Below are positions 1 through 64,000 of a stretch of DNA of 64,000 nucleotides, piece by piece. The position numbers were made by a program, and so were the translations under genes. Each line of letters opens with the position of its first letter. The stretch's first letter is position 1. Origin of the DNA: Heliopora coerulea. Lineage: Eukaryota > Cnidaria > Anthozoa > Scleralcyonacea > Helioporidae. Location: assembly GCA_030142905.1 (NCBI GenBank), contig JASJOG010000444.1, forward strand, positions 105,553 through 169,552. Direction: 5' to 3'. The notes under the pieces were generated by a model. It saw nothing but the letters and a program-made list of their open reading frames with translations, did no database searches and had not been told where the DNA came from.

Positions 1-2307
1 TGATATAGTACTTCTTTGAAAAGGCTATTGAAAAAACCTGTAGCGTTACCGGTATCCCAGCATTTTTGTTACGGCTTCCAAAGCGTAAGGATATTTTTTC
101 ATTTACTTTTCCCGTGATAAAACTGTTAGTTATAATACTTCTGAAATTTTGAATGTTTGAATTAAATGACATTGAGTTGAGCGCAAAAACGCCTTGACTT
201 CTCCGCAAATTTAGACTTAGTTTCAGGAGTTGTTTTAGGACTTGCTTTTCTTCGAAGAATTCAATTAAAAACAAAATAAATGAACATTATTGAATCCTAA
301 GTAAGCATTCATGCGTTCATGAAGCAAAACGAGATCAAAAGAAAATCTCACGACAACAAAAATTGCTCAAAAATAACGAACAGAACGAACCAAATACTGT
401 ATAAAATAGTTTGCTTTTTTTTGTAGAACTGTCGTTATCGGCCTTTGATTAAGACAACTTTAGCTTTGGCTATTGTCACCAATCTTTTGTTATTTTATTT
501 AATTTATAAACTGTGTAACTGTAATGGGAAGATATTTCTATAGATAATTTGGTCTTCAGTAAACAGCCTTACCGTTTGAGCAAGTTAGCGCATTAGAGCA
601 AGAGTCAAGTATGAGAATATCTGTCCCCAAGATATCTAAATGTCCATTAACCCTTTCTCTGCGAGAGCTCACCCCTTGACGAGTAAAGTCGTGTAGCGTA
701 ACTAAGAGTGAAATAGTACAAGTTATATCTTGCTGCAAAAGATTTAAGAACGTATCTTTTTGTTGGTTAACAAGTTGCGGACTTGCAATAATATGACTCA
801 TAGGTAACTGTGGCGAATTCAACTTCCGTTCCGTTTCTTTCGCCAATTTAGCTTTTCCAAACCACCTTACAATCACAACATGTTTCATGCTGACAACAGT
901 CATGTTTAACATGCTTTTAATTTTCTATTAGTTCATTCCGTACACTTACTTTGGTCATTTCTAAAGACCATACCCTGAGTACGAGGTGTTTAAGTGATAC
1001 CGAGGTTTAAGGTATATAACCGTCTTATATCACCATTGGTACATGAGGTTTTTGAAAACAAAGTTACCAACGTTTGCAATTGAAAGTCTCCGTTGACATT
1101 TCGTTCCAGATATTTCCATTTTCCAGGGTATAAGACCGACAGATGTTTGGATATGGTTGTAGGGAATATCGAACGTTTCCAAACGAAATATTGATCCCGA
1201 TTGTGGCGGATTAAAGGTGGGGGGGGGGGGGGATGGGGGGAATTTTGGGAACGTGCCAGCGGCTCTGCGCTTTTGGGGCCCCGCACAATTTTTGGGAGCC
1301 TTGCGCTTTTTGATAATGATAATGATGTTATTTTACCAGGGAGCTCACATCATCGAAGTGTTTTTCAGCGAAGCCCTGATTATCAGTGGCGTGTATATAG
1401 GGAAGCAGGGGGGCGCCGTCCCTCCCGCCGGAAATTTCAGTCGGAGAATTTAGAGCTTGTCGGAAAATTTGTGGAAGGATACCTTACTATATTTCTTTCG
1501 CTGAGAAGTCAAAAAACCTTCAGGACTAGAAATGTCAAAAATTGGACATTTATACACCATAGAAATGATATAATATTACGGTAAATGAAAATTTGAAACT
1601 ACTTTAAACATCTTTTACCTAAACCGAATGCAGAAAACCGAACGGTTTTCTTTTGAAATATGGCAACTGTCTGCCTTTAAATTAGCATTAGAAAATTCAT
1701 TCCTCGCGGTTCGAGTTGACAGGTACCTAACAACGTAAAGTTTCGTCCAATAAACTTCAACGTTTTAACTTTGAAACAATGCGTTTATTAACGCACAGTG
1801 CACAGTCAGTCGCAAATGCAGTAGTGCAAAATAGGAAAATCGTGTAATCAAAATAGCCTATAAAATAGTTGGTAACATTTTGTGTTCTGAAAAGAAGCCT
1901 GTCAATGCTAGTTGGTTGGTGCCGCTGTGTCCGCGTACTACAGCCAAGGCTAGACTGCTGTTACTAATTTTCAACTCTAAATGACTACTAAAAATGCGTT
2001 TGCCGTTTGTTCAGGTAAACCGATTTAGGCTAACTCCTGTCGGAAACTTTTCAAATCTTGCCCCCCTCCTCCAGAAATTGTTATGTACGCCGCTGCAGCT
2101 GATTATTATTACAACTCGCACACCACCTAACTAAGGACAGTGGAAGGGGTCTAAGCCTGCTACGGGCTCCCAGCATCCCGCCAGGTAAGGCCGCAACAGA
2201 CATTGCACATTTCAGGGAACTTGTGGGGAAAGGAAATTTATTATTATGAATATTGTTATTATGTTTCTATTAACCAGTTCATATTCTGACCATTATTCCC
2301 TCCCACC
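1..2307. repeat. Duplicated 2.3-kb block, copy 1
   Basis: The block matches 46471-48808 almost end to end at high identity, with small indels. Homology is already present at base 1, so it continues left of the window, and it ends at the shared phrase ccctccca near 2307. The block contains a G14 tract at 1219-1232, a TTATT microsatellite near 2100, and short minus-strand ORFs (about 990-1286, partly shared with 47717-47914) with no recognisable domain. Copy 1 lacks the hairpin insertion found in copy 2 and has a LINE 3' end in its microsatellite that copy 2 lacks. No gene is supported inside it. It may be a segmental duplication or a long repeat. Confidence 0.85.
2111..2239 (-). mobile_element. 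LINE 3'-end fragment inserted in a (TTA)n tract
   Basis: About 129 bp beginning acaactcgcacacc and ending ggaaattt, flanked on both sides by ATT repeats. The same sequence forms the 3' end of the LINE at 16658-18640. The matching position of the duplicated block (about 48724-48765) holds only an uninterrupted TTA/TTG repeat, so it is a natural empty site. This is a severely 5'-truncated insertion of the TAA-targeted LINE family. Confidence 0.8.
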
Positions 2308-5300
2308 AAATATTGCTGGGAGGTAACCGACGTACACGTGTTCCCATTGGTTCACACTGAAGCTGACGCGCTTCGACTGTACGTTCACTACTCTGGCTGT
2401 ACCACTCCACCAAGCACTTTCCTAATTATTGTTTCCACCTCAGAAAGCACCGTCTGCTGTATTGTACTGATTAGCCTAATCACACTGTCCTCATTTCCAG
2501 TAATCTTCCTCACTGCTCTGGTTGCATCTTCGCCACCAACCCCCCAGACATCCAATTATTACCGGCACTACTTCCACTCTGTACCTTCTCTTTTCTTTGG
2601 TTTTGAATGCCAGCTGTTGATACTTCTGTAACTTCGTTCTCGTCGCTTCCTCGATGCTATGCTCTTGAAGGGCATGACATGTCCACTAACCAGATCTTTC
2701 TCGCTTTCTCGTCCTCTCATGTCAAGTCTGGTCTGCGTACAGAGCTGGTCTTTCTCATCCTATGCTCCAAGTCCCAACACAACTTGAACAGGTTCTCCTT
2801 TAGGACATGGCCTTCGTCCCATCTAACAGTGTACCATGCCGTATTGGCAGGGAGAAGCTCTCTCTCAACGGCCCAGCTGACAGCCCGTACCATCAAGGCA
2901 TTGTTGTGCCTACCGAGATACTCGGTTCCTGCCAGAATCTCCCACCCTTCAAGCAGGTGTTCAACGGTTACATCAAACTTCTTTCACAATCTACATTTTC
3001 CGTCCCCGCCTCCTATCCAACGGAACACGTTCTACTGTCGAGTCTACACCATCTGCTCCCGCAAATCCATGATTCCAGCCTTCTTCTGCAGTGTGATGTT
3101 TGTGTTCAACCACACAAGGCTCTTGTTCTCCAAACACTTGACTCTGCATACCCTTCTTGACTCTGCATATCCTTAATCATTCTTCAATTCTCTTTGACCA
3201 TTCTTTCTCTATCTTCTTAACATCTTTCCAGACTTCGTCCTTCCCAAATTCAACCTCACTACAACTTCACCCAGCGCTTGTTCTGCTTCCCTTTTTAGGT
3301 TCTTGTATTCGCTATCATACTCTCTTTTCCAAGCAATCCTTATCCAGCGGCTCGTGCCACAAACCATGTACGTTGCCACCCGCATCTTTGTTTTCTTATA
3401 AACCTGCAGCAGGCTCTTCAAGCCGCGCCTTCCATCCTGTCTCTTCAGGTAGAGCCTCTCGTCACTCTCCTGTCGGCCCAGCATACCTCTCTTACGTAGA
3501 ATATCCTTCACCAACATGTCAAGATCATATAATTCTTTCTGGGTGAACTGGCATACATTCATGGCGTAGGCCGCATCCGGGATGACTCTGCAATTGATCG
3601 CTCTCATGAGATTCTTAGTTTACAGCCCAAGCTCTACGAGGCTCTCCAACCTCTTTCGCATTTCTTCCTTGATTCTCTGCAATACTTTCTCTTTGTTTTT
3701 CTACTTCGCCTGCTCTATTCCAAGGAATTTGTAGAAGTTATCCTTCTCTGGGTCCAGCGCCTCTGCCCTCTCTTCCAGTATAGTCTAGCCCTCGCCTTTA
3801 GTCATCTTACCTCTTCTCCGCACGTTTCTTCACTCCGTACACTGCCCCTGTATCGTCGCTAACTTTCACGATTATCTCGTTAGCAGCTTCCATCTGTTTA
3901 TGACTTTCCTGGTAGGTCTTCAGGTCATCAATAAATAGGCTGTGCGTCCTCTTCGAGAGCCTTTCACGGGGGGTTTCCATCCTATATTCCGTTTTTTCCT
4001 CCAATAGCATTGTAACTGGGACCTCAGTCAGACAGAATCCTATCGGCGAATAACTGTCCCGTTGTAAAAAACCACACCGTATTCTAATCCATCTACTCTA
4101 CACCTTGTGATTTCTAACATTCAACTCTAACCGTGTCTTCCAACTGCTCATCAATTTCCGTAGCACATTTATAAGCGGCTTAGGTACATCCATCCTGTCG
4201 TACACCATCACTATCCAGTCATGGTGAACTCTGTCGTACGCCTTCCTGTAGTCGTAAAACGCGACTGCCAGGTCCCTTTTGCGTTCTCGTACCTCGTCCA
4301 TTATACACTTATCAATAGGTAGTTGGTCAACCGTACCCAACACTCCTTCTGAGGCTCCTAGTTGTCCTTCATTCCATATCTCGTAACATCGAGCATGATC
4401 TCTCATGTACCGTCTTATCATACCAGTGAATAACTTGTATGAAGTATTTAGACACGTTATCGGTCTGTACTCCTTCTCAAATGACACGTCCCCGGTCTTC
4501 GGTCAAAGGACTCTGATGCCTAAAGTCACCCATTCAGGGATGCCCTCTGGATCTTCATTCCAGCTATTCATTGTTTTTTCTAAAGCCTTCCAGGTTCCAC
4601 TAAACTTCTTCCACCAGAGATTCTGGATTCCGTCAATACCAGGCGAGCTCCAATTCTTCCTCCTCTTTATTACTTTTTCAATGGTCTCTTCACTTATCTC
4701 GATATCCTGTACATCCCTGATCCTCTTTCTCAACTTCTCCTTGATTTTCTCCATCCACGGTTGTTCAATAGTAATCTTCTCCTCTTCCCACATGCCTCCC
4801 CAAAATTCCAAGAATCTCTCCATTGCTAGGTGCTCACCCTTAAATTCCTTTGTACTATTCACTCTCTTGTAGAACGCCCCTTCATCTGCTACAAACATTG
4901 CGTTATTCTTTCTTTTCTTCCTCTTCTCCACTGCTTTCAGCGATATCACTTTCTTCACCCTCAGCTCATCCAACCACTTCTCCGAGGCCTCCACAAGCTC
5001 CTGCGTGCCTGCTGATCCTCCTTCTACATACTTCCTCAGTTCTTGTAAAATCTTCACTTCTTTCCTCGTTGATTTTCTTTGTGTCCCTCTGCAAAAGAGC
5101 TTATTATTTACTCTCGCTATTCTCTGCCTTAGTGCCTTAATCGGGTTGCGTAACCTCCTCTCTCTTCTATTTCCTTCTCTGTTCTATCTCCTTCCTAAGT
5201 CCCGGAACTCTCATCTTGGCATTCAGTAATCTTGCTATTGCCTTTCCCATGGCATAAACTGCATCTGTGATATCCTCCAACTTATTGCTACTTTTGAGGT

Positions 5301-6150
5301 ATTCGCTAAGTATCTTATTTGCACACTTTTATCTGGAGGCAGTTTTTAAGTGTCGGAAGCTGGTTCCTTTCTTTGATGTTGGTCGCATTTGTTGGTGTTA
5401 GCTGTGCTAACTCCGCTGTGAAAACCTCTTTTAATGCTTCTTCTCCCTCTGTCTCTGCTGCTTCATCTGCTTCTGTTCCTCTATCGGTTTCCTGCTCCAC
5501 ATCCTTTTCTGACACCTCTACCACTCTTACTGTCTCCTCCAATTCCCCATCCTCAACTCCTGCCTCAGTTCCCTCCTCCTCACTCTCCTCATTCCTTTTT
5601 CTCACCAAGACAAAGTTCGCAATCTGTTTCTCCTTCTTAAATCTAGCAGCATTATCTCTCAGCTTTTCATCTTTTAATCTCTCTCCAAACTTCTGTTCCC
5701 GTCTATCACCTACCCTCTTCATGAAACCAAGTCTACGTTCCCTTTCCTCCGTATCTATTTCAACCAGTCGAGCCTTCTTGGCTGTCGTCCAGTGCATACT
5801 CTCTGGTGGTGCCTCATACTCAGGCTTCTCAGATCGTCCTTCTAGCTGACCCATTACTTCCTCTTCTAATTTGAACCTCCTGGCATTATCCACTAGGTTC
5901 TGGGCTGAGACATTCTTCTTTGTTCGCGCTTCATTTGACCATCTCTTTTTAACATACTTCATGAATCCGCTTCCTTTCTCTCTTTCCTTATATTCTATCT
6001 TGAAGAGTAGTACTTTCTTCTCCAAAGTTCACTCCAACCTCCTCCCTCTCCCTCAGTTGTTTATGTGTGCTCTAGTAATATTCTCAGCTTGCACTGCATT
6101 TGTTCAGTCTAGAACGTCTGCTTCTAAAGTTAAGGGTCGACTCATAATTT
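2308..6150 (-). mobile_element. R4/Dong- or CRE-like LINE with restriction-like endonuclease, degenerate
   Basis: Read on the minus strand, the element has its parts in LINE order, broken by frameshifts and stops. An N-terminal region (5315-6025) has two Myb-like repeats with a shared GFMK.V and DNA.RFK pattern, then an acidic stretch. Next come a linker (4503-5057) with the SPGIDGIQNLWWKKF motif, RT fingers and palm (4098-4487) with PITCLNTSYKLF and motif A AFYDYRKAYDRV, an RT catalytic box LFIDDLKTY (3807-4010), the thumb (3209-3607), and an endonuclease with RRPDLT and WLVDMSCP (about 2640-2810). Known families with this order copy themselves by target-primed reverse transcription. The right end abuts (TTA)n at 6152-6182. 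It is not functional as sequenced. Confidence 0.85.
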
Positions 6151-6151
6151 T

Positions 6152-6182
6152 GTTATTGTTATTATTATTATTATTATTTTAA
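6152..6182. repeat. (TTA)n microsatellite at a LINE-LINE junction
   Basis: A run of TTA/TTG repeats separates the 5' edge of one minus-strand LINE from the 3' edge of the next. It is probably the 3' (TAA)n tail of the 6183-7370 copy, or the target it entered. Confidence 0.85.
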
Positions 6183-7367
6183 TTTAAAATACTCAGCTTA
6201 AATAGTCGCTGGTCACATGTTAATAAGCTGAGGGCAAGCTGTATCTCACAGCCTTAGGCCTCAAGCACATTTCGCAGAATCCTTGCAGATCCGAGTAGTG
6301 TTGCTTTCTGCAGGAGTTCGATCTTTGTTGGAACTCCAATCTTCCCGAGGTATTTGCCAAGGTTCTTGGTAACCATACCTAGTGAACCAACCACCACTGG
6401 AACCACACACGTTTTGATGTCCCATAGACGTGCGATTTCTCTTCTAAGGTCCTGGTACTTTTGGATCTTCTCTTTTTCTTTTGCTGCAATATTAGCATCT
6501 GCAGGCACAGCAATGTCGATTACTATGCACTCATTCTCTTTCCTGTTTACCAGTACAATGTCCGATCTCCGGGCTTCAATTTCACGATCCGTCTGGATGG
6601 TAAAGTCCCACAGCATTTTTATGGTAGCATTTTCAATGACTGGTTCCGGCTTGTGTTCGTACCATTTCTCTTCGACGTCAAGTCCACGCTGTTTTGCGAT
6701 TGCCCAGTGCACAATCCTGGCAACGTTGTCATGTCGATGTTTATATTGAATCTGTGCCATGTTACTACATTCACACAACAAGTGGCCCACCGTCTCGTCT
6801 TTCACACCACACATTCTACATAAAGGAGATAGCTGCTGTTTGTCGATTTTTGCTTTGATCGCATTAGTTCTCAACGCTTGATCTTGTGCCGCTGTGATCA
6901 GACCCTCGGTCTCCTTTTTCAAGTCTCCTCTCATCATCCAGTCCCACGATGCCCAATCTCTGATATCTTCAGTTTGACGTAAGATCTGACCATGCAATGT
7001 CTTAGCCTTCCAGTCCTCTTGTCTTTTTCTCCTCTTCCTTTCTTTGAAATGTTCGGCAGTCTCATCTTCCTCCGAGTTTGAGAAACTCTCATTCCTCACC
7101 GCCCCAAGCAGTGCTTCCTCACTTTTCAGGACATAATTGGACAGGCTTATCCCTTCAGCACGTACGCAGTCCTCAACTCCAATCAGCCACCGACCACCAC
7201 ATCGTCTTGGAAGGTACAAGCGGTCAACATTCGCTCGAGGGTGTAGCATTCCATAGATTGTCATCCGTTTCCTTGTCTTCCTGTCCATGTTCTCCAGCTC
7301 AGCTTTAGACCAGTTCACTATCCCGGCACCATAACGTTGCACTGGCACGGCCCATGTGTTCAAGGCT

Positions 7368-7370
<3 letters not shown>
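6183..7370 (-). mobile_element. 5'-truncated R4/Dong-like LINE
   Basis: Second unit of the LINE train, lying between (TTA)n tracts at 6152-6182 and 7371-7406. It keeps only the region after the reverse transcriptase, an open frame of 369 codons. The sharp left junction with a TAA repeat and the right edge directly at (ATT)n match target-primed insertion into TAA microsatellites with 5' truncation. Confidence 0.85.
6254..7363 (-). CDS. LINE C-terminal region: zinc knuckle plus restriction-like endonuclease
   Basis: A 369-aa open frame with no stops, unusual for this window. The N-terminal part is the RT thumb/connection region, with NMDRKTRKRMTIYGMLHPRA and LYLPRRCGGR. A CX2C...HX4C zinc knuckle (CRMCGVKDETVGHLLCEC) lies at about residues 182-199. 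The endonuclease follows, with RRSD in place of the usual R.PD, then VIDIAVPADANIAAKEKEKI, giving a PD-(D/E)XK arrangement in which Pro is replaced by Ser. The RT catalytic core is absent, so the copy cannot mobilise itself. The first Met is only where the truncated frame opens and is not a real start. Related fragments lie at 7407-9010 and 18663-20460. Confidence 0.85.
   Translation of the reverse strand: MNTWAVPVQRYGAGIVNWSKAELENMDRKTRKRMTIYGMLHPRANVDRLYLPRRCGGRWLIGVEDCVRAEGISLSNYVLKSEEALLGAVRNESFSNSEEDETAEHFKERKRRKRQEDWKAKTLHGQILRQTEDIRDWASWDWMMRGDLKKETEGLITAAQDQALRTNAIKAKIDKQQLSPLCRMCGVKDETVGHLLCECSNMAQIQYKHRHDNVARIVHWAIAKQRGLDVEEKWYEHKPEPVIENATIKMLWDFTIQTDREIEARRSDIVLVNRKENECIVIDIAVPADANIAAKEKEKIQKYQDLRREIARLWDIKTCVVPVVVGSLGMVTKNLGKYLGKIGVPTKIELLQKATLLGSARILRNVLEA

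Positions 7371-7406
<36 letters not shown>
7371..7406. repeat. (ATT)n microsatellite at a LINE-LINE junction
   Basis: Twelve ATT units separate the truncated 5' edge of the 6183-7370 LINE from the 3' end of the next minus-strand LINE. Read through, it produces spurious poly-Asn or poly-Leu ORFs. Confidence 0.95.
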
Positions 7407-7408
<2 letters not shown>

Positions 7409-9010
7409 ATATCGCATCACACTCTCCAAAGGAAGTGGCGAGGGGTCTTGGCCTCCAAAGGCAGCCCGTCAACAAGACCGTAGCCGACAGAGGAGACAAC
7501 GTACCTTCTAGGATACTCTTGGGGATATTTCAATCTTACCATTAAGAATTTTAACACCCATGCGCTCAGTCTAAGGCTTGACAGGGCAAGAACATACTGA
7601 CGACTAGTTCCAAGAAGTATTCCCCGAATAAACTGGTCTATTGGCATTAATCTGCTTATCTGTGTTGACTGGCAAGTTCCATAATATTGGCACTTTCATT
7701 TTCAGTCACTGTTTCTGGTATGTAATCATACCAGTTACCTGCAGCTGGAAGGTAGTAGTGCTGACAGATTTTCTAATGTAGATATCCTGCTGCTCTGTTA
7801 TGTCTTTGAACATACTCTGTCTTGGCAAGAACTGGACATCCTGCTACTATATGGTCAACTGTCTTCTCGAATTCTTTGCACATTCTACATTTGGGGTCAG
7901 CGTCATCTTTGATTATCCTATGATGATACGACTTTTTTGCAAGGCTTTGATCTTGCGCTGCGATAATTAACCCTTCAGTTTCCGATTTGAGACCCGAGCT
8001 CTTGAGCCAGTAGTGTGTGTTTTCCTGATCAACATCTGGCTTATTCACTGTCACTGGGTATTGACCATGCATCAGTTTTTCTTCCCAAACTTGTTGCATC
8101 TTCTCCTGTAACTTTTTCTTAGTCTCCTGTTTCACTCTTTTTGCAAACTTTGTGATTGATTCGTGATATTTCCTTGCGAGATCTGACTCTCCTAACTCAT
8201 TCTTAATTTTGCTGGAATCCTTTACTACAGAGTATTGCTTTTTGTTCTTCTCAAGTTGGTGTACCAGTTTCAAGAGCGGATCTTCTGTTTGTTCTAGATA
8301 AGTTAACTCTAGCTGAGTGAGTCCTCTTCCTCCTATCTGTCGAGGGAGATAAATTCTTTCCACATCCGCCTTAGGGTGGTTCATTTATTCCATGGTAAGC
8401 AACTTTCTTGTTTTGCTATCCAGTTTCTTGATTTCACTCATCTGCCAATTAATGATATTAAAACTGTACGTGACTACAGTTACACAAAGAGTGTTAATGA
8501 CTTCCTTTGTTATATCTTCATGCACTTCATCCAAGTTCTTGAGCCAAAAGTTTGGCACTCTATCTATACCTGGTGATTTCCAGTTACAAGTCTTCTTCAG
8601 TGAAATGCTTATGTCTTCTTTCTCTAGGTCTTTCCATTCTTGCGTTGGTTGATTTTTATTATTTCCTCCTGCTGTTTGATCCATTCGGCTATCTCATTAT
8701 GCTACTTTTCGTCCTCCCATATCTTCCTCCAGGAACTTCTATCTCTTCAAGCATAGGCGGTTGCTCAACATTGATCTATTTTTTCTTAGGTCCTTATAGA
8801 GCTTCTTAGTATTTTCCTTAAAGAGCTTATTCTGTCTGAATTGTTTCCCCCTTTTCTCATACTATCTGATTCTCTGTGCTTTAGTTTGAATTTGCTGTTT
8901 CAACTTTTCTCTTACTTCAGGTAGATCTTCCATCTTCTTGATGTTATATCTTCTCTTTATTTTCCTTTGTTTTCTCTGATTAACTTCTGATTTATTTTCA
9001 ATTTCAGTTA
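7407..9010 (-). mobile_element. R4/Dong-like LINE with internal deletion
   Basis: Third unit of the train. The minus frame at 7773-8384 carries thumb motifs (NHPKADVERIYLPRQIGGRG) and a zinc knuckle CRMCKEFEKTVDHIVAGC. The frame at 8385-8684 carries the pre-RT motif WKSPGIDRVPNFWLKNL and then jumps directly to the thumb phrase NIINWQMSEIKKLDSKTRK. The whole RT palm between them is missing, so this copy has an internal deletion. The remaining 3' sequence (7407-7772) is frameshifted. The right edge near 9010 is approximate. Confidence 0.75.
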
Positions 9011-9790
9011 GAATTGCCAGTTAGGATTGCCAGTTAGAATTGAAAAAATTCAGTTTAAATAGGAATATTTAGTAAATTTTGGTGATTTTACATGTGCACG
9101 AAATATAGGTTTAGAAGTGAGCGTTGCAACGTTGCCTGTTCAGTATTTGTGTATGTTAGATAGGTGTTTTGATGATAATATGGTTCAGTTATATTATTGG
9201 CGTTCTAGAATTATGAAAAGGTTAATTTATTTCAGAAGGTCTTGTCTTTACCTTGATAGGTTTGTAGTCAGCAATTTGTGACTTTCTCGTTTGATCATTT
9301 TAGATAATGTGTTTAGATCTGCTTAGCCCCAGGAAGCCTGCTGGGGTTTCCCCTTTGACGAGTAAAATCGTCCGGCGTTAGCCAGAGTAAAATTAATCAA
9401 GACGACAAGTTCCGTCTTCAGGCGTCAAAGTGTTTGAAGCATTTGGTGTTATAGAGTACATCTTAGCCTGGGCCTCACCAATTTTTTTCCTTGCACGATG
9501 CCTTTCCCTTTGTTAGTTTCCACTAACAGTTGCTAATACATTAACACATTAACACTTTTGTTGCGGATCAGACATTAATTGAGAGGTTTCTTGGTTTTTC
9601 AGATGCAACATCAAATAGGGTAGCCAAAAACCGTTAGTGACCCTAATAATCGTTAAATTTCACGATTGCTCAGTTAAACGAATAACGTATCTCCTCCTTC
9701 ATGATTTTGCTTCTACCACCATTTCAAGAGGTTGAGTCGAAATGGGAGTCAGCTGTCTTATATTTCATGAATTGACGTACACTGCTAAAG
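9011..9790. other. No gene seen; contains a TGACGAGTAAAATCGT repeat motif
   Basis: No supported coding sequence. Around 9345-9400 the phrase tgacgagtaaaatcgtc with a following agagtaaaat matches the duplicated block (about 675-710 and 47040-47075). It looks like a short dispersed palindromic repeat (MITE-like) of the host genome. Confidence 0.5.
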
Positions 9791-9791
9791 T

Positions 9792-9882
9792 CAACTAGAA
9801 AAGTTGACTTGAGTGGGATTTGAACTCGCATCTTCGAGTTTCCGGACTGCTGCTCTTCCATTTAAGTTATCGAGTCAACTGG
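9792..9882 (-). repeat. tRNA-derived SINE fragment
   Basis: On the minus strand the sequence reads as a tRNA-like fold. The end phrase gttgactcgataac is complementary to the start ...aagtcaac, and a B-box-like GAGTTCAAATCC lies near the 3' side. A relative lies at 59574-59650. It is too degenerate at the A box to call a functional tRNA gene. Confidence 0.5.
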
Positions 9883-9939
9883 GGACAGTATGCTCTTTTT
9901 ATCCAATATAAGTGCATGAGAGGTTCTCGCGTCAACTTA

Positions 9940-10005
9940 ACACTCGATATCCGTGAGGATGTGCAGTGTTTTGACTCTATTTCAGAATCATCCTCAGGGT
10001 AACAT
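9940..10005 (-). repeat. Penelope-type tail fragment with hammerhead-like hairpin
   Basis: On the minus strand, 9997-9969 reads CTGAGGA, a T linker, stem GATTCT, loop GAAAT, stem AGAGTC, then AAAA in place of GAAA. The same layout follows the two PLE ORFs at 49533-49561 and 52831-52856. It is probably a decayed PLE tail with no ORF left. Confidence 0.5.
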
Positions 10006-11059
10006 ATGAGTACGAAGTGAACAAAATAACCTTCTATATTCTTCTTCTTTGTGGGTTCTGAATAATGAAGAATACTATTTAAATTATTTTTTTAATCAGT
10101 TGTCGTTGTCGAAAAAAACATTTTAAATCTTATTACGATGACGTCACAAGGTAGACATGCTTTCCCAGAAAAACATCGAAGTGGGGATATTTTGTAATAC
10201 ATGACCTCAATGATGACAAACGTAGGCAATGTGACCATTTTAGTGGTCTGCTGACCAGTCAACTTTTTATAGTTACCGTGGAAACATACTTTGTTCCAGA
10301 ATCCTATTTTCTGTAATTTTCAAGTTTCGTAAACAATCGTTGTCGGCTTTGTTTACTTAGGATATGATTTTGATACAATATCCTGAGTTCCAAGTATAAG
10401 TCTTATTCAAAAATGCAGCTAGTACTCGTTTACACATTATTAGGTCGTGAGACCTAACATGTTGCCATGGTGCGTCAACAAATTTCAACAACTCATTAAT
10501 AATTCATGAGTAAAATAAAAAAAAGGAAAATCATAACCGCGTCCCTTCTGTAATTGCGATAAAAACACGCTTACTTTCCTCAAATTTTATTGACTTGGAA
10601 AACATTAATTTTCAAACCTTCACGAACTAGTGTATTAAAGAGTTCGTTTTCGAAGTCATTTAAAAATCTCGCAGCGCATGGTTTATCGAATCTAAAACTC
10701 TCCAGCTCATTTTCTGAGCATTACTTAACACGTCAATGCTTGAGAAAGCTGTAATGCGGCCACGTTTTATTCATAAATCATTAAAGTGGTGATTTACGAG
10801 ACAATAATGCCAACGTATTTCTGCCGAAACCTGTCCACCTTGTGATATCACCATTCTAATATTTCAAATGGTTACATCTACATAGTGAAAACTGATAAAG
10901 AAAAAAACTGAACGGGTTTCTTCTTTATTTTGAACCTACTTTCGAAAGAAAAATATATAAAGTCGATCTTTTCTTTGTTTCACAAGCATTTTAAATGAAC
11001 AATGTTCATACCTCAATGTAATTTTAGGTGAAAAGCGAGGTATGTCTCATAGATCACAT
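10006..11059. other. No gene seen (probable intron)
   Basis: AT-rich sequence with no domain-bearing frame, no recognised repeat and no microexon candidate. Confidence 0.5.
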
Positions 11060-11290
11060 TATTAACATATAGTGGCTTCTGCTCAGATTGCACATATGTC
11101 GAACTTGCACCTTTACTCACCATCTGAGTCTTGGTAGCTCAATGGTTAGAGCATCTCACCGGTCATCAGAAGATTGCGGGTTCGATCCCCGTCCGGGGCT
11201 CAGAAGTCGTTTTTCTAAGAATAGAGCTTGACGAATGTACATCTCTCATTCAACATATCTCAAAGCTCCCACAATTTAAAATATATATCT
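11060..11290 (+). repeat. tRNA-derived SINE, + copy
   Basis: The tRNA-like head has an A box around 11132-11145 (TGGTAGCTCAATGG) and a B box at 11179-11189 (GGTTCGATCCC), spaced as in a tRNA gene. A 5' leader (gtggcttctgctcag) and a 3' body (cgtttttctaagaatagagc) are shared with copies at 27035-27215, 27262-27325 and 27316-27500. These shared non-tRNA parts make it a SINE rather than a tRNA gene. Confidence 0.8.
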
Positions 11291-11480
11291 AGTAGATTTT
11301 AATACTGGTTAAAGGAACCCCTTACTCGCACTGCGTATGTTTCTTTTTTGGTGTTAATTTTTACCTGACTTCGCGAGATTTAATTTACCATTGTCCATCT
11401 GGCAAATCATTTAATTGCTGTTGAGTCGGAAAGAAAGAGAGTTGACCATGGATCAATGACAAAGTTGTTTTGCTTTACAG

Positions 11481-11567
11481 AACTGAGCCGTGGGAACCAG
11501 GGAGAACAAGATCTAATGGAAGTTGACCATACTCTTCCATTGACTGAAGAAGAAAGCAGTGCATTTG
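11481..11567 (+). CDS. 87-nt phase-1 microexon (type A)
   Basis: The acceptor tttgctttacag precedes the exon and donor gtgaga follows it. Both boundaries are in phase 1, so the exon is symmetric and skippable. It encodes 29 residues, beginning [E]LSRGNQGEQDLMEVD and ending EEESSAF[G], acidic and hydrophilic with no known domain. A second 87-nt exon at 62025-62111 aligns along its whole length (shared GEQ.LM and E.ES.A). Downstream intron sequence (11568-11900) is also shared with 62112-62440, so the pair arose by duplication. I infer it belongs to the same gene as the Death and Roc-COR exons. Transcript evidence is lacking. Confidence 0.7.
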
Positions 11568-11904
11568 GTGAGAGAATATATTTAAAGTAGAAATATAAAA
11601 CTAAACTATCTTAATTTTAAACTGTTTAACTCACGGAACATAAATCATAAGTACTGTGGACGGGAGACGTTTTTGACATCTACCTCATTCCTAACTGAAT
11701 CGTAGAGCAAAATATTAGAGAAAAACATCTTTACCCTTAACTTACTGATTGTAAACTGATCATTTACATACAGGGTGGAAGTAAAGATCTGTTTAAGTGG
11801 AAAAATTATCTTCATTTTAGAACGGAATGTTGGGACGATGAAGTGACTTCCGACCTTACCTTATTTACAGACATTAAACTCATTCAATACAGGGTTCTTT
11901 ATAT

Positions 11905-12095
11905 ACATATAAAAAGAGAATTTTGATACGATCATAATCATATATACGAAAAATCTCACTGCCCCAGCAGGGAATCGAACCCATGGTGTCCGAATCTACG
12001 TATCGGTGCTGTGACCTCTGAGCTAAGGGCAGTCAGATTTTTTGTATAGATAATTACGATCGGATCAAAATCCACTCTTCATATATATATATATA
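11905..12095. repeat. Palindromic element with tRNA-like core
   Basis: Arms of about 55 bp (left 11905-11960, right 12037-12095) are imperfect inverted repeats, sharing gattttgat.cgatc and the edge aaaaatct. Between them, on the minus strand, lies a tRNA-like sequence opening actgcccttagctcag, with B box GGTTCGATTCCC and a complementary closing stem ggggcagt. It looks like a tRNA-derived foldback element. It is directly followed by the Tc1 element at 12098. Confidence 0.65.
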
Positions 12096-12097
12096 TA

Positions 12098-13485
12098 CAG
12101 TAGGGGACAAAAGTCTGAGTCCAGTTGTATTTTTTCCCTCAATGTATGATAAATCATGTTTCATGTGGAAAAAAATTCATTTATTGATCTACACATGCGT
12201 ATTTTTATCAGTAAATGCTTCCACTTGCCTTCCTTTTAATTTTTGAGTTATTTAACACACGCTGTAATTTACATAAAGTCTCTATGATGTGTAGCTGGAC
12301 CAAAGACGGCAAAAGGACTCAGTGAAGGAATAAGAGGTCAAATAATTGCACAGAGTAATGAAGGTTTTTTACAACGCAAAATTGCTGAAAAGATGGGGAT
12401 TTCAAAGGGAGTCGTGCAGCGAACTTTGGAAAGGTTTCGAAGAACAAAATCCTATTCTACAAAACCAAGATCTGGGAGGCCAAGAGCTACCACTTCGAAG
12501 GAGGATCTGTACATTAAAACAACTTCCTTACGTAACAGAACTGCAAGGGCTGGTAACATTCAACCAAGAGTTAATGAAACTCAAGAAAAAACAATAAGCA
12601 GATCAGCAGTGAAAAGGAGACTAAATGCATGTGGTCTACATGGAAGAGTTGCTGTCTTAAAACCATTGCTAAGATCCCGAAACAAACGGAAACAACGGCT
12701 ATGGGCCAGAAAATACAGGCGTTACACTAAAGAAGATTGGAAAAATGTTCTTTTCGCAGATGAATCAAAATTTGAAATATACGGAAATAACCGTCGCATT
12801 TATGTTAGTCGTAGAAAGAATGAGAGATTTATAGATTCTTGCCTCAAGCCAACAGTGAAACATGGTGGTGGGAACATTCAGGTTTGGGGCTGCTTTAGTT
12901 ATAATGGTGCTGGCGATCTTTAAAGAATTAAGAACACTCTTACAAAGCAAAAATATCACTCCATCCTTCAAAGACGAGCCATACCATCTGGCTTAAGGTT
13001 GTGCGGAAGGGGTTTTGTGCTGCAACAAGATAATGATCCGAAACACACTTCTCACATGTGTAAAAATGATTTAAGAAGGAAGAGAAAGGTGATATGGTCG
13101 TTATGGATTTTCCTCCTCAATCTCCGGATCTAAACCCTTTTGAGAATTTATAGGAACATTTGAAACGAGAGAAACTGAAACATGATCCCACAAGTAAAGA
13201 CAACCAATGGGATGTCCTTAATCAAAGCTGGAATAACCTTAAACCAGCAGTACTCAGAAATCTTGTTGACTCTATGCCAGGAAGAGTTGAAGCTGTTTTA
13301 AAAGCAAAAGGAGGTCACACAAGATATTAAAGTAATGTTTACTTGGTCAATACAATGTGCTCAATTCCAATGTTGATGTAAATGCTAAAGTTATGCACAT
13401 ATAGTGCTGTGTTGTGTGAAAATATATTGTATATCAATAAAAGACAAAAGCATACTGACTGGACTCAGACTTTTGACCCCCACTG
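12098..13485 (+). mobile_element. Tc1-like DNA transposon, degenerate
   Basis: The left terminal repeat starts cagtaggggacaaaagtctg. The right end is its inverted counterpart (reverse complement cagtgggggtcaaaagtctg). Dinucleotide TA lies immediately outside both ends (12096-12097 and 13486-13487), the target duplication expected for Tc1/mariner. The 1388-bp element encodes a single transposase gene, now broken. The target was an (AT)n stretch at the edge of the palindromic tRNA-like element. Confidence 0.92.
12300..13330 (+). pseudogene. Tc1-like transposase pseudogene
   Basis: The coding frame opens upstream of the first Met, at the phrase KGLSEGIRGQIIAQSNEGFL, and runs through an HTH (IAEKMGISKGVVQRTLERF), a GRPRATT hook-like motif and a second HTH (ISRSAVKRRLNACGL). 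The catalytic domain follows: first Asp in LFADESKFEIYG, second in LQQDNDPKHTSH, and a Glu in SPDLNPFENL. The sequence ends near GRVEAVLKAKGGHTRY. Frame changes near 12920 and 13070 and a stop just after the Glu motif destroy the ORF. No translatable start was found between the left TIR and the HTH. It is a clear member of the DD(E/D) Tc1 family, inactive as sequenced. Confidence 0.9.
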
Positions 13486-13498
13486 TATGTAAACTTTT

Positions 13499-14180
13499 TT
13501 GTCACACCAATCTACTCAAGATCTGCAGCGTTTGTGACTCTTTAACCCTTTAGCAACCGATTATTTTTGAGATGTTTTAGGACAGCCAACTTTGAATGTG
13601 ATTCTGTGCGATTTCTGTATTAAAAGCCGACAGAAGAATCCCACATGAGAAGAAACGGGACTATAGACCTTTTCAATAAGTCGAATGTGCGTAAGTTTAC
13701 ACGTTTGAAACCACTAAATTTGGAAACAATTCATTGAGGATTCCAAAGGAAGATGTGCCGTCGACCGCGGAAAATTACATACATTCAGATTTATGAAAAC
13801 AGCCTATCCTGCGGGCATATACCAGAAAGGAACACATTCATACTCGTGGAGCCCACGAGCGGATGGACAGGTGTGGGTTGAACTCAGCAGAAACTGCTCC
13901 CGTGAATACGCTGTCCCCGTGGGGGGTAGAAGGATTAATAAATAATCTGCAATTAGTCACGTATTAAACTTGAAGGTACATTGCTATGGCTGTCTCGTCG
14001 TATAATATATATATATATATGAATGGTTTATTTCCCGTACCATCCTCATTAGAATATTTTCCTAAATACAAGTCATAACAGTGTAATAATAACGAGAATC
14101 CAATTTTTTTGTACAGATGGTGTTCAGGAATCCAATGAAGCAAGCGAATCAGTAGCAAAACCTGGTAAGCAGTAGTAAAG
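13499..14180 (+). repeat. Duplicated flank of 48-nt microexon, copy 1
   Basis: Sequence from about 13499 to 14180 matches 60882-61645. It includes the phrase accctttagc.accgattattttt, an (AT)n tract and the microexon with its polypyrimidine tract. The whole intron-exon unit was therefore duplicated, not just the exon. Confidence 0.85.
14117..14164 (+). CDS. 48-nt phase-1 microexon (type B)
   Basis: Acceptor ttttttgtacag and donor gtaagc enclose exactly 48 nt with phase-1 boundaries. It encodes [D]GVQESNEASESVAKP[G]. The copy at 61587-61634 is also 48 nt and encodes [D]DVEESNDTNEPIAKP. Most differences between the two still leave an acidic, Ser/Asn-rich peptide, suggesting the peptide was constrained at some time. 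It sits about 2.5 kb after the 87-nt exon, and the Tc1 element lies in the intron between them. Confidence 0.7.
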
Positions 14181-14520
14181 TAAAGTAAGTAAAAGTAAAA
14201 CTAAAAGCTAAGTAATGTACTGGGACCAGTTGTTAAAAGGACGGCTAATACTAATCCTTGGTTAGTAATTAGTCAATTTTAGTTCCGTGTATTTTGGTTG
14301 ATCAGTCTAATTTAATTTGAGAACAAATCGTTTCTAAGTCCAACCGAAGTCTGCAGAGAAAACTTATAAATTTTATTTGCCATATCCTTAGAATTTGTCC
14401 TTAAAGTTTCCCTTAATCCAAGAAAAAGTTGCTTTTTTAGCAACCGAATCAGAGCGTTGGGCAAGTGTATTTTTAATGGAAATTATGCTTACGGAAGCAT
14501 GGGGTTACTAATGCAACTGA

Positions 14521-15441
14521 GAAGAAATAATAAAGCCCAGCAAAAAACACGCAAAATAGGCATATTAAAAGTTTATAATGTAGTTCTAACGCTTCGTTGC
14601 TGCACGCAACATCCTCAGAGAATGAATGACTTATATTACAAGGTGATGATATATAATGGTATTTTACATGATATGTAAACGAGATATTGGCGTAAGAACG
14701 GAAGTGGAAAGGTCGAGAAAAGAGCCCATGTTGGCGTTAAGCGATCGATTGAGTTTGCGGATAAGCTGACTTTCTCTGATGAGAAGTTCAGAGTTGAAGG
14801 AAGAAGAAGACAAGATAGTGAAGTCATCAGGCAAGACAGGATGTCCAGTGTCACAATGATGTGACAGGATGTTAGTCGGAGGAGGATTGACTCGTTTTTT
14901 GCCCGTAAGTGCAGAAATGCCCTAGTGCTCTGAGATTCGTGTGTTGAGAAGCCGACTCGTCTGGCCGACACACAACGAACTACAACGTTGACAATTAAAA
15001 CGGTAAACGACACGAGATCTCAAGGCCCTGGGAATCCTGTCCTTAAAGACAAAAAAGTGAGACAATCGGAGAGAAGGACAGAAAACAAAGCGGAGTTTAA
15101 TGTGAGGGAAAGCACTGGAGCATAACTTCCGAATCTGAGTGCGAATTTGGAGGCTAATGCCAACACGGACTCTTTTCCACTTTCTTTATTTTAAGACCTT
15201 TCGTTTCTCGACCTTTCCACTACATCTCAGTCTGCTGTTTCCTTTTGTCCTTCCCACTTCCGTTCTTACGCCAATATCTCGTTTACATATCATGTAACAT
15301 ACTATTATATATCGTCACCTTGTAATATAAGTTATTCATTCTCTGAGGACGTTGCGTGCAGCAACGAAACGTTAGAATTACATTATAAACCTTCAATATG
15401 CCTATTTTGCGTGTTTTTTTGCTGGGCTTTATTATTTCTTC
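14521..15441 (-). mobile_element. Penelope-like 3' fragment with long inverted arms
   Basis: Arms at 14521-14715 and 15230-15441 are inverted copies; the left arm has lost about 40 bp at its inner end. Between and into the left arm lies a minus-strand GIY-YIG relic. Read in the right frame it shows a Cys pair followed by VGQTSRLLNTRISEH, then GISALTGK and a terminal NRSLNANMG. PLEs are known for terminal repeats that can be inverted. Each arm carries a hammerhead-like hairpin (15343-15369 on +, its mirror near 14590-14620 on -). Confidence 0.75.
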
Positions 15442-15444
15442 TAC

Positions 15445-15718
15445 GTCTGCGATTCCCGCCTGGTACCTCTGTCGCCCGTATAAGACAACTGGTGATGAAG
15501 GCGTTAGTGTGAAGATCCTTAAAGTTGCTTCACCTGCTATAGCGTGTTCTCTTACTAGGGCGTTAAATTTGTTTGTCTACGAAACAGTTTCCGATTGTCT
15601 GGAAAACAAACATTGTAATAGAGATTATAATAGGAAAATACCTGCCACGTGTGCTTATATCCAACCACCGCGATTTAAAGAGAGTTTGACAAAAATCGAG
15701 GCTCATAGATTGAACTAA
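15445..15718 (+). pseudogene. LINE reverse transcriptase scrap
   Basis: The frame contains TTGDEGVSVKILKVASPAIA, which resembles the N-terminal RT motif K.TG.DGIs.k.LK.aapaIa of CR1/jockey-type LINEs. The motif P..WK that should follow is not visible. The open frame beginning at 15398 starts inside the PLE arm, so its first residues are not real coding sequence. Confidence 0.5.
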
Positions 15719-15719
15719 G

Positions 15720-16480
15720 GACGCGACTAACAGAGATGAATGAGGTTTATCATACTATATGTAGTTTATCATACTATATGCATGCGAGTTAAAATTCCAC
15801 TGCCTCTGAGCACATGCTTTTTGAGAAGAGTCGTGTTCTAATATGATTTCTTTCAATAATTGAATTTCAAAAACTAATTTCTTTCATAATTTCTTTTAGT
15901 AGTGCTTAGGCAACGATTGAAACATTGGCTTATTTAAAACAGATTCCGAAAAATGTCATTCTTAACTTTTAATTCAAATAAAAAGAAAACAGACTAGCAG
16001 GTATATACGGTAATATTTCGACTGTAGTCCTCCCCGTAGTGCCGCTATTGTTTAGAAGAGGAACCAGGGTAATAGAAAAAAGCAACTAAATATGGTCTGA
16101 AGTAAAAAAGAAGAAACTGTCTTACATTTGTTCACCCGAGCAGTAACTGACAGTTAACTATTCCTTAACGTCTGATGTTTAGAAAAAAGTCGCTGACAAA
16201 TCATTGGAACTGGGTTGTTTGACCCTAAAAGCTCAAAAATTTTCCGGTTGTAGGATTTCCATATAAAGCCCTCTCCGACAAAACCAATGTATTATCTCGA
16301 CACGGAATCCCGGCACTAACAACGATATCTTTTACTCTGATTTCATTTTGGTTATTTTGGAAAAATGCCCCAAAGACTGGTTGATGGTGATGTTCCTTTA
16401 AGTGAATATCATCTAGTTCCTACGATTCCGAAGCATTTCCGTATGAGTACTATTCTTATTTTGACCTTCTGGTTTTCATT
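15720..16480. other. No gene seen
   Basis: AT-rich sequence without a supported frame or repeat, apart from a doubled phrase gtttatcatactatatg at 15746-15780. Confidence 0.5.
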
Positions 16481-16481
16481 A

Positions 16482-16657
16482 TTACTATAATTACTATTAA
16501 TAGTATAATTACTATAGTTATTGTTATCGTTATCGTTATCGTTCTAGTTGTTGTTCTTATTGTTATTGTTATTGTTACTCTCATTGTTATTGTTACTCTC
16601 ATTGTTATTGTTATTGTTACTCTCATTGTTAATGTTATTTTCGTTATTGTTATTATT
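16482..16657. repeat. Degenerate TTATTG/TTATCG microsatellite
   Basis: Imperfect repeats of ttattg, ttatcg and a ttactctcattg variant, ending in ttattatt where the 3' end of a LINE begins at 16658. It is another TAA-type tract serving as LINE target or tail. Confidence 0.85.
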
Positions 16658-18640
16658 ACAACTCGCACACCCAAGTAAGGAAGGTAGAAGGGGTCTTAGC
16701 CTGCTACGGGCTCCCAGGACTCCACCAAGTGAGGCCGCAACAGACATTGCATTTTTCAGGGAACTCGTGAGGTCAGGAAATTTTACCAACCCTTATTCGC
16801 CCAACTTATCCTGTCAGGAAGGAGAAAGGGAGCCCTCTAAAGTCCGCATATCCAGTTTGACCTTAACAGTACTCTGTTGCACTTCCAACCACTTGAGGTC
16901 AGTTTAGGTGTCTCACTGCATGGGTTAAGACTGAACGTTGTTTTATTCTTACACTAGTGCTCATCTGTTAAAGAATTTAAGGTTTTTTCATCGTCAACCA
17001 ACTAAGGTCAGGGGCATCAGCTAGCTGTACAGATTTTCTTCTAGTCCTTGGGCTAACAAGGCAGAGTTGCCAACACCTGAACGAGGTGTTCTTGCAGCTG
17101 CCAGCCAATTAAGCTACGCTGAGGCTTTTGGCTATCTGTCTACATAGCTGGCAAAGCAGGGGCACCACTCCTTACGTCATCTTACCAAGGCCTGCTAGTT
17201 TTATAGAGGTCACTGGCTCCGAGTCATTGTATTGTTTACCTATCTCTGGTTTTACCTCGGAGTTTTCTTCTCCTAGACAAATTGCAACTCAAGGCTAAAT
17301 AGTCTTATCTACTCTTGGCTAAGGGGTTGCTGGCACTTACCAAAGGTGCCACCCCGGACTCTGGTGGGCGGGAGCCAGATCCACTAACCAGACCTTCCTC
17401 GCTTTCTCGTCCTCTAATGTCAAGTCTGGTCCGCGTGCAGAGCTGATCTTTCTCATCATATGCTCCAAGTCCCAACACAACTTGAGCCCGTTCTCCTTTT
17501 GGACATGGCCTTTCTCCCATCTAACAGTGTACCATGCCGTATTGGCAGGGAGAAGTTCTCTCTCAACGGCTCAGCTAACAGCCTGTACCATCAACGCATT
17601 GTTGTGCCTATCAAGATACTCGGTTCCTGCCAGAATCTCACACCCTGCAAGCAGGTGTTGAACAGTTTAATCAAACATCTTGCACAATCTACATTTTCCG
17701 TCCCCGCCTCCTATCCCACGCAACATTTTCCACTTCCAAGTCTCCATCACCTGCTCCAGTAAATGCATAATTCCAGCCGTTTTCTGCGGTGTGATATTTG
17801 TGTTCAACCACACAAGGCTCTCGTTCTCCTGCCCTGCAAACACTTGACTCTGCATACGTTTCTCTTTATAATCGTTCTTCAACTTCTCTGTATACCCGTT
17901 CTGCATTCCTTTCTTCAGCTCCGCCCAACGTCCTGCTCATTCTTTCTCCATCCTCTCACCATCTTTCCAGACTTCTTCCTCCCTAAATTCAACCTCCACT
18001 CCAATATCACCCAGCGCTTGTTCTACTTCCCTTTTTCAAGCTCTTGTATTCACCGTTGTACTCTCTCTTCCAAGCAATCCTTATTCAGCAGCTCGTGCTA
18101 CAAACCATGTACAATGCCACCCGCATCTTTGTTTCCTTATAAACTTGCCGCAGGCTCTTCAAGCGGCGCCCTCCATCCTGTCTCTTCAAGTAGAGCCTCT
18201 TATCACTTGTCTGTCGGCTCAGCATACCTCTCTTGCGTAGAATATCCTTCACCAACATGTCAAGGTCATATAACTCCTTCTGGGTGAACTGGCATACATT
18301 CATGGCGTAGGCCGCAACTGGGATGACTCTGCAATTGATCGGTGTCTTGAGATTTTTATCATACAGCTCAAGCTCTAAGAGGCTCTGCAACCTTTTTCGC
18401 ATTTCTTCCTTGATTCTCTGCAATACTTTCTCTTTGTTTATCTACTTCCCCTACTCTATTCCAAGGAATTTGTAGAAGTCGTCCTTCTCTGGATCCAGCG
18501 CCTCTGCACTTTCTTCCAATATAGTCAAGCCCTCGCCTTTAGTCATCTTACCTCTTCTAAATACTACCTCCGCACATTTCTTCACCCCGTACACTGCACT
18601 TGTATCGTCGCCAGCTTTCACGATTGTCTCGTTAGCAGCT
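16658..18640 (-). mobile_element. TAA-targeted LINE, 5'-truncated (same family as 2308-6150)
   Basis: The 3' end is acaactcgcacacc next to the microsatellite. Reading on the minus strand, there is a 3' UTR (16658-17330), an endonuclease remnant (about 17370-17460) with GPDLTLEDEKARKVWLVD, a thumb (18085-18423) with MNVCQFTQKELYDLDMLVKD, and a palm remnant ending near AANETIVKAGDDT. The 5' side is cut there and abuts (ATT)n at 18641. The thumb is nearly identical to that of the 2308-6150 element, so both belong to one family. Stops and frameshifts make it inactive. Confidence 0.85.
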
Positions 18641-18662
18641 ATTATTATTATTATTATTATAA
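18641..18662. repeat. (ATT)n at a LINE-LINE junction
   Basis: Seven ATT units between the truncated 5' edge of one minus-strand LINE and the 3' side of the next. Confidence 0.9.
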
Positions 18663-20460
18663 TTATATTTGTTTGATAGCCGATTCTTAACGGCCAATAG
18701 CGCGTACTAGATGTACATAATGGCTCCTCCTTTCGAAATTTGTTGGGGTTGCATGTTTCAGCACTGCATATTCTAAAATATCAATCCTCTTGGACCACTT
18801 TGCTCAGCTCTTTGCGTAACAGTGTCTCGCCTTCCATTAATACTATTTTCTGCATGTTTCTCACCACCTATTTAGCTTCCTTCTCATGTTGTATCAGTTT
18901 ATCAATTTGTTGTTGTAATTTATTGATACCACCTCCAAGACATCCTTTTACCATTCGTATTATCTCTACATAGAAACCCAAACAATTCTCTCTCATTCTC
19001 TCTCAAAAGCTAACTGTTGGTATTTGTTCAACTCTTCCCGATGTTTTTCTTCAATATTTTGTTCTTAAGGACAAGCCATGTTCACAAACCAAATGCGCTT
19101 CCCTACCCTGTCCTCTTGTGTGATGTCTGGCCTCCTAACTTTATTATATTTCCTCATTTGTATTCAAAATCCCACATCAACTTAAACTAATTATTCTCCA
19201 TTACCACCCCTTCTATCCATTGCTGTTGGTGCCACTGTGTTCCTTCCTCTATCATCCCATGTTGCTTCCCCATTGTACGGCTAGCGCCATCTATGCATTT
19301 TTGTCTCACATATTCCTTCCCTGCTATTACTATACATCCTGCCAAGAGATGTTGTACAGTCTCATCATATTGTCCACACAATCTGCACAATACCGATTCT
19401 ACTTTTAGTCCTCTCATCCCTTCCATTTCCTCGTTGCGATCATCTGTTCTTTCATGTTTATCATCGCTGCTGTCTTTTTTGGATATAAATTACATTTAAG
19501 CCATTCACTATATTCCACATTCTGGTTCTGATTGACATTGCTTTGCATTTCCTTCTTCATATACTCGGCCTTTTTGTTATTATTCATTCCTTTCAACGAT
19601 CTTTCCTTCAGTTTCCTCCAACAGGTTTTTCAGTGGGGCTGTCATACTCTCTCCGTTGATCATAACTACTTTTTTGTTAAAGGTTACTTCCATTCCATAT
19701 CCTGCCAACGTCTGTTTGGCTTCACGTTTCACTGAACAATACTCGCTATCGCCTTTTCTCTCCCATACTACTTCAATCCATCTACTCTCCGACATTGACA
19801 TATAGGTTGCAATTCTGACTTTTGTTTCCTGGTATACTTCTTTTAGGCTCTTTAATTCTCATCCTACCCATCTGCTTTCTCGTATACAGAATGTTCATCC
19901 TCTCATTTTCCATAGCACTTTTCAGCTTGTGGTTGTACCACCTGACATCCCCTATCAACCTGGCCTTCTGACACAAACCTAGGTGCATAGTTCTTGCTTC
20001 AATATCGTGAGGCTCTTGGAATTCCTTTTGAGCAAGTTTACAGTATTCAAGAATCAGGTGGGTTATCGATTCATCCCTCTCTCCGCAAAGTCTACGCTTA
20101 TCACATAACTCTTGACCATCCATATTCTTCTTCATTCAATTGGTTCCGAGGGTCTGATCTTGCGCAGCAACTATCAAACCCTCAGTTTTCTTCTTCAGAA
20201 ATCCTTTCTTTATCCACCGCCATTACTCAATACTACTCGTACCTTCTGAGTCTGTAAGGAATTTACCGACTGTTTTTCTCTCTAGTGATTACGTCGTTCT
20301 TCCTGCCTTCTTTCCTTCGTTACTGAGGTCCTTTGTCTCTTCGTCAGAAATGCTGTGAGTTGCAGCCCTTCTATTCTTCTCCAGTTCTTCCACTTTTGGG
20401 CGTAATCTCATCTTTTACGGTCTCTTATTAGTTGCTTCGTATATATTTATTTTCATCCAT
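18663..20460 (-). mobile_element. Two R4/Dong-like LINE fragments, minus strand
   Basis: Two zinc knuckles appear on the minus strand, CRLCGQYDETVQHLLAGC (19187-19426) and RRLCGERDESITHLILEYC (19782-20135). Each is followed by a stretch like that of the 6254-7363 ORF. A thumb-like piece (WIEVVWERKGDSEYCSVKRE) lies between them at 19580-19801. Two knuckles in series mean two truncated copies, meeting near 19800. Both are frameshifted. Confidence 0.7.
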
Positions 20461-20629
20461 TTTGAAAACATTTAAATTATTATATTTCATTCAATTTTTT
20501 AATGTATATTTTCTATTTTTTAATATATTCGTAATTATTTAAGTTAAGTTGATGGCCACAAGGAAGAATACAAATATGTTTTGTAATTGCGTTACTCTCG
20601 TTAAATAAAGTTTATTGTTATTTGTATTG

Positions 20630-22905
20630 ACCTTTGAGCAACTCATTGTTGGAGATAAAGCAGATGACTATACAGTCACAATATCTTCAGACCATTATCT
20701 TTGTCTTGGACCCCTTGAATGTTTTCTCTTCTTGCTGGACATCCACCTGGAAACAATCTCATCAGGAAGTCTTCAAGTTCAGGTCCTTCTGCACTGATGA
20801 GTATCCGGCCTTATGGTCGGATAACCTCTCCACTGATAGGCTGCTTCTTGTATCGGATTTGATTCTCTTCTGAGCTGAAAAGGCTTGTTCACACTCTGCA
20901 GAGCTTTTCGGCAGCACCAGCCTAAGTTCTGCCTGGTGCAGTACATTAGCAAAGTCTGACTTGTAGGGCTCTTTAGTCAACATGATCTGTCATAGCTCTA
21001 CATAGTTCTTATCATGTAAGGAGTTAGATACAAGGACTTTCAACTGTCTCTATTCAAATGGAACAGCTTCAGTGTTACATCCAGCAGCCTCTAGAGGAGC
21101 CTGAAACCCTTGGCATAGCGTGTCAACTTCTTGGATGCCAAACTCTAGCAGCTCTCTGGAAGAACGAGGCCATGTGTCAGGATGAAAGATCTTGAAGCAG
21201 CTCACTGCCTGTCTTGCCAGTTCATCTTCATTTTTATCGAGAAGGTTATCAAATCTGGCTCTTAGTTCCTTGACTATCACATTAATGGTCTTTACAATTT
21301 CCTGTTTGAGTGTAACATTGCTGCCAAATAGTCCAGCTACAGAGCCACCCTTCAGCTCAATATCCTGGAACATTAGAGTTGTGTCATTCTGCTCCTCAAC
21401 ACAGAGTTGAAACTGCTTCAAAGCCCCATTGGCAATAGGTTGCTCTTTCATACTCTTAATAATATTAATGCATGTGTCAATGGATGAAATGGCAGTAGGA
21501 AGGATTAATGCCTTTGTCTGAAGTTTCAAACTCAGTGATGCAACTTCTCCAAAACGATCGATCATGAAATGGGCAAACTCAACAAAGTTCTTGGTGATCA
21601 TAAGCTTGTGTAGCTTGGCAGCCCTGTTTTTAACATCAGTATTCTTGCTGCTTGTAGCAATTCTTTCCACATGGATACGAACTGGTGGATAGTGGCCATA
21701 ATCTCTGGCTAGATCTCCACCTTTCTTCCCTTGAAGGAAGACTTGTAATGCTCTGTCAATATGGGGAACCCATCTGTTTCCTTTTACTGGTGTTGGGTTG
21801 TAAATTATGGCATCCAGCTCTGCTCCAATAGTATGTAACTCCCGCTTGCTTTTGGAGCTGTAATGATATGTCTCCCATACAAGACGGAGACTGCCAGATA
21901 CATCTTCAACCATGGGGCAGACTTTCTGTGGTTCCAGCAAGGCCAGTTCAAGTCTGTGTGCCAAATAGTGGAAGTCAATCAAGTATGGAATATCTGCTCG
22001 AAGTTTTTTTAACTATTCCATTTCTCTGTCCCATATTCACTATTGCTCCGTCAGCACAAAATCCAACTGTCTTTCTTTTCCACTCATCCTCTTCCATCCC
22101 CACTTTTGAAAATGAACTATTGATTCCAGATACAATTCCATCTGTGTGTGAGAGTTCTAAAACCTCCAAGTCTAGCATTTTGTTTGTTGGCTCTCCAGTT
22201 TCAACGATACGTGCATGAATTACTTCATTACCTGAAACAGATCTATCTGTCGCCCCATCAATCATCAAAGAAATATAATTTGAATTCTGCAGAGCATTGG
22301 AATTACTGTGTCTAATTGTACTTGTCACTGTTGACAGCATTTCTTCACATCTTCTATCATTCGCGTAAGCCGGCGTTATCGACAGGCCATTCTTTCTGTA
22401 CAAAATCAATAAAGGTCTGACCTTTGTAAAGGGTAGCTCTTCTTTACCAATGCAATACTCTCTGTTGAATTTCATCTTCAATTTCTCGGTGGCTTTCTCT
22501 TCATCCTTCTTTTCTATCTCAAACAAACTATTCTCCAGTTTCAGAATCCTGAACGTGTTTTGTCTTCGACAGAGCCCAGTCACGGCACTTCGCATGCTTC
22601 TGACTTTTTCCATGGGCTCCAATATTTTCCTTCTTGAATTTTGTTGAGCCATTAACATATTCTGTGTTTCCGGCCAACTGACGACCTGCATGTTGGCAGA
22701 AGTCACAATACATAACGTTCGCCTCACTACTGTAGCGAAGCCCTTCGAACTCCACTAACCATGACTGAAGAAAACCATGCGTTTCAGTTTCAGTCGTGGA
22801 ACTTTTCTTACGCTTTTTTGCAATTAATTGCTCTTCATTGTCTTCTTTGTATTGTAAAATGTCTGTTCTAACATAAAACTTGGTTATTACTCCAGCCGAC
22901 CCCAT
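20630..22905 (-). pseudogene. hAT transposase-like gene (ZNF862/KIAA1586-like), frameshifted
   Basis: The N-terminal frame (22528-22905) holds a TTF-type zinc-binding segment (VMYCDFCQHAGRQ, then KSQKHAKCRDWAL). The middle frame (21975-22727) has the RNase H-like core with SLMIDGATDRSVSGNEVI and VGFCADGAIVNMGQRNG. The next frame (21050-21982) continues with IDFHYLAHRLELALLE and KGNRWVPHIDRALQVF. The last (20762-20983) has the hAT dimerisation motif LPKSSAECEQAFSAQKRIK. At least two frame changes (near 22530-22730 and 21980) and one further C-terminal shift interrupt it. Such genes occur both as transposons and as domesticated host genes. No TIR or 8-bp duplication was recognised, so the edges are open. 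Confidence 0.8.
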
Positions 22906-23246
22906 TTACATACACAATCATACACAAAGTAGTTTTAACTTCTGTCTACGAAACCACTGATTTGCTTTTTTGTGGGCTCATAAAAGCACAGGATTGTTCC
23001 GAGTAGTTGGAAAACATTGTGCTTCGATTTGAGAATTTGTGTGGAAAATTTTGTAAATGCAAATTTTATCGAGTGGATAATGTCATATTTTATTGATAGA
23101 AATGGGTTGACGTCAAAGTTGCCAAAAAAGGTCAAGATTATATGGACAACACTCGCCAGCTGGCAAGTGTTTTGTGCCTGTTATTTGCCATGGGAAAATT
23201 TTAGTCGCATTTGCGAGTGATTTACTCGCACTGCCGTGCCCTGCAT
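22906..23246. other. No gene seen
   Basis: Between the hAT gene and the next TIR element no coding signal or repeat was recognised. Confidence 0.5.
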
Positions 23247-23247
23247 A

Positions 23248-23760
23248 CTGTAAAATCCCAGTTATAAGCCCCCGCGGTTATTAACCCACTCAATTATAGG
23301 CCCATCTACTTGTAAACAAAAAATTTATTCCTGTTGTAAGCCCCCCCTTATTGGCCTATGTATATGTAAACGTTCAAAAGAAAAGGTTTTCCTTTATAAG
23401 TACCTCCGCTGAGAAACCCCAACCCTTTCTTTGTCTTCTTTTCCTTGTTCCTTTAATCATAGTTACCTTTATAAAATTGTTTTCACAGTACAAGTAGAAT
23501 ATGGAACAATGATTTTTTTATTATCTCGTCAGATACTGTGAAAGAAACCATCCAATGTTTGACTGCAGTTTTCAGTGTACAACAGTTTAAACGCCGACAT
23601 GCACAACATCTGTTCTTGCCATTACGTTATCAGCTTGTTTCGAAACGTTTTTTTATTCTGCTTATAAGCCCCCCGGGAAATAAATCCCGCCGGATATAAG
23701 CCCACCCAAAACCACTTTCGAAATTGTATAAGCCCAGGGCTTATAACCGGGATTTTACGG
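23248..23760. mobile_element. Non-autonomous TIR element (TA target duplication)
   Basis: The left end ctgtaaaatcccagttataa and right end ttataaccgggattttacgg are inverted repeats of about 25 bp, with TA on both outer sides. The 513-bp interior is rich in ataagcccccc motifs and has no ORF. The size, TIR and TA duplication fit a Tc1/mariner/pogo-type MITE. Confidence 0.85.
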
Positions 23761-23762
23761 TA

Positions 23763-24481
23763 TAGTTCTTAAAACGGAATCTGAGTTGCAACTGGATGTT
23801 CTATGGATGAGAAATAAGAAAGTTTTTGCCACTCCGGTTTTGCTTCGAGATAATCAAGTGTTCTGAACTTCTCTACATCTAACCCTCGCTGTTTACAGAG
23901 AGTTTGCTTGAAGTCGTGGCAATTAAATAGAATTAAGGACGTTACTACAGAGTTGCTCGAAGGCGATCTATTGTTTGAAATATAAGGACCCTCAATCAAT
24001 CTTGAGCGAGGTAAACATCGAAATGGCGATATAAATGACGTTCTTGTCGATTTACGGATGCACTTAGCCCAAATGATGGCACTAGATTTAGGTGTCGAAG
24101 CGTTTGGTTTGTTTTGGTTATTTCACTTACTGAAATTTCCACCAAGCTTTCTCTGAGACAGCCGTTACGCACAGTGCAGCTTCGCACGGTTCGCTTCTCT
24201 TCAGGTTTCCGCGGACTTATTCGTTCGGTCCATGAATTTCTGTCTCGTATATTTCATTTCAATTTATTGGTTATAAAATTTATTTAGAGCTTGTGAGTGA
24301 AACGCGAGTAACTAACTATGGGCAAATTGAATATTTTTATTAAGGAGATTTTGAAATTTGCTTTTGTTGAGGAGTAAGTGGATTAGTAATTTTAGCGCAC
24401 AAACTAGAAAACACAGTTATTGAGTCTAATTATAAATGTTTGAGAAGTCTTTCTTAGATTATCTTTTGTCATCTTATTCAG
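23763..24481. other. No gene seen (probable intron)
   Basis: Only short unsupported ORFs. The 3' end supplies the polypyrimidine tract and acceptor of the next microexon. Confidence 0.5.
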
Positions 24482-24529
24482 AGGTTGTCGACGAATTCAT
24501 TGAAGGAACGGTTAAAAATGAAAGTTCAG
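24482..24529 (+). CDS. 48-nt phase-1 microexon (type C)
   Basis: Acceptor atcttattcag and donor gtaaac bracket 48 nt with phase-1 boundaries, encoding [E]VVDEFIEGTVKNESS[G]. It shares the opening EVV and the donor with the exon at 46145-46192 ([E]VVKEIKEETSESTKA[G]). Neighbouring introns are about 10 kb upstream and 14 kb downstream, most of it transposon. Confidence 0.65.
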
Positions 24530-24984
24530 GTAAACATAGTTTTTTTATTAGACATGTCAGTTTATAACCTGCCAATGCCTTATCCCTACCCGTAACATAA
24601 CTGTTGAGTTTGAGTTTATTAAGTTTACCACAAAATGTTACAAAAGACAATAAATATCAATATTTATACAGACATGTGGTAAAGAAGTCTAAAAGAAACC
24701 ACATAAGGCTTATAAAACAGATTTAGACTTTCTCCAATGGAATTAAATGAAATTGCAAATATAAAAAATAGGCACACAGTGTGTGCATGTATCCACTTAC
24801 TGAGTTGTTGATGACATAAATAATATTTAAGAAATACAGGTTCCAAAATGGATCACAATGAACTGAATAAAAATAATTCTTTTGGTATGGTAACGGTTTA
24901 AGTAATTAAATGCCAGTGGCCTTTCGCACAAATGACGTATTGTAAGTGTGATCAGCGCAAACGCAATGGCTCCGTTGATATACA

Positions 24985-25245
24985 CACGTAACGAGAATCT
25001 GACACTTGTGCAAGTTATGGAAACGGGAAAAAACCTGAGTGTTTTTTAAGTGCTGTATCAATGTAGAGCGGTCCAGACTGTTCGATTGCTGAGAAAGCTG
25101 ACAATACCTATGCCTGCGAGGCTCATAAAAGAGTCGCGTATTGCAGGGACTGAAAGATTAGACCCGGGCAAGATGTGTTAAGTCAGACGAAGATGACGAA
25201 TAAACCGACTCACAAACGTCTTAACAGCGCAATATTCGCAGTGAT
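24985..25245. repeat. Copy of a 260-bp unit repeated at 25490-25740
   Basis: Shared phrases include acttgt.caagtt.tggaaac, attagacccgg and cgtcttaacagcgcaatatt. The right copy lies inside the TIR element 25250-25964 and the left copy lies just outside it. The right copy opens with a short frame MAQGQNTCPSCGNEEKTRVF, zinc-ribbon-like, soon broken by stops. Confidence 0.7.
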
Positions 25246-25249
25246 CTAA

Positions 25250-25964
25250 GGCCTAGTCCATACGTTGAAGCTCAGTCGCATTTAATGCGATCAATTCTGT
25301 TCGACAGAAATGCGACGTCTGAACTGATTTTATTCGACGGAAATTCGATGTTGATTCAGACGTCGCATAAAATACAGTCGGATAAAATGCATAAATTAGT
25401 AAAATTAATTTTCTTATCCAATGATACAACGTTTGAAGCTTCGTGGACCCCACGAGTATCATTTTCAACATGGCACAGGGGCAGAACACTTGTCCAAGTT
25501 GTGGAAACGAGGAAAAAACAAGAGTGTTTTCTTTGTGCTGTGCCAGTGAAGAGCCGTCCAAACTGTACTGTGGTTGAGAAAACTGACGATACGCGTGAAT
25601 GGTAGGCTAATAAAAAAAAAGTCGCCTGTTACAGGGAATTAAGTATTAGACCCGGGGAATATCTGTTAAAGCAGACAATGATGACGAATTAAATGACTCC
25701 TCCTCAAACGTCTTAACAGCGCAATATTCTGAGTCATCTAAACCGCGTTTCTCTTCTTATTTTGAAAACTTTTGTCTGAATGACCTCTTTCCGCTTGGTG
25801 AAATAATCAACAACCGCGCTTTTTGGTGTCACATTTCAAGCTTCGTATTAAATGCGACACATTAAATTCTACATCTGAACTGAAACTTGTCACCTCCGTC
25901 GAGTTTTCGTAGTATTAAATGTGACGAATTAAATGCGACAGAACTTCGACGTCTGAACTAGGCC
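25250..25964. mobile_element. Non-autonomous TIR element with TAA target duplication
   Basis: The left end ggcctagtccatacgttgaa and the reverse complement of the right end (ggcctagttcagacgtcgaa) match. TAA lies outside both ends (25247-25249 and 25965-25967). The sub-terminal sequence is rich in tcgcatttaatgcga-type short palindromes. A 3-bp TAA duplication suggests PIF/Harbinger-type mobilisation. No transposase is inside; instead it contains the repeated 260-bp unit described at 24985-25245. Confidence 0.8.
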
Positions 25965-26144
25965 TAACACAAAACGTTCTCCTCTCTCTGACGTCAAACG
26001 TAGCACCACGCGCTCCGTTCGATATTCGCGACCTGTCCTTCACGTTCCGTAAATTCTTCACTCATATGTTCACTAAAGATTTACCGGGCGGAAATCTTAG
26101 ACGTAAAATGAAGATGAGAGCCCAGCTCAAAATTCGGAGATGTA

Positions 26145-26250
26145 ATATCATCACATTCAGGAATAGACAGAAACACACGAATAAAGTTTAATAGAAGTTA
26201 ACTGACGTTTCGTTGCCGACGCGCAACATTTTCAAAATAATTACAGATAG
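26145..26250 (-). repeat. Penelope-like tail fragment
   Basis: On the minus strand the motif GTTGC-GCGTCG-GCAAC-GAAACGT matches the hairpin of the PLE at 15343-15369. The upstream CTGANGA box has decayed (TTGAAAA). No ORF is attached. Confidence 0.5.
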
Positions 26251-26559
26251 AAATATTAAGATATTTATATTTATATTTATTCTTCACTCATACCCGTAAC
26301 TTATTGGGCTATCACGTAATTGCCACAAACCCAGCCAGCCAACCACCCATCCACCCACATCAAGACGCCAGCATAATGCCATTTTGGCATTCAATACAAT
26401 GGTCAGCGGACACAAAAACCTAAATGATGATGTACAAAAATATTCGTTTGTTTAATAATACCTGTAGTTTAACTGTAAAAAATTTCAACGAAACAGAGTT
26501 AATAATTTAAACGGCAAGTGAATTAACGAACTTCGGTCCTTGATATTTTATATATCAAT

Positions 26560-27030
26560 ATTATAATAGAGTGGCTACCTTTTTTCTTGTGAAGTTAAAG
26601 TGAACGCGTGTGTTCTGGTTCACAAACGTCTGTTCTGCGACTGCCCAGTGTATACAGAGGACATCTTGAGAGAAAATTCTAACATCCATGATCAAAATAG
26701 TCGATATGGTTCAATAAACTTGGTTTGTCCGCGCTTTAAAAGAGAAACTGAAGGAGGCCGGTCCTTTTCAGTCAGAATGGCAAGGCTATGGAACACCTTG
26801 CCAAACAAACTGAAGGTGATCAAAAGTGTAAATAGTTTTAAGAAAGCTCTGATAAATTTTTATGTTGATATTTTAAAGGATATTGATTATTTTACAGTTT
26901 TATAGTGTCAGTTTATAGTTGTTATAATTCTTATTTATTTATTTTGATTTATGTAATCGAGGACAGCTAGTTTATCAGTTAATGCTGTTATGTCGTTACC
27001 CTCTTTAATAAAAGTTAATTTATTGATTGA
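26560..27030 (+). pseudogene. CR1/jockey-like LINE 3' end
   Basis: The frame at 26600-26905 ends with RSFSVRMARLWNTLPNKLKV and SVNSFKKALINFY, the C-terminal signature of CR1/L2/jockey-type LINE proteins (normally an R...W..LP..lr....sFK..lk pattern). A 3' UTR and an attgattgatc tail follow. The reverse transcriptase is missing, so this is a strongly 5'-truncated copy. Confidence 0.75.
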
Positions 27031-27034
27031 TCCT

Positions 27035-27215
27035 CAGAAAAACGATTTCTGAGCCCCAAACGGGGATCGAATCCTCAACCTTCTGATTACCGGTGAGACG
27101 CTTTAACCATTAAACAGATGGTGAGCTAAGGTGCAAGTTCGACGTATGTGCCACCTGAGCGGAAGCCACTATATGTTAATAAAGATATTAATCAAATTTA
27201 TATTTTAGAAGGGTG
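27035..27215 (-). repeat. tRNA-derived SINE, minus copy
   Basis: Inverted relative of the 11060-11290 SINE. It shows the B-box complement gggatcgaatcc, an A-box region near 27100-27120 and the leader gtgcaagttcgac...ggaagccac. It lies directly behind the LINE tail. Confidence 0.8.
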
Positions 27216-27261
27216 AGAGCTTAGAGATATCTTGAGGTAATAGATGAGTGATCGTGAAGCT

Positions 27262-27500
27262 ATATGCTCAGAAAAACGATTTCTGAGCCACAGACGGGGA
27301 TCGAACCCGCAACCTTCTTGCACCTTGGCTCACCATCTGAGTTTTGGTAGCTAAATGTTTAGAGCGTCTCACCAGTCATCAGAAGGTTGCTGGTTCGATC
27401 CCCGTCTGGGGGTCAGAAATCGTTTTTCTGAGGAAAGAGCTTGACGATCGTACATCTCTCACCTCAAGATATCTTCTAGCTCTCGCACTTCTAAAATATA
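27262..27500. repeat. Two SINE copies head to head
   Basis: A truncated minus copy (27262-27315, B-box complement gggatcgaacc) meets a + copy (27316-27500) with GGTTCGATCCC at about 27391-27401 and the 3' body cgtttttctgagg. The join is inside the tRNA-like head. Confidence 0.75.
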
Positions 27501-27542
27501 AATTGATCAATATCATTATTAACATATGCCACACTAGACCTT

Positions 27543-29830
27543 GTGTTAACTAATATGCATGACTATTATTATTCGCCGCAAGCTTATCCACCATTTGGTT
27601 TATCTGACCATAACACTGTCGTGGCATCCCCTAAAGTTAAAGGACATAAAAGTAACACCAAGAAAGTGTTTACAAGACGTGACCGACGGAGAAGCCGTAA
27701 GGATGAAATGGGAAGATATTTGAACCTCGTGGATTGGTCTTCGATGTTTGCCCCTCTGAATAGTTGTGAAGAAATGTGGAACACTTTTTATGGAGTGGTG
27801 CATACTTGCCTAGATTTACTTATGCCAGAAAAACAGATTCGAATCTGCAAGGCTGATGCTCCATGGATGATTCAGAAATTGAAATCTCTTATTCTGAAAA
27901 GACAAAAAACGTTTAACGAATATGGTACGAATTCTTCTAAATTTAAGAATTATAGAAATTTAGTCAACAGAATTGAAGATACAGCAACTGAAAGGGGAAA
28001 ATCCAAAGAGATGGTGAAAAGAAGTGAAACGTCTTAGTAATATGAAAATCAAAAACAGTGACATAACATGTCAAATGAATGTTGACGAGTTTTTGAATCT
28101 CTTGCAACATGAACAAGCTAATGTTATTAATGCAGGTTTTTTGGAACCGCTTCAAGAGTACCGTTTGCCTGCACAACCAGCACGTCTTCCCTTGGAGGAG
28201 TCACCGGAGTTCCAGAATATAACTGAGAGTCTGGTAGAGAAGACCTTAGTGAAGGTTATACCGGGTAAAGCGTCTGGACCTGATGAAATACCAAACGGGT
28301 TTTTAAAGGAATATTCGGACATGGTGGCCCTTCCCCTTATGTACGTCCTAAATTCTTCCCTATCGTGAGCAATGTTTCCCCACCGTTTGGAAGATGGCTG
28401 ATGTATCACCAGTACGAGAACGAAGTCCGTTCACGATCTCAAGAAAGACTTAAGACCTATTTCGCTCACACCTTGTGCTTCCAGAGTGGCGGAAGAGTTC
28501 ATAGTAGAAGACTATGTTAAACCAGCAATATTAAAAGTAATTGATGCGAAGCAGTTTGGAGTAATCCCAAAATCTTCTACCACGATAGTTTTAATTAGTA
28601 TGTTGCATCACTGGTATCTAGGGACTGATGGTAATGGGGCAACTGTAAGAACTATATTATTTGATTATTATAAAGCTTTCGATCTCATTGACCACAATAT
28701 CCTAATTGATAAGCTATGTAACTTGGATTTAACTAGAAGTGTCGTCAATTGGATAATCAACTTTTTAACGAACAGATTTCAAAGAATTAAACTGGCTGAC
28801 AGCTGCTATTCGGAGTGGGGATCAGTCCCTTCTGGGGTACCACATGGAACAAAGTTGGGACTTTGGTGTGTTTACCCTTATGATCAATGACCTAGAGATC
28901 AACGATCATCATGTTTGGAAATATGTAGATGATACGACAACGTCCGAAATAGTTCCCAAGGAGGAAGTCAACAACGCCCAGTTTATAGCTGATCGTGTTA
29001 TGGAATGATCACATGAAAACAGAGTCCACTTAAATCCGAGCAAATGTAAAGAATTAAGAATTTCATTTGCGAAGATACCTGCAGTTTTAGATCCTGTAGT
29101 TGTTAATGGCAAGGAGTTGGCAGTAGTGAATTGCGTTAAACTGTTAGGTTTGACTGTTAGTAACTACTTGACCTGGAATGCCCACATAGATGAAGTTATA
29201 AAGAAAGTTGGTGAAAGATTGTATTTTTAGTACAGTTAAGGCGGGCTAAAGTACCAGTGCAAGATTTAGCGTTGTTTTATGTATCGTGTATTAGATCGGT
29301 GGTAGATTATGGAATACCAGCTTTTTACCATTCCCTACCGCAATACTTAAAGAGTGAGTTTGTGCGTCTGGAGAAAAGGGTCATGACTATCATTATGGCA
29401 GACTTGGATTATTATACTGCTCTTGAAAGTTTAGGTGTTAAACCCATGAAGGACCATCATGAACATCTGCGTAATAAACCTTTTCAATCTATAACTTTAG
29501 ATCCAAGCCATAAACTCAATAAATTATTACCAGAAAGATATAATCCATATTATAAGTTACGAAATCAGCGATATTTTGACATCCCACGCGTTTAAACAAA
29601 TAGAACAATAAACTCTTTTATTTTCGCTATGCGCGATTAATGAAACGTCCAGCTATACTCAAATTTGTATACTTGTTAAATTTTTAAGTTTTTTGAAAAT
29701 ATTATTTAGTTAATTTAATGTTATATAGTTTTAAATCTAATTAAAGTTATTCATTACAAAATTGCTTGTCAAATGTATCGGGTAGTATAGTATAAATAAA
29801 AGTTTTATTGGATGTAAATAATTACGAAAT
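27543..29830 (+). pseudogene. CR1/jockey-type LINE, nearly whole ORF2 but broken
   Basis: The frame at 27543-28037 opens with the end of an APE endonuclease (FGLSDHNTV). The linker and pre-RT frame at 28024-28368 has IPGKASGPDEIPNGFLKEYS. The RT frame at 28486-28890 shows motif A with LFDYYKAFDLIDHNIL and motif B with SGVPHGTKLG. The catalytic box KYVDDTT is at 28918-28938 in another frame. The thumb/C-terminal frame (29257-29595) has YVSCIRSVVDYGIPAFYHSL. At least four frameshifts or stops. Most of the endonuclease is missing at the 5' end. The 3' end runs into (TCTA)n, a typical CR1-like tail. Confidence 0.85.

Positions 29831-29912
<82 letters not shown>
29831..29912 (+). repeat. (TCTA)n microsatellite, LINE 3' tail
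   Basis: Twenty uninterrupted tetranucleotide units directly after the 3' UTR of the LINE. It is probably the LINE's own tail, expanded by slippage. Confidence 0.9.
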
Positions 29913-30384
29913 AATAGTGGCTTCCACTTAGGCTGAAAGACCAGCCAGCGTTTTCAAAACAGATAGCTAGTATTTCGTTTTACCGACCAAAATATTTTTA
30001 GGATTTCAAGTGTAACTTCGTTGGCTGGATCCTTGTGTTGTGTAATCCCAAAACGTGCTAAAAACGGATTAAATTTCGTAGTTATCTGCATGGTGCATAA
30101 GTGTACTTCTTTCGGAATATAACTGTTCAGAATCCCTCTGGTAACATGAAGCTCTAGATTGCTCATTACCCGAAAAATTTGACCGTATTACCGTTCCGAA
30201 AGCTAAGTACAGTTATAGCTGCATTTACTTCGCATGTCGTGTTCGATAAAAACTTCTCACGACACTAAGTCGTGTAAGATGTCATTACTATTGTGATGCT
30301 TTTTTATGTGTGTTAGATATAAAATTTACTTCAGATTGGTGTTTCTCAAGGGGTAGACTCTAAACACTAGTAACCTTAACCATT

Positions 30385-30582
30385 CAACTTATTCTTGATA
30401 GCTCAATGCCAAGAGGCCTTGCCTGATAATGATAAGATTACCGGTTTGATCCCCCGTCTAAGGCTCAGAAACAATTTCTGAGGACTTGAACCTCACGACC
30501 GTTCGCATGTCTTCTTTCGGACTGTGGAGAGCTGCTGTTGCACATTGTTTGATTTATTATAAGGTGGGGGGGGGGGGGGGGG
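30385..30582 (+). repeat. SINE remnant followed by poly-G
   Basis: Phrases cttgatagctcaatg, ggtttgatcccccgtc and tcagaaacaatttctgagg match the tRNA-derived SINE with decay. A G17 tract lies at 30566-30582. Confidence 0.6.
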
Positions 30583-30734
30583 CAGTCTTCTGTCGTAAAT
30601 TGTGAGGAAATATTAACAGCGTGCAACAAAACACGGAATAAAGCCTTGAAACATGTTCAACATCTTTTCTTGAAAAGGGGAACAACTTCTTGGAATCAGT
30701 TCCGCACAACAGTTAGTGTACTAATCTGGCTTCC

Positions 30735-31330
30735 CATCAACTGACCAGTGGGAACAAAGATAAGAGCAACCTACAGAACTTTAGTTTACTTGAATCATGT
30801 TCTATGCCAACTGAGCAATAAGATCAAAGTTTAATACATCCTACAATGTTTGGTTTACTGGTTTGATTTACGACCCACTGAGCAATGAGGTAAAGGTTGA
30901 GAATAAACCCATACATTTAGTTTATTAGTCTGATGTTCAACTGAGCAATAAGACCAAGGCTGAGTAGAAACCACAACCTTTGGTTTACTGGTCGGATGAT
31001 GTACCGTCTGAATTATCAAGCCAAATATGAAAATAACCCACGACTTTCAGTACTCATCTGATGTTCTACGAACTGAGCTGTAAGACCGAGTTTGAGAACA
31101 ACTTACGACCTTTGGTTCGCCGGTCTGATCTTCGATTTACATAACTATTAGACTAAGGCTAGAAGCATACAGTATCAAAAGTTCAGGTTTGCTAGTTTAA
31201 TTCTCTAACAGCTGAACTTAGTAATCTATGAGATTTAGGTTGAAAGATACGCAAAATTTTTCGTCTACGACTCTGATTATCTACTAACTGAGCTACGGCA
31301 CTAAGGTTGGAAGAACTTGGATCGCGTGAA
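30735..31330 (-). repeat. Tandem array of about nine degenerate tRNA-like units
   Basis: The tRNA D-arm complement aactgagcaataag recurs, often decayed, at about 30739, 30809, 30876, 30939, 31006, 31071, 31137, 31209 and 31286, a spacing of 63-75 bp. Between occurrences sits ggtttactggtctgatg followed by an acaacctt-type B-arm remnant, all in minus orientation. One unit is about the length of one tRNA with no spacer. None has intact boxes and stems, so no functional tRNA is claimed. Confidence 0.65.
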
Positions 31331-32578
31331 GATGCATCGTGGATTGACTTTCCGGCATTTAAGTTACTTCTTTCATTACGTGAAAAAGCTTTCTTGAGTT
31401 TCCAAAAGTAGCGTTGAGGAACGATGCCAACTTTTGAATGCAATCGTCCCTAGCAAGGTCGTTGTGTTACAGACATCCATCATTCAGACCCTTCTTTTCT
31501 TCGTTTTTGGGTAGTTAAACTCTTTGTTAACTCTGCTGTAACGCCAAATTTTAAGCCTGGTAGAAAGTTGACTGTTTATTTTGTGTTGACATCAGAAAAG
31601 TTGAGCTCTATCTGTAGCAGTGGCTAAGGAATTTGGAACGTATTTGTAGTCATGTCTGTACATAGAGCGTCTAAACAAGCCCCATGTTAAACAGATAAAG
31701 TCTGAGTGATGGGTAAATTCCACATAATGATCTTTTTAGGAAATTTTGTATCCTATCTGAGTGCTGTTTTAAAGAGTTAAATTTTTTCATACTATGAAAA
31801 AGCTGCAGCAATTCTGAAGAAGTTACAGCTTGAAATTACGAGTTCATGACATTTACTATTGAAGCGCGAGGTTCTCAAAGTAAACTTACTATTTTAGTGG
31901 GATACTGCATCCATGGTCGTCATTTTCTCGAATTGAGTACCCTTGTGAAAGATGTTTCATTTACGCCGTTGCTATCTGTAAAAAAAAATGAGATTTGCGA
32001 ATTCAAATGACAGCTAAAGTCAAGCTTTTCTCGACATAAAACTTGGACGAGTTGTATGAGATAATTGACCTCAAGAACATCTGTTAAATGGAAACATCAA
32101 CAGGACGTAACTGAAAAATGAAAGATTCAGTAACATGAAGGACTGTCTAGCAGATATAAGGTATCTTATTCAATGAACAAATACATTCACTGACAAAATA
32201 AGCGCTGAACAACGCTTAAATTTTTGACGCCAGTTCTTGGAGTAAAAAGCAAACAACATTACGTCTGTTTTAGGAATGAATTTTTGTTTGGGTTTTTGAG
32301 TTGATATTATTTTGCAATTAATGCAAACAAAGCATTATCGATCATTACGACGAATTGAATACAAGATGTTCTGCAATGAGATAATTAGCTTAATTTCATT
32401 TTCACTGGAAATAGTGCAAAGCAAACTTCCATTTTGGATATTTTTCTTTCATGGAAACATACGGATAACTCTTTCCAGATATCCATGCATCCTAATTAAA
32501 CATTTTCACTCTTATATAAAACAGGACTTATGAAAACATACAAAGACAAAACTTGTAAAATTAACAACAATTGGCAAA
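31331..32578. other. No gene seen (probable intron)
   Basis: AT-rich sequence without a supported ORF or repeat. Confidence 0.5.
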
Positions 32579-32618
32579 GTTTACGAGTGGATCTGTTCTT
32601 ACAGATCCACTCGTAAAC
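32579..32618. other. Perfect 18-bp hairpin at the left edge of the gypsy relic
   Basis: The arm 32579-32596 (gtttacgagtggatctgt) pairs perfectly with 32601-32618 around a TCTT loop. It may be a foldback rearrangement at the truncation point of the retroelement. Confidence 0.8.
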
Positions 32619-35480
32619 GCGACATGGTATTTGACCCAAACGTTAAAGGTTACACCGGAACAGCTGGCCCCTTCAAGGCTAAGGTAAACCTGGGCTCCGT
32701 TGAGCCTCCACAGAAAAAGATTAGCCTCTCTTGGTGACCCTGTGGAAAGCTGGTGGACCTTCAGAAAAAGTTTGACCAACTAGAAGAGATTGGTGTACTC
32801 AAGCACCCAGAAGATCTCAATATTGCTCTTGACAAACTCAATCCATCTTTTCTTGTTAAAAAGCCAAATAGTGGCTCTCGCCTCGTAATGGCCTTCACTG
32901 ACGAGGGACGCTACGGTAAGCCCCAGCCCTCCTTAATGCCGGACGTTGACTCCACCTTTCACCAAACTGCACGATGGAAACAACTAATCACGGATCTAAC
33001 CATCGCTTTCTACCAGATTCTCCTTATATCCAAATCGATGAAGTATTGCCGCGTAGTCAGCCCCTTCAAAAGTAGATGGGTCTACATTCGCTCCACAATG
33101 AGAATGCCTGGATCTAAGACCGCTTAGAGGAACTCATTTGATGCGTACTTGCCCATTTACTACAGAGTGTCGTTGCCAAACAGGCAGACGTTCTTTACTA
33201 TGTAGGAAACACTTTCCAACAGCTGCACTAGAACTGTAAGAAAGTCCTCCAGGCCCTTTCAAAGTTTGATATCTGGCTCTCCACGTCGGAAACGCTTATC
33301 AACTCGATGTCCACCAGTATACTTGGATAGATCTGGAACGCCGGTACATTCCCAGCCAGTCCACACCGCGTCAATACCCTGGACACCTGCTCCGAACCTG
33401 AGACAGTGGGCCGTATGGGATCCTTCATCGGAGCGTACAAGGTTCTGTCCCATGTCATCCCAGGATGTTCGGTATAACTTGCTCCACTCGATGACACTAC
33501 AGCAGGCAGCCAGTCTCAAGAACCCATCTATTGGACTGATGAGCTAAGGGGCTCATTTTCCAAGGCACAACGTGGTCTGTCCACTTGCCGCATGATCACT
33601 TTACCCAAACCAGACAATCACGTGTGGATCGCGACCAATGGTGCTGTCAGAAAACCAGATATAAGAGCTACCCTGTATGTGATGCGCATTGCGACGTCAA
33701 GCCTAGCTGGGTTTTTTAGTGCCAAACTAAGAGTGGCCCAAATAACTTGGCTGCTATGTGAGGTAAAGGCACTCTCCACTGCCACCGCAGCTAAACACTT
33801 TAGTCCCTCCGTGGTGCAGTCCTACAAAACTCCTGTATCCTCACTGATAAAAAAGCCTTGTGTACAGGCCTACGAGAAACTTAGTCATGGAAAATTCTCG
33901 GCCAGTCCCCTGGTTTTAACGTTCCTTTCCGTGGTCAGTAGATATCAAGCATCCGTCAGGCACGTCTCAGGTTCCTCAATTCTACCATCTGACTTTGCAA
34001 GCCGTTAAAGCTCCTCCATGCGAAGACAAGGCCTGCCAGGTTTGCCCCTTTGTCATGCACATCCAGGAATCTGTTGTCCGAATGACATCTGTCCAAGAGG
34101 TACTGGGTGGAAACGTGTGACTCTCCTTCACCAGTCATCCTGCTTGATCGGCGATACAATTCTAGTGCCCCAATTTACGCCGTACCCAAGCTCACTTTAT
34201 CCAGCGTACTGGACCATTCAGAAAACTTTCGAATGTTAACGAAGTCAAATGGTGCCGTAAATGTTACTACAGTTGCTGCCGATGGTTTACTAGTTGTAAA
34301 TCGTACCGACCCCCTGACCCACCTCGTGAGTATATTGTTGTCCTCACCAAGCTTTAGATGGACTGTTGACAGCACTTCGCATTCAACTCAACCATCCTTC
34401 CAGTAATTAGCTCAAGATGGTCGTCAAATAACCATCATAAGTTGACTTGTATGCCCTCGATATTGACAGAAATGTTGAACACGTCACCAACGGCCACGGA
34501 GCTGCCACTCCTGTGCCACTCTCCGACAGACTCTAACCGAACGAATTGAGCAGTCAACCTCTTCCACGCCCGATTCAGTTGGTCAGTCCTTTGCAGCCGA
34601 TGTCATCAAGTGTTCTCGTCAGTTAACACTAGTTCTTTGAGAGATCGTGACATCCTACACTTCAACCCTCCTTTTCGAAAACGAGCGACATCGAACACTA
34701 CGGGATGCCCTCATACAATTGTACATCCGAAAGCGACCCATGGACGGCCCTCCGGCAGTCATCTGCACAGATAATCCTCCTGGTTTCATAGCACTTGTCC
34801 ACGACAAACTGCTACACCAGTACAAAATATACTTGAAACTTGATCATGCCAAAAAACTTAACAAGAACCCTGTCGCCGAAAAGGCAATCAGAGCTTGAAG
34901 GTGAGCTACTACATCAAGATCCGTTAGGTGGGCCTTATCACCATGCACACTAACAGTAGTGACTGCCGCTTTGAACTCTCGTATCCGCTCGCGTGAACTG
35001 TCTGCTCGATAAATGTGCATCCAGAGGGACCAATTCTCTAATGTCCAGTCACTTCCAGGCGACAGCAACCTGATAGCTTTTCAACATGAACAGCATCTCA
35101 CGAATCACCCTTTCAATATGTGTTTTACTGCACAGGCTCGGCCTACATCTCCCATTAAAGCTGGCGACTAGCTGTACCTCCACCCAGACAGGAACAAATC
35201 ACGAGTTCGACACCGTTACCTTGTCGTGTTGGTTGACCTCCCATTCTGCAACATCGAGAAGTTCAACGGGTACCAGTTAAGAAGCTCGTTATAGATCGTG
35301 AGTTATCTGAGTGCTTTAAGGTTCCACCCGACGTGCCAGACACACTACCGTCACCCACATCATACCGCACAGACGAAGAGTAGGACTCCCTTTTGGAACA
35401 GCATCCTGCACCTCCACCCCCATATATTCCCGACGCACTCCTAACCAAACCCCGCCACAGCGCAGAAGAGCCGCAACAAA
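32619..35480 (+). pseudogene. Ty3/gypsy-like pol relic
   Basis: The order is that of a gypsy pol. A protease-RT linker (KVNLGSVEPPQKK) is followed by the RT fingers at 32753-33127 with [19 protein letters not shown] and [15 protein letters not shown]. RNase H lies at 33592-34008 with ITLPKPDNHVWIATNGAV and RHVSGSSILPSDFASR. A CxxC segment (CQVCPF) follows, then an integrase core at 34647-34898 with GPPAVICTDNPPGF and a C-terminal stretch. The RT catalytic box is not readable and a stop ends the fingers at 33126. The frame changes repeatedly, and no LTRs were found on either side. It is an old, immobile copy. Confidence 0.8.
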
Positions 35481-35486
35481 CCCTAC

Positions 35487-35514
35487 CATTATTATTATTA
35501 TTATTATTATTATT
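35487..35514. repeat. (ATT)n microsatellite
   Basis: Pure ATT tract of about nine units at the 3' edge of the gypsy relic. Confidence 0.95.
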
Positions 35515-35634
35515 GAATGAGAGGAACAACATGCCATCAAAGTGACGCTGGGGTACTAATATACGAAACCCGTGCATCTCTGATCATGGATGGGAGTAGT
35601 GGGGGAGCATCACGGCTAGGTGTTGGGAGGGAAG

Positions 35635-35636
<2 letters not shown>

Positions 35637-35679
<43 letters not shown>
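35637..35679. repeat. (TTA)n microsatellite
   Basis: Pure TTA tract of about 14 units. ORFs of poly-Tyr or poly-Asn through it are artefacts. Confidence 0.95.
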
Positions 35680-35859
35680 TACAATATTTTTACACGGTGC
35701 GATTTCACTGTTATAAAAAAGGAACAGAAAAGAGTGATCTTCCAACTGGCCGTGCTTATTTACAAAATTTAACAAACTATTCTTAACTACTATTTACAAT
35801 AATAAAACTAAATTAATAGATAAACAAATCACAATAAAAACAAATATAAATTATATTGA

Positions 35860-36900
35860 AGTACAGTTATATATTTACGCGTGCATCGTTGTATGAAGAA
35901 AAATGTGTGCATATATATTTTATTATCTCATGTTACGTCTTAGCAAAGATTTGAAAATGGTAACACACTCTGATTTTTTAAAGCTATTGTGTAATGTATT
36001 CCGATTTTCTGCACCTCTATAGCTAAACGAGCATTTCATATAATTTGTTATTGGCTTTGGCAAAGCCAAATTGACATCTGACTGCCTAGTATTATGATTA
36101 TGTATATCGCAGGTATTTGTAAACATATCTCCCAAGTAGTCGGGGACCAATTTCTTATTCATTTTGTACATAAGAATCGGAAGTTGCTGATTTCTTCTTT
36201 GCTCAAGATTTGGAATATTTAGTCTACTTAGAATGTCAGTTGATCTTGTTGAATAACTCTCTCTAGTAATTATACGAAATGCTCTATTTTGGAGTTTCTG
36301 TAGTTTATTTGATAATGTACTACCGAGACAACCCCATATTTGTGCACAATAATCGAAATACGGTTGGATTAACGAATTGTATATGACTACTAAGGTAGAG
36401 AAATCAACCGTATCTCGTAACTGTCTAAGAATACCAAGACCTGAAGTGACTTTACTTATAATGTAATCAATGTGCGCATTCCAGCTCAAAGACTCATCTA
36501 TATTCAGACCCAAGGATTTTGTCTTTTCTACCCTTTTAACATTGAAATTTCCTACATATATAGTTGGGTTAGATGTTAATTGGCTCAATCGTCTCTTAGA
36601 ACCAATGAACATATTCTCGGTTTTGCTTTTATTAAGAGTTAATTTGTTTGCGGACAACCAATTCGCAACATTATTTAAATCATTGCTCAATGTTTCAACA
36701 ATTTCATTTACATCATGGCTTGCTGTTGCAATTTGAGTATCGTCAGCAAACAAATGTGGTTCTGCCTTTTCTAGGCAATTTGGTAAATCATTAATGTATA
36801 TCAGAAATAACAAAGGTCATAAGCCTGATCCTTGTGGTATACCTGTTTTCATTATTGGCGGGCTAGATTGGTTGTCATTCACATAGCAATACCAGCACCA
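35860..36900 (-). mobile_element. 5'-truncated jockey/CR1-like LINE
   Basis: A minus-strand element whose coding part starts inside the RT palm and whose 3' side is AT-rich. The upstream remnant (36815-36860) still reads PIMKTGIPQGSGL, then a stop, joining the ORF below. Confidence 0.85.
35923..36813 (-). CDS. LINE reverse transcriptase, C-terminal half
   Basis: A 296-aa uninterrupted frame beginning at the RT motif LLFLIYINDLPNCL. The catalytic box LFADDTQIA carries the two Asp residues, followed by LTLNKSKTENMFIG, the thumb phrase SLGLNIDESLSWNAHIDYI and the connection LIQPYFDYCAQIWGCLG. The C-terminus has the SFSYRGAENRNTL and SFKKSECVTIFKSLLR pattern of jockey/CR1-type proteins. A stop just upstream of its first Met and loss of the 5' half, including the endonuclease, show a truncated insertion. 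It is among the best preserved LINE frames here, so it may be young. Confidence 0.88.
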   Translation of the reverse strand: MLFLIYINDLPNCLEKAEPHLFADDTQIATASHDVNEIVETLSNDLNNVANWLSANKLTLNKSKTENMFIGSKRRLSQLTSNPTIYVGNFNVKRVEKTKSLGLNIDESLSWNAHIDYIISKVTSGLGILRQLRDTVDFSTLVVIYNSLIQPYFDYCAQIWGCLGSTLSNKLQKLQNRAFRIITRESYSTRSTDILSRLNIPNLEQRRNQQLPILMYKMNKKLVPDYLGDMFTNTCDIHNHNTRQSDVNLALPKPITNYMKCSFSYRGAENRNTLHNSFKKSECVTIFKSLLRRNMR

Positions 36901-36929
36901 AATTAACTTACCTCGCCATCAGATGATGG

Positions 36930-38297
36930 ACTTCGCAGATCGACGCGCACCCGACGCCCACCAAAGCACTACCAAGACCATATAACAGACCTCCAAGTAT
37001 ATGATGAGTTCTGCATTGTGCGATTTCATGAGACAAGATGAAACAGACTTCTGTCATTGGGCGTGCGTGCGTTTACATTGATGTTTCAACTAACTCAGGC
37101 ATTGTTACATCAGTTCCATTTATGGTAGTAGTGCTTTAAACTTTACGATTTTCTTAAACGTAAGAAAAAAGAGTTGTGACAGTATCGATTAGCAACAAAG
37201 GTTTATATGTGTTACCTTCACGGAGGTCGGCCACCTTGTTTTGCCCGAATCTCGTTCCTACGACGTTTACTACTGTGACTAAAGTCATTTAAACTTTACC
37301 AATCGTGCTTCGGCTCTTACCCAACAGGCATTGAACAAACTTTGGCGAATAATCAACAATTATCCAAAAAATATTGATATCAAACTTTTCTACTTGGCTA
37401 GTCTGGATTCGTCATTGCCTTTATTATAGGCAACGTCTTCACCAACAGTGATATATGTCCTCTCTTTTTCAAGTCTAAAGTTTTTTTTCACTTTAAACGT
37501 GCGAGGTTTGAAGTTCGTTATGTCGGAGGGACCTGAAGGCAGCTCTACAAAAGGTACACGAGTACTTTAATCAAACCGACAGTAATTTCCAAATCTACAA
37601 ACATCTCAAAAGAAGGATTCCTAATAAGATAAATTCGAACAAAAAAAGCAAATGGACCCTTTACTGTCTTAACTTGAACATCTTAATTGCAATTTAAAAT
37701 CCTTACAATTTATAACAAGGCAGTACTTCAATTTCTATTGATACTTTTATTATATTATATCGCGTATTTGTTTTGTCGTTGTAATCTATAATGCTATATT
37801 TTTATCAGTTATCCAATAATTATTTCAAATCCATGGCAATTGAAAAATCGTGCATAGAAATGACGCAGTGGACGTTGTCTTCAACTAGCAAAATCGAGTA
37901 CAGCAATCTTGAGTCGTAGCAATCATGAAGTAGGACGATTTGTACGTTCTAAGCATATCAAATAAAAATAAAAACTGACTGAAAAGCGTTGTGCAGCTCG
38001 TTTAAAATATATTTCATTCACGTGTTTTATTGCAAACCCAATGATCGTAAATGGTACTGGCCACTAGTTCGAGTAGTTCGTCCACAGAATGACCTTATTC
38101 TTAATCAAAGTACCTTGATTAACAGATGTTTTTAATAAAAATACGTCTACTCTTGGTATATTATTCAATTGCCGAAATATGAACTACATTTAAGATCGCA
38201 TTAATACCATGCTACAATGAGCTTATTTGAATCAAATTTTTTATACTGCTGTGATGACATTGGAGGTGAACCGATATTTCTGGTCCTTTTATTTTAG
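36930..38297. other. No gene seen; possible GIY-YIG scrap near 37495-37660
   Basis: Mostly AT-rich. Near 37500, frame-shifted phrases RYVGGT and RQLYKRY, then HEYFNQTDSNFQIYKHLKRR, resemble a degraded GIY-YIG domain of a PLE, but too little remains to be sure. Confidence 0.35.
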
Positions 38298-38345
38298 AAA
38301 ACGTGAAAGGAGATCAAGGAACTGGGAAAGAAGCTTTGAAACATG
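38298..38345 (+). CDS. 48-nt phase-1 microexon (type D)
   Basis: Acceptor ccttttattttag and consensus donor gtaagtag flank 48 nt with phase-1 boundaries, encoding [E]NVKGDQGTGKEALKH[G]. Splice sites are the strongest of the set. No duplicate of its flanks was seen in the window. Confidence 0.7.
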
Positions 38346-39129
38346 GTAAGTAGCGATACCCTGATCAACAATTCTGGCTAACTCCTGTATTGCCAATCAT
38401 CTTCTCTGCAGACTTGTAGCGTTTGTTTACAGACTTAGTGTCAACTAAAAGACAGCTGTGAAATAACGAAAGCTGGGTTTCGAGAGTTCTTCAATGTAGA
38501 AGAAACTAGTTTGGCAGCATATTATATCAACTTGTCATCAATTGGTCTTTGATGTGTAAATTATATTCGGCCTACCATTGTTGCGCGATACATTTCCATA
38601 CTTTTCAATGTCATTGCAAGAAATACTGTTTCCAGAAAGACCGGGAACCTGCAGGTAACAGTCGTTAAAAGATTTGTCGGTGACTGATGACGGTAACTTA
38701 ATTTCAAAAGAGCGGATTGCAGTAAAAGTCAGCTCATGAAATGCTACCAAAGAACAGAAATAAAGGACCTTAAATTGCATAAAGATGTTCTGAAATATCT
38801 TTTACAACACTCTGTGGTGTCTTTATCACCGCTAAAACATACATAAATAGAAAACATACATAAACATACATAAATAGTGGTTTTGTATGCCTTGGACAAA
38901 CCAGTAACTAATGGAAGTGGTAACAGCAAGGTAATATTGACTTATTGTGCCCTCTGTTTGAGCATTAATAATGTTTTGGTGAATTACAAATAGCGTTGTT
39001 GACCATGCCCGACATTCAATGTGAAAGATTTTGAAAAGGGTTACTTGAAACCAGAGAAGGTGGCTGGAGAGGAAGCAGATGTGATGGGTGAAACTGTTGA
39101 AAGTTGGCATGAAAGAGCAAGAGAGATTA

Positions 39130-41205
39130 GAAACAACAGTCGTTTTACGGCCGTTTTCCCTGCTTATGCAGGGGTTGGCTGTCGGCTCTACACAGCAGAC
39201 TCTTCCACCTCTCCCTATCCTTCGCATCTTCCCTTTTCAACCCGCACTCTCTCATGTCCCTTTCCACCACCTGGCTCCATGTCATTCTCGGCCTTCCCCG
39301 TCATCTCTTACCTTCCATCTCAAACGACATGATCTTTTTCACCCAATCATCATCATCCTTCCGCAGCCTATGTCCCAACCATCTTAACCTATTCCGTTTC
39401 ACGGCATCAGACACTTACTCAATCTCCATTCTTTCCTTCAGCTTTGCACTCGGCAATCTATCCCTCGGTGATACACCACACATCCATCTCACCATCCGTA
39501 CATTCTAGTCTCCCACTCTACTCCGCCGTTATGTTCCACGTTTCACTTCCATATACCATAGCACTCTTCACACACGTCACATACAGCTTCTCCTTCAGTT
39601 TAAATGACACTTCCTTTCTTGTCAAGATCCCTGATAATTCCTTAAATTTCCTCCACGCACAACGCATCCTTGCCACGGATGCAGGATTCGCTCCTCCACC
39701 CCCATTCAGCATATCACCCAGCTAACAAAACTTTCCAACATTCTCTAAGTGAACTCCATTTCCCAGATCCAAGCTCTCTTCCACATTCCTATCCTCTTCA
39801 TCACCTGCTCTTTCACACGTCTTGCACACAAACGGATCCCTAACTCTAACCAGAGAGCCCTTCACACCTGAGCATCAGTTGTGTACCCATCCATTGCATC
39901 TCGTACATCTGATGGAAATGCTCCCAACACCCTTTCCACATACCGTACATGGCAACGTCTCCAGTCTTTCAACATGATCACAATTCTTCTCTGACACCTT
40001 CACCTTTGTTTTACCAATGTTCACCTTCAACCCTTTCGCCTCCATGCACTGTTTCCACCTCAGCACTTTCCCCTTAAGTTCCTCAATGCTGTCAGACATC
40101 AGAACTACATCGCCAGCATATAACAGCTCCCACGGCAGGCCCTCCCTAACGTCTTGCGTCAGCGCTTCCATCACAACCACAAACAGTAATTTACTCAGAA
40201 CAAATCCCTGATGTACCCCAATCGTCACCTCAAACTCCTCATTGTGTCCATACTTCGTTTTCACCATTGTTCTTGCTTTCTTATACATTATCACCGCTTT
40301 CACCAGCCATTCCCCACCAAACCACTTCTCTTGATATCCTATCCAATGCCTTCTCCAGATCCACAAATGCGAAATACAATGGTCTCTTATTTGCTAGAAA
40401 CGTCTCCTGCATCTCTCGTACCACAAAGATCCCATCTGTCGTCCGTGTCCCTGGCATAAATCCAAACTGCCTGCCATTAATATTTACTTTCCCTACCAAC
40501 CTTCTCTCCAGAACCCTTTTAAATACCTTCATCCTGTGTTCTAACAACTTTATTGTCCCATGTGCCCGAAACTCCGATTGGTCACATTTCACCTTTTAAA
40601 TGGGTACTCAGCTCCCAGTCCTTCAGAATCTTTTCCTCGTCCACTACCATATTGCAGATCTCTGTCATCTTCTTCACCCCTAGCTGACTAGCTGCACGGA
40701 TAATCTCATCCACCAATTTCACCGGACCTCTTGACTTCCTGCTTTTCATTTGCCCTATCGTCTTCTCTACTTTTATCTCTGTGATAAGCTCTCTTGGTCC
40801 TTCAACTATCCGACACGCTACAATTCCATCCCAATCATTCTCTACATTCAATAGTTGCTTTACATACTCCCTCCATCTCTTCTTTATTATCTCCGGTTTC
40901 ATATTTATATTTCCACTCTCATCTTTCAGGCAGTTCACTTCAACCATATCCTGTCTTTCTTGAACACAGATTTCTGCCCTTCTTCTGCGTTGAGCTTTTC
41001 TCCTAATCTCTTTCTCTCATACTTGTGGGCTTGAGCAACCGCTTTCTTTGCAGTCTTCTTTGCTGCTACATACTTCTTCAACACTGCTTTTTCTGCAGCA
41101 GTACCCTTTGCCCGACACCACGCCTTGAACTTCGACTTCTTCTCATTCACCTTCTTCTCAACCTCTTCATTCCACCACCATGTTTGCACATGCCTTGGTG
41201 GGTTT
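39130..41205 (-). pseudogene. RTE-like LINE, degenerate
   Basis: Frames in order on the minus strand begin with an N-terminal linker (40935-41189) containing WWWNEEVEKKVNEKKSKFKA, then the pre-RT segment (40582-40947). The RT (40281-40592) has FGFMPGTRTTDGIFVVREMQ and AFVDLEKALDRI. The palm/thumb (39875-40366) has VTIGVHQGFVLSKLLFVVVM, the box LLYAGDVVLMSDSIEELKGK in which YADD has become YAGD, and a PHD-like CTVCGKGVGS.SIRC.RC.GWVH. The C-terminus (39518-39712) has LYVTCVKSAMVYGSETW. The catalytic Asp loss and frame breaks make it inactive. The 5' endonuclease is missing. Confidence 0.85.
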
Positions 41206-42629
41206 TAACAAGAGGATGGAAAACTGAAAACGTTTGGAACATGGGCGTAACTGGAGCCTTTTGGCGCGGATAGCCTGAGAACTTTTTGAGTGAAAAAGAG
41301 AGACGATGCAGCGGTCGCAAGAAGGCAAAGCAACGGAATACTTGAACTTTCTTTGAGAGTGCTGCTTGAGAAAAAGATCCCATCGTCATAGGAAAATATG
41401 TCAGGCCCAGGTGTTTTAAGAATTTAAAAGATGTCAAATGGCCGTATAAGCGTCAGTATTTTTCAAACCCAAAAGCTTGGATGAACTCTGAAATTTTGAA
41501 CACGATTTTGTCGAAGTTGAACCAGCGCTTGCTGAGAGAGAAGAAAAACATCCTTTCGTACATGGACTACGCACCATGTCATCCACCAAGTCTTGAAGGA
41601 ATGTTTTGCAGTATCAAAGTAGTGTTTTTGCCCAAAAACACAATATCTAAGACCCAGCCACTAGACGCCTGAATTATCGCTAACTGGAAAGTAAAATACA
41701 AGAAACATCTCATCCAATATGTGTGTTTCAGAGCAGATGGGTAGACAAACTCATCAGAAATAGTAAAGTCTATGAATATTCTATTAGCCGTTGAATGCGG
41801 AAGAGAAGCATGGAACGAAGTATCTAGCAGCACAATAAAGAAGTGCTTATAGACCATGGAAATGTATCCACAAGATCCAGTCTTGGAAGACGATCCTTTC
41901 GAGGGAGAAGAGCTTCATGATCTGTAAAACCTTATCGACCGACTTGAAACACCATGAACAACGAATGAATTTATCGCGTCTGAAGATGAAATTGAACTTT
42001 GTTCTAATTTAATTGAAAGCTCGAATCCCAGTTGGAGAAATGACGTGTGTCAGGATCTACTTTGTGGCAACGAAGAAGGCAAACCCCTCATTGCAGCAGA
42101 ACACGAACCAGCAGTAGAGGAATAAAATGCTGATTATAATCTGGATGCTAAGCAGCCGTCTATTAAAACAGTGAGAGAGGTTATACAATTCGGAGTTGCG
42201 CTTAAAGATTTTGCCCAATAAAATGGACATCAAGAACACGCATTAGCCATTTCCGGGGTGAATGACTAGCTGAGCCTAATCAAACTTAGCAGGCCGTAGC
42301 AACAAACACAACTCAAGGACTATATTTCTGCGCTCTAGCTCTGTATGAACACTTTCTCTACCCAATTTGTTAAATTTACATTGAAGTTACAAATACTGTT
42401 ATTTTGTGTTCATTTTTCTCTTTAGATGTTCCCTTTACTTTACCATAAAACTTAAAAAATACAAAATACATGACTTATGACAGCGTTTTCAACTCTTTGA
42501 TAATTGATTTATTAACATATGTTAAACTTTTAATGACGGATAAGCCGTGGGATGATTTTTGTGTTTGACCTGCGTTAAGCGGTCACTCGCTCAATCTCCG
42601 AAAGTGACCGCTTAATACAGGTTTGACTG
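41206..42629 (+). pseudogene. Tigger (pogo-type) transposase relic with right TIR
   Basis: The + frame gives the catalytic DDE domain: MGVTGAFWRG, then KNLKDVKWPYKRQYFSNPKA, LSYMDYAPCHPPSLEG, IKVVFLPKNTISKTQPLDA, and after a stop IANWKVKYKKHL. In active relatives the second motif is usually VDNAPCH, so Asn is replaced by Tyr. The downstream acidic tail ends near 42240. The right end 42597-42629 carries the Tigger terminal repeat (reverse complement cagtcaaacctgtattaagc) next to TA at 42630-42631. The left TIR and N-terminal DNA-binding half are missing, where the RTE-like LINE abuts at 41205. Confidence 0.85.
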
Positions 42630-42767
42630 TACTTTGTTAATAACGAGATAATTAAAAAGTTACTCGTAAACACGTTTTTCAATTACGTTTGAGACAGTAG
42701 ACAAGACTGATATTTGTCTTCAATTTCCACAATCTTCTCACTTTTCTGATTTATAAATTGGTCCCGT

Positions 42768-43273
42768 CAGCGGCGTAGGAAGCAAGTTGAACTTAGGGGG
42801 CCCGTGAACAAAATTTTGGTTCAGGGTGGGTGTTTTTATGTTGATGTTTTAGTCACCTATATTGCTGACAATACTAGAACAATTCTTGCAAATTTACGTC
42901 TATGGTAAAGCTCATTACGTGTTCAGAAGAAAGGAATGTACTGCAGCGAATTGCTAGTTTACGAATTAAAAGACTAAATACAATTATAAAATCTCGTGGC
43001 TTTTTTAACCCTTGTGACGGATACTAGAAGTTACCATAAATTTATCTCTGTGCAACTCTAAATTACAATAAGTATCAACCATCATTAAAATTATGTGCTG
43101 TACATTAGATTTTTAAATTTTGAAATGCAAGTACGTGCGATAAAAAAAATTAGAAAAGAATTTCCATAGTGCCACCATAACTGTTTCTAAGGTGACCAAC
43201 AAATATTGGGGCCCCTCTTAAAATAATGTTAGGCGAACGCACCCCCATGGCCTCTCTGCTTCCTACGCCACTG
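42768..43273. mobile_element. Non-autonomous hAT element (MITE)
   Basis: Ends cagcggcgtaggaagca and (reverse complement of right end) cagtggcgtaggaagcag are inverted repeats with the CAGNGGCG start typical of many hAT families. The 8-bp flanks ggtcccgt and ggtcccac match at six positions, fitting an old 8-bp target duplication. The 506-bp interior has no ORF. Confidence 0.85.
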
Positions 43274-43469
43274 GGTCCCACACAGGTATTCGTTCAGTCT
43301 TTTGGAAAAATGCGCCCAGTAGTCTTATCATAATCGTGCGGAATTTTTTTCAAGGCCAAAGGCCTTGTTTGAACTGGTATTTTTCAATGCTTTGAATTCT
43401 TTTGCATCTGTTATGAATACAAACTGAAAATCACTGTCTACAAATTTCACAAAATCATTGAAACTAGAA

Positions 43470-45750
43470 GTCGAATTTTAAGAATAAGAAACGGAGATGG
43501 GACGAAGAGATTCCCGAGACGGAGTTGGCACCTTTTCGAAAGTGGAAAGATCAGCTCAGTGACCTGGAATCGTTTAGCCCTCCTCGATTTTATTGATCAG
43601 TTCCTGCTTCACCAGTTAACACTTAAGCCCACCTCTTTGGTGATGCATCCGAATCTGCTTTCTGTGCTGTCGCCTATTTCCGTTTCCTGCACGACGATGA
43701 GTCGATCCAGTGCTGTTTCGTGATGGGAAAATCTCGAGTTGCGCCTCTTCGACACCTGAGTATTCTGCAACCCGAGCTCCAAGCCGCATTTATGTGTGCT
43801 CGTTTGTCGGAAGTTGTGAAGGAAAACCCCACGTACGAGATTGACTCTTGTCACTTGTGAAGTGATAGTCGCACCGTCATTGGACGGATCAACAATACAA
43901 GTCACCGTCACCCAGCATTCATTGCCAACCGTGTGGCAGAGATCCATGATTTGACGAACCCTGAACAGTGGCGCCACGTACCGAGCTGGATAAACGTGGC
44001 TGACGATGGAAGTAGTGGATTGCATGTATTAGACATCCGTTTTAGTTCTCGATGGTTAAATGGGTCGGCTTTCCAATCTCAACCTGAAGGATTTTAGCCA
44101 CAGCCAGACAATATCACCGATGAGGAAAGCGTTGCTGACTCAAAAGGTTGGACGAACGCCACGGCCTTAGTACCCGTTCACTTCCTCGACCCAAACCGTT
44201 TCTCATCCTGGGATGGACTCCTCCGAATTACTTCATAGGTCTTACGTTTTCTAAGCAATTGTTGACGCCCGAAAGAGAATTGTAAGGTTGGACATCTTAG
44301 CCTCGCCCGAACTAAGCGAAACTAAAGAAACCTGGATAAAGAGGTCGCAGAGAGAAGCCTTCTCGTCAGAAATTATGTGCTTAAATAAGGAAACACGGGC
44401 ACCCCGGCCAAACCGTATCCTGACGTTGCCTCGTTTCCCAGATTCAAAGGGAATCCTACACGCTGGGGGTCGCATTTCGAAAGCTCTCGTGTCATATGCG
44501 ACTAGCCACCCAATTATTCTTTCACCCAAATGTCATATCACGAAATTATTGATAACTAACTACCACCAATACTCCCACCATGAAGGCAACGGACACGTTC
44601 GCAATGCCATTCAACTGGAATTCTGAATACTTAACTACCGTGCGACCATCTGCCATCTCACATATCGATGCCCGTACTGTCGACGACGCAGAGCACTGCC
44701 TCAAGTAGCGATCATGGCCGATCTACCGGCAGCCTGGTTAATCGCGTATTTCCCTCCTTTCTTATGTGTCAGATTAGATTATTTCGGACCGTTTGCTGTA
44801 AAATGGTTGCGAAAGGCCGGGAAGCGATTATGTTGCCTTTTCACGTGTCTGGTAAACCGTGCCGTGCACATCGAGGTGGTGCATACCCTGGAGAATGATT
44901 CTTACATCATGGCCCTGCACAGGATGATCTCCAGACGGGAAAGCTGCAAGTTATCCACTCAAATAATGGTACAAACTTCATGGGCGCCGAGAAAAAGTGA
45001 CGCATCTACTTAGATCGATGGATTTACCACCGAATCAATTCATTGTTGCAGGAAGGCATCGAATGGTGTTTCAACCCACGGTCCGCCCCACGTTGTGAAA
45101 GAATTTGGAAACGCCTTGTGAGGTCGTGCAAACCAACAATGCGCGCCATCCTTCAGAATTAGATGCTTACCGACGAACTCCTCTTCACCATCGTAAAGGA
45201 AGTCGAATCCTTACTCAGTGGGCGTCCTCTGACGCATGATAGTACTTACTTGGCTGACGAAGAAGTCCTTACGCCCAATCACTTCCTGTTGGGACGCCCG
45301 AATCCAAACCTGCCACCCCATGTCTTTGTGGATAGAGAAGTCTCCAGCAGGAAACGATGGCGCCAGGCTCTAGTACTGACCGTCCACATTTGGAAAAGGT
45401 GGCTTAGAAACTACGTATTTTCCCTCATGGAATCAAGAAAATGGACAAAGGATGTGAGGAATCTCGAGAAAGGCAATGTCGTGCTCGTGGTAGATCCACA
45501 TTCCCCTCGTGGAGTGTGGCCGTAAGGCCGTGTCATTCGTCGTATAGTAGGTAAAAACAGAGTTGTCCAAGCAGCTGAGATGAAGACCAGGATGGGAACC
45601 ATGGTGCGACCGGTAGCGAAACTTCCACTTCTTGAAGAAAGCGTCGAAACTCCGTTGTGGACATGTCCGCCTCCGAGAAAAATGACGATCACGGAGCCAG
45701 CTGTGCTCCGCCCGCACATCGTAGACACTATTTTGTTTGTTTTTTATTTG
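43470..45750 (+). pseudogene. BEL/Pao pol relic (RNase H to integrase)
   Basis: Frames on + follow BEL/Pao order. The pre-RNase H segment has ETELAPFRKW. RNase H has HLFGDASESAFCAVAYFR, MGKSRVAPLR and LQPELQAA, then after a stop SDSRTVIGRINN, FIANRVAEIHDLTNPEQW and HVPSWINVADDGSSG. The integrase zinc segment (44288-44626) has HAGGRISKA and HHEGNGHVRNAI. The integrase core (44714-45013) has LDYFGPFAVKW and NRAVHIEVVHTL. The C-terminal domain (45163-45525) has SLLSGRPLTHDS, TPNHFLLGRPNPNLPP and RRW-like RWRQALVLTVHIWKRWL. The RT itself is absent and no LTR was seen. Several frame breaks make it inactive. Confidence 0.88.
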
Positions 45751-46144
45751 GTCGCATTTAATCTAATGGTATTTCCGAGCACTAACACTCGCACTTTAAT
45801 TCGTTACACCCTAGATTAATGTAATTTGCTTTAACCAATAGCGCACTTGCTGTTAGTTTCCTGAGTGTGATCCCTGGTCGAAAGATATTTTGCTTTTTCG
45901 CCCTTTTGTTTTTTTCGTCCTTTTTTTTTTTTCAAAAACTATATAAACATATAATATAAATCTTTATCCAAAGCTTTACAGCTGACAAAGAAGTTTATGT
46001 ACGATTTAGGTTTTTATATAATATTTTCCGTAAAAGTATTTATATTAAAAAGACCTGTTATTTAAAAATAAACAAGACTTTGACAATAAAGGCATATGAG
46101 CATCGAAATTCTATTAGTAATATTCTTTTTGTCGCATTCTGCAG

Positions 46145-46192
46145 AGGTCGTCAAAGAAATTAAAGAAGAAACATCTGAAAGTACAAAAGCAG
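46145..46192 (+). CDS. 48-nt phase-1 microexon (type E)
   Basis: Acceptor cgcattctgcag and donor gtaaac flank 48 nt with phase-1 boundaries, encoding [E]VVKEIKEETSESTKA[G]. It lies only 279 bp before the second copy of the duplicated block. The window begins inside the first copy, so a related exon may sit just left of the window. The next predicted exon downstream in phase is the Death-domain exon, 7.7 kb away. Confidence 0.7.
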
Positions 46193-46470
46193 GTAAACAT
46201 TTGTTAGCAATACGTATAAATGTGGCGTTTATTTTCTGGCTATATAAGTATGCACAACTACAGTTGGTGGTTAACCTGGTATCCGTAACAAAGTCTTGCC
46301 ATTTTAAAGATAACTACCTCCCTTTAACTCAGCAAACCATTTTCTTGCATGTCAAAAGATTTTAAAATGTCGTGAATGTAAATGACCTATGACGATATCC
46401 CACATCTGATATTCACACTTCAGCAGCATGTTTTCCATTAAATAAATACAGCATGTTACGTAAACTGGTG

Positions 46471-48808
46471 TGATATAGTACTTCTTTGAAAAGACTATTG
46501 AAAAAACCTGTAGCGTTGCCGGTATCCCAGCATTTTTGTTACGGCTTCCAAAGGGTAAGGATACTTTTTCATTTACTTTTCCCGTGATAAAACTATTAGT
46601 AAAAATACTTCTGAACTTTTGAATGTTTGAATTAAATGTCATTGAGTTGGGCGCAAAAATGCCTTGACTTCTCCGCAAATTTAGACTTAGTTTCAGGAGT
46701 AGTTTTAGGAGTTGCTTTTCTTCGAAAAATTCAATTAAAAACAAAATAAGTGAATATACATGAATGTTAAGTAAGCATTCATGCGTTCATGGAGCAAAAC
46801 GAGATCAAAAGAAAATCTCACGAAAACAAAAATTGCTCAAAAATAACGAACAGAACGAACCAAATACTGTACAAAATAGTTTGCTTTTTTAGTAGAACTG
46901 TTGTTATCGGCCTTTGATTAAAACAACTTTAGCTTTGACCATCTTTACCAATCAATTGTTACCAATGTTATTCTAATATTCTATATTGTTTCCAAGATGT
47001 CTAAATCTCCATTAACTCTTTCCTTGCGGGAGCTCACCCCTTGACGAGTAAAGTCGTGTAGCGTAACTAAGAGTAAAAAACCACAACCAGAGGACAATTT
47101 GAAAAGGTAAAGAATACAACACAGACCGAAAATTGTCATCTTGTGACTTGATATTCAAGTTGGAACAAGAAACAGACAAGTTGAAAAACGGTAATATTTC
47201 GGCTTTATTTCAGAGTCATCATCAGACCAAGATGATGCAAAAATATTACCGTTTTTCAACTTGTCTGTTTCTTGTTCCAACTTGAATATCAAGTCACAAG
47301 ATGACAATTTTCGGCCTGTGTTTTATTCTTCGTAACTAAAAGTGAAATAATACAAGTTCTATCTTGCTGCAAAAGATTTAAGAACGTATCTTCTTGTTGG
47401 TCAACAAGTTGCGGACACGCAATAATATGACTCATAGGTAACTGTGGCAAATTCAACTTCCGTTCCGTTTATTTCGCCAATTTAGCTTTTCCAAACCACC
47501 CTATCATTGCAACATGTTTCATGTTGACAACAGTCATGTTTAACATGCTTTTAATTTTCTATCAGTACATTTTGTACCCTTACTCCGGTCATTTCTAAAG
47601 CTATACACCTAGTACGAGATGTTTAAATGATACCGAGGTTTAAGGTATATAACCACCTTATATCACCATTGGTGCATGAGGTTTTTGAAAACTAAGTTAG
47701 CAATGTTTGCAATTGACTAGTCTCCGTTGACATTTCGTTCCAGATATTTCCATTTTCTAGGGTATAAGTACGACAGATGTTTGGGTATGGTTGTAGGGAA
47801 TATCGAACGCTTCCAAACGAAATATTGATCACGATTGTGGCAGATTAAAGGTGGGGGGGATAGGGGGGATTTTGGGAACGTGCTAGCGGCTCCGCGCTTT
47901 TTTGTGCCTCGCACAATTTTTGGGGGCCTCGCGCTTTTTGATAATGATAATGATAATGTTATTTTACCCGGGAGCTCACATCACCGAAGTGTTTTTCAGT
48001 GAAGCCCTGATTATCAGTGGCGTGTATATAGGGAAGCAGGGGGGCGACCGCCCTCCGGCCGGAAATTTCCGTCAGAAAGTTTAGAGCTTGTCAGAAAATT
48101 TGAAGGAGGATACCTTACTATATTTCATTCGCTGAGAAGTCAAAAAACCTTCAGGACTAGAAATGTCAAAAATTGGACATTTGTAGATCATAGAAATGAT
48201 ACGATATTACGGTAAATGAAAATTTGAAACTACTTTAAACATCTTTTACCTAAACCGAATGTAGAAAACCGAATGTTTTCTTCTGAAATATGGCAACTGT
48301 CTGCCTATAAATTAGCATTAGAAAATTCATTCCTCGCGGTTCGTGTTGACAGGTGCCTAACAACGTAAAGTTTCGTCCAATAAACTTCAACGTTTTAACT
48401 TTGAAACAATGCGTTAATTAACGCACAGTGTACAGTCAGTTGCAAATGCAGTAGTACAAAATAGGAAAATCGTGTAATCAAAAGAGCCTATAAAATTGTT
48501 GGTAACATTTTGTGTCCTGAAAAGAAGCCAGTCAATGCTAGTTGGTTGGCGCCGCTGTGTCCGCGTACTACAGCCAAGGCTAGACTGCTATTACTAATTT
48601 TAAACTCTAAATGACTAATAAAAATGCATTTGCCGTTTGTTCAGGTAAACCGATTTAGGCTAACTCCTGTCGGAAATTTTTCAAATCTCGCCCCCCTTCC
48701 AGAAATTGTTATATACGCCGCTGCTGCTGATTATTATTATTATTATTGTTATTATTGTTATTATGTTTCTATTAACCAGTTCATATTCTGGTCATTATTC
48801 CCTCCCAT
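46471..48808. repeat. Duplicated 2.3-kb block, copy 2
   Basis: Pairs with 1-2307 in the same orientation. It differs by a 256-bp hairpin insertion (47075-47330), absence of the LINE 3' fragment in its TTA tract, a shorter G tract and scattered substitutions. It ends at ccctccca, where PLE sequence begins. A short minus-strand ORF with NRDQYFVWKRSIFPTTIPKH is shared with copy 1 but has no known domain. Confidence 0.88.
47075..47330. mobile_element. 256-bp hairpin insertion (solo PLE terminal repeat pair)
   Basis: Absent from copy 1 of the duplicated block. It is flanked by cgtaactaagagt (47062-47074) and cgtaactaaaagt (47331-47343), a 13-bp target duplication with one mismatch. Arms 47110-47198 and 47240-47330 are inverted repeats of about 90 bp with aacttgtctgtttcttgttc inside, separated by about 41 nt. 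The junction holds a minus-strand hammerhead-like motif: CTGATGA (47225-47219), T linker, GACTCT, loop, AAAGCC, GAAA. A relative of one arm lies at 59755-59835. Confidence 0.88.
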
Positions 48809-49361
48809 AGTCCTATTTTCTCCTTATCTTGGAACCCAAGGAGAAAATATTGTTAAGTCATGTTTAAAGAAATTACACCGATGTTTTATAAGACCGGTTA
48901 AATTTGTAGTAATTTATGACACTAAAAAGATCGCATTTTTCACATCCAACAAAGACAAAATTCCTCCTTTAGTCCGTTCTAACGCCATTTACCAAATAAC
49001 CTGTCCTGGTTGCGGCTATTCTTACATTGGAAAAACCGAAAGATGCCTCAAAACAAGACTCCATGAACATGCCACTAAACATGACACGAGTGCAGTAGGA
49101 GAACACTTTTTAGAATGCAAGAACGCACAAGATACTGTCACACTTAACATAACAGACTTGACTGACAAAACACTTCCTCAGATACGCGTTTCCAAATTAT
49201 CTAATCTCATCGTTAACAACTACAAAATACTATATGCTAACAATTCACTTAACAAAAACCGACTTTTACTAATGGAAGCACTCTTCATCAAATCTCTAAA
49301 ACCAGAACTTAACGTAGGACTCAAAGCCAGCAAAGAACTCTCATTATTTGACCTTACATAA
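48809..49361 (+). pseudogene. Penelope-like element, GIY-YIG C-terminal part
   Basis: The frame ends with a GIY-YIG endonuclease. NAIYQITCPGCGYSYIGKTE supplies the CxxC pair and the YIG motif, RCLKTRLHEHATKHD supplies the Arg, and AVGEHFLECKN follows. A C-terminal helix has LLLMEALFIKSLKPELNVG. The reverse transcriptase part is missing. The open frame starting at 48624 runs in from the duplicated block, so its first 60 residues are not PLE. In PLEs this nuclease nicks target DNA for reverse transcription. A hammerhead-like hairpin follows 170 bp downstream. Confidence 0.85.
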
Positions 49362-49532
49362 CACATTAATCATTCACACTCTAATTTCTTCCGCCTACAC
49401 ATTCTCATTAATTGACCTGACATAACACTTCACTCATTCACACTCCAATTTCTTTCGTCACACATTCTTCCTGTATGATGTCACCACGCTTGTGCCTATA
49501 TATTGACCTAGGTCTAGCTTGTGTAAATTAGT

Positions 49533-49561
49533 ATGATGATGAATTTGTAATAAATTCGAAA
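49533..49561 (+). ncRNA. Hammerhead-like hairpin after the PLE ORF
   Basis: ATGATGA (core first base is A, not C), T linker, perfect stem GAATTT/AAATTC with loop GTAAT, then GAAA. The layout is the same as at 52831. One linker base beyond the canonical core and the changed first base make catalysis doubtful. Confidence 0.5.
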
Positions 49562-49586
49562 TATTACTATTGAACACTGTGTCCAC

Positions 49587-50128
49587 TTGCTTTTCTCAAA
49601 TTTTGAGTTCAAGATGGAACTGATACTCGGAGTATGTTTTCTACTTTATTTTCTTAAATTATCGGCTGGAAGTGGAAAGAGTTCGGGTACATGGCGAAGA
49701 TCGATAAGCAGCACTTGCGGAGAATGTGTGTTAAGCTTACCACCGCGAGAAGACACAAGTGTATTGCCCCATGTACACGCAAGGAAGTTGATACTCGGAT
49801 CCTTTTACATTTGCTAGATGTTGTGAGCTGCGGACATCACAAAATCTTGATTGAAACAAACGACACAGATGTCGTAGCTCTAGCTGTATCTAATATGCGA
49901 GATATTCCAGCTCGAGAAAAGTGGGTTGTCTTTGGCGTCGGTAAACATCTGAGATACTTGGCAATACACAACATCGTTCGACAGTTGGGGCCACAGAGGG
50001 CCAAAGTACTGGCAATGTTCCATGCCATAGATGGATGTGACTCATTCTCATTCTTCGCCGGGAAACCAAAAAAGAGTGGGATACCTGAAAGGTCTGTCCT
50101 GCTGCAACAGACGTATTTCTGGATTTGA
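49587..50128 (+). pseudogene. Fragment of a multicopy invertebrate gene family of unknown function
   Basis: The frame at 49691-50128 contains RKEVDTRILLHLLDVVSCGH, ETNDTDVVALAVS, VVFGVGKHLRYLAIHNIV and FHAIDGCDSFSFF. I recognise this pattern (conserved E.DTR, D.TDV and GCD) from many cnidarian and other invertebrate uncharacterised proteins that occur in repeats. The acidic residues suggest a nuclease-like fold, but I cannot name the function. The frame is lost after GKPKKSG. Downstream frames at 50125-50449 may be its continuation, shifted. It lies between two PLEs. Confidence 0.5.
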
Positions 50129-50529
50129 GTTCAATGCCTAATCGAATTACCGATGCAAGTATGTCTGTCAGTGAGAGGTTTGTGGTGATTCTCTACCATA
50201 GAACCAGTGTTTTCAATCAAGTCAACCAAGCTAGACAAGACCTCTTCTCCAAACGATCCTGCACTCTGGGAAACATTTCTCAAAAATCAGCCGCGCTTCT
50301 ACAACACACTGTGCTTATCTGTTACCAGGCTGGTCACATATGAGGATAGGTGCTCATTAGGCAACCAACTCTGCCAAGCCTTGCGAAATGGGGACGGCAG
50401 AAAGATAGACAATCATCGAAGGCATACTGGACAATCTTGGCTCAGGTAAAGGACACCTACTACGAGCTGATCCATTGTGGTTGGAAGAAAGGATGTTGAG
50501 GTCAATGTAAACGCTACAAAGCAAGCCTA

Positions 50530-51360
50530 AACTCTACAGCTTTGTGCAGTTGTAGTGGACACTGCCAGTAAACATTTGAAGAAAGAATTGTAACGAACTG
50601 TAGCAATTTGCTAATGGGATAAATGCACTACTCTAGGTTACCCGTTGTGCTTATAATCACATTTTGCAAATTTAGAAGAATGTGTACGAGTCCAATTTTG
50701 TTTTTGACTGTAACTCATAATTAGTCATGCAAAACATCATAAGTTAGTATAAACGCCTGAAAATACGCAAAAGATATGCAAACTGCTTAGTTAAGTCTGG
50801 TTTTCATGTAGTTGTAGTTGTTGTAATTCAGACAGCGATTGTCGCCGATTAACTCTTGCAACAATTACGACTTAGTGGAAACGCAAGTCGTAATTGTTGT
50901 AACTCTATCGGCGATCAACCGATTTCTCCCGTCCATTGTGCATTTCAAGAAGGAAAGGGAGGAGATCGAAGAACGGCGAAGAAAATTGTTGCTGGTTGCA
51001 CTCTGTTTATTTTGAAGCTGCCAATGCCCCAGCTGGTTTATGCACCCGGCTTCAAGTGAAACTTATTCGATGGGATAAACCTCATCTCTTCTCCTAAGAA
51101 GAAAAGCGGCATTCAATTTTCTATATTCTTAGTTTATGATGTTTCTTGGGTGGAAATTGTCGTGGGATACAAAATCGCTGATTTCGTATTTCGGTCTTCT
51201 CTCTGCCGGGCTATGAAGAAGAGGACGTAAAAAAGTGTGAGGACGTGTGACAACTGGTGTTATGAGTAGGTGGAATGTGGTCGCCATCGATCGAAACATT
51301 TTTCTGATGACAACTGCGTTGATTTGCTGAATTCGTATTGTTCGAAAGAACGAATAACCA
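50530..51360. other. No gene seen; inverted repeat near 50855-50920
   Basis: acaattacgact...ttgcaacaa-type phrases appear in both orientations around 50862-50917, a short imperfect hairpin. No domain-bearing frame was recognised. Confidence 0.5.
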
Positions 51361-51369
51361 GTGTGTCCA

Positions 51370-52728
51370 AGACTTAAACATAGAGAACCCAGCACACCAC
51401 CTCCTCTTAGATCTATAGTTTCTTCCATCGGCTCCTATAACTACAACCTATCTAAATACTTATGCACGTTACTCAACCCTATTATTCCTAATGACCACAC
51501 TACTAAAGACTCTCTTTCTTTTGTCAATGAAATCCACAACCAAGACATTAACAACAAATACATTGTATCATTTGACGCTCACCATCCTAACTTCAACATG
51601 AACAGAAACGACCTCAAACAACTATTCACTATCGCTACATCACAAACGCATTTTTTATTCAACGGACTGTTTTATGACCAAATTGACGGGGTTGCAATGG
51701 GTTCCCCATTAGCACCAGTATTTGCCAATCTCTTCATGGGCTATCATGAAGGGAATTGGATTACCAATTACGACGGACCTAACTTATTATTTTACAGGCG
51801 CTATGTAGACGATATATTTTGTGTTTTCAATAACGATACCGACGCCTTATCGTTTTTTAATTATTTAAACTTACAACACAATAACATCAGATTTACTCTT
51901 GAAAAAGAACAAGACAACAAACTACCATTCTTAGACATACGCATCACAAAAGACGCTAATTCAGAAACATCCACGACTTCTATCTTTCACAAGAAAACTT
52001 ACACCGGACTCTTAATGAATTTTCTCAGTTTCACATCACACAATTACAAAACAGGACTAATAAAAACTCTTCTCGACCGCACACCCAAAATTAACAACAC
52101 ATCCACTGGCTACCAACGTGACGTGAACGCATTGACACATTAAAACGCAATTAAAACGCCTTTTCACTTCATTGACAAAGTCATCAAATCACACAACGAC
52201 ACCAACAACTCGGACCCATCAAACTATACTTGTCAACCTACTACGACCAAACCCAACACCTACTATTTTAAACTACCTTACATCGGCTTTTACTCACAAA
52301 TTACTGAACGGAAACAACGGAATCTCGTTAAACGCTTTTGTATTGACTTAGATCTCAAAATAGTTTACTGTTCTTTCAAAATAAAAAATTCCTTTAGCTT
52401 CAAAGATCCCATTCCATCTCTCCTTAAATCATGTGTGGTCTATGAATTCTCTTGTGTGGGATGTAATTCTCGCTATATTGGCGAAACCACTTGCCATCTA
52501 TCCACACGGATTAAGGAGCACACCACTTCCGACAAAAACTCACGCGTCTTTTAACACTTCCTCGCTTCACCTCAATGCAAATCTAACTTCACACCATCAT
52601 GCTTTCGTGTCCTAGACACTGCTAACTCTCCTTTTTCATTAAAACTCAAAGAAGCACTTTACATTAAGAAACTTAAACCAGACCTTAATAAACAGATACA
52701 CCACCTTAACACCGTTTTCAACTTGTAA
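51370..52728 (+). pseudogene. Penelope-like element: RT plus GIY-YIG
   Basis: The RT frame at 51361-52143 contains RSIVSSIGSYNYNLSKYLC, VSFDAHHPNFNMNRNDLKQL, where a piece between motif A and the next helix is deleted, then DGVAMGSPLAPVFANLFMG and the catalytic box FYRRYVDDIFCVF. After a stop at 52141 another frame continues to the GIY-YIG domain: VVYEFSCVGCNSRYIGETTC, then LSTRIKEHTTSDKN. A stop and shift near 52555 precede the C-terminal ALYIKKLKPDLN. The RT-then-GIY-YIG order is diagnostic of PLEs. This copy has all domains but an internal deletion and two frame breaks. Confidence 0.9.
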
Positions 52729-52830
52729 ATATTTTCCGCCTTCTCAACATTGTAATTTAATATCCATATCACTTGGCATGTTATGAATATATATCCTATT
52801 GTAAATTATAATTAGATCTCTTCCACGGTA

Positions 52831-52856
52831 CTGAAGATGGCATAAGTATGCCGAAA
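52831..52856 (+). ncRNA. Hammerhead-like hairpin after the PLE ORF
   Basis: CTGAAGA (fits CUGANGA), T linker, stem GGCAT with loop AAGT and ATGCC, then GAAA. It lies 103 nt after the PLE coding end, as expected for the ribozyme motif reported in PLE terminal repeats. The extra linker base, also present in the other copies here, is not in the canonical ribozyme, so activity is uncertain. A CATG that could form stem III with the CATG after GAAA lies at 52777-52780. Confidence 0.55.
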
Positions 52857-52879
52857 CATGTTCACCATTAAAAAATTTG

Positions 52880-53871
52880 TCGTTTATTTGAAATGTCTGA
52901 AAACTGTTTAGTTGTGTAGTTGCTGTTGTGCATAGATGTACTTTTATTTCGTTTTAATTTTCATGTTTGTTGTATTTCAATTTGGAATTGACTTTATATT
53001 AAATTCCATTTATTTTATTTTTTTATGAAAAAAATAAATAAATAAAAAGGCCATCAAGTGAAACGGACTACGTTATTATACCCTTATCCAGGATTGTAAC
53101 TTGAGAAACGCGTGGCATAACTCAAGAACAATCTTGGAACGAGCACAATAACGAGACGTGTTCGTGGAGGTGATCACAAAGCGGATTGTGACTGCATCAG
53201 AAAAGAAGGAAAATTAGGCTTGAGCTGCAGAGAAAACTCTGTCTAAAGGAGGGAAGGCAGCACTTGCTGAAATGCAAGTAGTTTTTGGTCCTGTCGAAAA
53301 ACGTCTTACAATTCACAAATAACTATCTTTGATCAAACTTCTCAAGCTGTTAAAAGTAACTCACTGAACATTTACAGTGTCATAAGAGCACTGTCAATTC
53401 AGTACCATACCTGCGCAAGGGTTTTTAGAGGTTCGGTGTTTAAGAAGGTAAAGGAGTCCTCTGTGGTTACCCTTTTTACAGATGAAAGCTATAGTAACAC
53501 GCACATCAGTTTGTGTAAAACAAAATGTTAGATAATCAGTATTTTAGTACATTTTATATTAATTTTTCTGATACGATGGTTGTGATTCGTGACCTTGAAA
53601 TTGGCCCAAGATTTGCCCTCAGATATTTTGGAGGTGGACAAAATCTGGCCAACTTCCTCCGGCAACATTGAACCCTAGAGTTCACCTGTTATGGCTGGTA
53701 AATAATTATAACGCCTGAGCAAATGTACAAAATTAAATGTGGGTGAGGGAAATTGCTTCGATGCTAACTGGATGTGACAAGTAAACTAGAGAAACTTTAC
53801 ACTTTAGACTTGTACATACTATAAAATAATGCTATTAACTCTTATCCTTTTGATTCCTATCTTGGCATCAG
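52880..53871. other. No gene seen (probable intron)
   Basis: AT-rich. The last 40 bases form a strong polypyrimidine tract ending catcag, the acceptor of the Death-domain exon. Confidence 0.55.
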
Positions 53872-54153
53872 GAAGCAGCAAAGAAAAGTTGACAATCCGT
53901 GATCTCAACGCAGCAGTCTATGAGACAATCTGTAAAGAGTTGAACAAGCCAATTCATGGTAGAGATTACAAAGCTTTAGCTGGACAATTGGGATATACCG
54001 CTGTCGAGTTAAAGACGTTTCAACTGCGACAAGATCCAGCTGATGCTTTACTGTCCCACTGGTATACGAAGTCTTACAACAATATTAACAAGTTGATTAA
54101 GATCTTGAAGAAGATGGAAAGGCATGACCTCGTCAAGATACTGGAAGCGCAAG
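53872..54153 (+). CDS. Death-domain exon (282 nt, phase 1-1)
   Basis: It encodes 94 residues of a Death domain: LTIRDLNAAVYETICKELN, then KALAGQLGYTAVELKTFQL, PADALLSHWYTK and NINKLIKILKKMERHDLVKI. The LA..LG and ..LL..W patterns are the core of the fold, which mediates homotypic binding in immune and cell-death signalling. The acceptor is at 53870-53871 and the donor gtaatt at 54154. An upstream ATG at 53829 would add an apparent signal peptide (MLLTLILLIPILASG), but that stretch is the intronic polypyrimidine tract, so I reject it as coding. Phase and strand match all upstream microexons. Confidence 0.85.
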
Positions 54154-54307
54154 GTAATTTTTGTCTTTTCAATTAAGTTAGCTAATAAGATTAAATTGGA
54201 TTGTGTATACTCCAGGCAGAGCCGTACCATGTTAGTAATTTGCCTGGGACAAATTTTGTTAAAGGCGCCCTCTCGCTGCTCTCTAACGCACTCGAAGCTC
54301 CTTATAT

Positions 54308-56253
54308 TGTAATAATTGTATGCCTCTAATGGGTACAACCGGAATACAACTAAACGAGGCATCCGATGACTTTGTCAATCGTACTTTCATTGAAGACATT
54401 GCCAAGAGGATGAAACAACGTAATAAAAAAAAGACAAGAGCGTTGATAGACCTGGAAATCGACCAGGAGATAGCGATAGCAATGACGGATATGCAACTAA
54501 GGATATAAGTGGAGATAAAAAGGCAAATAGAGGTGAAGATGAAGAGGAGAAGAAGAAAGAGAAGGAGAAGAAGGCGAAGGAGGAGAAGGAGGTGGACGAG
54601 TTCGGATTCAAGACAATACGAAAAAGATTCATGGTTTTTTGGATGATAGAATGATGCAAGCTGTTAAAAGACAAATGTTAGAAGTCGGCTCGTATGACGA
54701 TGATCAATTGAACAAGGTCTGGTTAGTGCTTAATGACGTAGCTGGCCAATCCATTTTTTATGATATTCACTCAATCTTCTTGAGACTGCAGTCTTTGTTC
54801 GTCCTGGTTGTTGCTCTTGACAAAGAACTTGCTGATGAAGCTAAGCCGTTGTTTGCCGAACAAGGAACGAACCCGATGCCGATAGAGAATTATTTGGTGG
54901 AGACCAACCTTGACTATGCATATAGGTGGATGTCAGCTCTCCGTAACATCTATCAGTGCAATAGACACCATGTGGGTACTACTGAATTTGATCAACCTGC
55001 AGCCATCTTGGTGTTCACTAAGTCTGATTTGGTTACCAGTGAAGAACAAGTGAAAAAAGCGAAGGAAAACGTTTTGAACAGCTTCGCTAAATATGGTTAT
55101 CGAGCCCATATTGTAGACACTTTTGTCATTGATAACACCTCTTCCAAACTTTCCCAGTTTGAGAAACTTCGACAAAAGATTTTCGAAAGCTCGCAAGTTA
55201 TTCTAAAATATCAAGGTAAATTTCCCATTAACTGGCTCAAGTTGGAACGTAGTCTTGCTGAAGTGATGAAATCAAAGCCATATATAACACATAATGATGT
55301 AGAAAAAGTGGGAAAAGACTCTCAGGTGGTCGACAAGTTGTCGGAAGCAATTGAAACCCTTCACCACCAGAATGTTGTCATGCATTTCCCTGACGATGAC
55401 AAAGCAAGCAGTCTCGTGGTCCTTGATCTACAGTGGCTAATCAAACTATTTACTCAAATAAAAAATGTGCTACCAAGTGATAGGCGAGCTCCAACCCATG
55501 CTACGTTCTGGGAGCAACTGAAAGATCGTGGTCAGTTATCTAAAAAATTGCTTCGTAAAGTACTCGAGGAACATGGGGAACACATGGAAGCTCTTACGAG
55601 AATGATGGAAATGGTGAATTTGATATGCCCTTGGGATAAAGAAACTTGGCTGGTTCCATCAATGGCTGAACTTGGCAAGGCAAGAAGAGAAGTAGATTAC
55701 CAGCTGAAAAAATGCTGTATTCTCTCCTTGTACATAGATTTCGAAGGTGGCTACATTCCTCTTGGTTTGTTCACGCGTCTGCTTGTGATCCTCATTCTTA
55801 AGAACAAGATTTACTTTCGTGATGTTCCGCGTCTTTCCAGTTATTCCAGTCTTTTGCCGGTGGAAGATGATGACGTGAAATTTTATGTTATCATCGTCCA
55901 ACATGTGTCAAGAATTCAAGCAGCTTTGAGTACTAATGGCTACCAAATTACAAACGAGGAGTTGGCGAAGATTGCATTGAAGTTGAAGTCCTCCCTCAGT
56001 GATGCTGTAGAGAAAATTCGTCCTAAAGTCTGACTACAAAGGCTTGAAGTATCAGTTTGCTGTAAAATGTAAATGTGGCCATGAAGAGGACAAACGATGC
56101 GCTCGACATCAATTAGAGGATTGCTCCGGCAAAGACTGCTCTCACTTCGTGCCTCTTGATGATTTTCATGGTACGCGTCGATGTTCTCTCAGCTGTGAGT
56201 TTCTCGATGACGAAATGGCCGGACCTTGGATAAATAGAAAAAGTGAAAGTTAA
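54308..56253 (+). pseudogene. Roc-COR (ROCO) GTPase region, with three apparent frameshifts
   Basis: The first part (about 54308-54430) has TTGIQLNEASDDFVNR, likely the switch I region. A Lys/Glu-rich linker in another frame ends EVDEFGFKTIRK. The long frame (from about 54643 to 56033) has the G3 motif LNDVAGQSIFYDIHSIF and G4 AILVFTKSDLV, then the COR domain with WLKLERSLAEV, ISH-like ITHNDVEKV and SSLVVLDLQWLIKLF. A Cys-rich tail (56044-56253) has CKCGHEEDKRCARH and CSGKDCSHFVPLDDFHG. Frame changes fall at an A8 run (54425-54432), a T6 run (54635-54640) and near 56027. No P-loop GxxxxGK[ST] is visible in any frame from 54155 on. ROCO proteins are GTP-dependent scaffolds; here it may be decayed, or the breaks may be assembly errors. 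Confidence 0.8.
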
Positions 56254-58500
56254 ATCTCTTTTACTCGCTGAAGGTTAAACGCCCATAAAAGCTGTTTTCC
56301 CCGAGACAAATTACTTTGCGCGAAGCGACTTTTTCTTTTGTCTCGTGAGCTTTTAGGTGGAACTAATGATGGATCTATTCAATTTTAACAATGAAAAGTT
56401 GACTCGCATGACAAAATTTTCTTTGTGGAAAACGGGCTTAGAGGATGCTTTTCAGCGTTTTCAATCGGATGAGTTCTCCATTTGATCATCTTCACACCAA
56501 TTTTCTTTCCATATAGAACTCCCAAAAACCATTTATGAGCTAATTTTCCAGTCATAGGAAAATACTTGGTCACGACCAAAAGTTATGATAAGTGGGTAAA
56601 GATGGCGCAGTACAGAATCCACAATGGAGAAGTCGCATTAAAATTCACCAAAACAAAGAACCGTTTATGATCACTATCTTAATTACAGGTCCAAACTAAT
56701 TAAACTACATATATTTGTATAAATAAATCGAATAAACAAGACAAATGGAAGAATTAAATGGATGTAAAGATCAAATTAACTCACTATTGTCTTTATGACC
56801 CCGCAAATTCCACTATAATCGACGAGTGAGAAGCTATTTCATAAACTCGTGTCTTTTTTCTTACCAGCAGTTACAAACACTGGTGAACAAACTCTGGTAA
56901 ACCTCTCGCACTCGTTTATAAAATATTACCTGAAATATCTTTTCGCTTATGTGTTCGTGTGCATTCATGTGGAATCCTATGGCTGTCGTGTAGAAGCCAA
57001 TGAAATTGCACAGAAACTAATGAGACCGATTGTGATTCGTTAGTTTTAATATTCAACTACTGGGCACTAGTCACAACTATACAGAGACAGTGGAGGATCC
57101 ATGGGGGCCATGTGTTTCACCTTCTACTTAATTGTTTCACCATTCCGTTGGAACAATTTAAACTGGCTTTTTACTATCGGGGTAAGATAAGTAACGCGAG
57201 ATAAATTATTAGAACTGAGGCCCATCGCATTAAAACAGACGAATTGAAAAAGGCGTCTTGGTAGCTTATCCAAATGCACGTGTTCGCTCACGAAGGTTAA
57301 GTTCGACGTACCGACGATAGTGGACGTATTCACTAATAAGTGAGCAAGGAAAATGCCCCTATAAGGTTATGTTATAAGAAAGGCATTAATATGTTATTTT
57401 TGACCTTTTTACTGTCGTAAAGATACCTTCTTCATTACGTTAAGCACTCTAGCAGTGGCCTGATGCTTTATATTCTCAAAAATTAGTAGAAATAAACCAC
57501 TGGACATTCCAAATTAAAAGTGTTCTCTTGGTGCATTTCCACAAACCTGCTAGCTGGGTACGTGGGCAATGACTTTCTAAAAATTTGCCAAATCTGCTAA
57601 TCTGTATTATTATTTTAAGGTTGACTATCAATCAAAAAGTTAAGCCGACTTCTTTTATAAGCACAAAGTTAGAGACCTTTTCTTTTATAGTAGTATAGTC
57701 AGGTGATGGCTTCTGCAATTTCGAAGGGATATGAAGCTATTTCCATTCTAATACTCCGCAGATCTGAATTTTCTTACAGATGCGAAAACCACACGACTCT
57801 CTGGAGGAGCATTTTATACGATGAAGAGTAGTCTCATTTAAATTAAGTTTAACTCAATTCTCCACAGCTCGAGTCGGTGCAATCACTCGTTCACCGTAAC
57901 TACTTACAAATCAGAAGTGGCTGATTATTTTATGAAGAGGCTAAATGAATTGAGTGGCCGGTAGCCAAGTTTGCTAAGAAAATAGTTTTAACCCAAACGC
58001 CTACCCTATTATTGATTGTTTGAACGTGACCTAATGGAAACTACATCGGGCAAACTTTAACAAAAGAATTTCATTAACTGCCAATTTATGCGGAAACAAC
58101 ATGACTCGCATAACTCCATGTTTTGAATCTAAAGGAATTGATTGCAAACCATTAACTGCTTGCGGGTTGGTTACAGACTATGTGCAAATCAGTTGTGTAT
58201 TTCGGATGGGATAGCCACCGTGGTGCCACTTTCGGTCTAATTGCCAAATACAGCGTATGCACTTGACGTCATAGCCAGCGTTTTACACTACATTAATAAA
58301 AGAATTTTGATCATCATCTTTTGTTAGATACACCAACAGGGCCGCCGTGATCTTTGTTGTTCCAGTTTCGGATGACTGAGTACATACGCTCTATTTGGCT
58401 GAGCTTTGTTAACACTTGTTGCTACCCAATTCACGTAATTAAATAATTTACTGTATAGGTTACTATTGTTGTTTAGTGTTCGATCGAAAGTTGGACAAAA
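56254..58500. other. No gene seen
   Basis: Downstream of the Roc-COR stop there is no supported frame. A splice-like pair at 56868-56897 (ttaccag ... ctg|gtaaac) encloses 29 nt but is not a multiple of three and has no partner, so it was not called. Confidence 0.5.
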
Positions 58501-58537
58501 GTAACCAAGCAAGTGAATTATCTCACCTTTGTGAATC

Positions 58538-58975
58538 TCAAAGAGTTGGTTGTGGGCTGGTTGCGAACGATGTGAAAATCAATCGTTTCTCAATTACTTT
58601 TGACAAAATCGGTAAAACAGATATAGACCGGTAATTAAAAAGATCGTCTACATTACCACTCTTGTAAGGTGGTGTAACTTTCGCCGTCTTCCAACGCTGG
58701 GGATAGATGCCGGTTGCAATGGAACAACTGATCAACTTCGCGATTGTTGCGGCAATGACAGGTGCTGCTACATGCAATACACGAGATTTATTTCCATCGA
58801 GATCAGTTGCTTTACGAAGGCTGATCTTGCTACAAATATTAAGAACTTGATCACTCGTTATGTTCGAAATATAATAAAAGACATCTTGGTTTTTCTTAGA
58901 CAAAACAAAATTAACTAATTTCGAACGGTCAAAGCTTAATTGCTGTAAGGTAGATTTCAACTTGTCAGCTATCGT
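58538..58975 (-). pseudogene. CR1-like LINE RT N-terminal fragment
   Basis: The minus frame has ISLRKATDLDGNKSRVLHVA, PVIAATIAKLISCSIATGIY, PQRWKTAKVTPPYKSGN and NYRSISVLPILSKVIEKRL. These are RT motifs 0-2 of CR1/jockey-like LINEs in good order. The catalytic palm is absent downstream. The frame upstream (58975-59530) is open in pieces but unrecognised. Confidence 0.85.
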
Positions 58976-59530
58976 AGAAAAGTGTAAGTTGAATTTATCC
59001 GCTATTTGTCCTGTATCTTCAGTAGTCGAATCACCAATCTTTGAAGAATGCGGATTCGCTTACGATCTAACTGGAATTGCTTTGAATCTAAGTCAAAGTA
59101 GTTAGAGATAAAGGAACGCAAAGAGTTTTTAACCTTTTCTGTAACAAAGTTACTATCCTTGAATTGTTTGAGTCGGTCAATCTGGTCTCAAAGGTTATCC
59201 GCTAAGGACGTCATTTCTAAGTTGATGGGTCGTGTCGCAAGGACATGGCGTAATCCAAGTTAATCTGTTCTTCCGAGAGCTCTTGGCCAGATTCAAAACC
59301 GTTTCATCTGGATTGTCTTGTAGTCCGTCAATGGTGTTTTTAAGAGATGAAAGAACTCCACACAAGTGCCGTAGCACAACATTTTCTTAATTGATCTTAC
59401 GCCCAACACATCGCTGATCTCAACGTCTTTCATGACAATCTTAACACTTCCTTTCACGTGCCAACTAATCCGACAAATCTTATCTTTAGTAATTGTAAGA
59501 TTATTCACTCTTGTAAATCTAATAAGCCCA
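58976..59530 (-). other. Unrecognised sequence upstream of the LINE fragment
   Basis: Short minus-strand frames (59195-59377, 59293-59508) show no known motif. It may be the 5' part of the same LINE, too decayed to read. Confidence 0.3.
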
Positions 59531-59573
59531 ACCAGTTACTTATAAAGGGAAACTTTCATGATAATCTGACACT

Positions 59574-59650
59574 GCCGAAGTCAACTGAAAATGTTGACTC
59601 GAGCGGGATCTGAACTCGCACTTTCGGGATACCGGTTTCATGGTTAATAG
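59574..59650 (-). repeat. tRNA-derived SINE fragment
   Basis: The sequence gttgactcgagcgggatctgaactcgca is the inverse of a tRNA-like 3' half and matches the copy at 9792-9882. Confidence 0.5.
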
Positions 59651-59754
59651 GCGATGACATTATCCAAGGCATGTATACATACAGATAGCAGTTCGTTTGC
59701 TTACCAGTTGGTTTTGACAATTACTCTGTAATAGAGTGGAATAATCACCGCAAC

Positions 59755-59835
59755 CTTGTCTCTGTCTTGTCTTGTTTCATAACTTGAATATCAAGCTAAC
59801 AAGATGACGTTTTTCGGATCATGTTTTTTTCTTTA
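59755..59835 (+). repeat. PLE terminal-repeat fragment
   Basis: The phrase aacttgaatatcaag followed by aacaagatgac and tttttcgg matches the right arm of the 47075-47330 hairpin. There is no associated ORF. Confidence 0.6.
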
Positions 59836-60880
59836 CCTTAAACGCTTTAGAGAACTTAGCAACACCTACACCTACAAGGAAGCTTGTCAAAGACCTATAA
59901 CCGCAAAAGTTGTAATATAGGTCATGTAATAGATAGCTGAATTATGGCTTACCTAAACACTCAAACATTGGAAAAGAATCTTAATGCTTGTCGTTTACGT
60001 CTTGTGACCCCTTTAGACAACAAATTTACTTAAAACTGAATGAATTTTCTGGTGAAAATATATTACAGTCATTTAACGTTAGTTAATGTAACGGACATCG
60101 TAAGTCATATCTTTAGGATGTAAAGGTCGTCTACCTATCTTTATACCAGACCGAAAATTTTTGAAAAGCCAAGTGACCAGACATTTTGTGGCACATAGAG
60201 TGGTGATGACGGTAGTAATAATTTTAAACATTTAAGTTAAGTTTATTTGACTATATCCTGTTATTTCTTTGAAGTATAACCGTTAACAGAGCTGTTAAGC
60301 CACAATAACTTAAATCCATTCCAAGCTTTAACCCATATAAACAAAAACGATGATAGAGACAGTAAGCATTTTGGCGGAGAACGTATCATATAGTGCTGTG
60401 AAACAAAAGCCGGTTATATAAAATACCCAAGGAGTTTCTTGGTAGAAAGGTTACTGATAAATGTTCTGGTCTCACTGGTTAAAAAACGGGAAGTGTAAGG
60501 AAATGATTGAACCGACGTGTTTACTGCCTTGTTGTTAATGGTGTCCACGTAAATTAGTCCGGTTTAAATTTGATGACCGGGAAAAAGTCGAATTTCGAAT
60601 TAACTAATTACAAAGACAGTAATAGTTTCAACAACTCATTACGGGGTGTTTGATACAGCGGTACAATCAGTGGTATAAAACAAACCAATATTTTTTCAAG
60701 ACCGTTAAACGTTGTAAATCGTGAATGGATCATACATCTCCAAGCGTGTATCTGGGGTAGTACGTATGAGTTACCTGGAGGACAATTTGTTGTTGACTGA
60801 AATAGTCTTTTTTTAAAAATTTTTTTGAAGATATTCAAAACAATTTGAATCCTAACAGGACGTATGTACACTTGTTTGTC
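59836..60880. other. No gene seen
   Basis: AT-rich. Short ORFs only, none with a recognised motif. Confidence 0.5.
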
Positions 60881-60881
60881 A

Positions 60882-61381
60882 CACTAGTCTACCCAAGATG
60901 TGCAGCGTTAGTGACTCATTAACCCTTTAGCGACCGATTATTTTTGAGATGTTTTAGATCAGTCAACTTTGAATGTGATCTGTGCGATGTCTTTATTGAA
61001 GACCTACAGAAGCATCCCACATGAGAAGAAACAGACTATAAACCTTTTCAATAAGTCGAATGTGCGTAAGTTTACGCGTTTGAAACAACTAAATTTGAAA
61101 ACAATTCATGAGGATTCCAAAAGAATATGTGCCCTCAACCGCGGAAAATTACGCACATTCAGATTTATGAAAACAGTCTATGCTGCGGGTACATACCAAA
61201 AAGGAACACATTCATAGTCGTGAAGCCCACAAGCGGATGGACAGGTGTGTGTGGGACTCAGTGGAAGCTGCTCCCGTGAATTTGCTGTCTCCGTGAGGGG
61301 ATAGGGGGATTAATAAATAATCTGTGATTAGTCACCTATTAAGCTTCAAGGTACATTGCTATGGCTGTCTCGTCGTATAAC

Positions 61382-61416
<35 letters not shown>

Positions 61417-61645
61417 AGTAAATTTCATCTTACTAAGTGTAGATGTTTGTAAGCTTGGATGTATATTTATATATATATATATATATATATAAATGGTTTA
61501 TTTTTCGTACCATCCTCATTAGAATATTTTCCTAAATACCAGTTATAACAGTGAAATGATAACGAGAATCTAATTTTTTTGCACAGATGATGTTGAGGAA
61601 TCTAACGATACAAACGAACCAATAGCAAAACCTGTTAAGGTTTTT
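60882..61645 (+). repeat. Duplicated flank of 48-nt microexon, copy 2
   Basis: Pairs with 13499-14180 over about 700 bp, with extra (AT)n expansion at 61385-61490. It contains the decayed microexon at its end. Confidence 0.85.
61587..61634 (+). pseudogene. 48-nt microexon (type B copy) with lost donor
   Basis: Acceptor ttttttgcacag is followed by 48 nt encoding [D]DVEESNDTNEPIAKP. The first donor base is lost: cctg|ttaagg here against cctg|gtaagc at 14164. Without a GT donor in phase the exon should not be spliced normally. Acidity and length are still conserved against 14117-14164, so the loss may be recent. Confidence 0.65.
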
Positions 61646-61689
61646 AAGTAATTAAGAATATAATTTGGTTAAGAATATCATTTGGTTTG

Positions 61690-61880
61690 GTTAAATTTGG
61701 TCAATATAATTACTGACCCACAACAAAACCTGTTGTTTTCACTCGGCATTATATCAGGGAATGCAGAGAGCAAAATTATGCAAGTCGAATTTGAAAAATT
61801 TTGTTCGCTGTATTCGCTGATATTATGCAGAGAAAACATAATAGGTTTCGATGAAGGTCAGTAATTATAATAGATAATTA
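61690..61880. repeat. Short repeat shared with 62710-62930
   Basis: Phrases attatatcag.gaa, gagcaaaatt, gctgatat.atgcagagaaa and tctgtaattat recur in the same order at 62720-62910. The unit is about 180 bp, is not coding, and may be a local duplication or MITE. Confidence 0.6.
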
Positions 61881-62024
61881 CTTCGGCACACAGCATTATT
61901 TGATATAATACTGGCAGCTTCTGCCTGTGACCTCAGCTGCCTGCATTATATCCAGTAAAGTGCTTTTTTGGTTGGAAGCGAACATAATTGAACATACATC
62001 ACCGACAGTTCTTTTGCGTTACAG

Positions 62025-62111
62025 AACATAGCAGTGATAGCCAAGGTGAACAGAATCTAATGGGGACCGAGAATGCGCCTCAGTCTACTGAAGATGAAAG
62101 CAATGCATCAG
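62025..62111 (+). CDS. 87-nt phase-1 microexon (type A copy)
   Basis: Acceptor cttttgcgttacag and donor gtgagg bracket 87 nt with phase-1 boundaries, encoding 29 residues beginning [E]HSSDSQGEQNLMGTEN and ending EDESNAS[G]. Its length, donor type and GEQ.LM core match 11481-11567, and 62112-62440 matches the intron after that exon. It lies 5.8 kb beyond the Roc-COR stop, so it probably opens or continues another gene copy. Confidence 0.7.
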
Positions 62112-63300
62112 GTGAGGAAATATTTTTAAAGCAAAAAAAAATGTAAAACTAAATCATATTAATTAAAAATTGTTTAATTCACAGAACATAAATCATATAC
62201 ACTATGAAAGGGAAACGCTTGTGACAGCTGACTCATTCCTCACCGAATCGTAGGGCAAAATATAAGAAAAACATCTTTACCCTTAACTTACGGATCGCAT
62301 CGTGAACTAATCATTTACATAGAGTGAAAATGAAGATTTGTTTAAGTGGGAAAATTTTTTCATTTTAGAACGAAATCTTGGGGTAATGATGTCACTCCCG
62401 ACCTCACCATATCTACAGACATTTAACTCATTCAATACAGTTTTTTTTTGTCCGCTGGGATCTGGTGGCCTGGGTGGGGCTAATGTAGTAGTGGTCATTA
62501 TCTCCAAATTTTGTTTGCGTCAGTGAACTTTCACCGAGGAAGAGGGGAAGAGTGCTCGTGAAGGAAGTTCTGAATTACGAGATGTATCCCATGATTGTTA
62601 TGATTAACAAAACTTCACGGAGTAATCGGTAACCTAATAAAAAATTACAAATGAATTTTATTACTATTGCAACAAAATGATGTGGTCATCGCGTCATAAT
62701 AAACTTATCACTGCATCAAGACCTATTGTTTCCACTCTGTATTATATCAGCGAACGAAGGGAGCAAAATTGTTACTTATTGTTAACGAATTTGGTTAAGT
62801 AATTAGAACTATATAATATAAGTCGAGTTTGTATTATTTTGCTTGCTACATTTGCTGATATAATGCAGAGAAAGTACCATGGGTTTTGACGGGGGTCTGT
62901 AATTATCTATTACGTAGTATTCTGAACTTAAGAAATGATCCTAATGTCACGTGAGCTAAGTGGAAAAGTTTATTAATGGTGTTCATTGATGAACATAAGC
63001 CTATTAAAAAGTCCCGATGAATTACTTGTAAGCTTCTGCGTGAAAGGTAGAAAAGAGATTTCTTAGAAAGAAAAGCAGTGCTGTCTCGTGATCCATTGAT
63101 ATAGGAGCTTTACAAACATGTTTGAAACAACACAAATGGTGAAATTAAAAAGACCAAACGACAATATTTCACTGAGTATCTAGAGTTCAAGAAATGGAAT
63201 CCTAAAAAACATGGAATCTGATTAACCAATTAAGCTGGCGACATTGTAACAGGTTGAAGAGTAATTCGGAAATTAAAGTAGGGGACTAAAATATAAATAC
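62112..63300. other. No further gene seen; first 330 bp duplicated from 11568-11900
   Basis: The first part repeats the intron after the 87-nt exon at 11.5 kb, including aaaaacatctttacccttaac. A second copy of the 61690-61880 repeat lies at 62710-62930. The remainder shows nothing recognisable. Confidence 0.6.
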
Positions 63301-63304
63301 GTTT

Positions 63305-64000
63305 GCAGATATGACCGAATTATTCAACACCTATTTCCCCAATATTGGCGAAAGCTTGGCCGCCGAAATATCATCGTCTGATCCTAAGCCCTTATCTTAT
63401 CTCAAGCCAACAGACAAAACTGAAGGCTCCCATAGTGGACGTTGTTCGTAAACTTTTGAACGAAATTAGTGAAAGGAAAGCAGCGAGCCTAGGTAAGATT
63501 CTGTGCAAACGCTTAAAATTAGCAGCCGATATAGTTGCTCCATCACTTGCTCAAATATTTAGCTAGTCGATAAGTATGGACTGGAATGGAAATTGGCCAG
63601 AGTATCGCCCATATTCAAGTAGGGTAACAATGTCCTCAAAACAACTACCAACGAATAACTGTCATTCCGTCAATTGCAAAAACTTTGAAAAAATAACTTT
63701 TGATTAGCTATATGGTTAAGTTAACGATAAAAATTTCCTGAGTCATTGTCAATCACGATTCTGGTCATTACATAGCACGTCAACATCTTTGATTGAAACC
63801 ATAAATGATTGGTCGGTTAACATTGATAGTTCGTGACCATCTCAACAGAGTCGTTTTTATCGATCTTAAAAAAAGCGTTCTACACTATCGACCACAATAT
63901 TTTTATACGGAAGCTTCAAAGTATAGTGTTAACCAGCGTAGTCTTAAATGGTTTGAATCGGTCCTTTACGATCAAAACCAAATATGTAAGGTAAATGGTC
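63305..64000 (+). pseudogene. CR1-like LINE RT relic, cut by the window edge
   Basis: Frames on + read MTELFNTYFPNIGESLA and, in shifted frames, SPIFK, IDDIEK-like and LRKAFYTIDHNIFIRKLQ-like phrases, giving the pre-RT, motif 2 and motif A regions of a CR1-type LINE. It has many stops. It continues past 64000. Confidence 0.65.

Follow-up and report, generated by a model that had tools for sequence, protein, structure and literature searches.

Seven short units on one strand

Do seven short, exon-like units on one strand of a 64,000-nucleotide stretch of Heliopora coerulea DNA (hereafter the window) belong to a gene, and if so to what kind? The first-pass annotation had described five units of 48 nt and two of 87 nt on the + strand, and all seven were recovered there:

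11481..11567, + strand: A1, candidate 87-nt phase 1-1 linker exon, ELSRGNQGEQDLMEVDHTLPLTEEESSAF (splice-site scan; genomic copies)
14117..14164, + strand: B1, candidate 48-nt phase 1-1 linker exon, DGVQESNEASESVAKP (splice-site scan; genomic copies)
24482..24529, + strand: C, candidate 48-nt phase 1-1 linker exon, EVVDEFIEGTVKNESS (splice-site scan; genomic copies)
38298..38345, + strand: D, candidate 48-nt phase 1-1 linker exon, ENVKGDQGTGKEALKH (splice-site scan; genomic copies)
46145..46192, + strand: E, candidate 48-nt phase 1-1 linker exon, EVVKEIKEETSESTKA (splice-site scan; genomic copies)
61587..61634, + strand: B2, 48-nt copy of B1, donor GT now TT (comparison with B1, introns included)
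62025..62111, + strand: A2, 87-nt copy of the A type, EHSSDSQGEQNLMGTENAPQSTEDESNAS (comparison with A1; splice-site scan)

The units very probably belong, as linker exons, to a very large gene family that is arrayed in tandem and joins a Roc-COR GTPase to at least one Death domain. Six of the seven are flanked by acceptors scoring 7.7-9.0 bits and donors scoring 7.1-12.5 bits, which bears out the proposed phase-1, G-ending structure between an AG acceptor and a GT donor, and the unit at 61587 (B2) has an acceptor of 7.8 bits and, as had already been seen, no GT donor, such that B2 is presumably skipped. This loss recurs in three of the 12 B loci read (L017, L019, and L020), the last two of which sit on contigs that possibly duplicate this stretch. 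Junction codons in the window are always Glu, Asp, or Gly, as reported, but this is in part a constraint, since only Val, Ala, Asp, Glu, or Gly is possible with G as the base preceding the intron, and one genomic copy (L047) has Val. The acidic character ascribed to the peptides also held: they are mostly acidic or polar, with acidic residues outnumbering basic ones in seven of eight (D is neutral).

The splice-site scan used a generic metazoan splice PWM, allowed all lengths from 24 to 300 nt, and had its thresholds placed just below the observed unit scores, and hence post hoc. It returned six open, phase-1, G-ending units on the + strand of the window, four of 48 nt and two of 87 nt, compared with two on the - strand (54 and 60 nt) and an average of 0.98 over 60 local dinucleotide shuffles, where no single length ever occurred more than once. 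Looser thresholds admitted other lengths; the + strand gained a further 48 or 87 only at the loosest setting, at which 43 units pass, and a 48-nt unit appeared on the - strand at the two loosest. The claim that the lengths are not accidental is thus supported at the set thresholds. Chance pseudo-exons, picked from the thousands of AG/GT pairs that 64 kb contains, are an exceedingly improbable explanation and were rejected: although the lengths 48 and 87, like the thresholds, were chosen post hoc, and 42 acceptor-donor pairs of 20-400 nt on the + strand and 30 on the - strand precede the open-frame filter, every other length was permitted and none was returned on the + strand, and genome-wide copies keep their sites, a constant strand, and a recurring order beside Death and Roc-COR exons.

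Copies across the genome

The first-pass annotation had proposed scanning the flanking genome for further 48- and 87-nt phase-1 units, and such copies were found at 12 to at least 40 places per microexon. Counts from the 430 Mb searched are minimum values, since scoring was limited to the best candidates. The A type was found at no fewer than 40 places (40 of 101 candidates scored), the C type at at least 40 (40 of 105 scored, nine further rows being side pieces), and the E type likewise at at least 40 (40 of 57 scored). The B type occupied 20 places, to which ten further rows belonged as side pieces, and the D type 12 strong places and one weak. Roc-COR had about 90 matches, also a lower bound, and the Death domain at least 150 (150 of 546 candidates scored), which need not all be one exon type since they are 41-100% identical.

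Lengths and sites were largely constant among the copies read. A copies measured 87 nt in 12 of 12 and were open in 11; B copies measured 48 nt in 12 of 12, nine with a GT donor; E copies measured 48 nt in 12 of 12, 11 with an AG acceptor; and Death1, an exon described below, measured 282 nt in 20 of 20 and was open in 19. Three A types share only 9-13 of 29 residues, yet all are 87 nt long. The Roc-COR exon was in phase 1 at both ends in four of five paralogs read (the frame of L005 is broken) and also in C398, and units A to E and Death1 in the copies read likewise had phase-1 boundaries on both sides. A Roc domain with a P-loop, followed by COR, was identified in L004 (Roc E 9.3e-13, COR-A E 1.7e-17) and in C398 (Roc E 1.1e-13, COR-A E 7.1e-16). 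A second Death exon, Death2 (Pfam score 60.7 bits), had a phase-1 acceptor and a stop codon directly after the domain in five of six loci, the sixth being unmatched by the search string.

Exon order and strand

The first set for neighbour counting comprised 86 of 90 Roc-COR rows (four partial pieces removed), 98 of 150 Death1 rows, 66 of 150 Death2 rows, 20 of 30 B rows (the ten side pieces removed), and all 40 rows each of A and E. Rows for D (12 of 13, a weak 70-base match removed) and C (40 of 49, the nine side pieces removed) were added later, and in the final count the remaining Death1 and Death2 rows were restored except where a Death row in the set was no more than 200 bases away. The 533 features formed 224 same-strand and two opposite-strand pairs within 20 kb, both of the latter being weak Death matches in C529 with no microexon. 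Neighbouring pairs within 20 kb that involved a microexon agreed in strand in 142 of 142 cases, although such pairs are not independent, because segments are duplicated. Beyond 20 kb, features lay on both strands in nine of the 98 contigs holding more than one feature.

The usual order was B (48 nt), C (48 nt) and/or Roc-COR (about 2.1-2.2 kb), D (48 nt), E (48 nt), Death1 (282 nt), A (87 nt), and Death2 with its stop. Ordered pairs included Death1-A (28), A-Death2 (21, or 30 with weaker Death matches), C-Death1 (12), D-E (10), Death2-B (8), and Roc-COR-D (5). Death1 was the nearest upstream feature within 20 kb for 28 of 40 A places, and E followed D at 7.6-11 kb in ten of the 12 strong D places. 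Exceptions were Roc-COR before B in five pairs and after Death1 in three (two and one, respectively, without likely duplicate contigs), about twenty other neighbour steps seen one to four times each, and member C63, in which neither D nor E was found between Roc-COR and the Death1 that follows it. A first (5′) exon was looked for and not found; a candidate some 250 nt or further upstream of B, with a conserved donor and an ATG frame in nine of 12 loci, was discarded, as the whole of that stretch is conserved and copies differ in it by single-base indels.

These data bear on two further explanations. That the microexons and their introns are not gene parts but are carried along by a dispersed repeat or transposon would fit their high copy number at high identity (introns included), introns about as conserved as exons, and a D-E stretch copied along with its transposons. 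We consider it very unlikely, and rejected it, because a transposon would land in either orientation and all 142 pairs agree; the open phase-1 frames flanked by good splice sites also argue against it. Somewhat less remote, but still improbable, is a single very long gene whose repeated cassettes are spliced in a mutually exclusive, Dscam-like manner, as opposed to many tandem genes. Phase 1-1, same-strand modules do extend over hundreds of kb (C103 and C251), but the stop-bearing Death2 exons recur between modules, and B lies 2.8-3.2 kb beyond Death2 in seven of eight Death2-B pairs, which looks like gene ends followed by gene starts.

Death and Roc-COR exons in the window

Three additional features of the window relate the microexons to this family:

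53872..54153, + strand: Death1, candidate 282-nt phase 1-1 exon with a Death domain (PF00531, E 4.6e-13)
54330..56252, + strand: decayed Roc-COR exon with approximate limits; lacks the P-loop part and has a broken frame
30331..30337, + strand: deletion scar between C and D; the homologous place in C398 is ~3.45 kb longer

Position 53872, previously a junction target in the series of linker units, is a phase-1 exon start but not a linker microexon; it opens Death1, whose domain (53808-54173) scores 49.5 bits against a Pfam cut-off of 22.6. The Roc-COR copy that follows has at least three frame changes by eye against P0001, and its longest open piece (54543-56033) retains COR-A (E 6.1e-15); no Roc with a P-loop precedes COR in it. 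The extra ~3.45 kb in C398 holds a whole Roc-COR exon (C398:25359-27554), and the window gene B1-C-D-E-Death1 has lost its Roc-COR exon through a clean 3.45-kb deletion, after which the frame should survive. No Death2 was found within the window.

The window may be a decaying cluster of dead genes whose exons were real in an ancestor, an explanation that is compatible with the family and to which we give a little under an even chance. The decayed and deleted Roc-COR exons, the lost B2 donor, the missing Death2, a weakened donor in E0 (a copy of E just upstream), and A1/A2 exons that diverge faster than their introns all point toward it, but open frames and good sites are present in every one of A1, B1, C, D, E, and Death1, and other family members look intact.

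Relatedness and selection

The window comparison comprised ten peptide pairs and seven equal-length exon pairs, uncorrected for the number of comparisons. The peptides had been considered unlike one another, which does not hold: A2 at 62025 copies A1 at 11481 (77% alike) and B2 at 61587 copies B1 at 14117 (88%), introns included, E0 duplicates E, and C and E have 30 of 48 nt in common. Kinship with E is suggested for C and perhaps for D, and equal unit length largely reflects shared descent.

Differences between A1 and A2 affected 28 of 87 exon sites and 63 of 365 intron sites (p 0.002), and between B1 and B2, 9 of 48 and 65 of 634 (p 0.06). Across copies, pi in exons versus introns was 0.069 versus 0.036 for A and 0.046 versus 0.040 for E, with B in the opposite direction (0.127 versus 0.180), so that exons were not consistently better conserved than introns among close paralogs. 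Because A exons outpace introns, the possibility that the linkers are under positive selection was weighed, but it is not claimed, as dN/dS, from close paralogs with few changes, was below 1 (A 0.39, B 0.70, E 0.73, Death1 0.69).

A proposed family of Roc-COR and Death genes

In the proposed family, a gene would run 5′ exon - B - C and/or Roc-COR - D - E - Death1 - A - Death2, the latter as last exon. Candidate sites and phases suggest that these exons are spliced as a class 1-1 module set, in which the internal exons measured have phase-1 boundaries at both ends, nearly always after G; any exon could therefore be duplicated, skipped, or deleted with the remainder in frame. The microexons would encode short, mostly acidic or polar spacers, probably unstructured, that separate the folded domains. 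Their exact lengths would persist because exons are inherited by duplication, and length changes short of a whole exon are presumably selected against. The proteins may signal in cell death or immunity. The window holds worn members, namely one gene that has lost Roc-COR but keeps its linkers and Death1 whole, and adjoining pieces without Death1, Death2, or a splice site.

The host gene first envisaged for the units thus survives as host-gene exons but not as a single gene, as portions of several tandem members fall within the window. Its expandable, skippable linker agrees with the frame-keeping units, duplicate exons, and module losses found; a purely low-complexity product is not supported, the linkers sitting between Roc-COR, Death1, and Death2. 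A more speculative and rather doubtful extension is a combinatorial kit for intracellular death or immune switches, in which hundreds of same-stranded, phase 1-1 GTPase, Death, and linker modules would let unequal crossing-over, deletion, and exon skipping freely alter domain content and spacing, with linker length changing in steps of 16 and 29 residues.

Comparison with known systems

DAPK1-type proteins consist of an N-terminal kinase, ankyrin repeats, Roc-COR, and then Death. The coral family shares Roc-COR followed by Death, but has two Death domains, linker microexons, and about 90 Roc-COR matches in the genome, and no kinase or ankyrin part was found in the ORFs scanned; the 5′ ends of the genes were not found. 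The PEVK exons of titin are likewise repeated, short, linker-coding, and symmetric, but belong to a single muscle gene encoding an elastic spring. Death and Roc-COR domains are intracellular.

The closest precedent is the brown algal LRR-ROCO genes, described as an expanded family in which 72-nt, phase-2 exons encode LRR repeats before ROC-COR, with exon shuffling and alternative splicing reported (PMC11378527, citing Zambounis 2012). As far as that description goes, both have an expanded ROCO family, shuffling, and recurrent exons that agree exactly in length and phase, but the coral exons are 48 or 87 nt, in phase 1, and probable linkers around Roc-COR and Death; no LRR-like pattern was seen by eye. 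Schistosome MEGs, as outlined in PMC10526429, also have short exons, mostly multiples of three, within long introns, but these are mostly 15 nt and the products secreted, unlike the 48- and 87-nt exons that adjoin Death and Roc-COR domains here. Massive lineage-specific Death/TRADD-N families, some with low-complexity linkers, are described from a sponge, cnidarians, and others (PMC8195603), resembling the present expansion, and the parts of that account concerned note neither a Roc-COR-Death-Death layout nor a microexon linker.

Metazoan class 1-1 modules lie, as here, between phase-1 introns, and their shuffling is described mostly for extracellular folded domains, along with some intracellular muscle proteins (PMC8001218); in contrast, a GTPase-Death family with linker-only modules appears to be so built here. 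Given some 90 Roc-COR matches, 150 or more Death matches, phase 1-1 exons, and dedicated linker microexons of fixed length, the family offers a tangible setting in which to study whether gains, losses, or splicing of exons adjust linker length and domain content, an immune role in this invertebrate being a candidate only. Spliced queries found no annotated protein of the same layout, and such genes may be widely missed because their linkers are very short and their introns long. A viral-contig scan found nothing; the nearest named relatives of the Roc-COR exon were from corals (26-27%), and the nearest overall were ENA contigs (72-73%).

Microexons, Death-domain and Roc-COR exons in the window

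The seven plus-strand microexons of the first-pass annotation were recovered with the places, lengths, phases and splice sites it had assigned: the 87-nt A1 (11481-11567) and A2 (62025-62111), the 48-nt B1 (14117-14164) and B2 (61587-61634), and the 48-nt phase 1-1 linkers C (24482-24529), D (38298-38345) and E (46145-46192). Position 53872, listed there as the target of the last junction, is the start of a Death-domain exon that had been missed, and a worn exon of the Roc-COR GTPase module follows it:

53872-54153, plus strand: Death1 exon, 282 nt, phase 1-1, encoding a Death domain
~54330-56252, plus strand: worn Roc-COR exon, just 3′ of Death1, P-loop part missing, frame changed several times

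By sequence, the nearest PDB matches to Death1 were the p75 and MyD88 death domains, and the open part of the worn Roc-COR exon was 73% identical to a protein from an ENA contig. The polypyrimidine tract 5′ of Death1 (53808-53871), in frame with it, resembles a signal peptide (MLLTLILLIPILAS), which is probably an accident of the tract.

A splice model using generic metazoan frequencies was run over both strands for all lengths of 24-300 nt. It returned exactly the six intact microexons on the plus strand and two other units on the minus strand, and shuffled windows yielded about one each; these counts are descriptive, because cut-offs were picked with the units already known. At those cut-offs the plus strand held no length besides 48 and 87, and looser ones added unrelated candidates, with no extra 48 or 87 on that strand until the loosest setting.

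Copies, order and gene ends across the genome

In the 430-Mb assembly holding the window, searches with flanks placed A, C and E in at least 40 genomic places each, B in 20, and D in 12 plus one weak. The best 150 of 546 candidate matches to a Death1 protein query were scored; for Death2, a second, diverged Death exon, the best 150 of 476 included at least 66 that were close to full length and no less than 70% identical. Roc-COR had 90 genomic matches, some being pieces of a single copy. Locus-by-locus reading took in A, B, E and Death1, and for D its counterpart D′ in contig C398 alone. Length was kept at 87 in 12/12 A, at 48 in 12/12 B and 12/12 E, and at 282 in 20/20 Death1 loci; stops occurred in one of 12 A and one of 20 Death1, and splice sites were lost in B (donor, 3/12) and E (acceptor, 1/12). 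A third 87-nt type (EANSTNQ...) lay downstream of Death1 in 9 of the 20 Death1 loci.

By search coordinates, strand agreed in all 142 neighbour pairs that included a microexon and lay no more than 20 kb apart. The commonest steps were Death1 to A (28) and A to Death2 (21, or 30 including weaker Death matches), followed by C to Death1 (12), D to E (10), Death2 to B (8), E to Death1 (6), Roc-COR to D (5), C to D (4) and B to Roc-COR (4). Off-order steps were Roc-COR to B (5) and Death1 to Roc-COR (3), of which three and two, respectively, were on contigs resembling copies of the window's tail, and others seen 1-3 times each. In five of six loci the Death2 acceptor was phase 1 and a stop codon came immediately after the domain, so this is likely the last exon. 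B lay 2.8-3.2 kb beyond Death2 in 7/8 pairs and likely sits early in the gene that follows; a first exon was looked for in family loci and not found.

Apparent runs of 2-4 consecutive Death-like exons, some directly 3′ of an A exon, were noted at C99:414-420 kb, C66:681-687 kb, C309, C345, C375, C436 and C474; these other subfamilies seem to be versions of the kit that differ in how many modules they contain. A compact relative (C63:508346-516483) has Roc-COR, two Death1-like exons and one Death2-like exon in ~8 kb; neither D nor E was found between its Roc-COR and first Death exon, and a possible 93-nt exon (510543-510635) is open in all three phases.

Origin of the equal lengths

The first-pass annotation had regarded the encoded peptides as unlike in sequence. 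At the DNA level D did not resemble E or C (D-E 22/48, p 0.11; C-D 14/48, p 0.83). A2 and B2 are copies of A1 and B1, with likeness extending through introns, and C shares 30/48 bases with E and B1 26/48 with C, levels reached by 0/2000 codon shuffles in either case. At the residue level, with p values uncorrected for the number of pairs, C and E were identical at 6/16 (p 0.011), D and E at 5/16 (p 0.007) and B1 and C at 3/16 (p 0.26). Equal lengths thus mostly reflect descent, D being the least certain unit.

Module loss

C398 opens with the window's tail sequence: 4428 bases around Roc-COR and the final 319 bases match without a difference, and the part between these two stretches differs in length by 14 bases. 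The tail of contig C384 equals the head of C398 (window 63682-64000 matching C398 14501-14819; locus L001 equals L002), 416 Roc-COR residues of C593 are identical to both, and C627 is 90-95% alike. Assembly overlap, haplotypes and recent duplication are the alternatives for this shared sequence.

Further on, C398 has a Roc-COR exon that is intact, followed by D′ at 33152 and E′ at 41043. Window 29930-30331 aligns to C398 24940-25341 and window 30337-31374 to C398 28793-29794; the C398 stretch bearing the entire Roc-COR exon is missing from the window, where B1, C, D, E and Death1 are still present. Phase-1 sites flanked Roc-COR in four of five intact-paralog loci read, at sizes of 2124 nt (locus L004) and 2196 nt (C398), and a phase 1-1 exon such as the one lost should drop out without disturbing the rest of the frame. 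The window's first gene has A1; in C251 and C229 a Death2 exon stands between A and B, and here it is missing. An open piece of a Tc1/mariner-like transposase (12288-12923, 211 aa) occupies the site between A and B where contigs such as C251, C229 and C455 have Death2. Long dispersed repeats of ~85-94% identity recur within the window (1-2305, 46471-48807, 17380-18640) and in the neighbouring gene copy in C398 (41.4-44.5 kb).

Selection, proposed role and precedents

Among close paralogs, dN/dS was 0.39 for A, 0.70 for B, 0.73 for E and 0.69 for Death1, indicating weak purifying selection at best. Exons diverged less than introns in B copies, and more than introns in A1/A2, across A copies and, slightly, in E. 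The excess in A and E counts against a simple reading; reduced constraint, diversification and conserved intronic signals are all possible.

The linker peptides are mostly acidic, rich in S/T/N/Q and poor in aromatic residues, as expected of flexible spacers, and would set the GTPase-to-Death-domain distance by increments of 16 or 29 residues. Changes in module copy number can be read from the sequence; the alternative splicing envisaged at first pass is only possible. What is known of Death and ROCO proteins in general, together with the family's expansion, suggests a function in cell death or innate immunity.

Spliced queries run against protein sequences, within length and word limits, turned up no annotated counterpart: one query had a crinoid Death-TIR protein as its best match (E 4.8), and the other gave Roc-COR relatives with no Death domain among the matches listed. 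No paper among those listed from the open-licence literature dealt with linker microexons in animal ROCO-Death genes. Shuffling of class 1-1 modules in Metazoa is documented chiefly in extracellular proteins (PMC8001218), and Death/TRADD-N expansions are reported in a sponge, cnidarians and others (PMC8195603). The nearest precedent found comes from brown algae, whose ROCO family has 72-nt phase-2 LRR exons and shows both exon shuffling and alternative splicing (PMC11378527).
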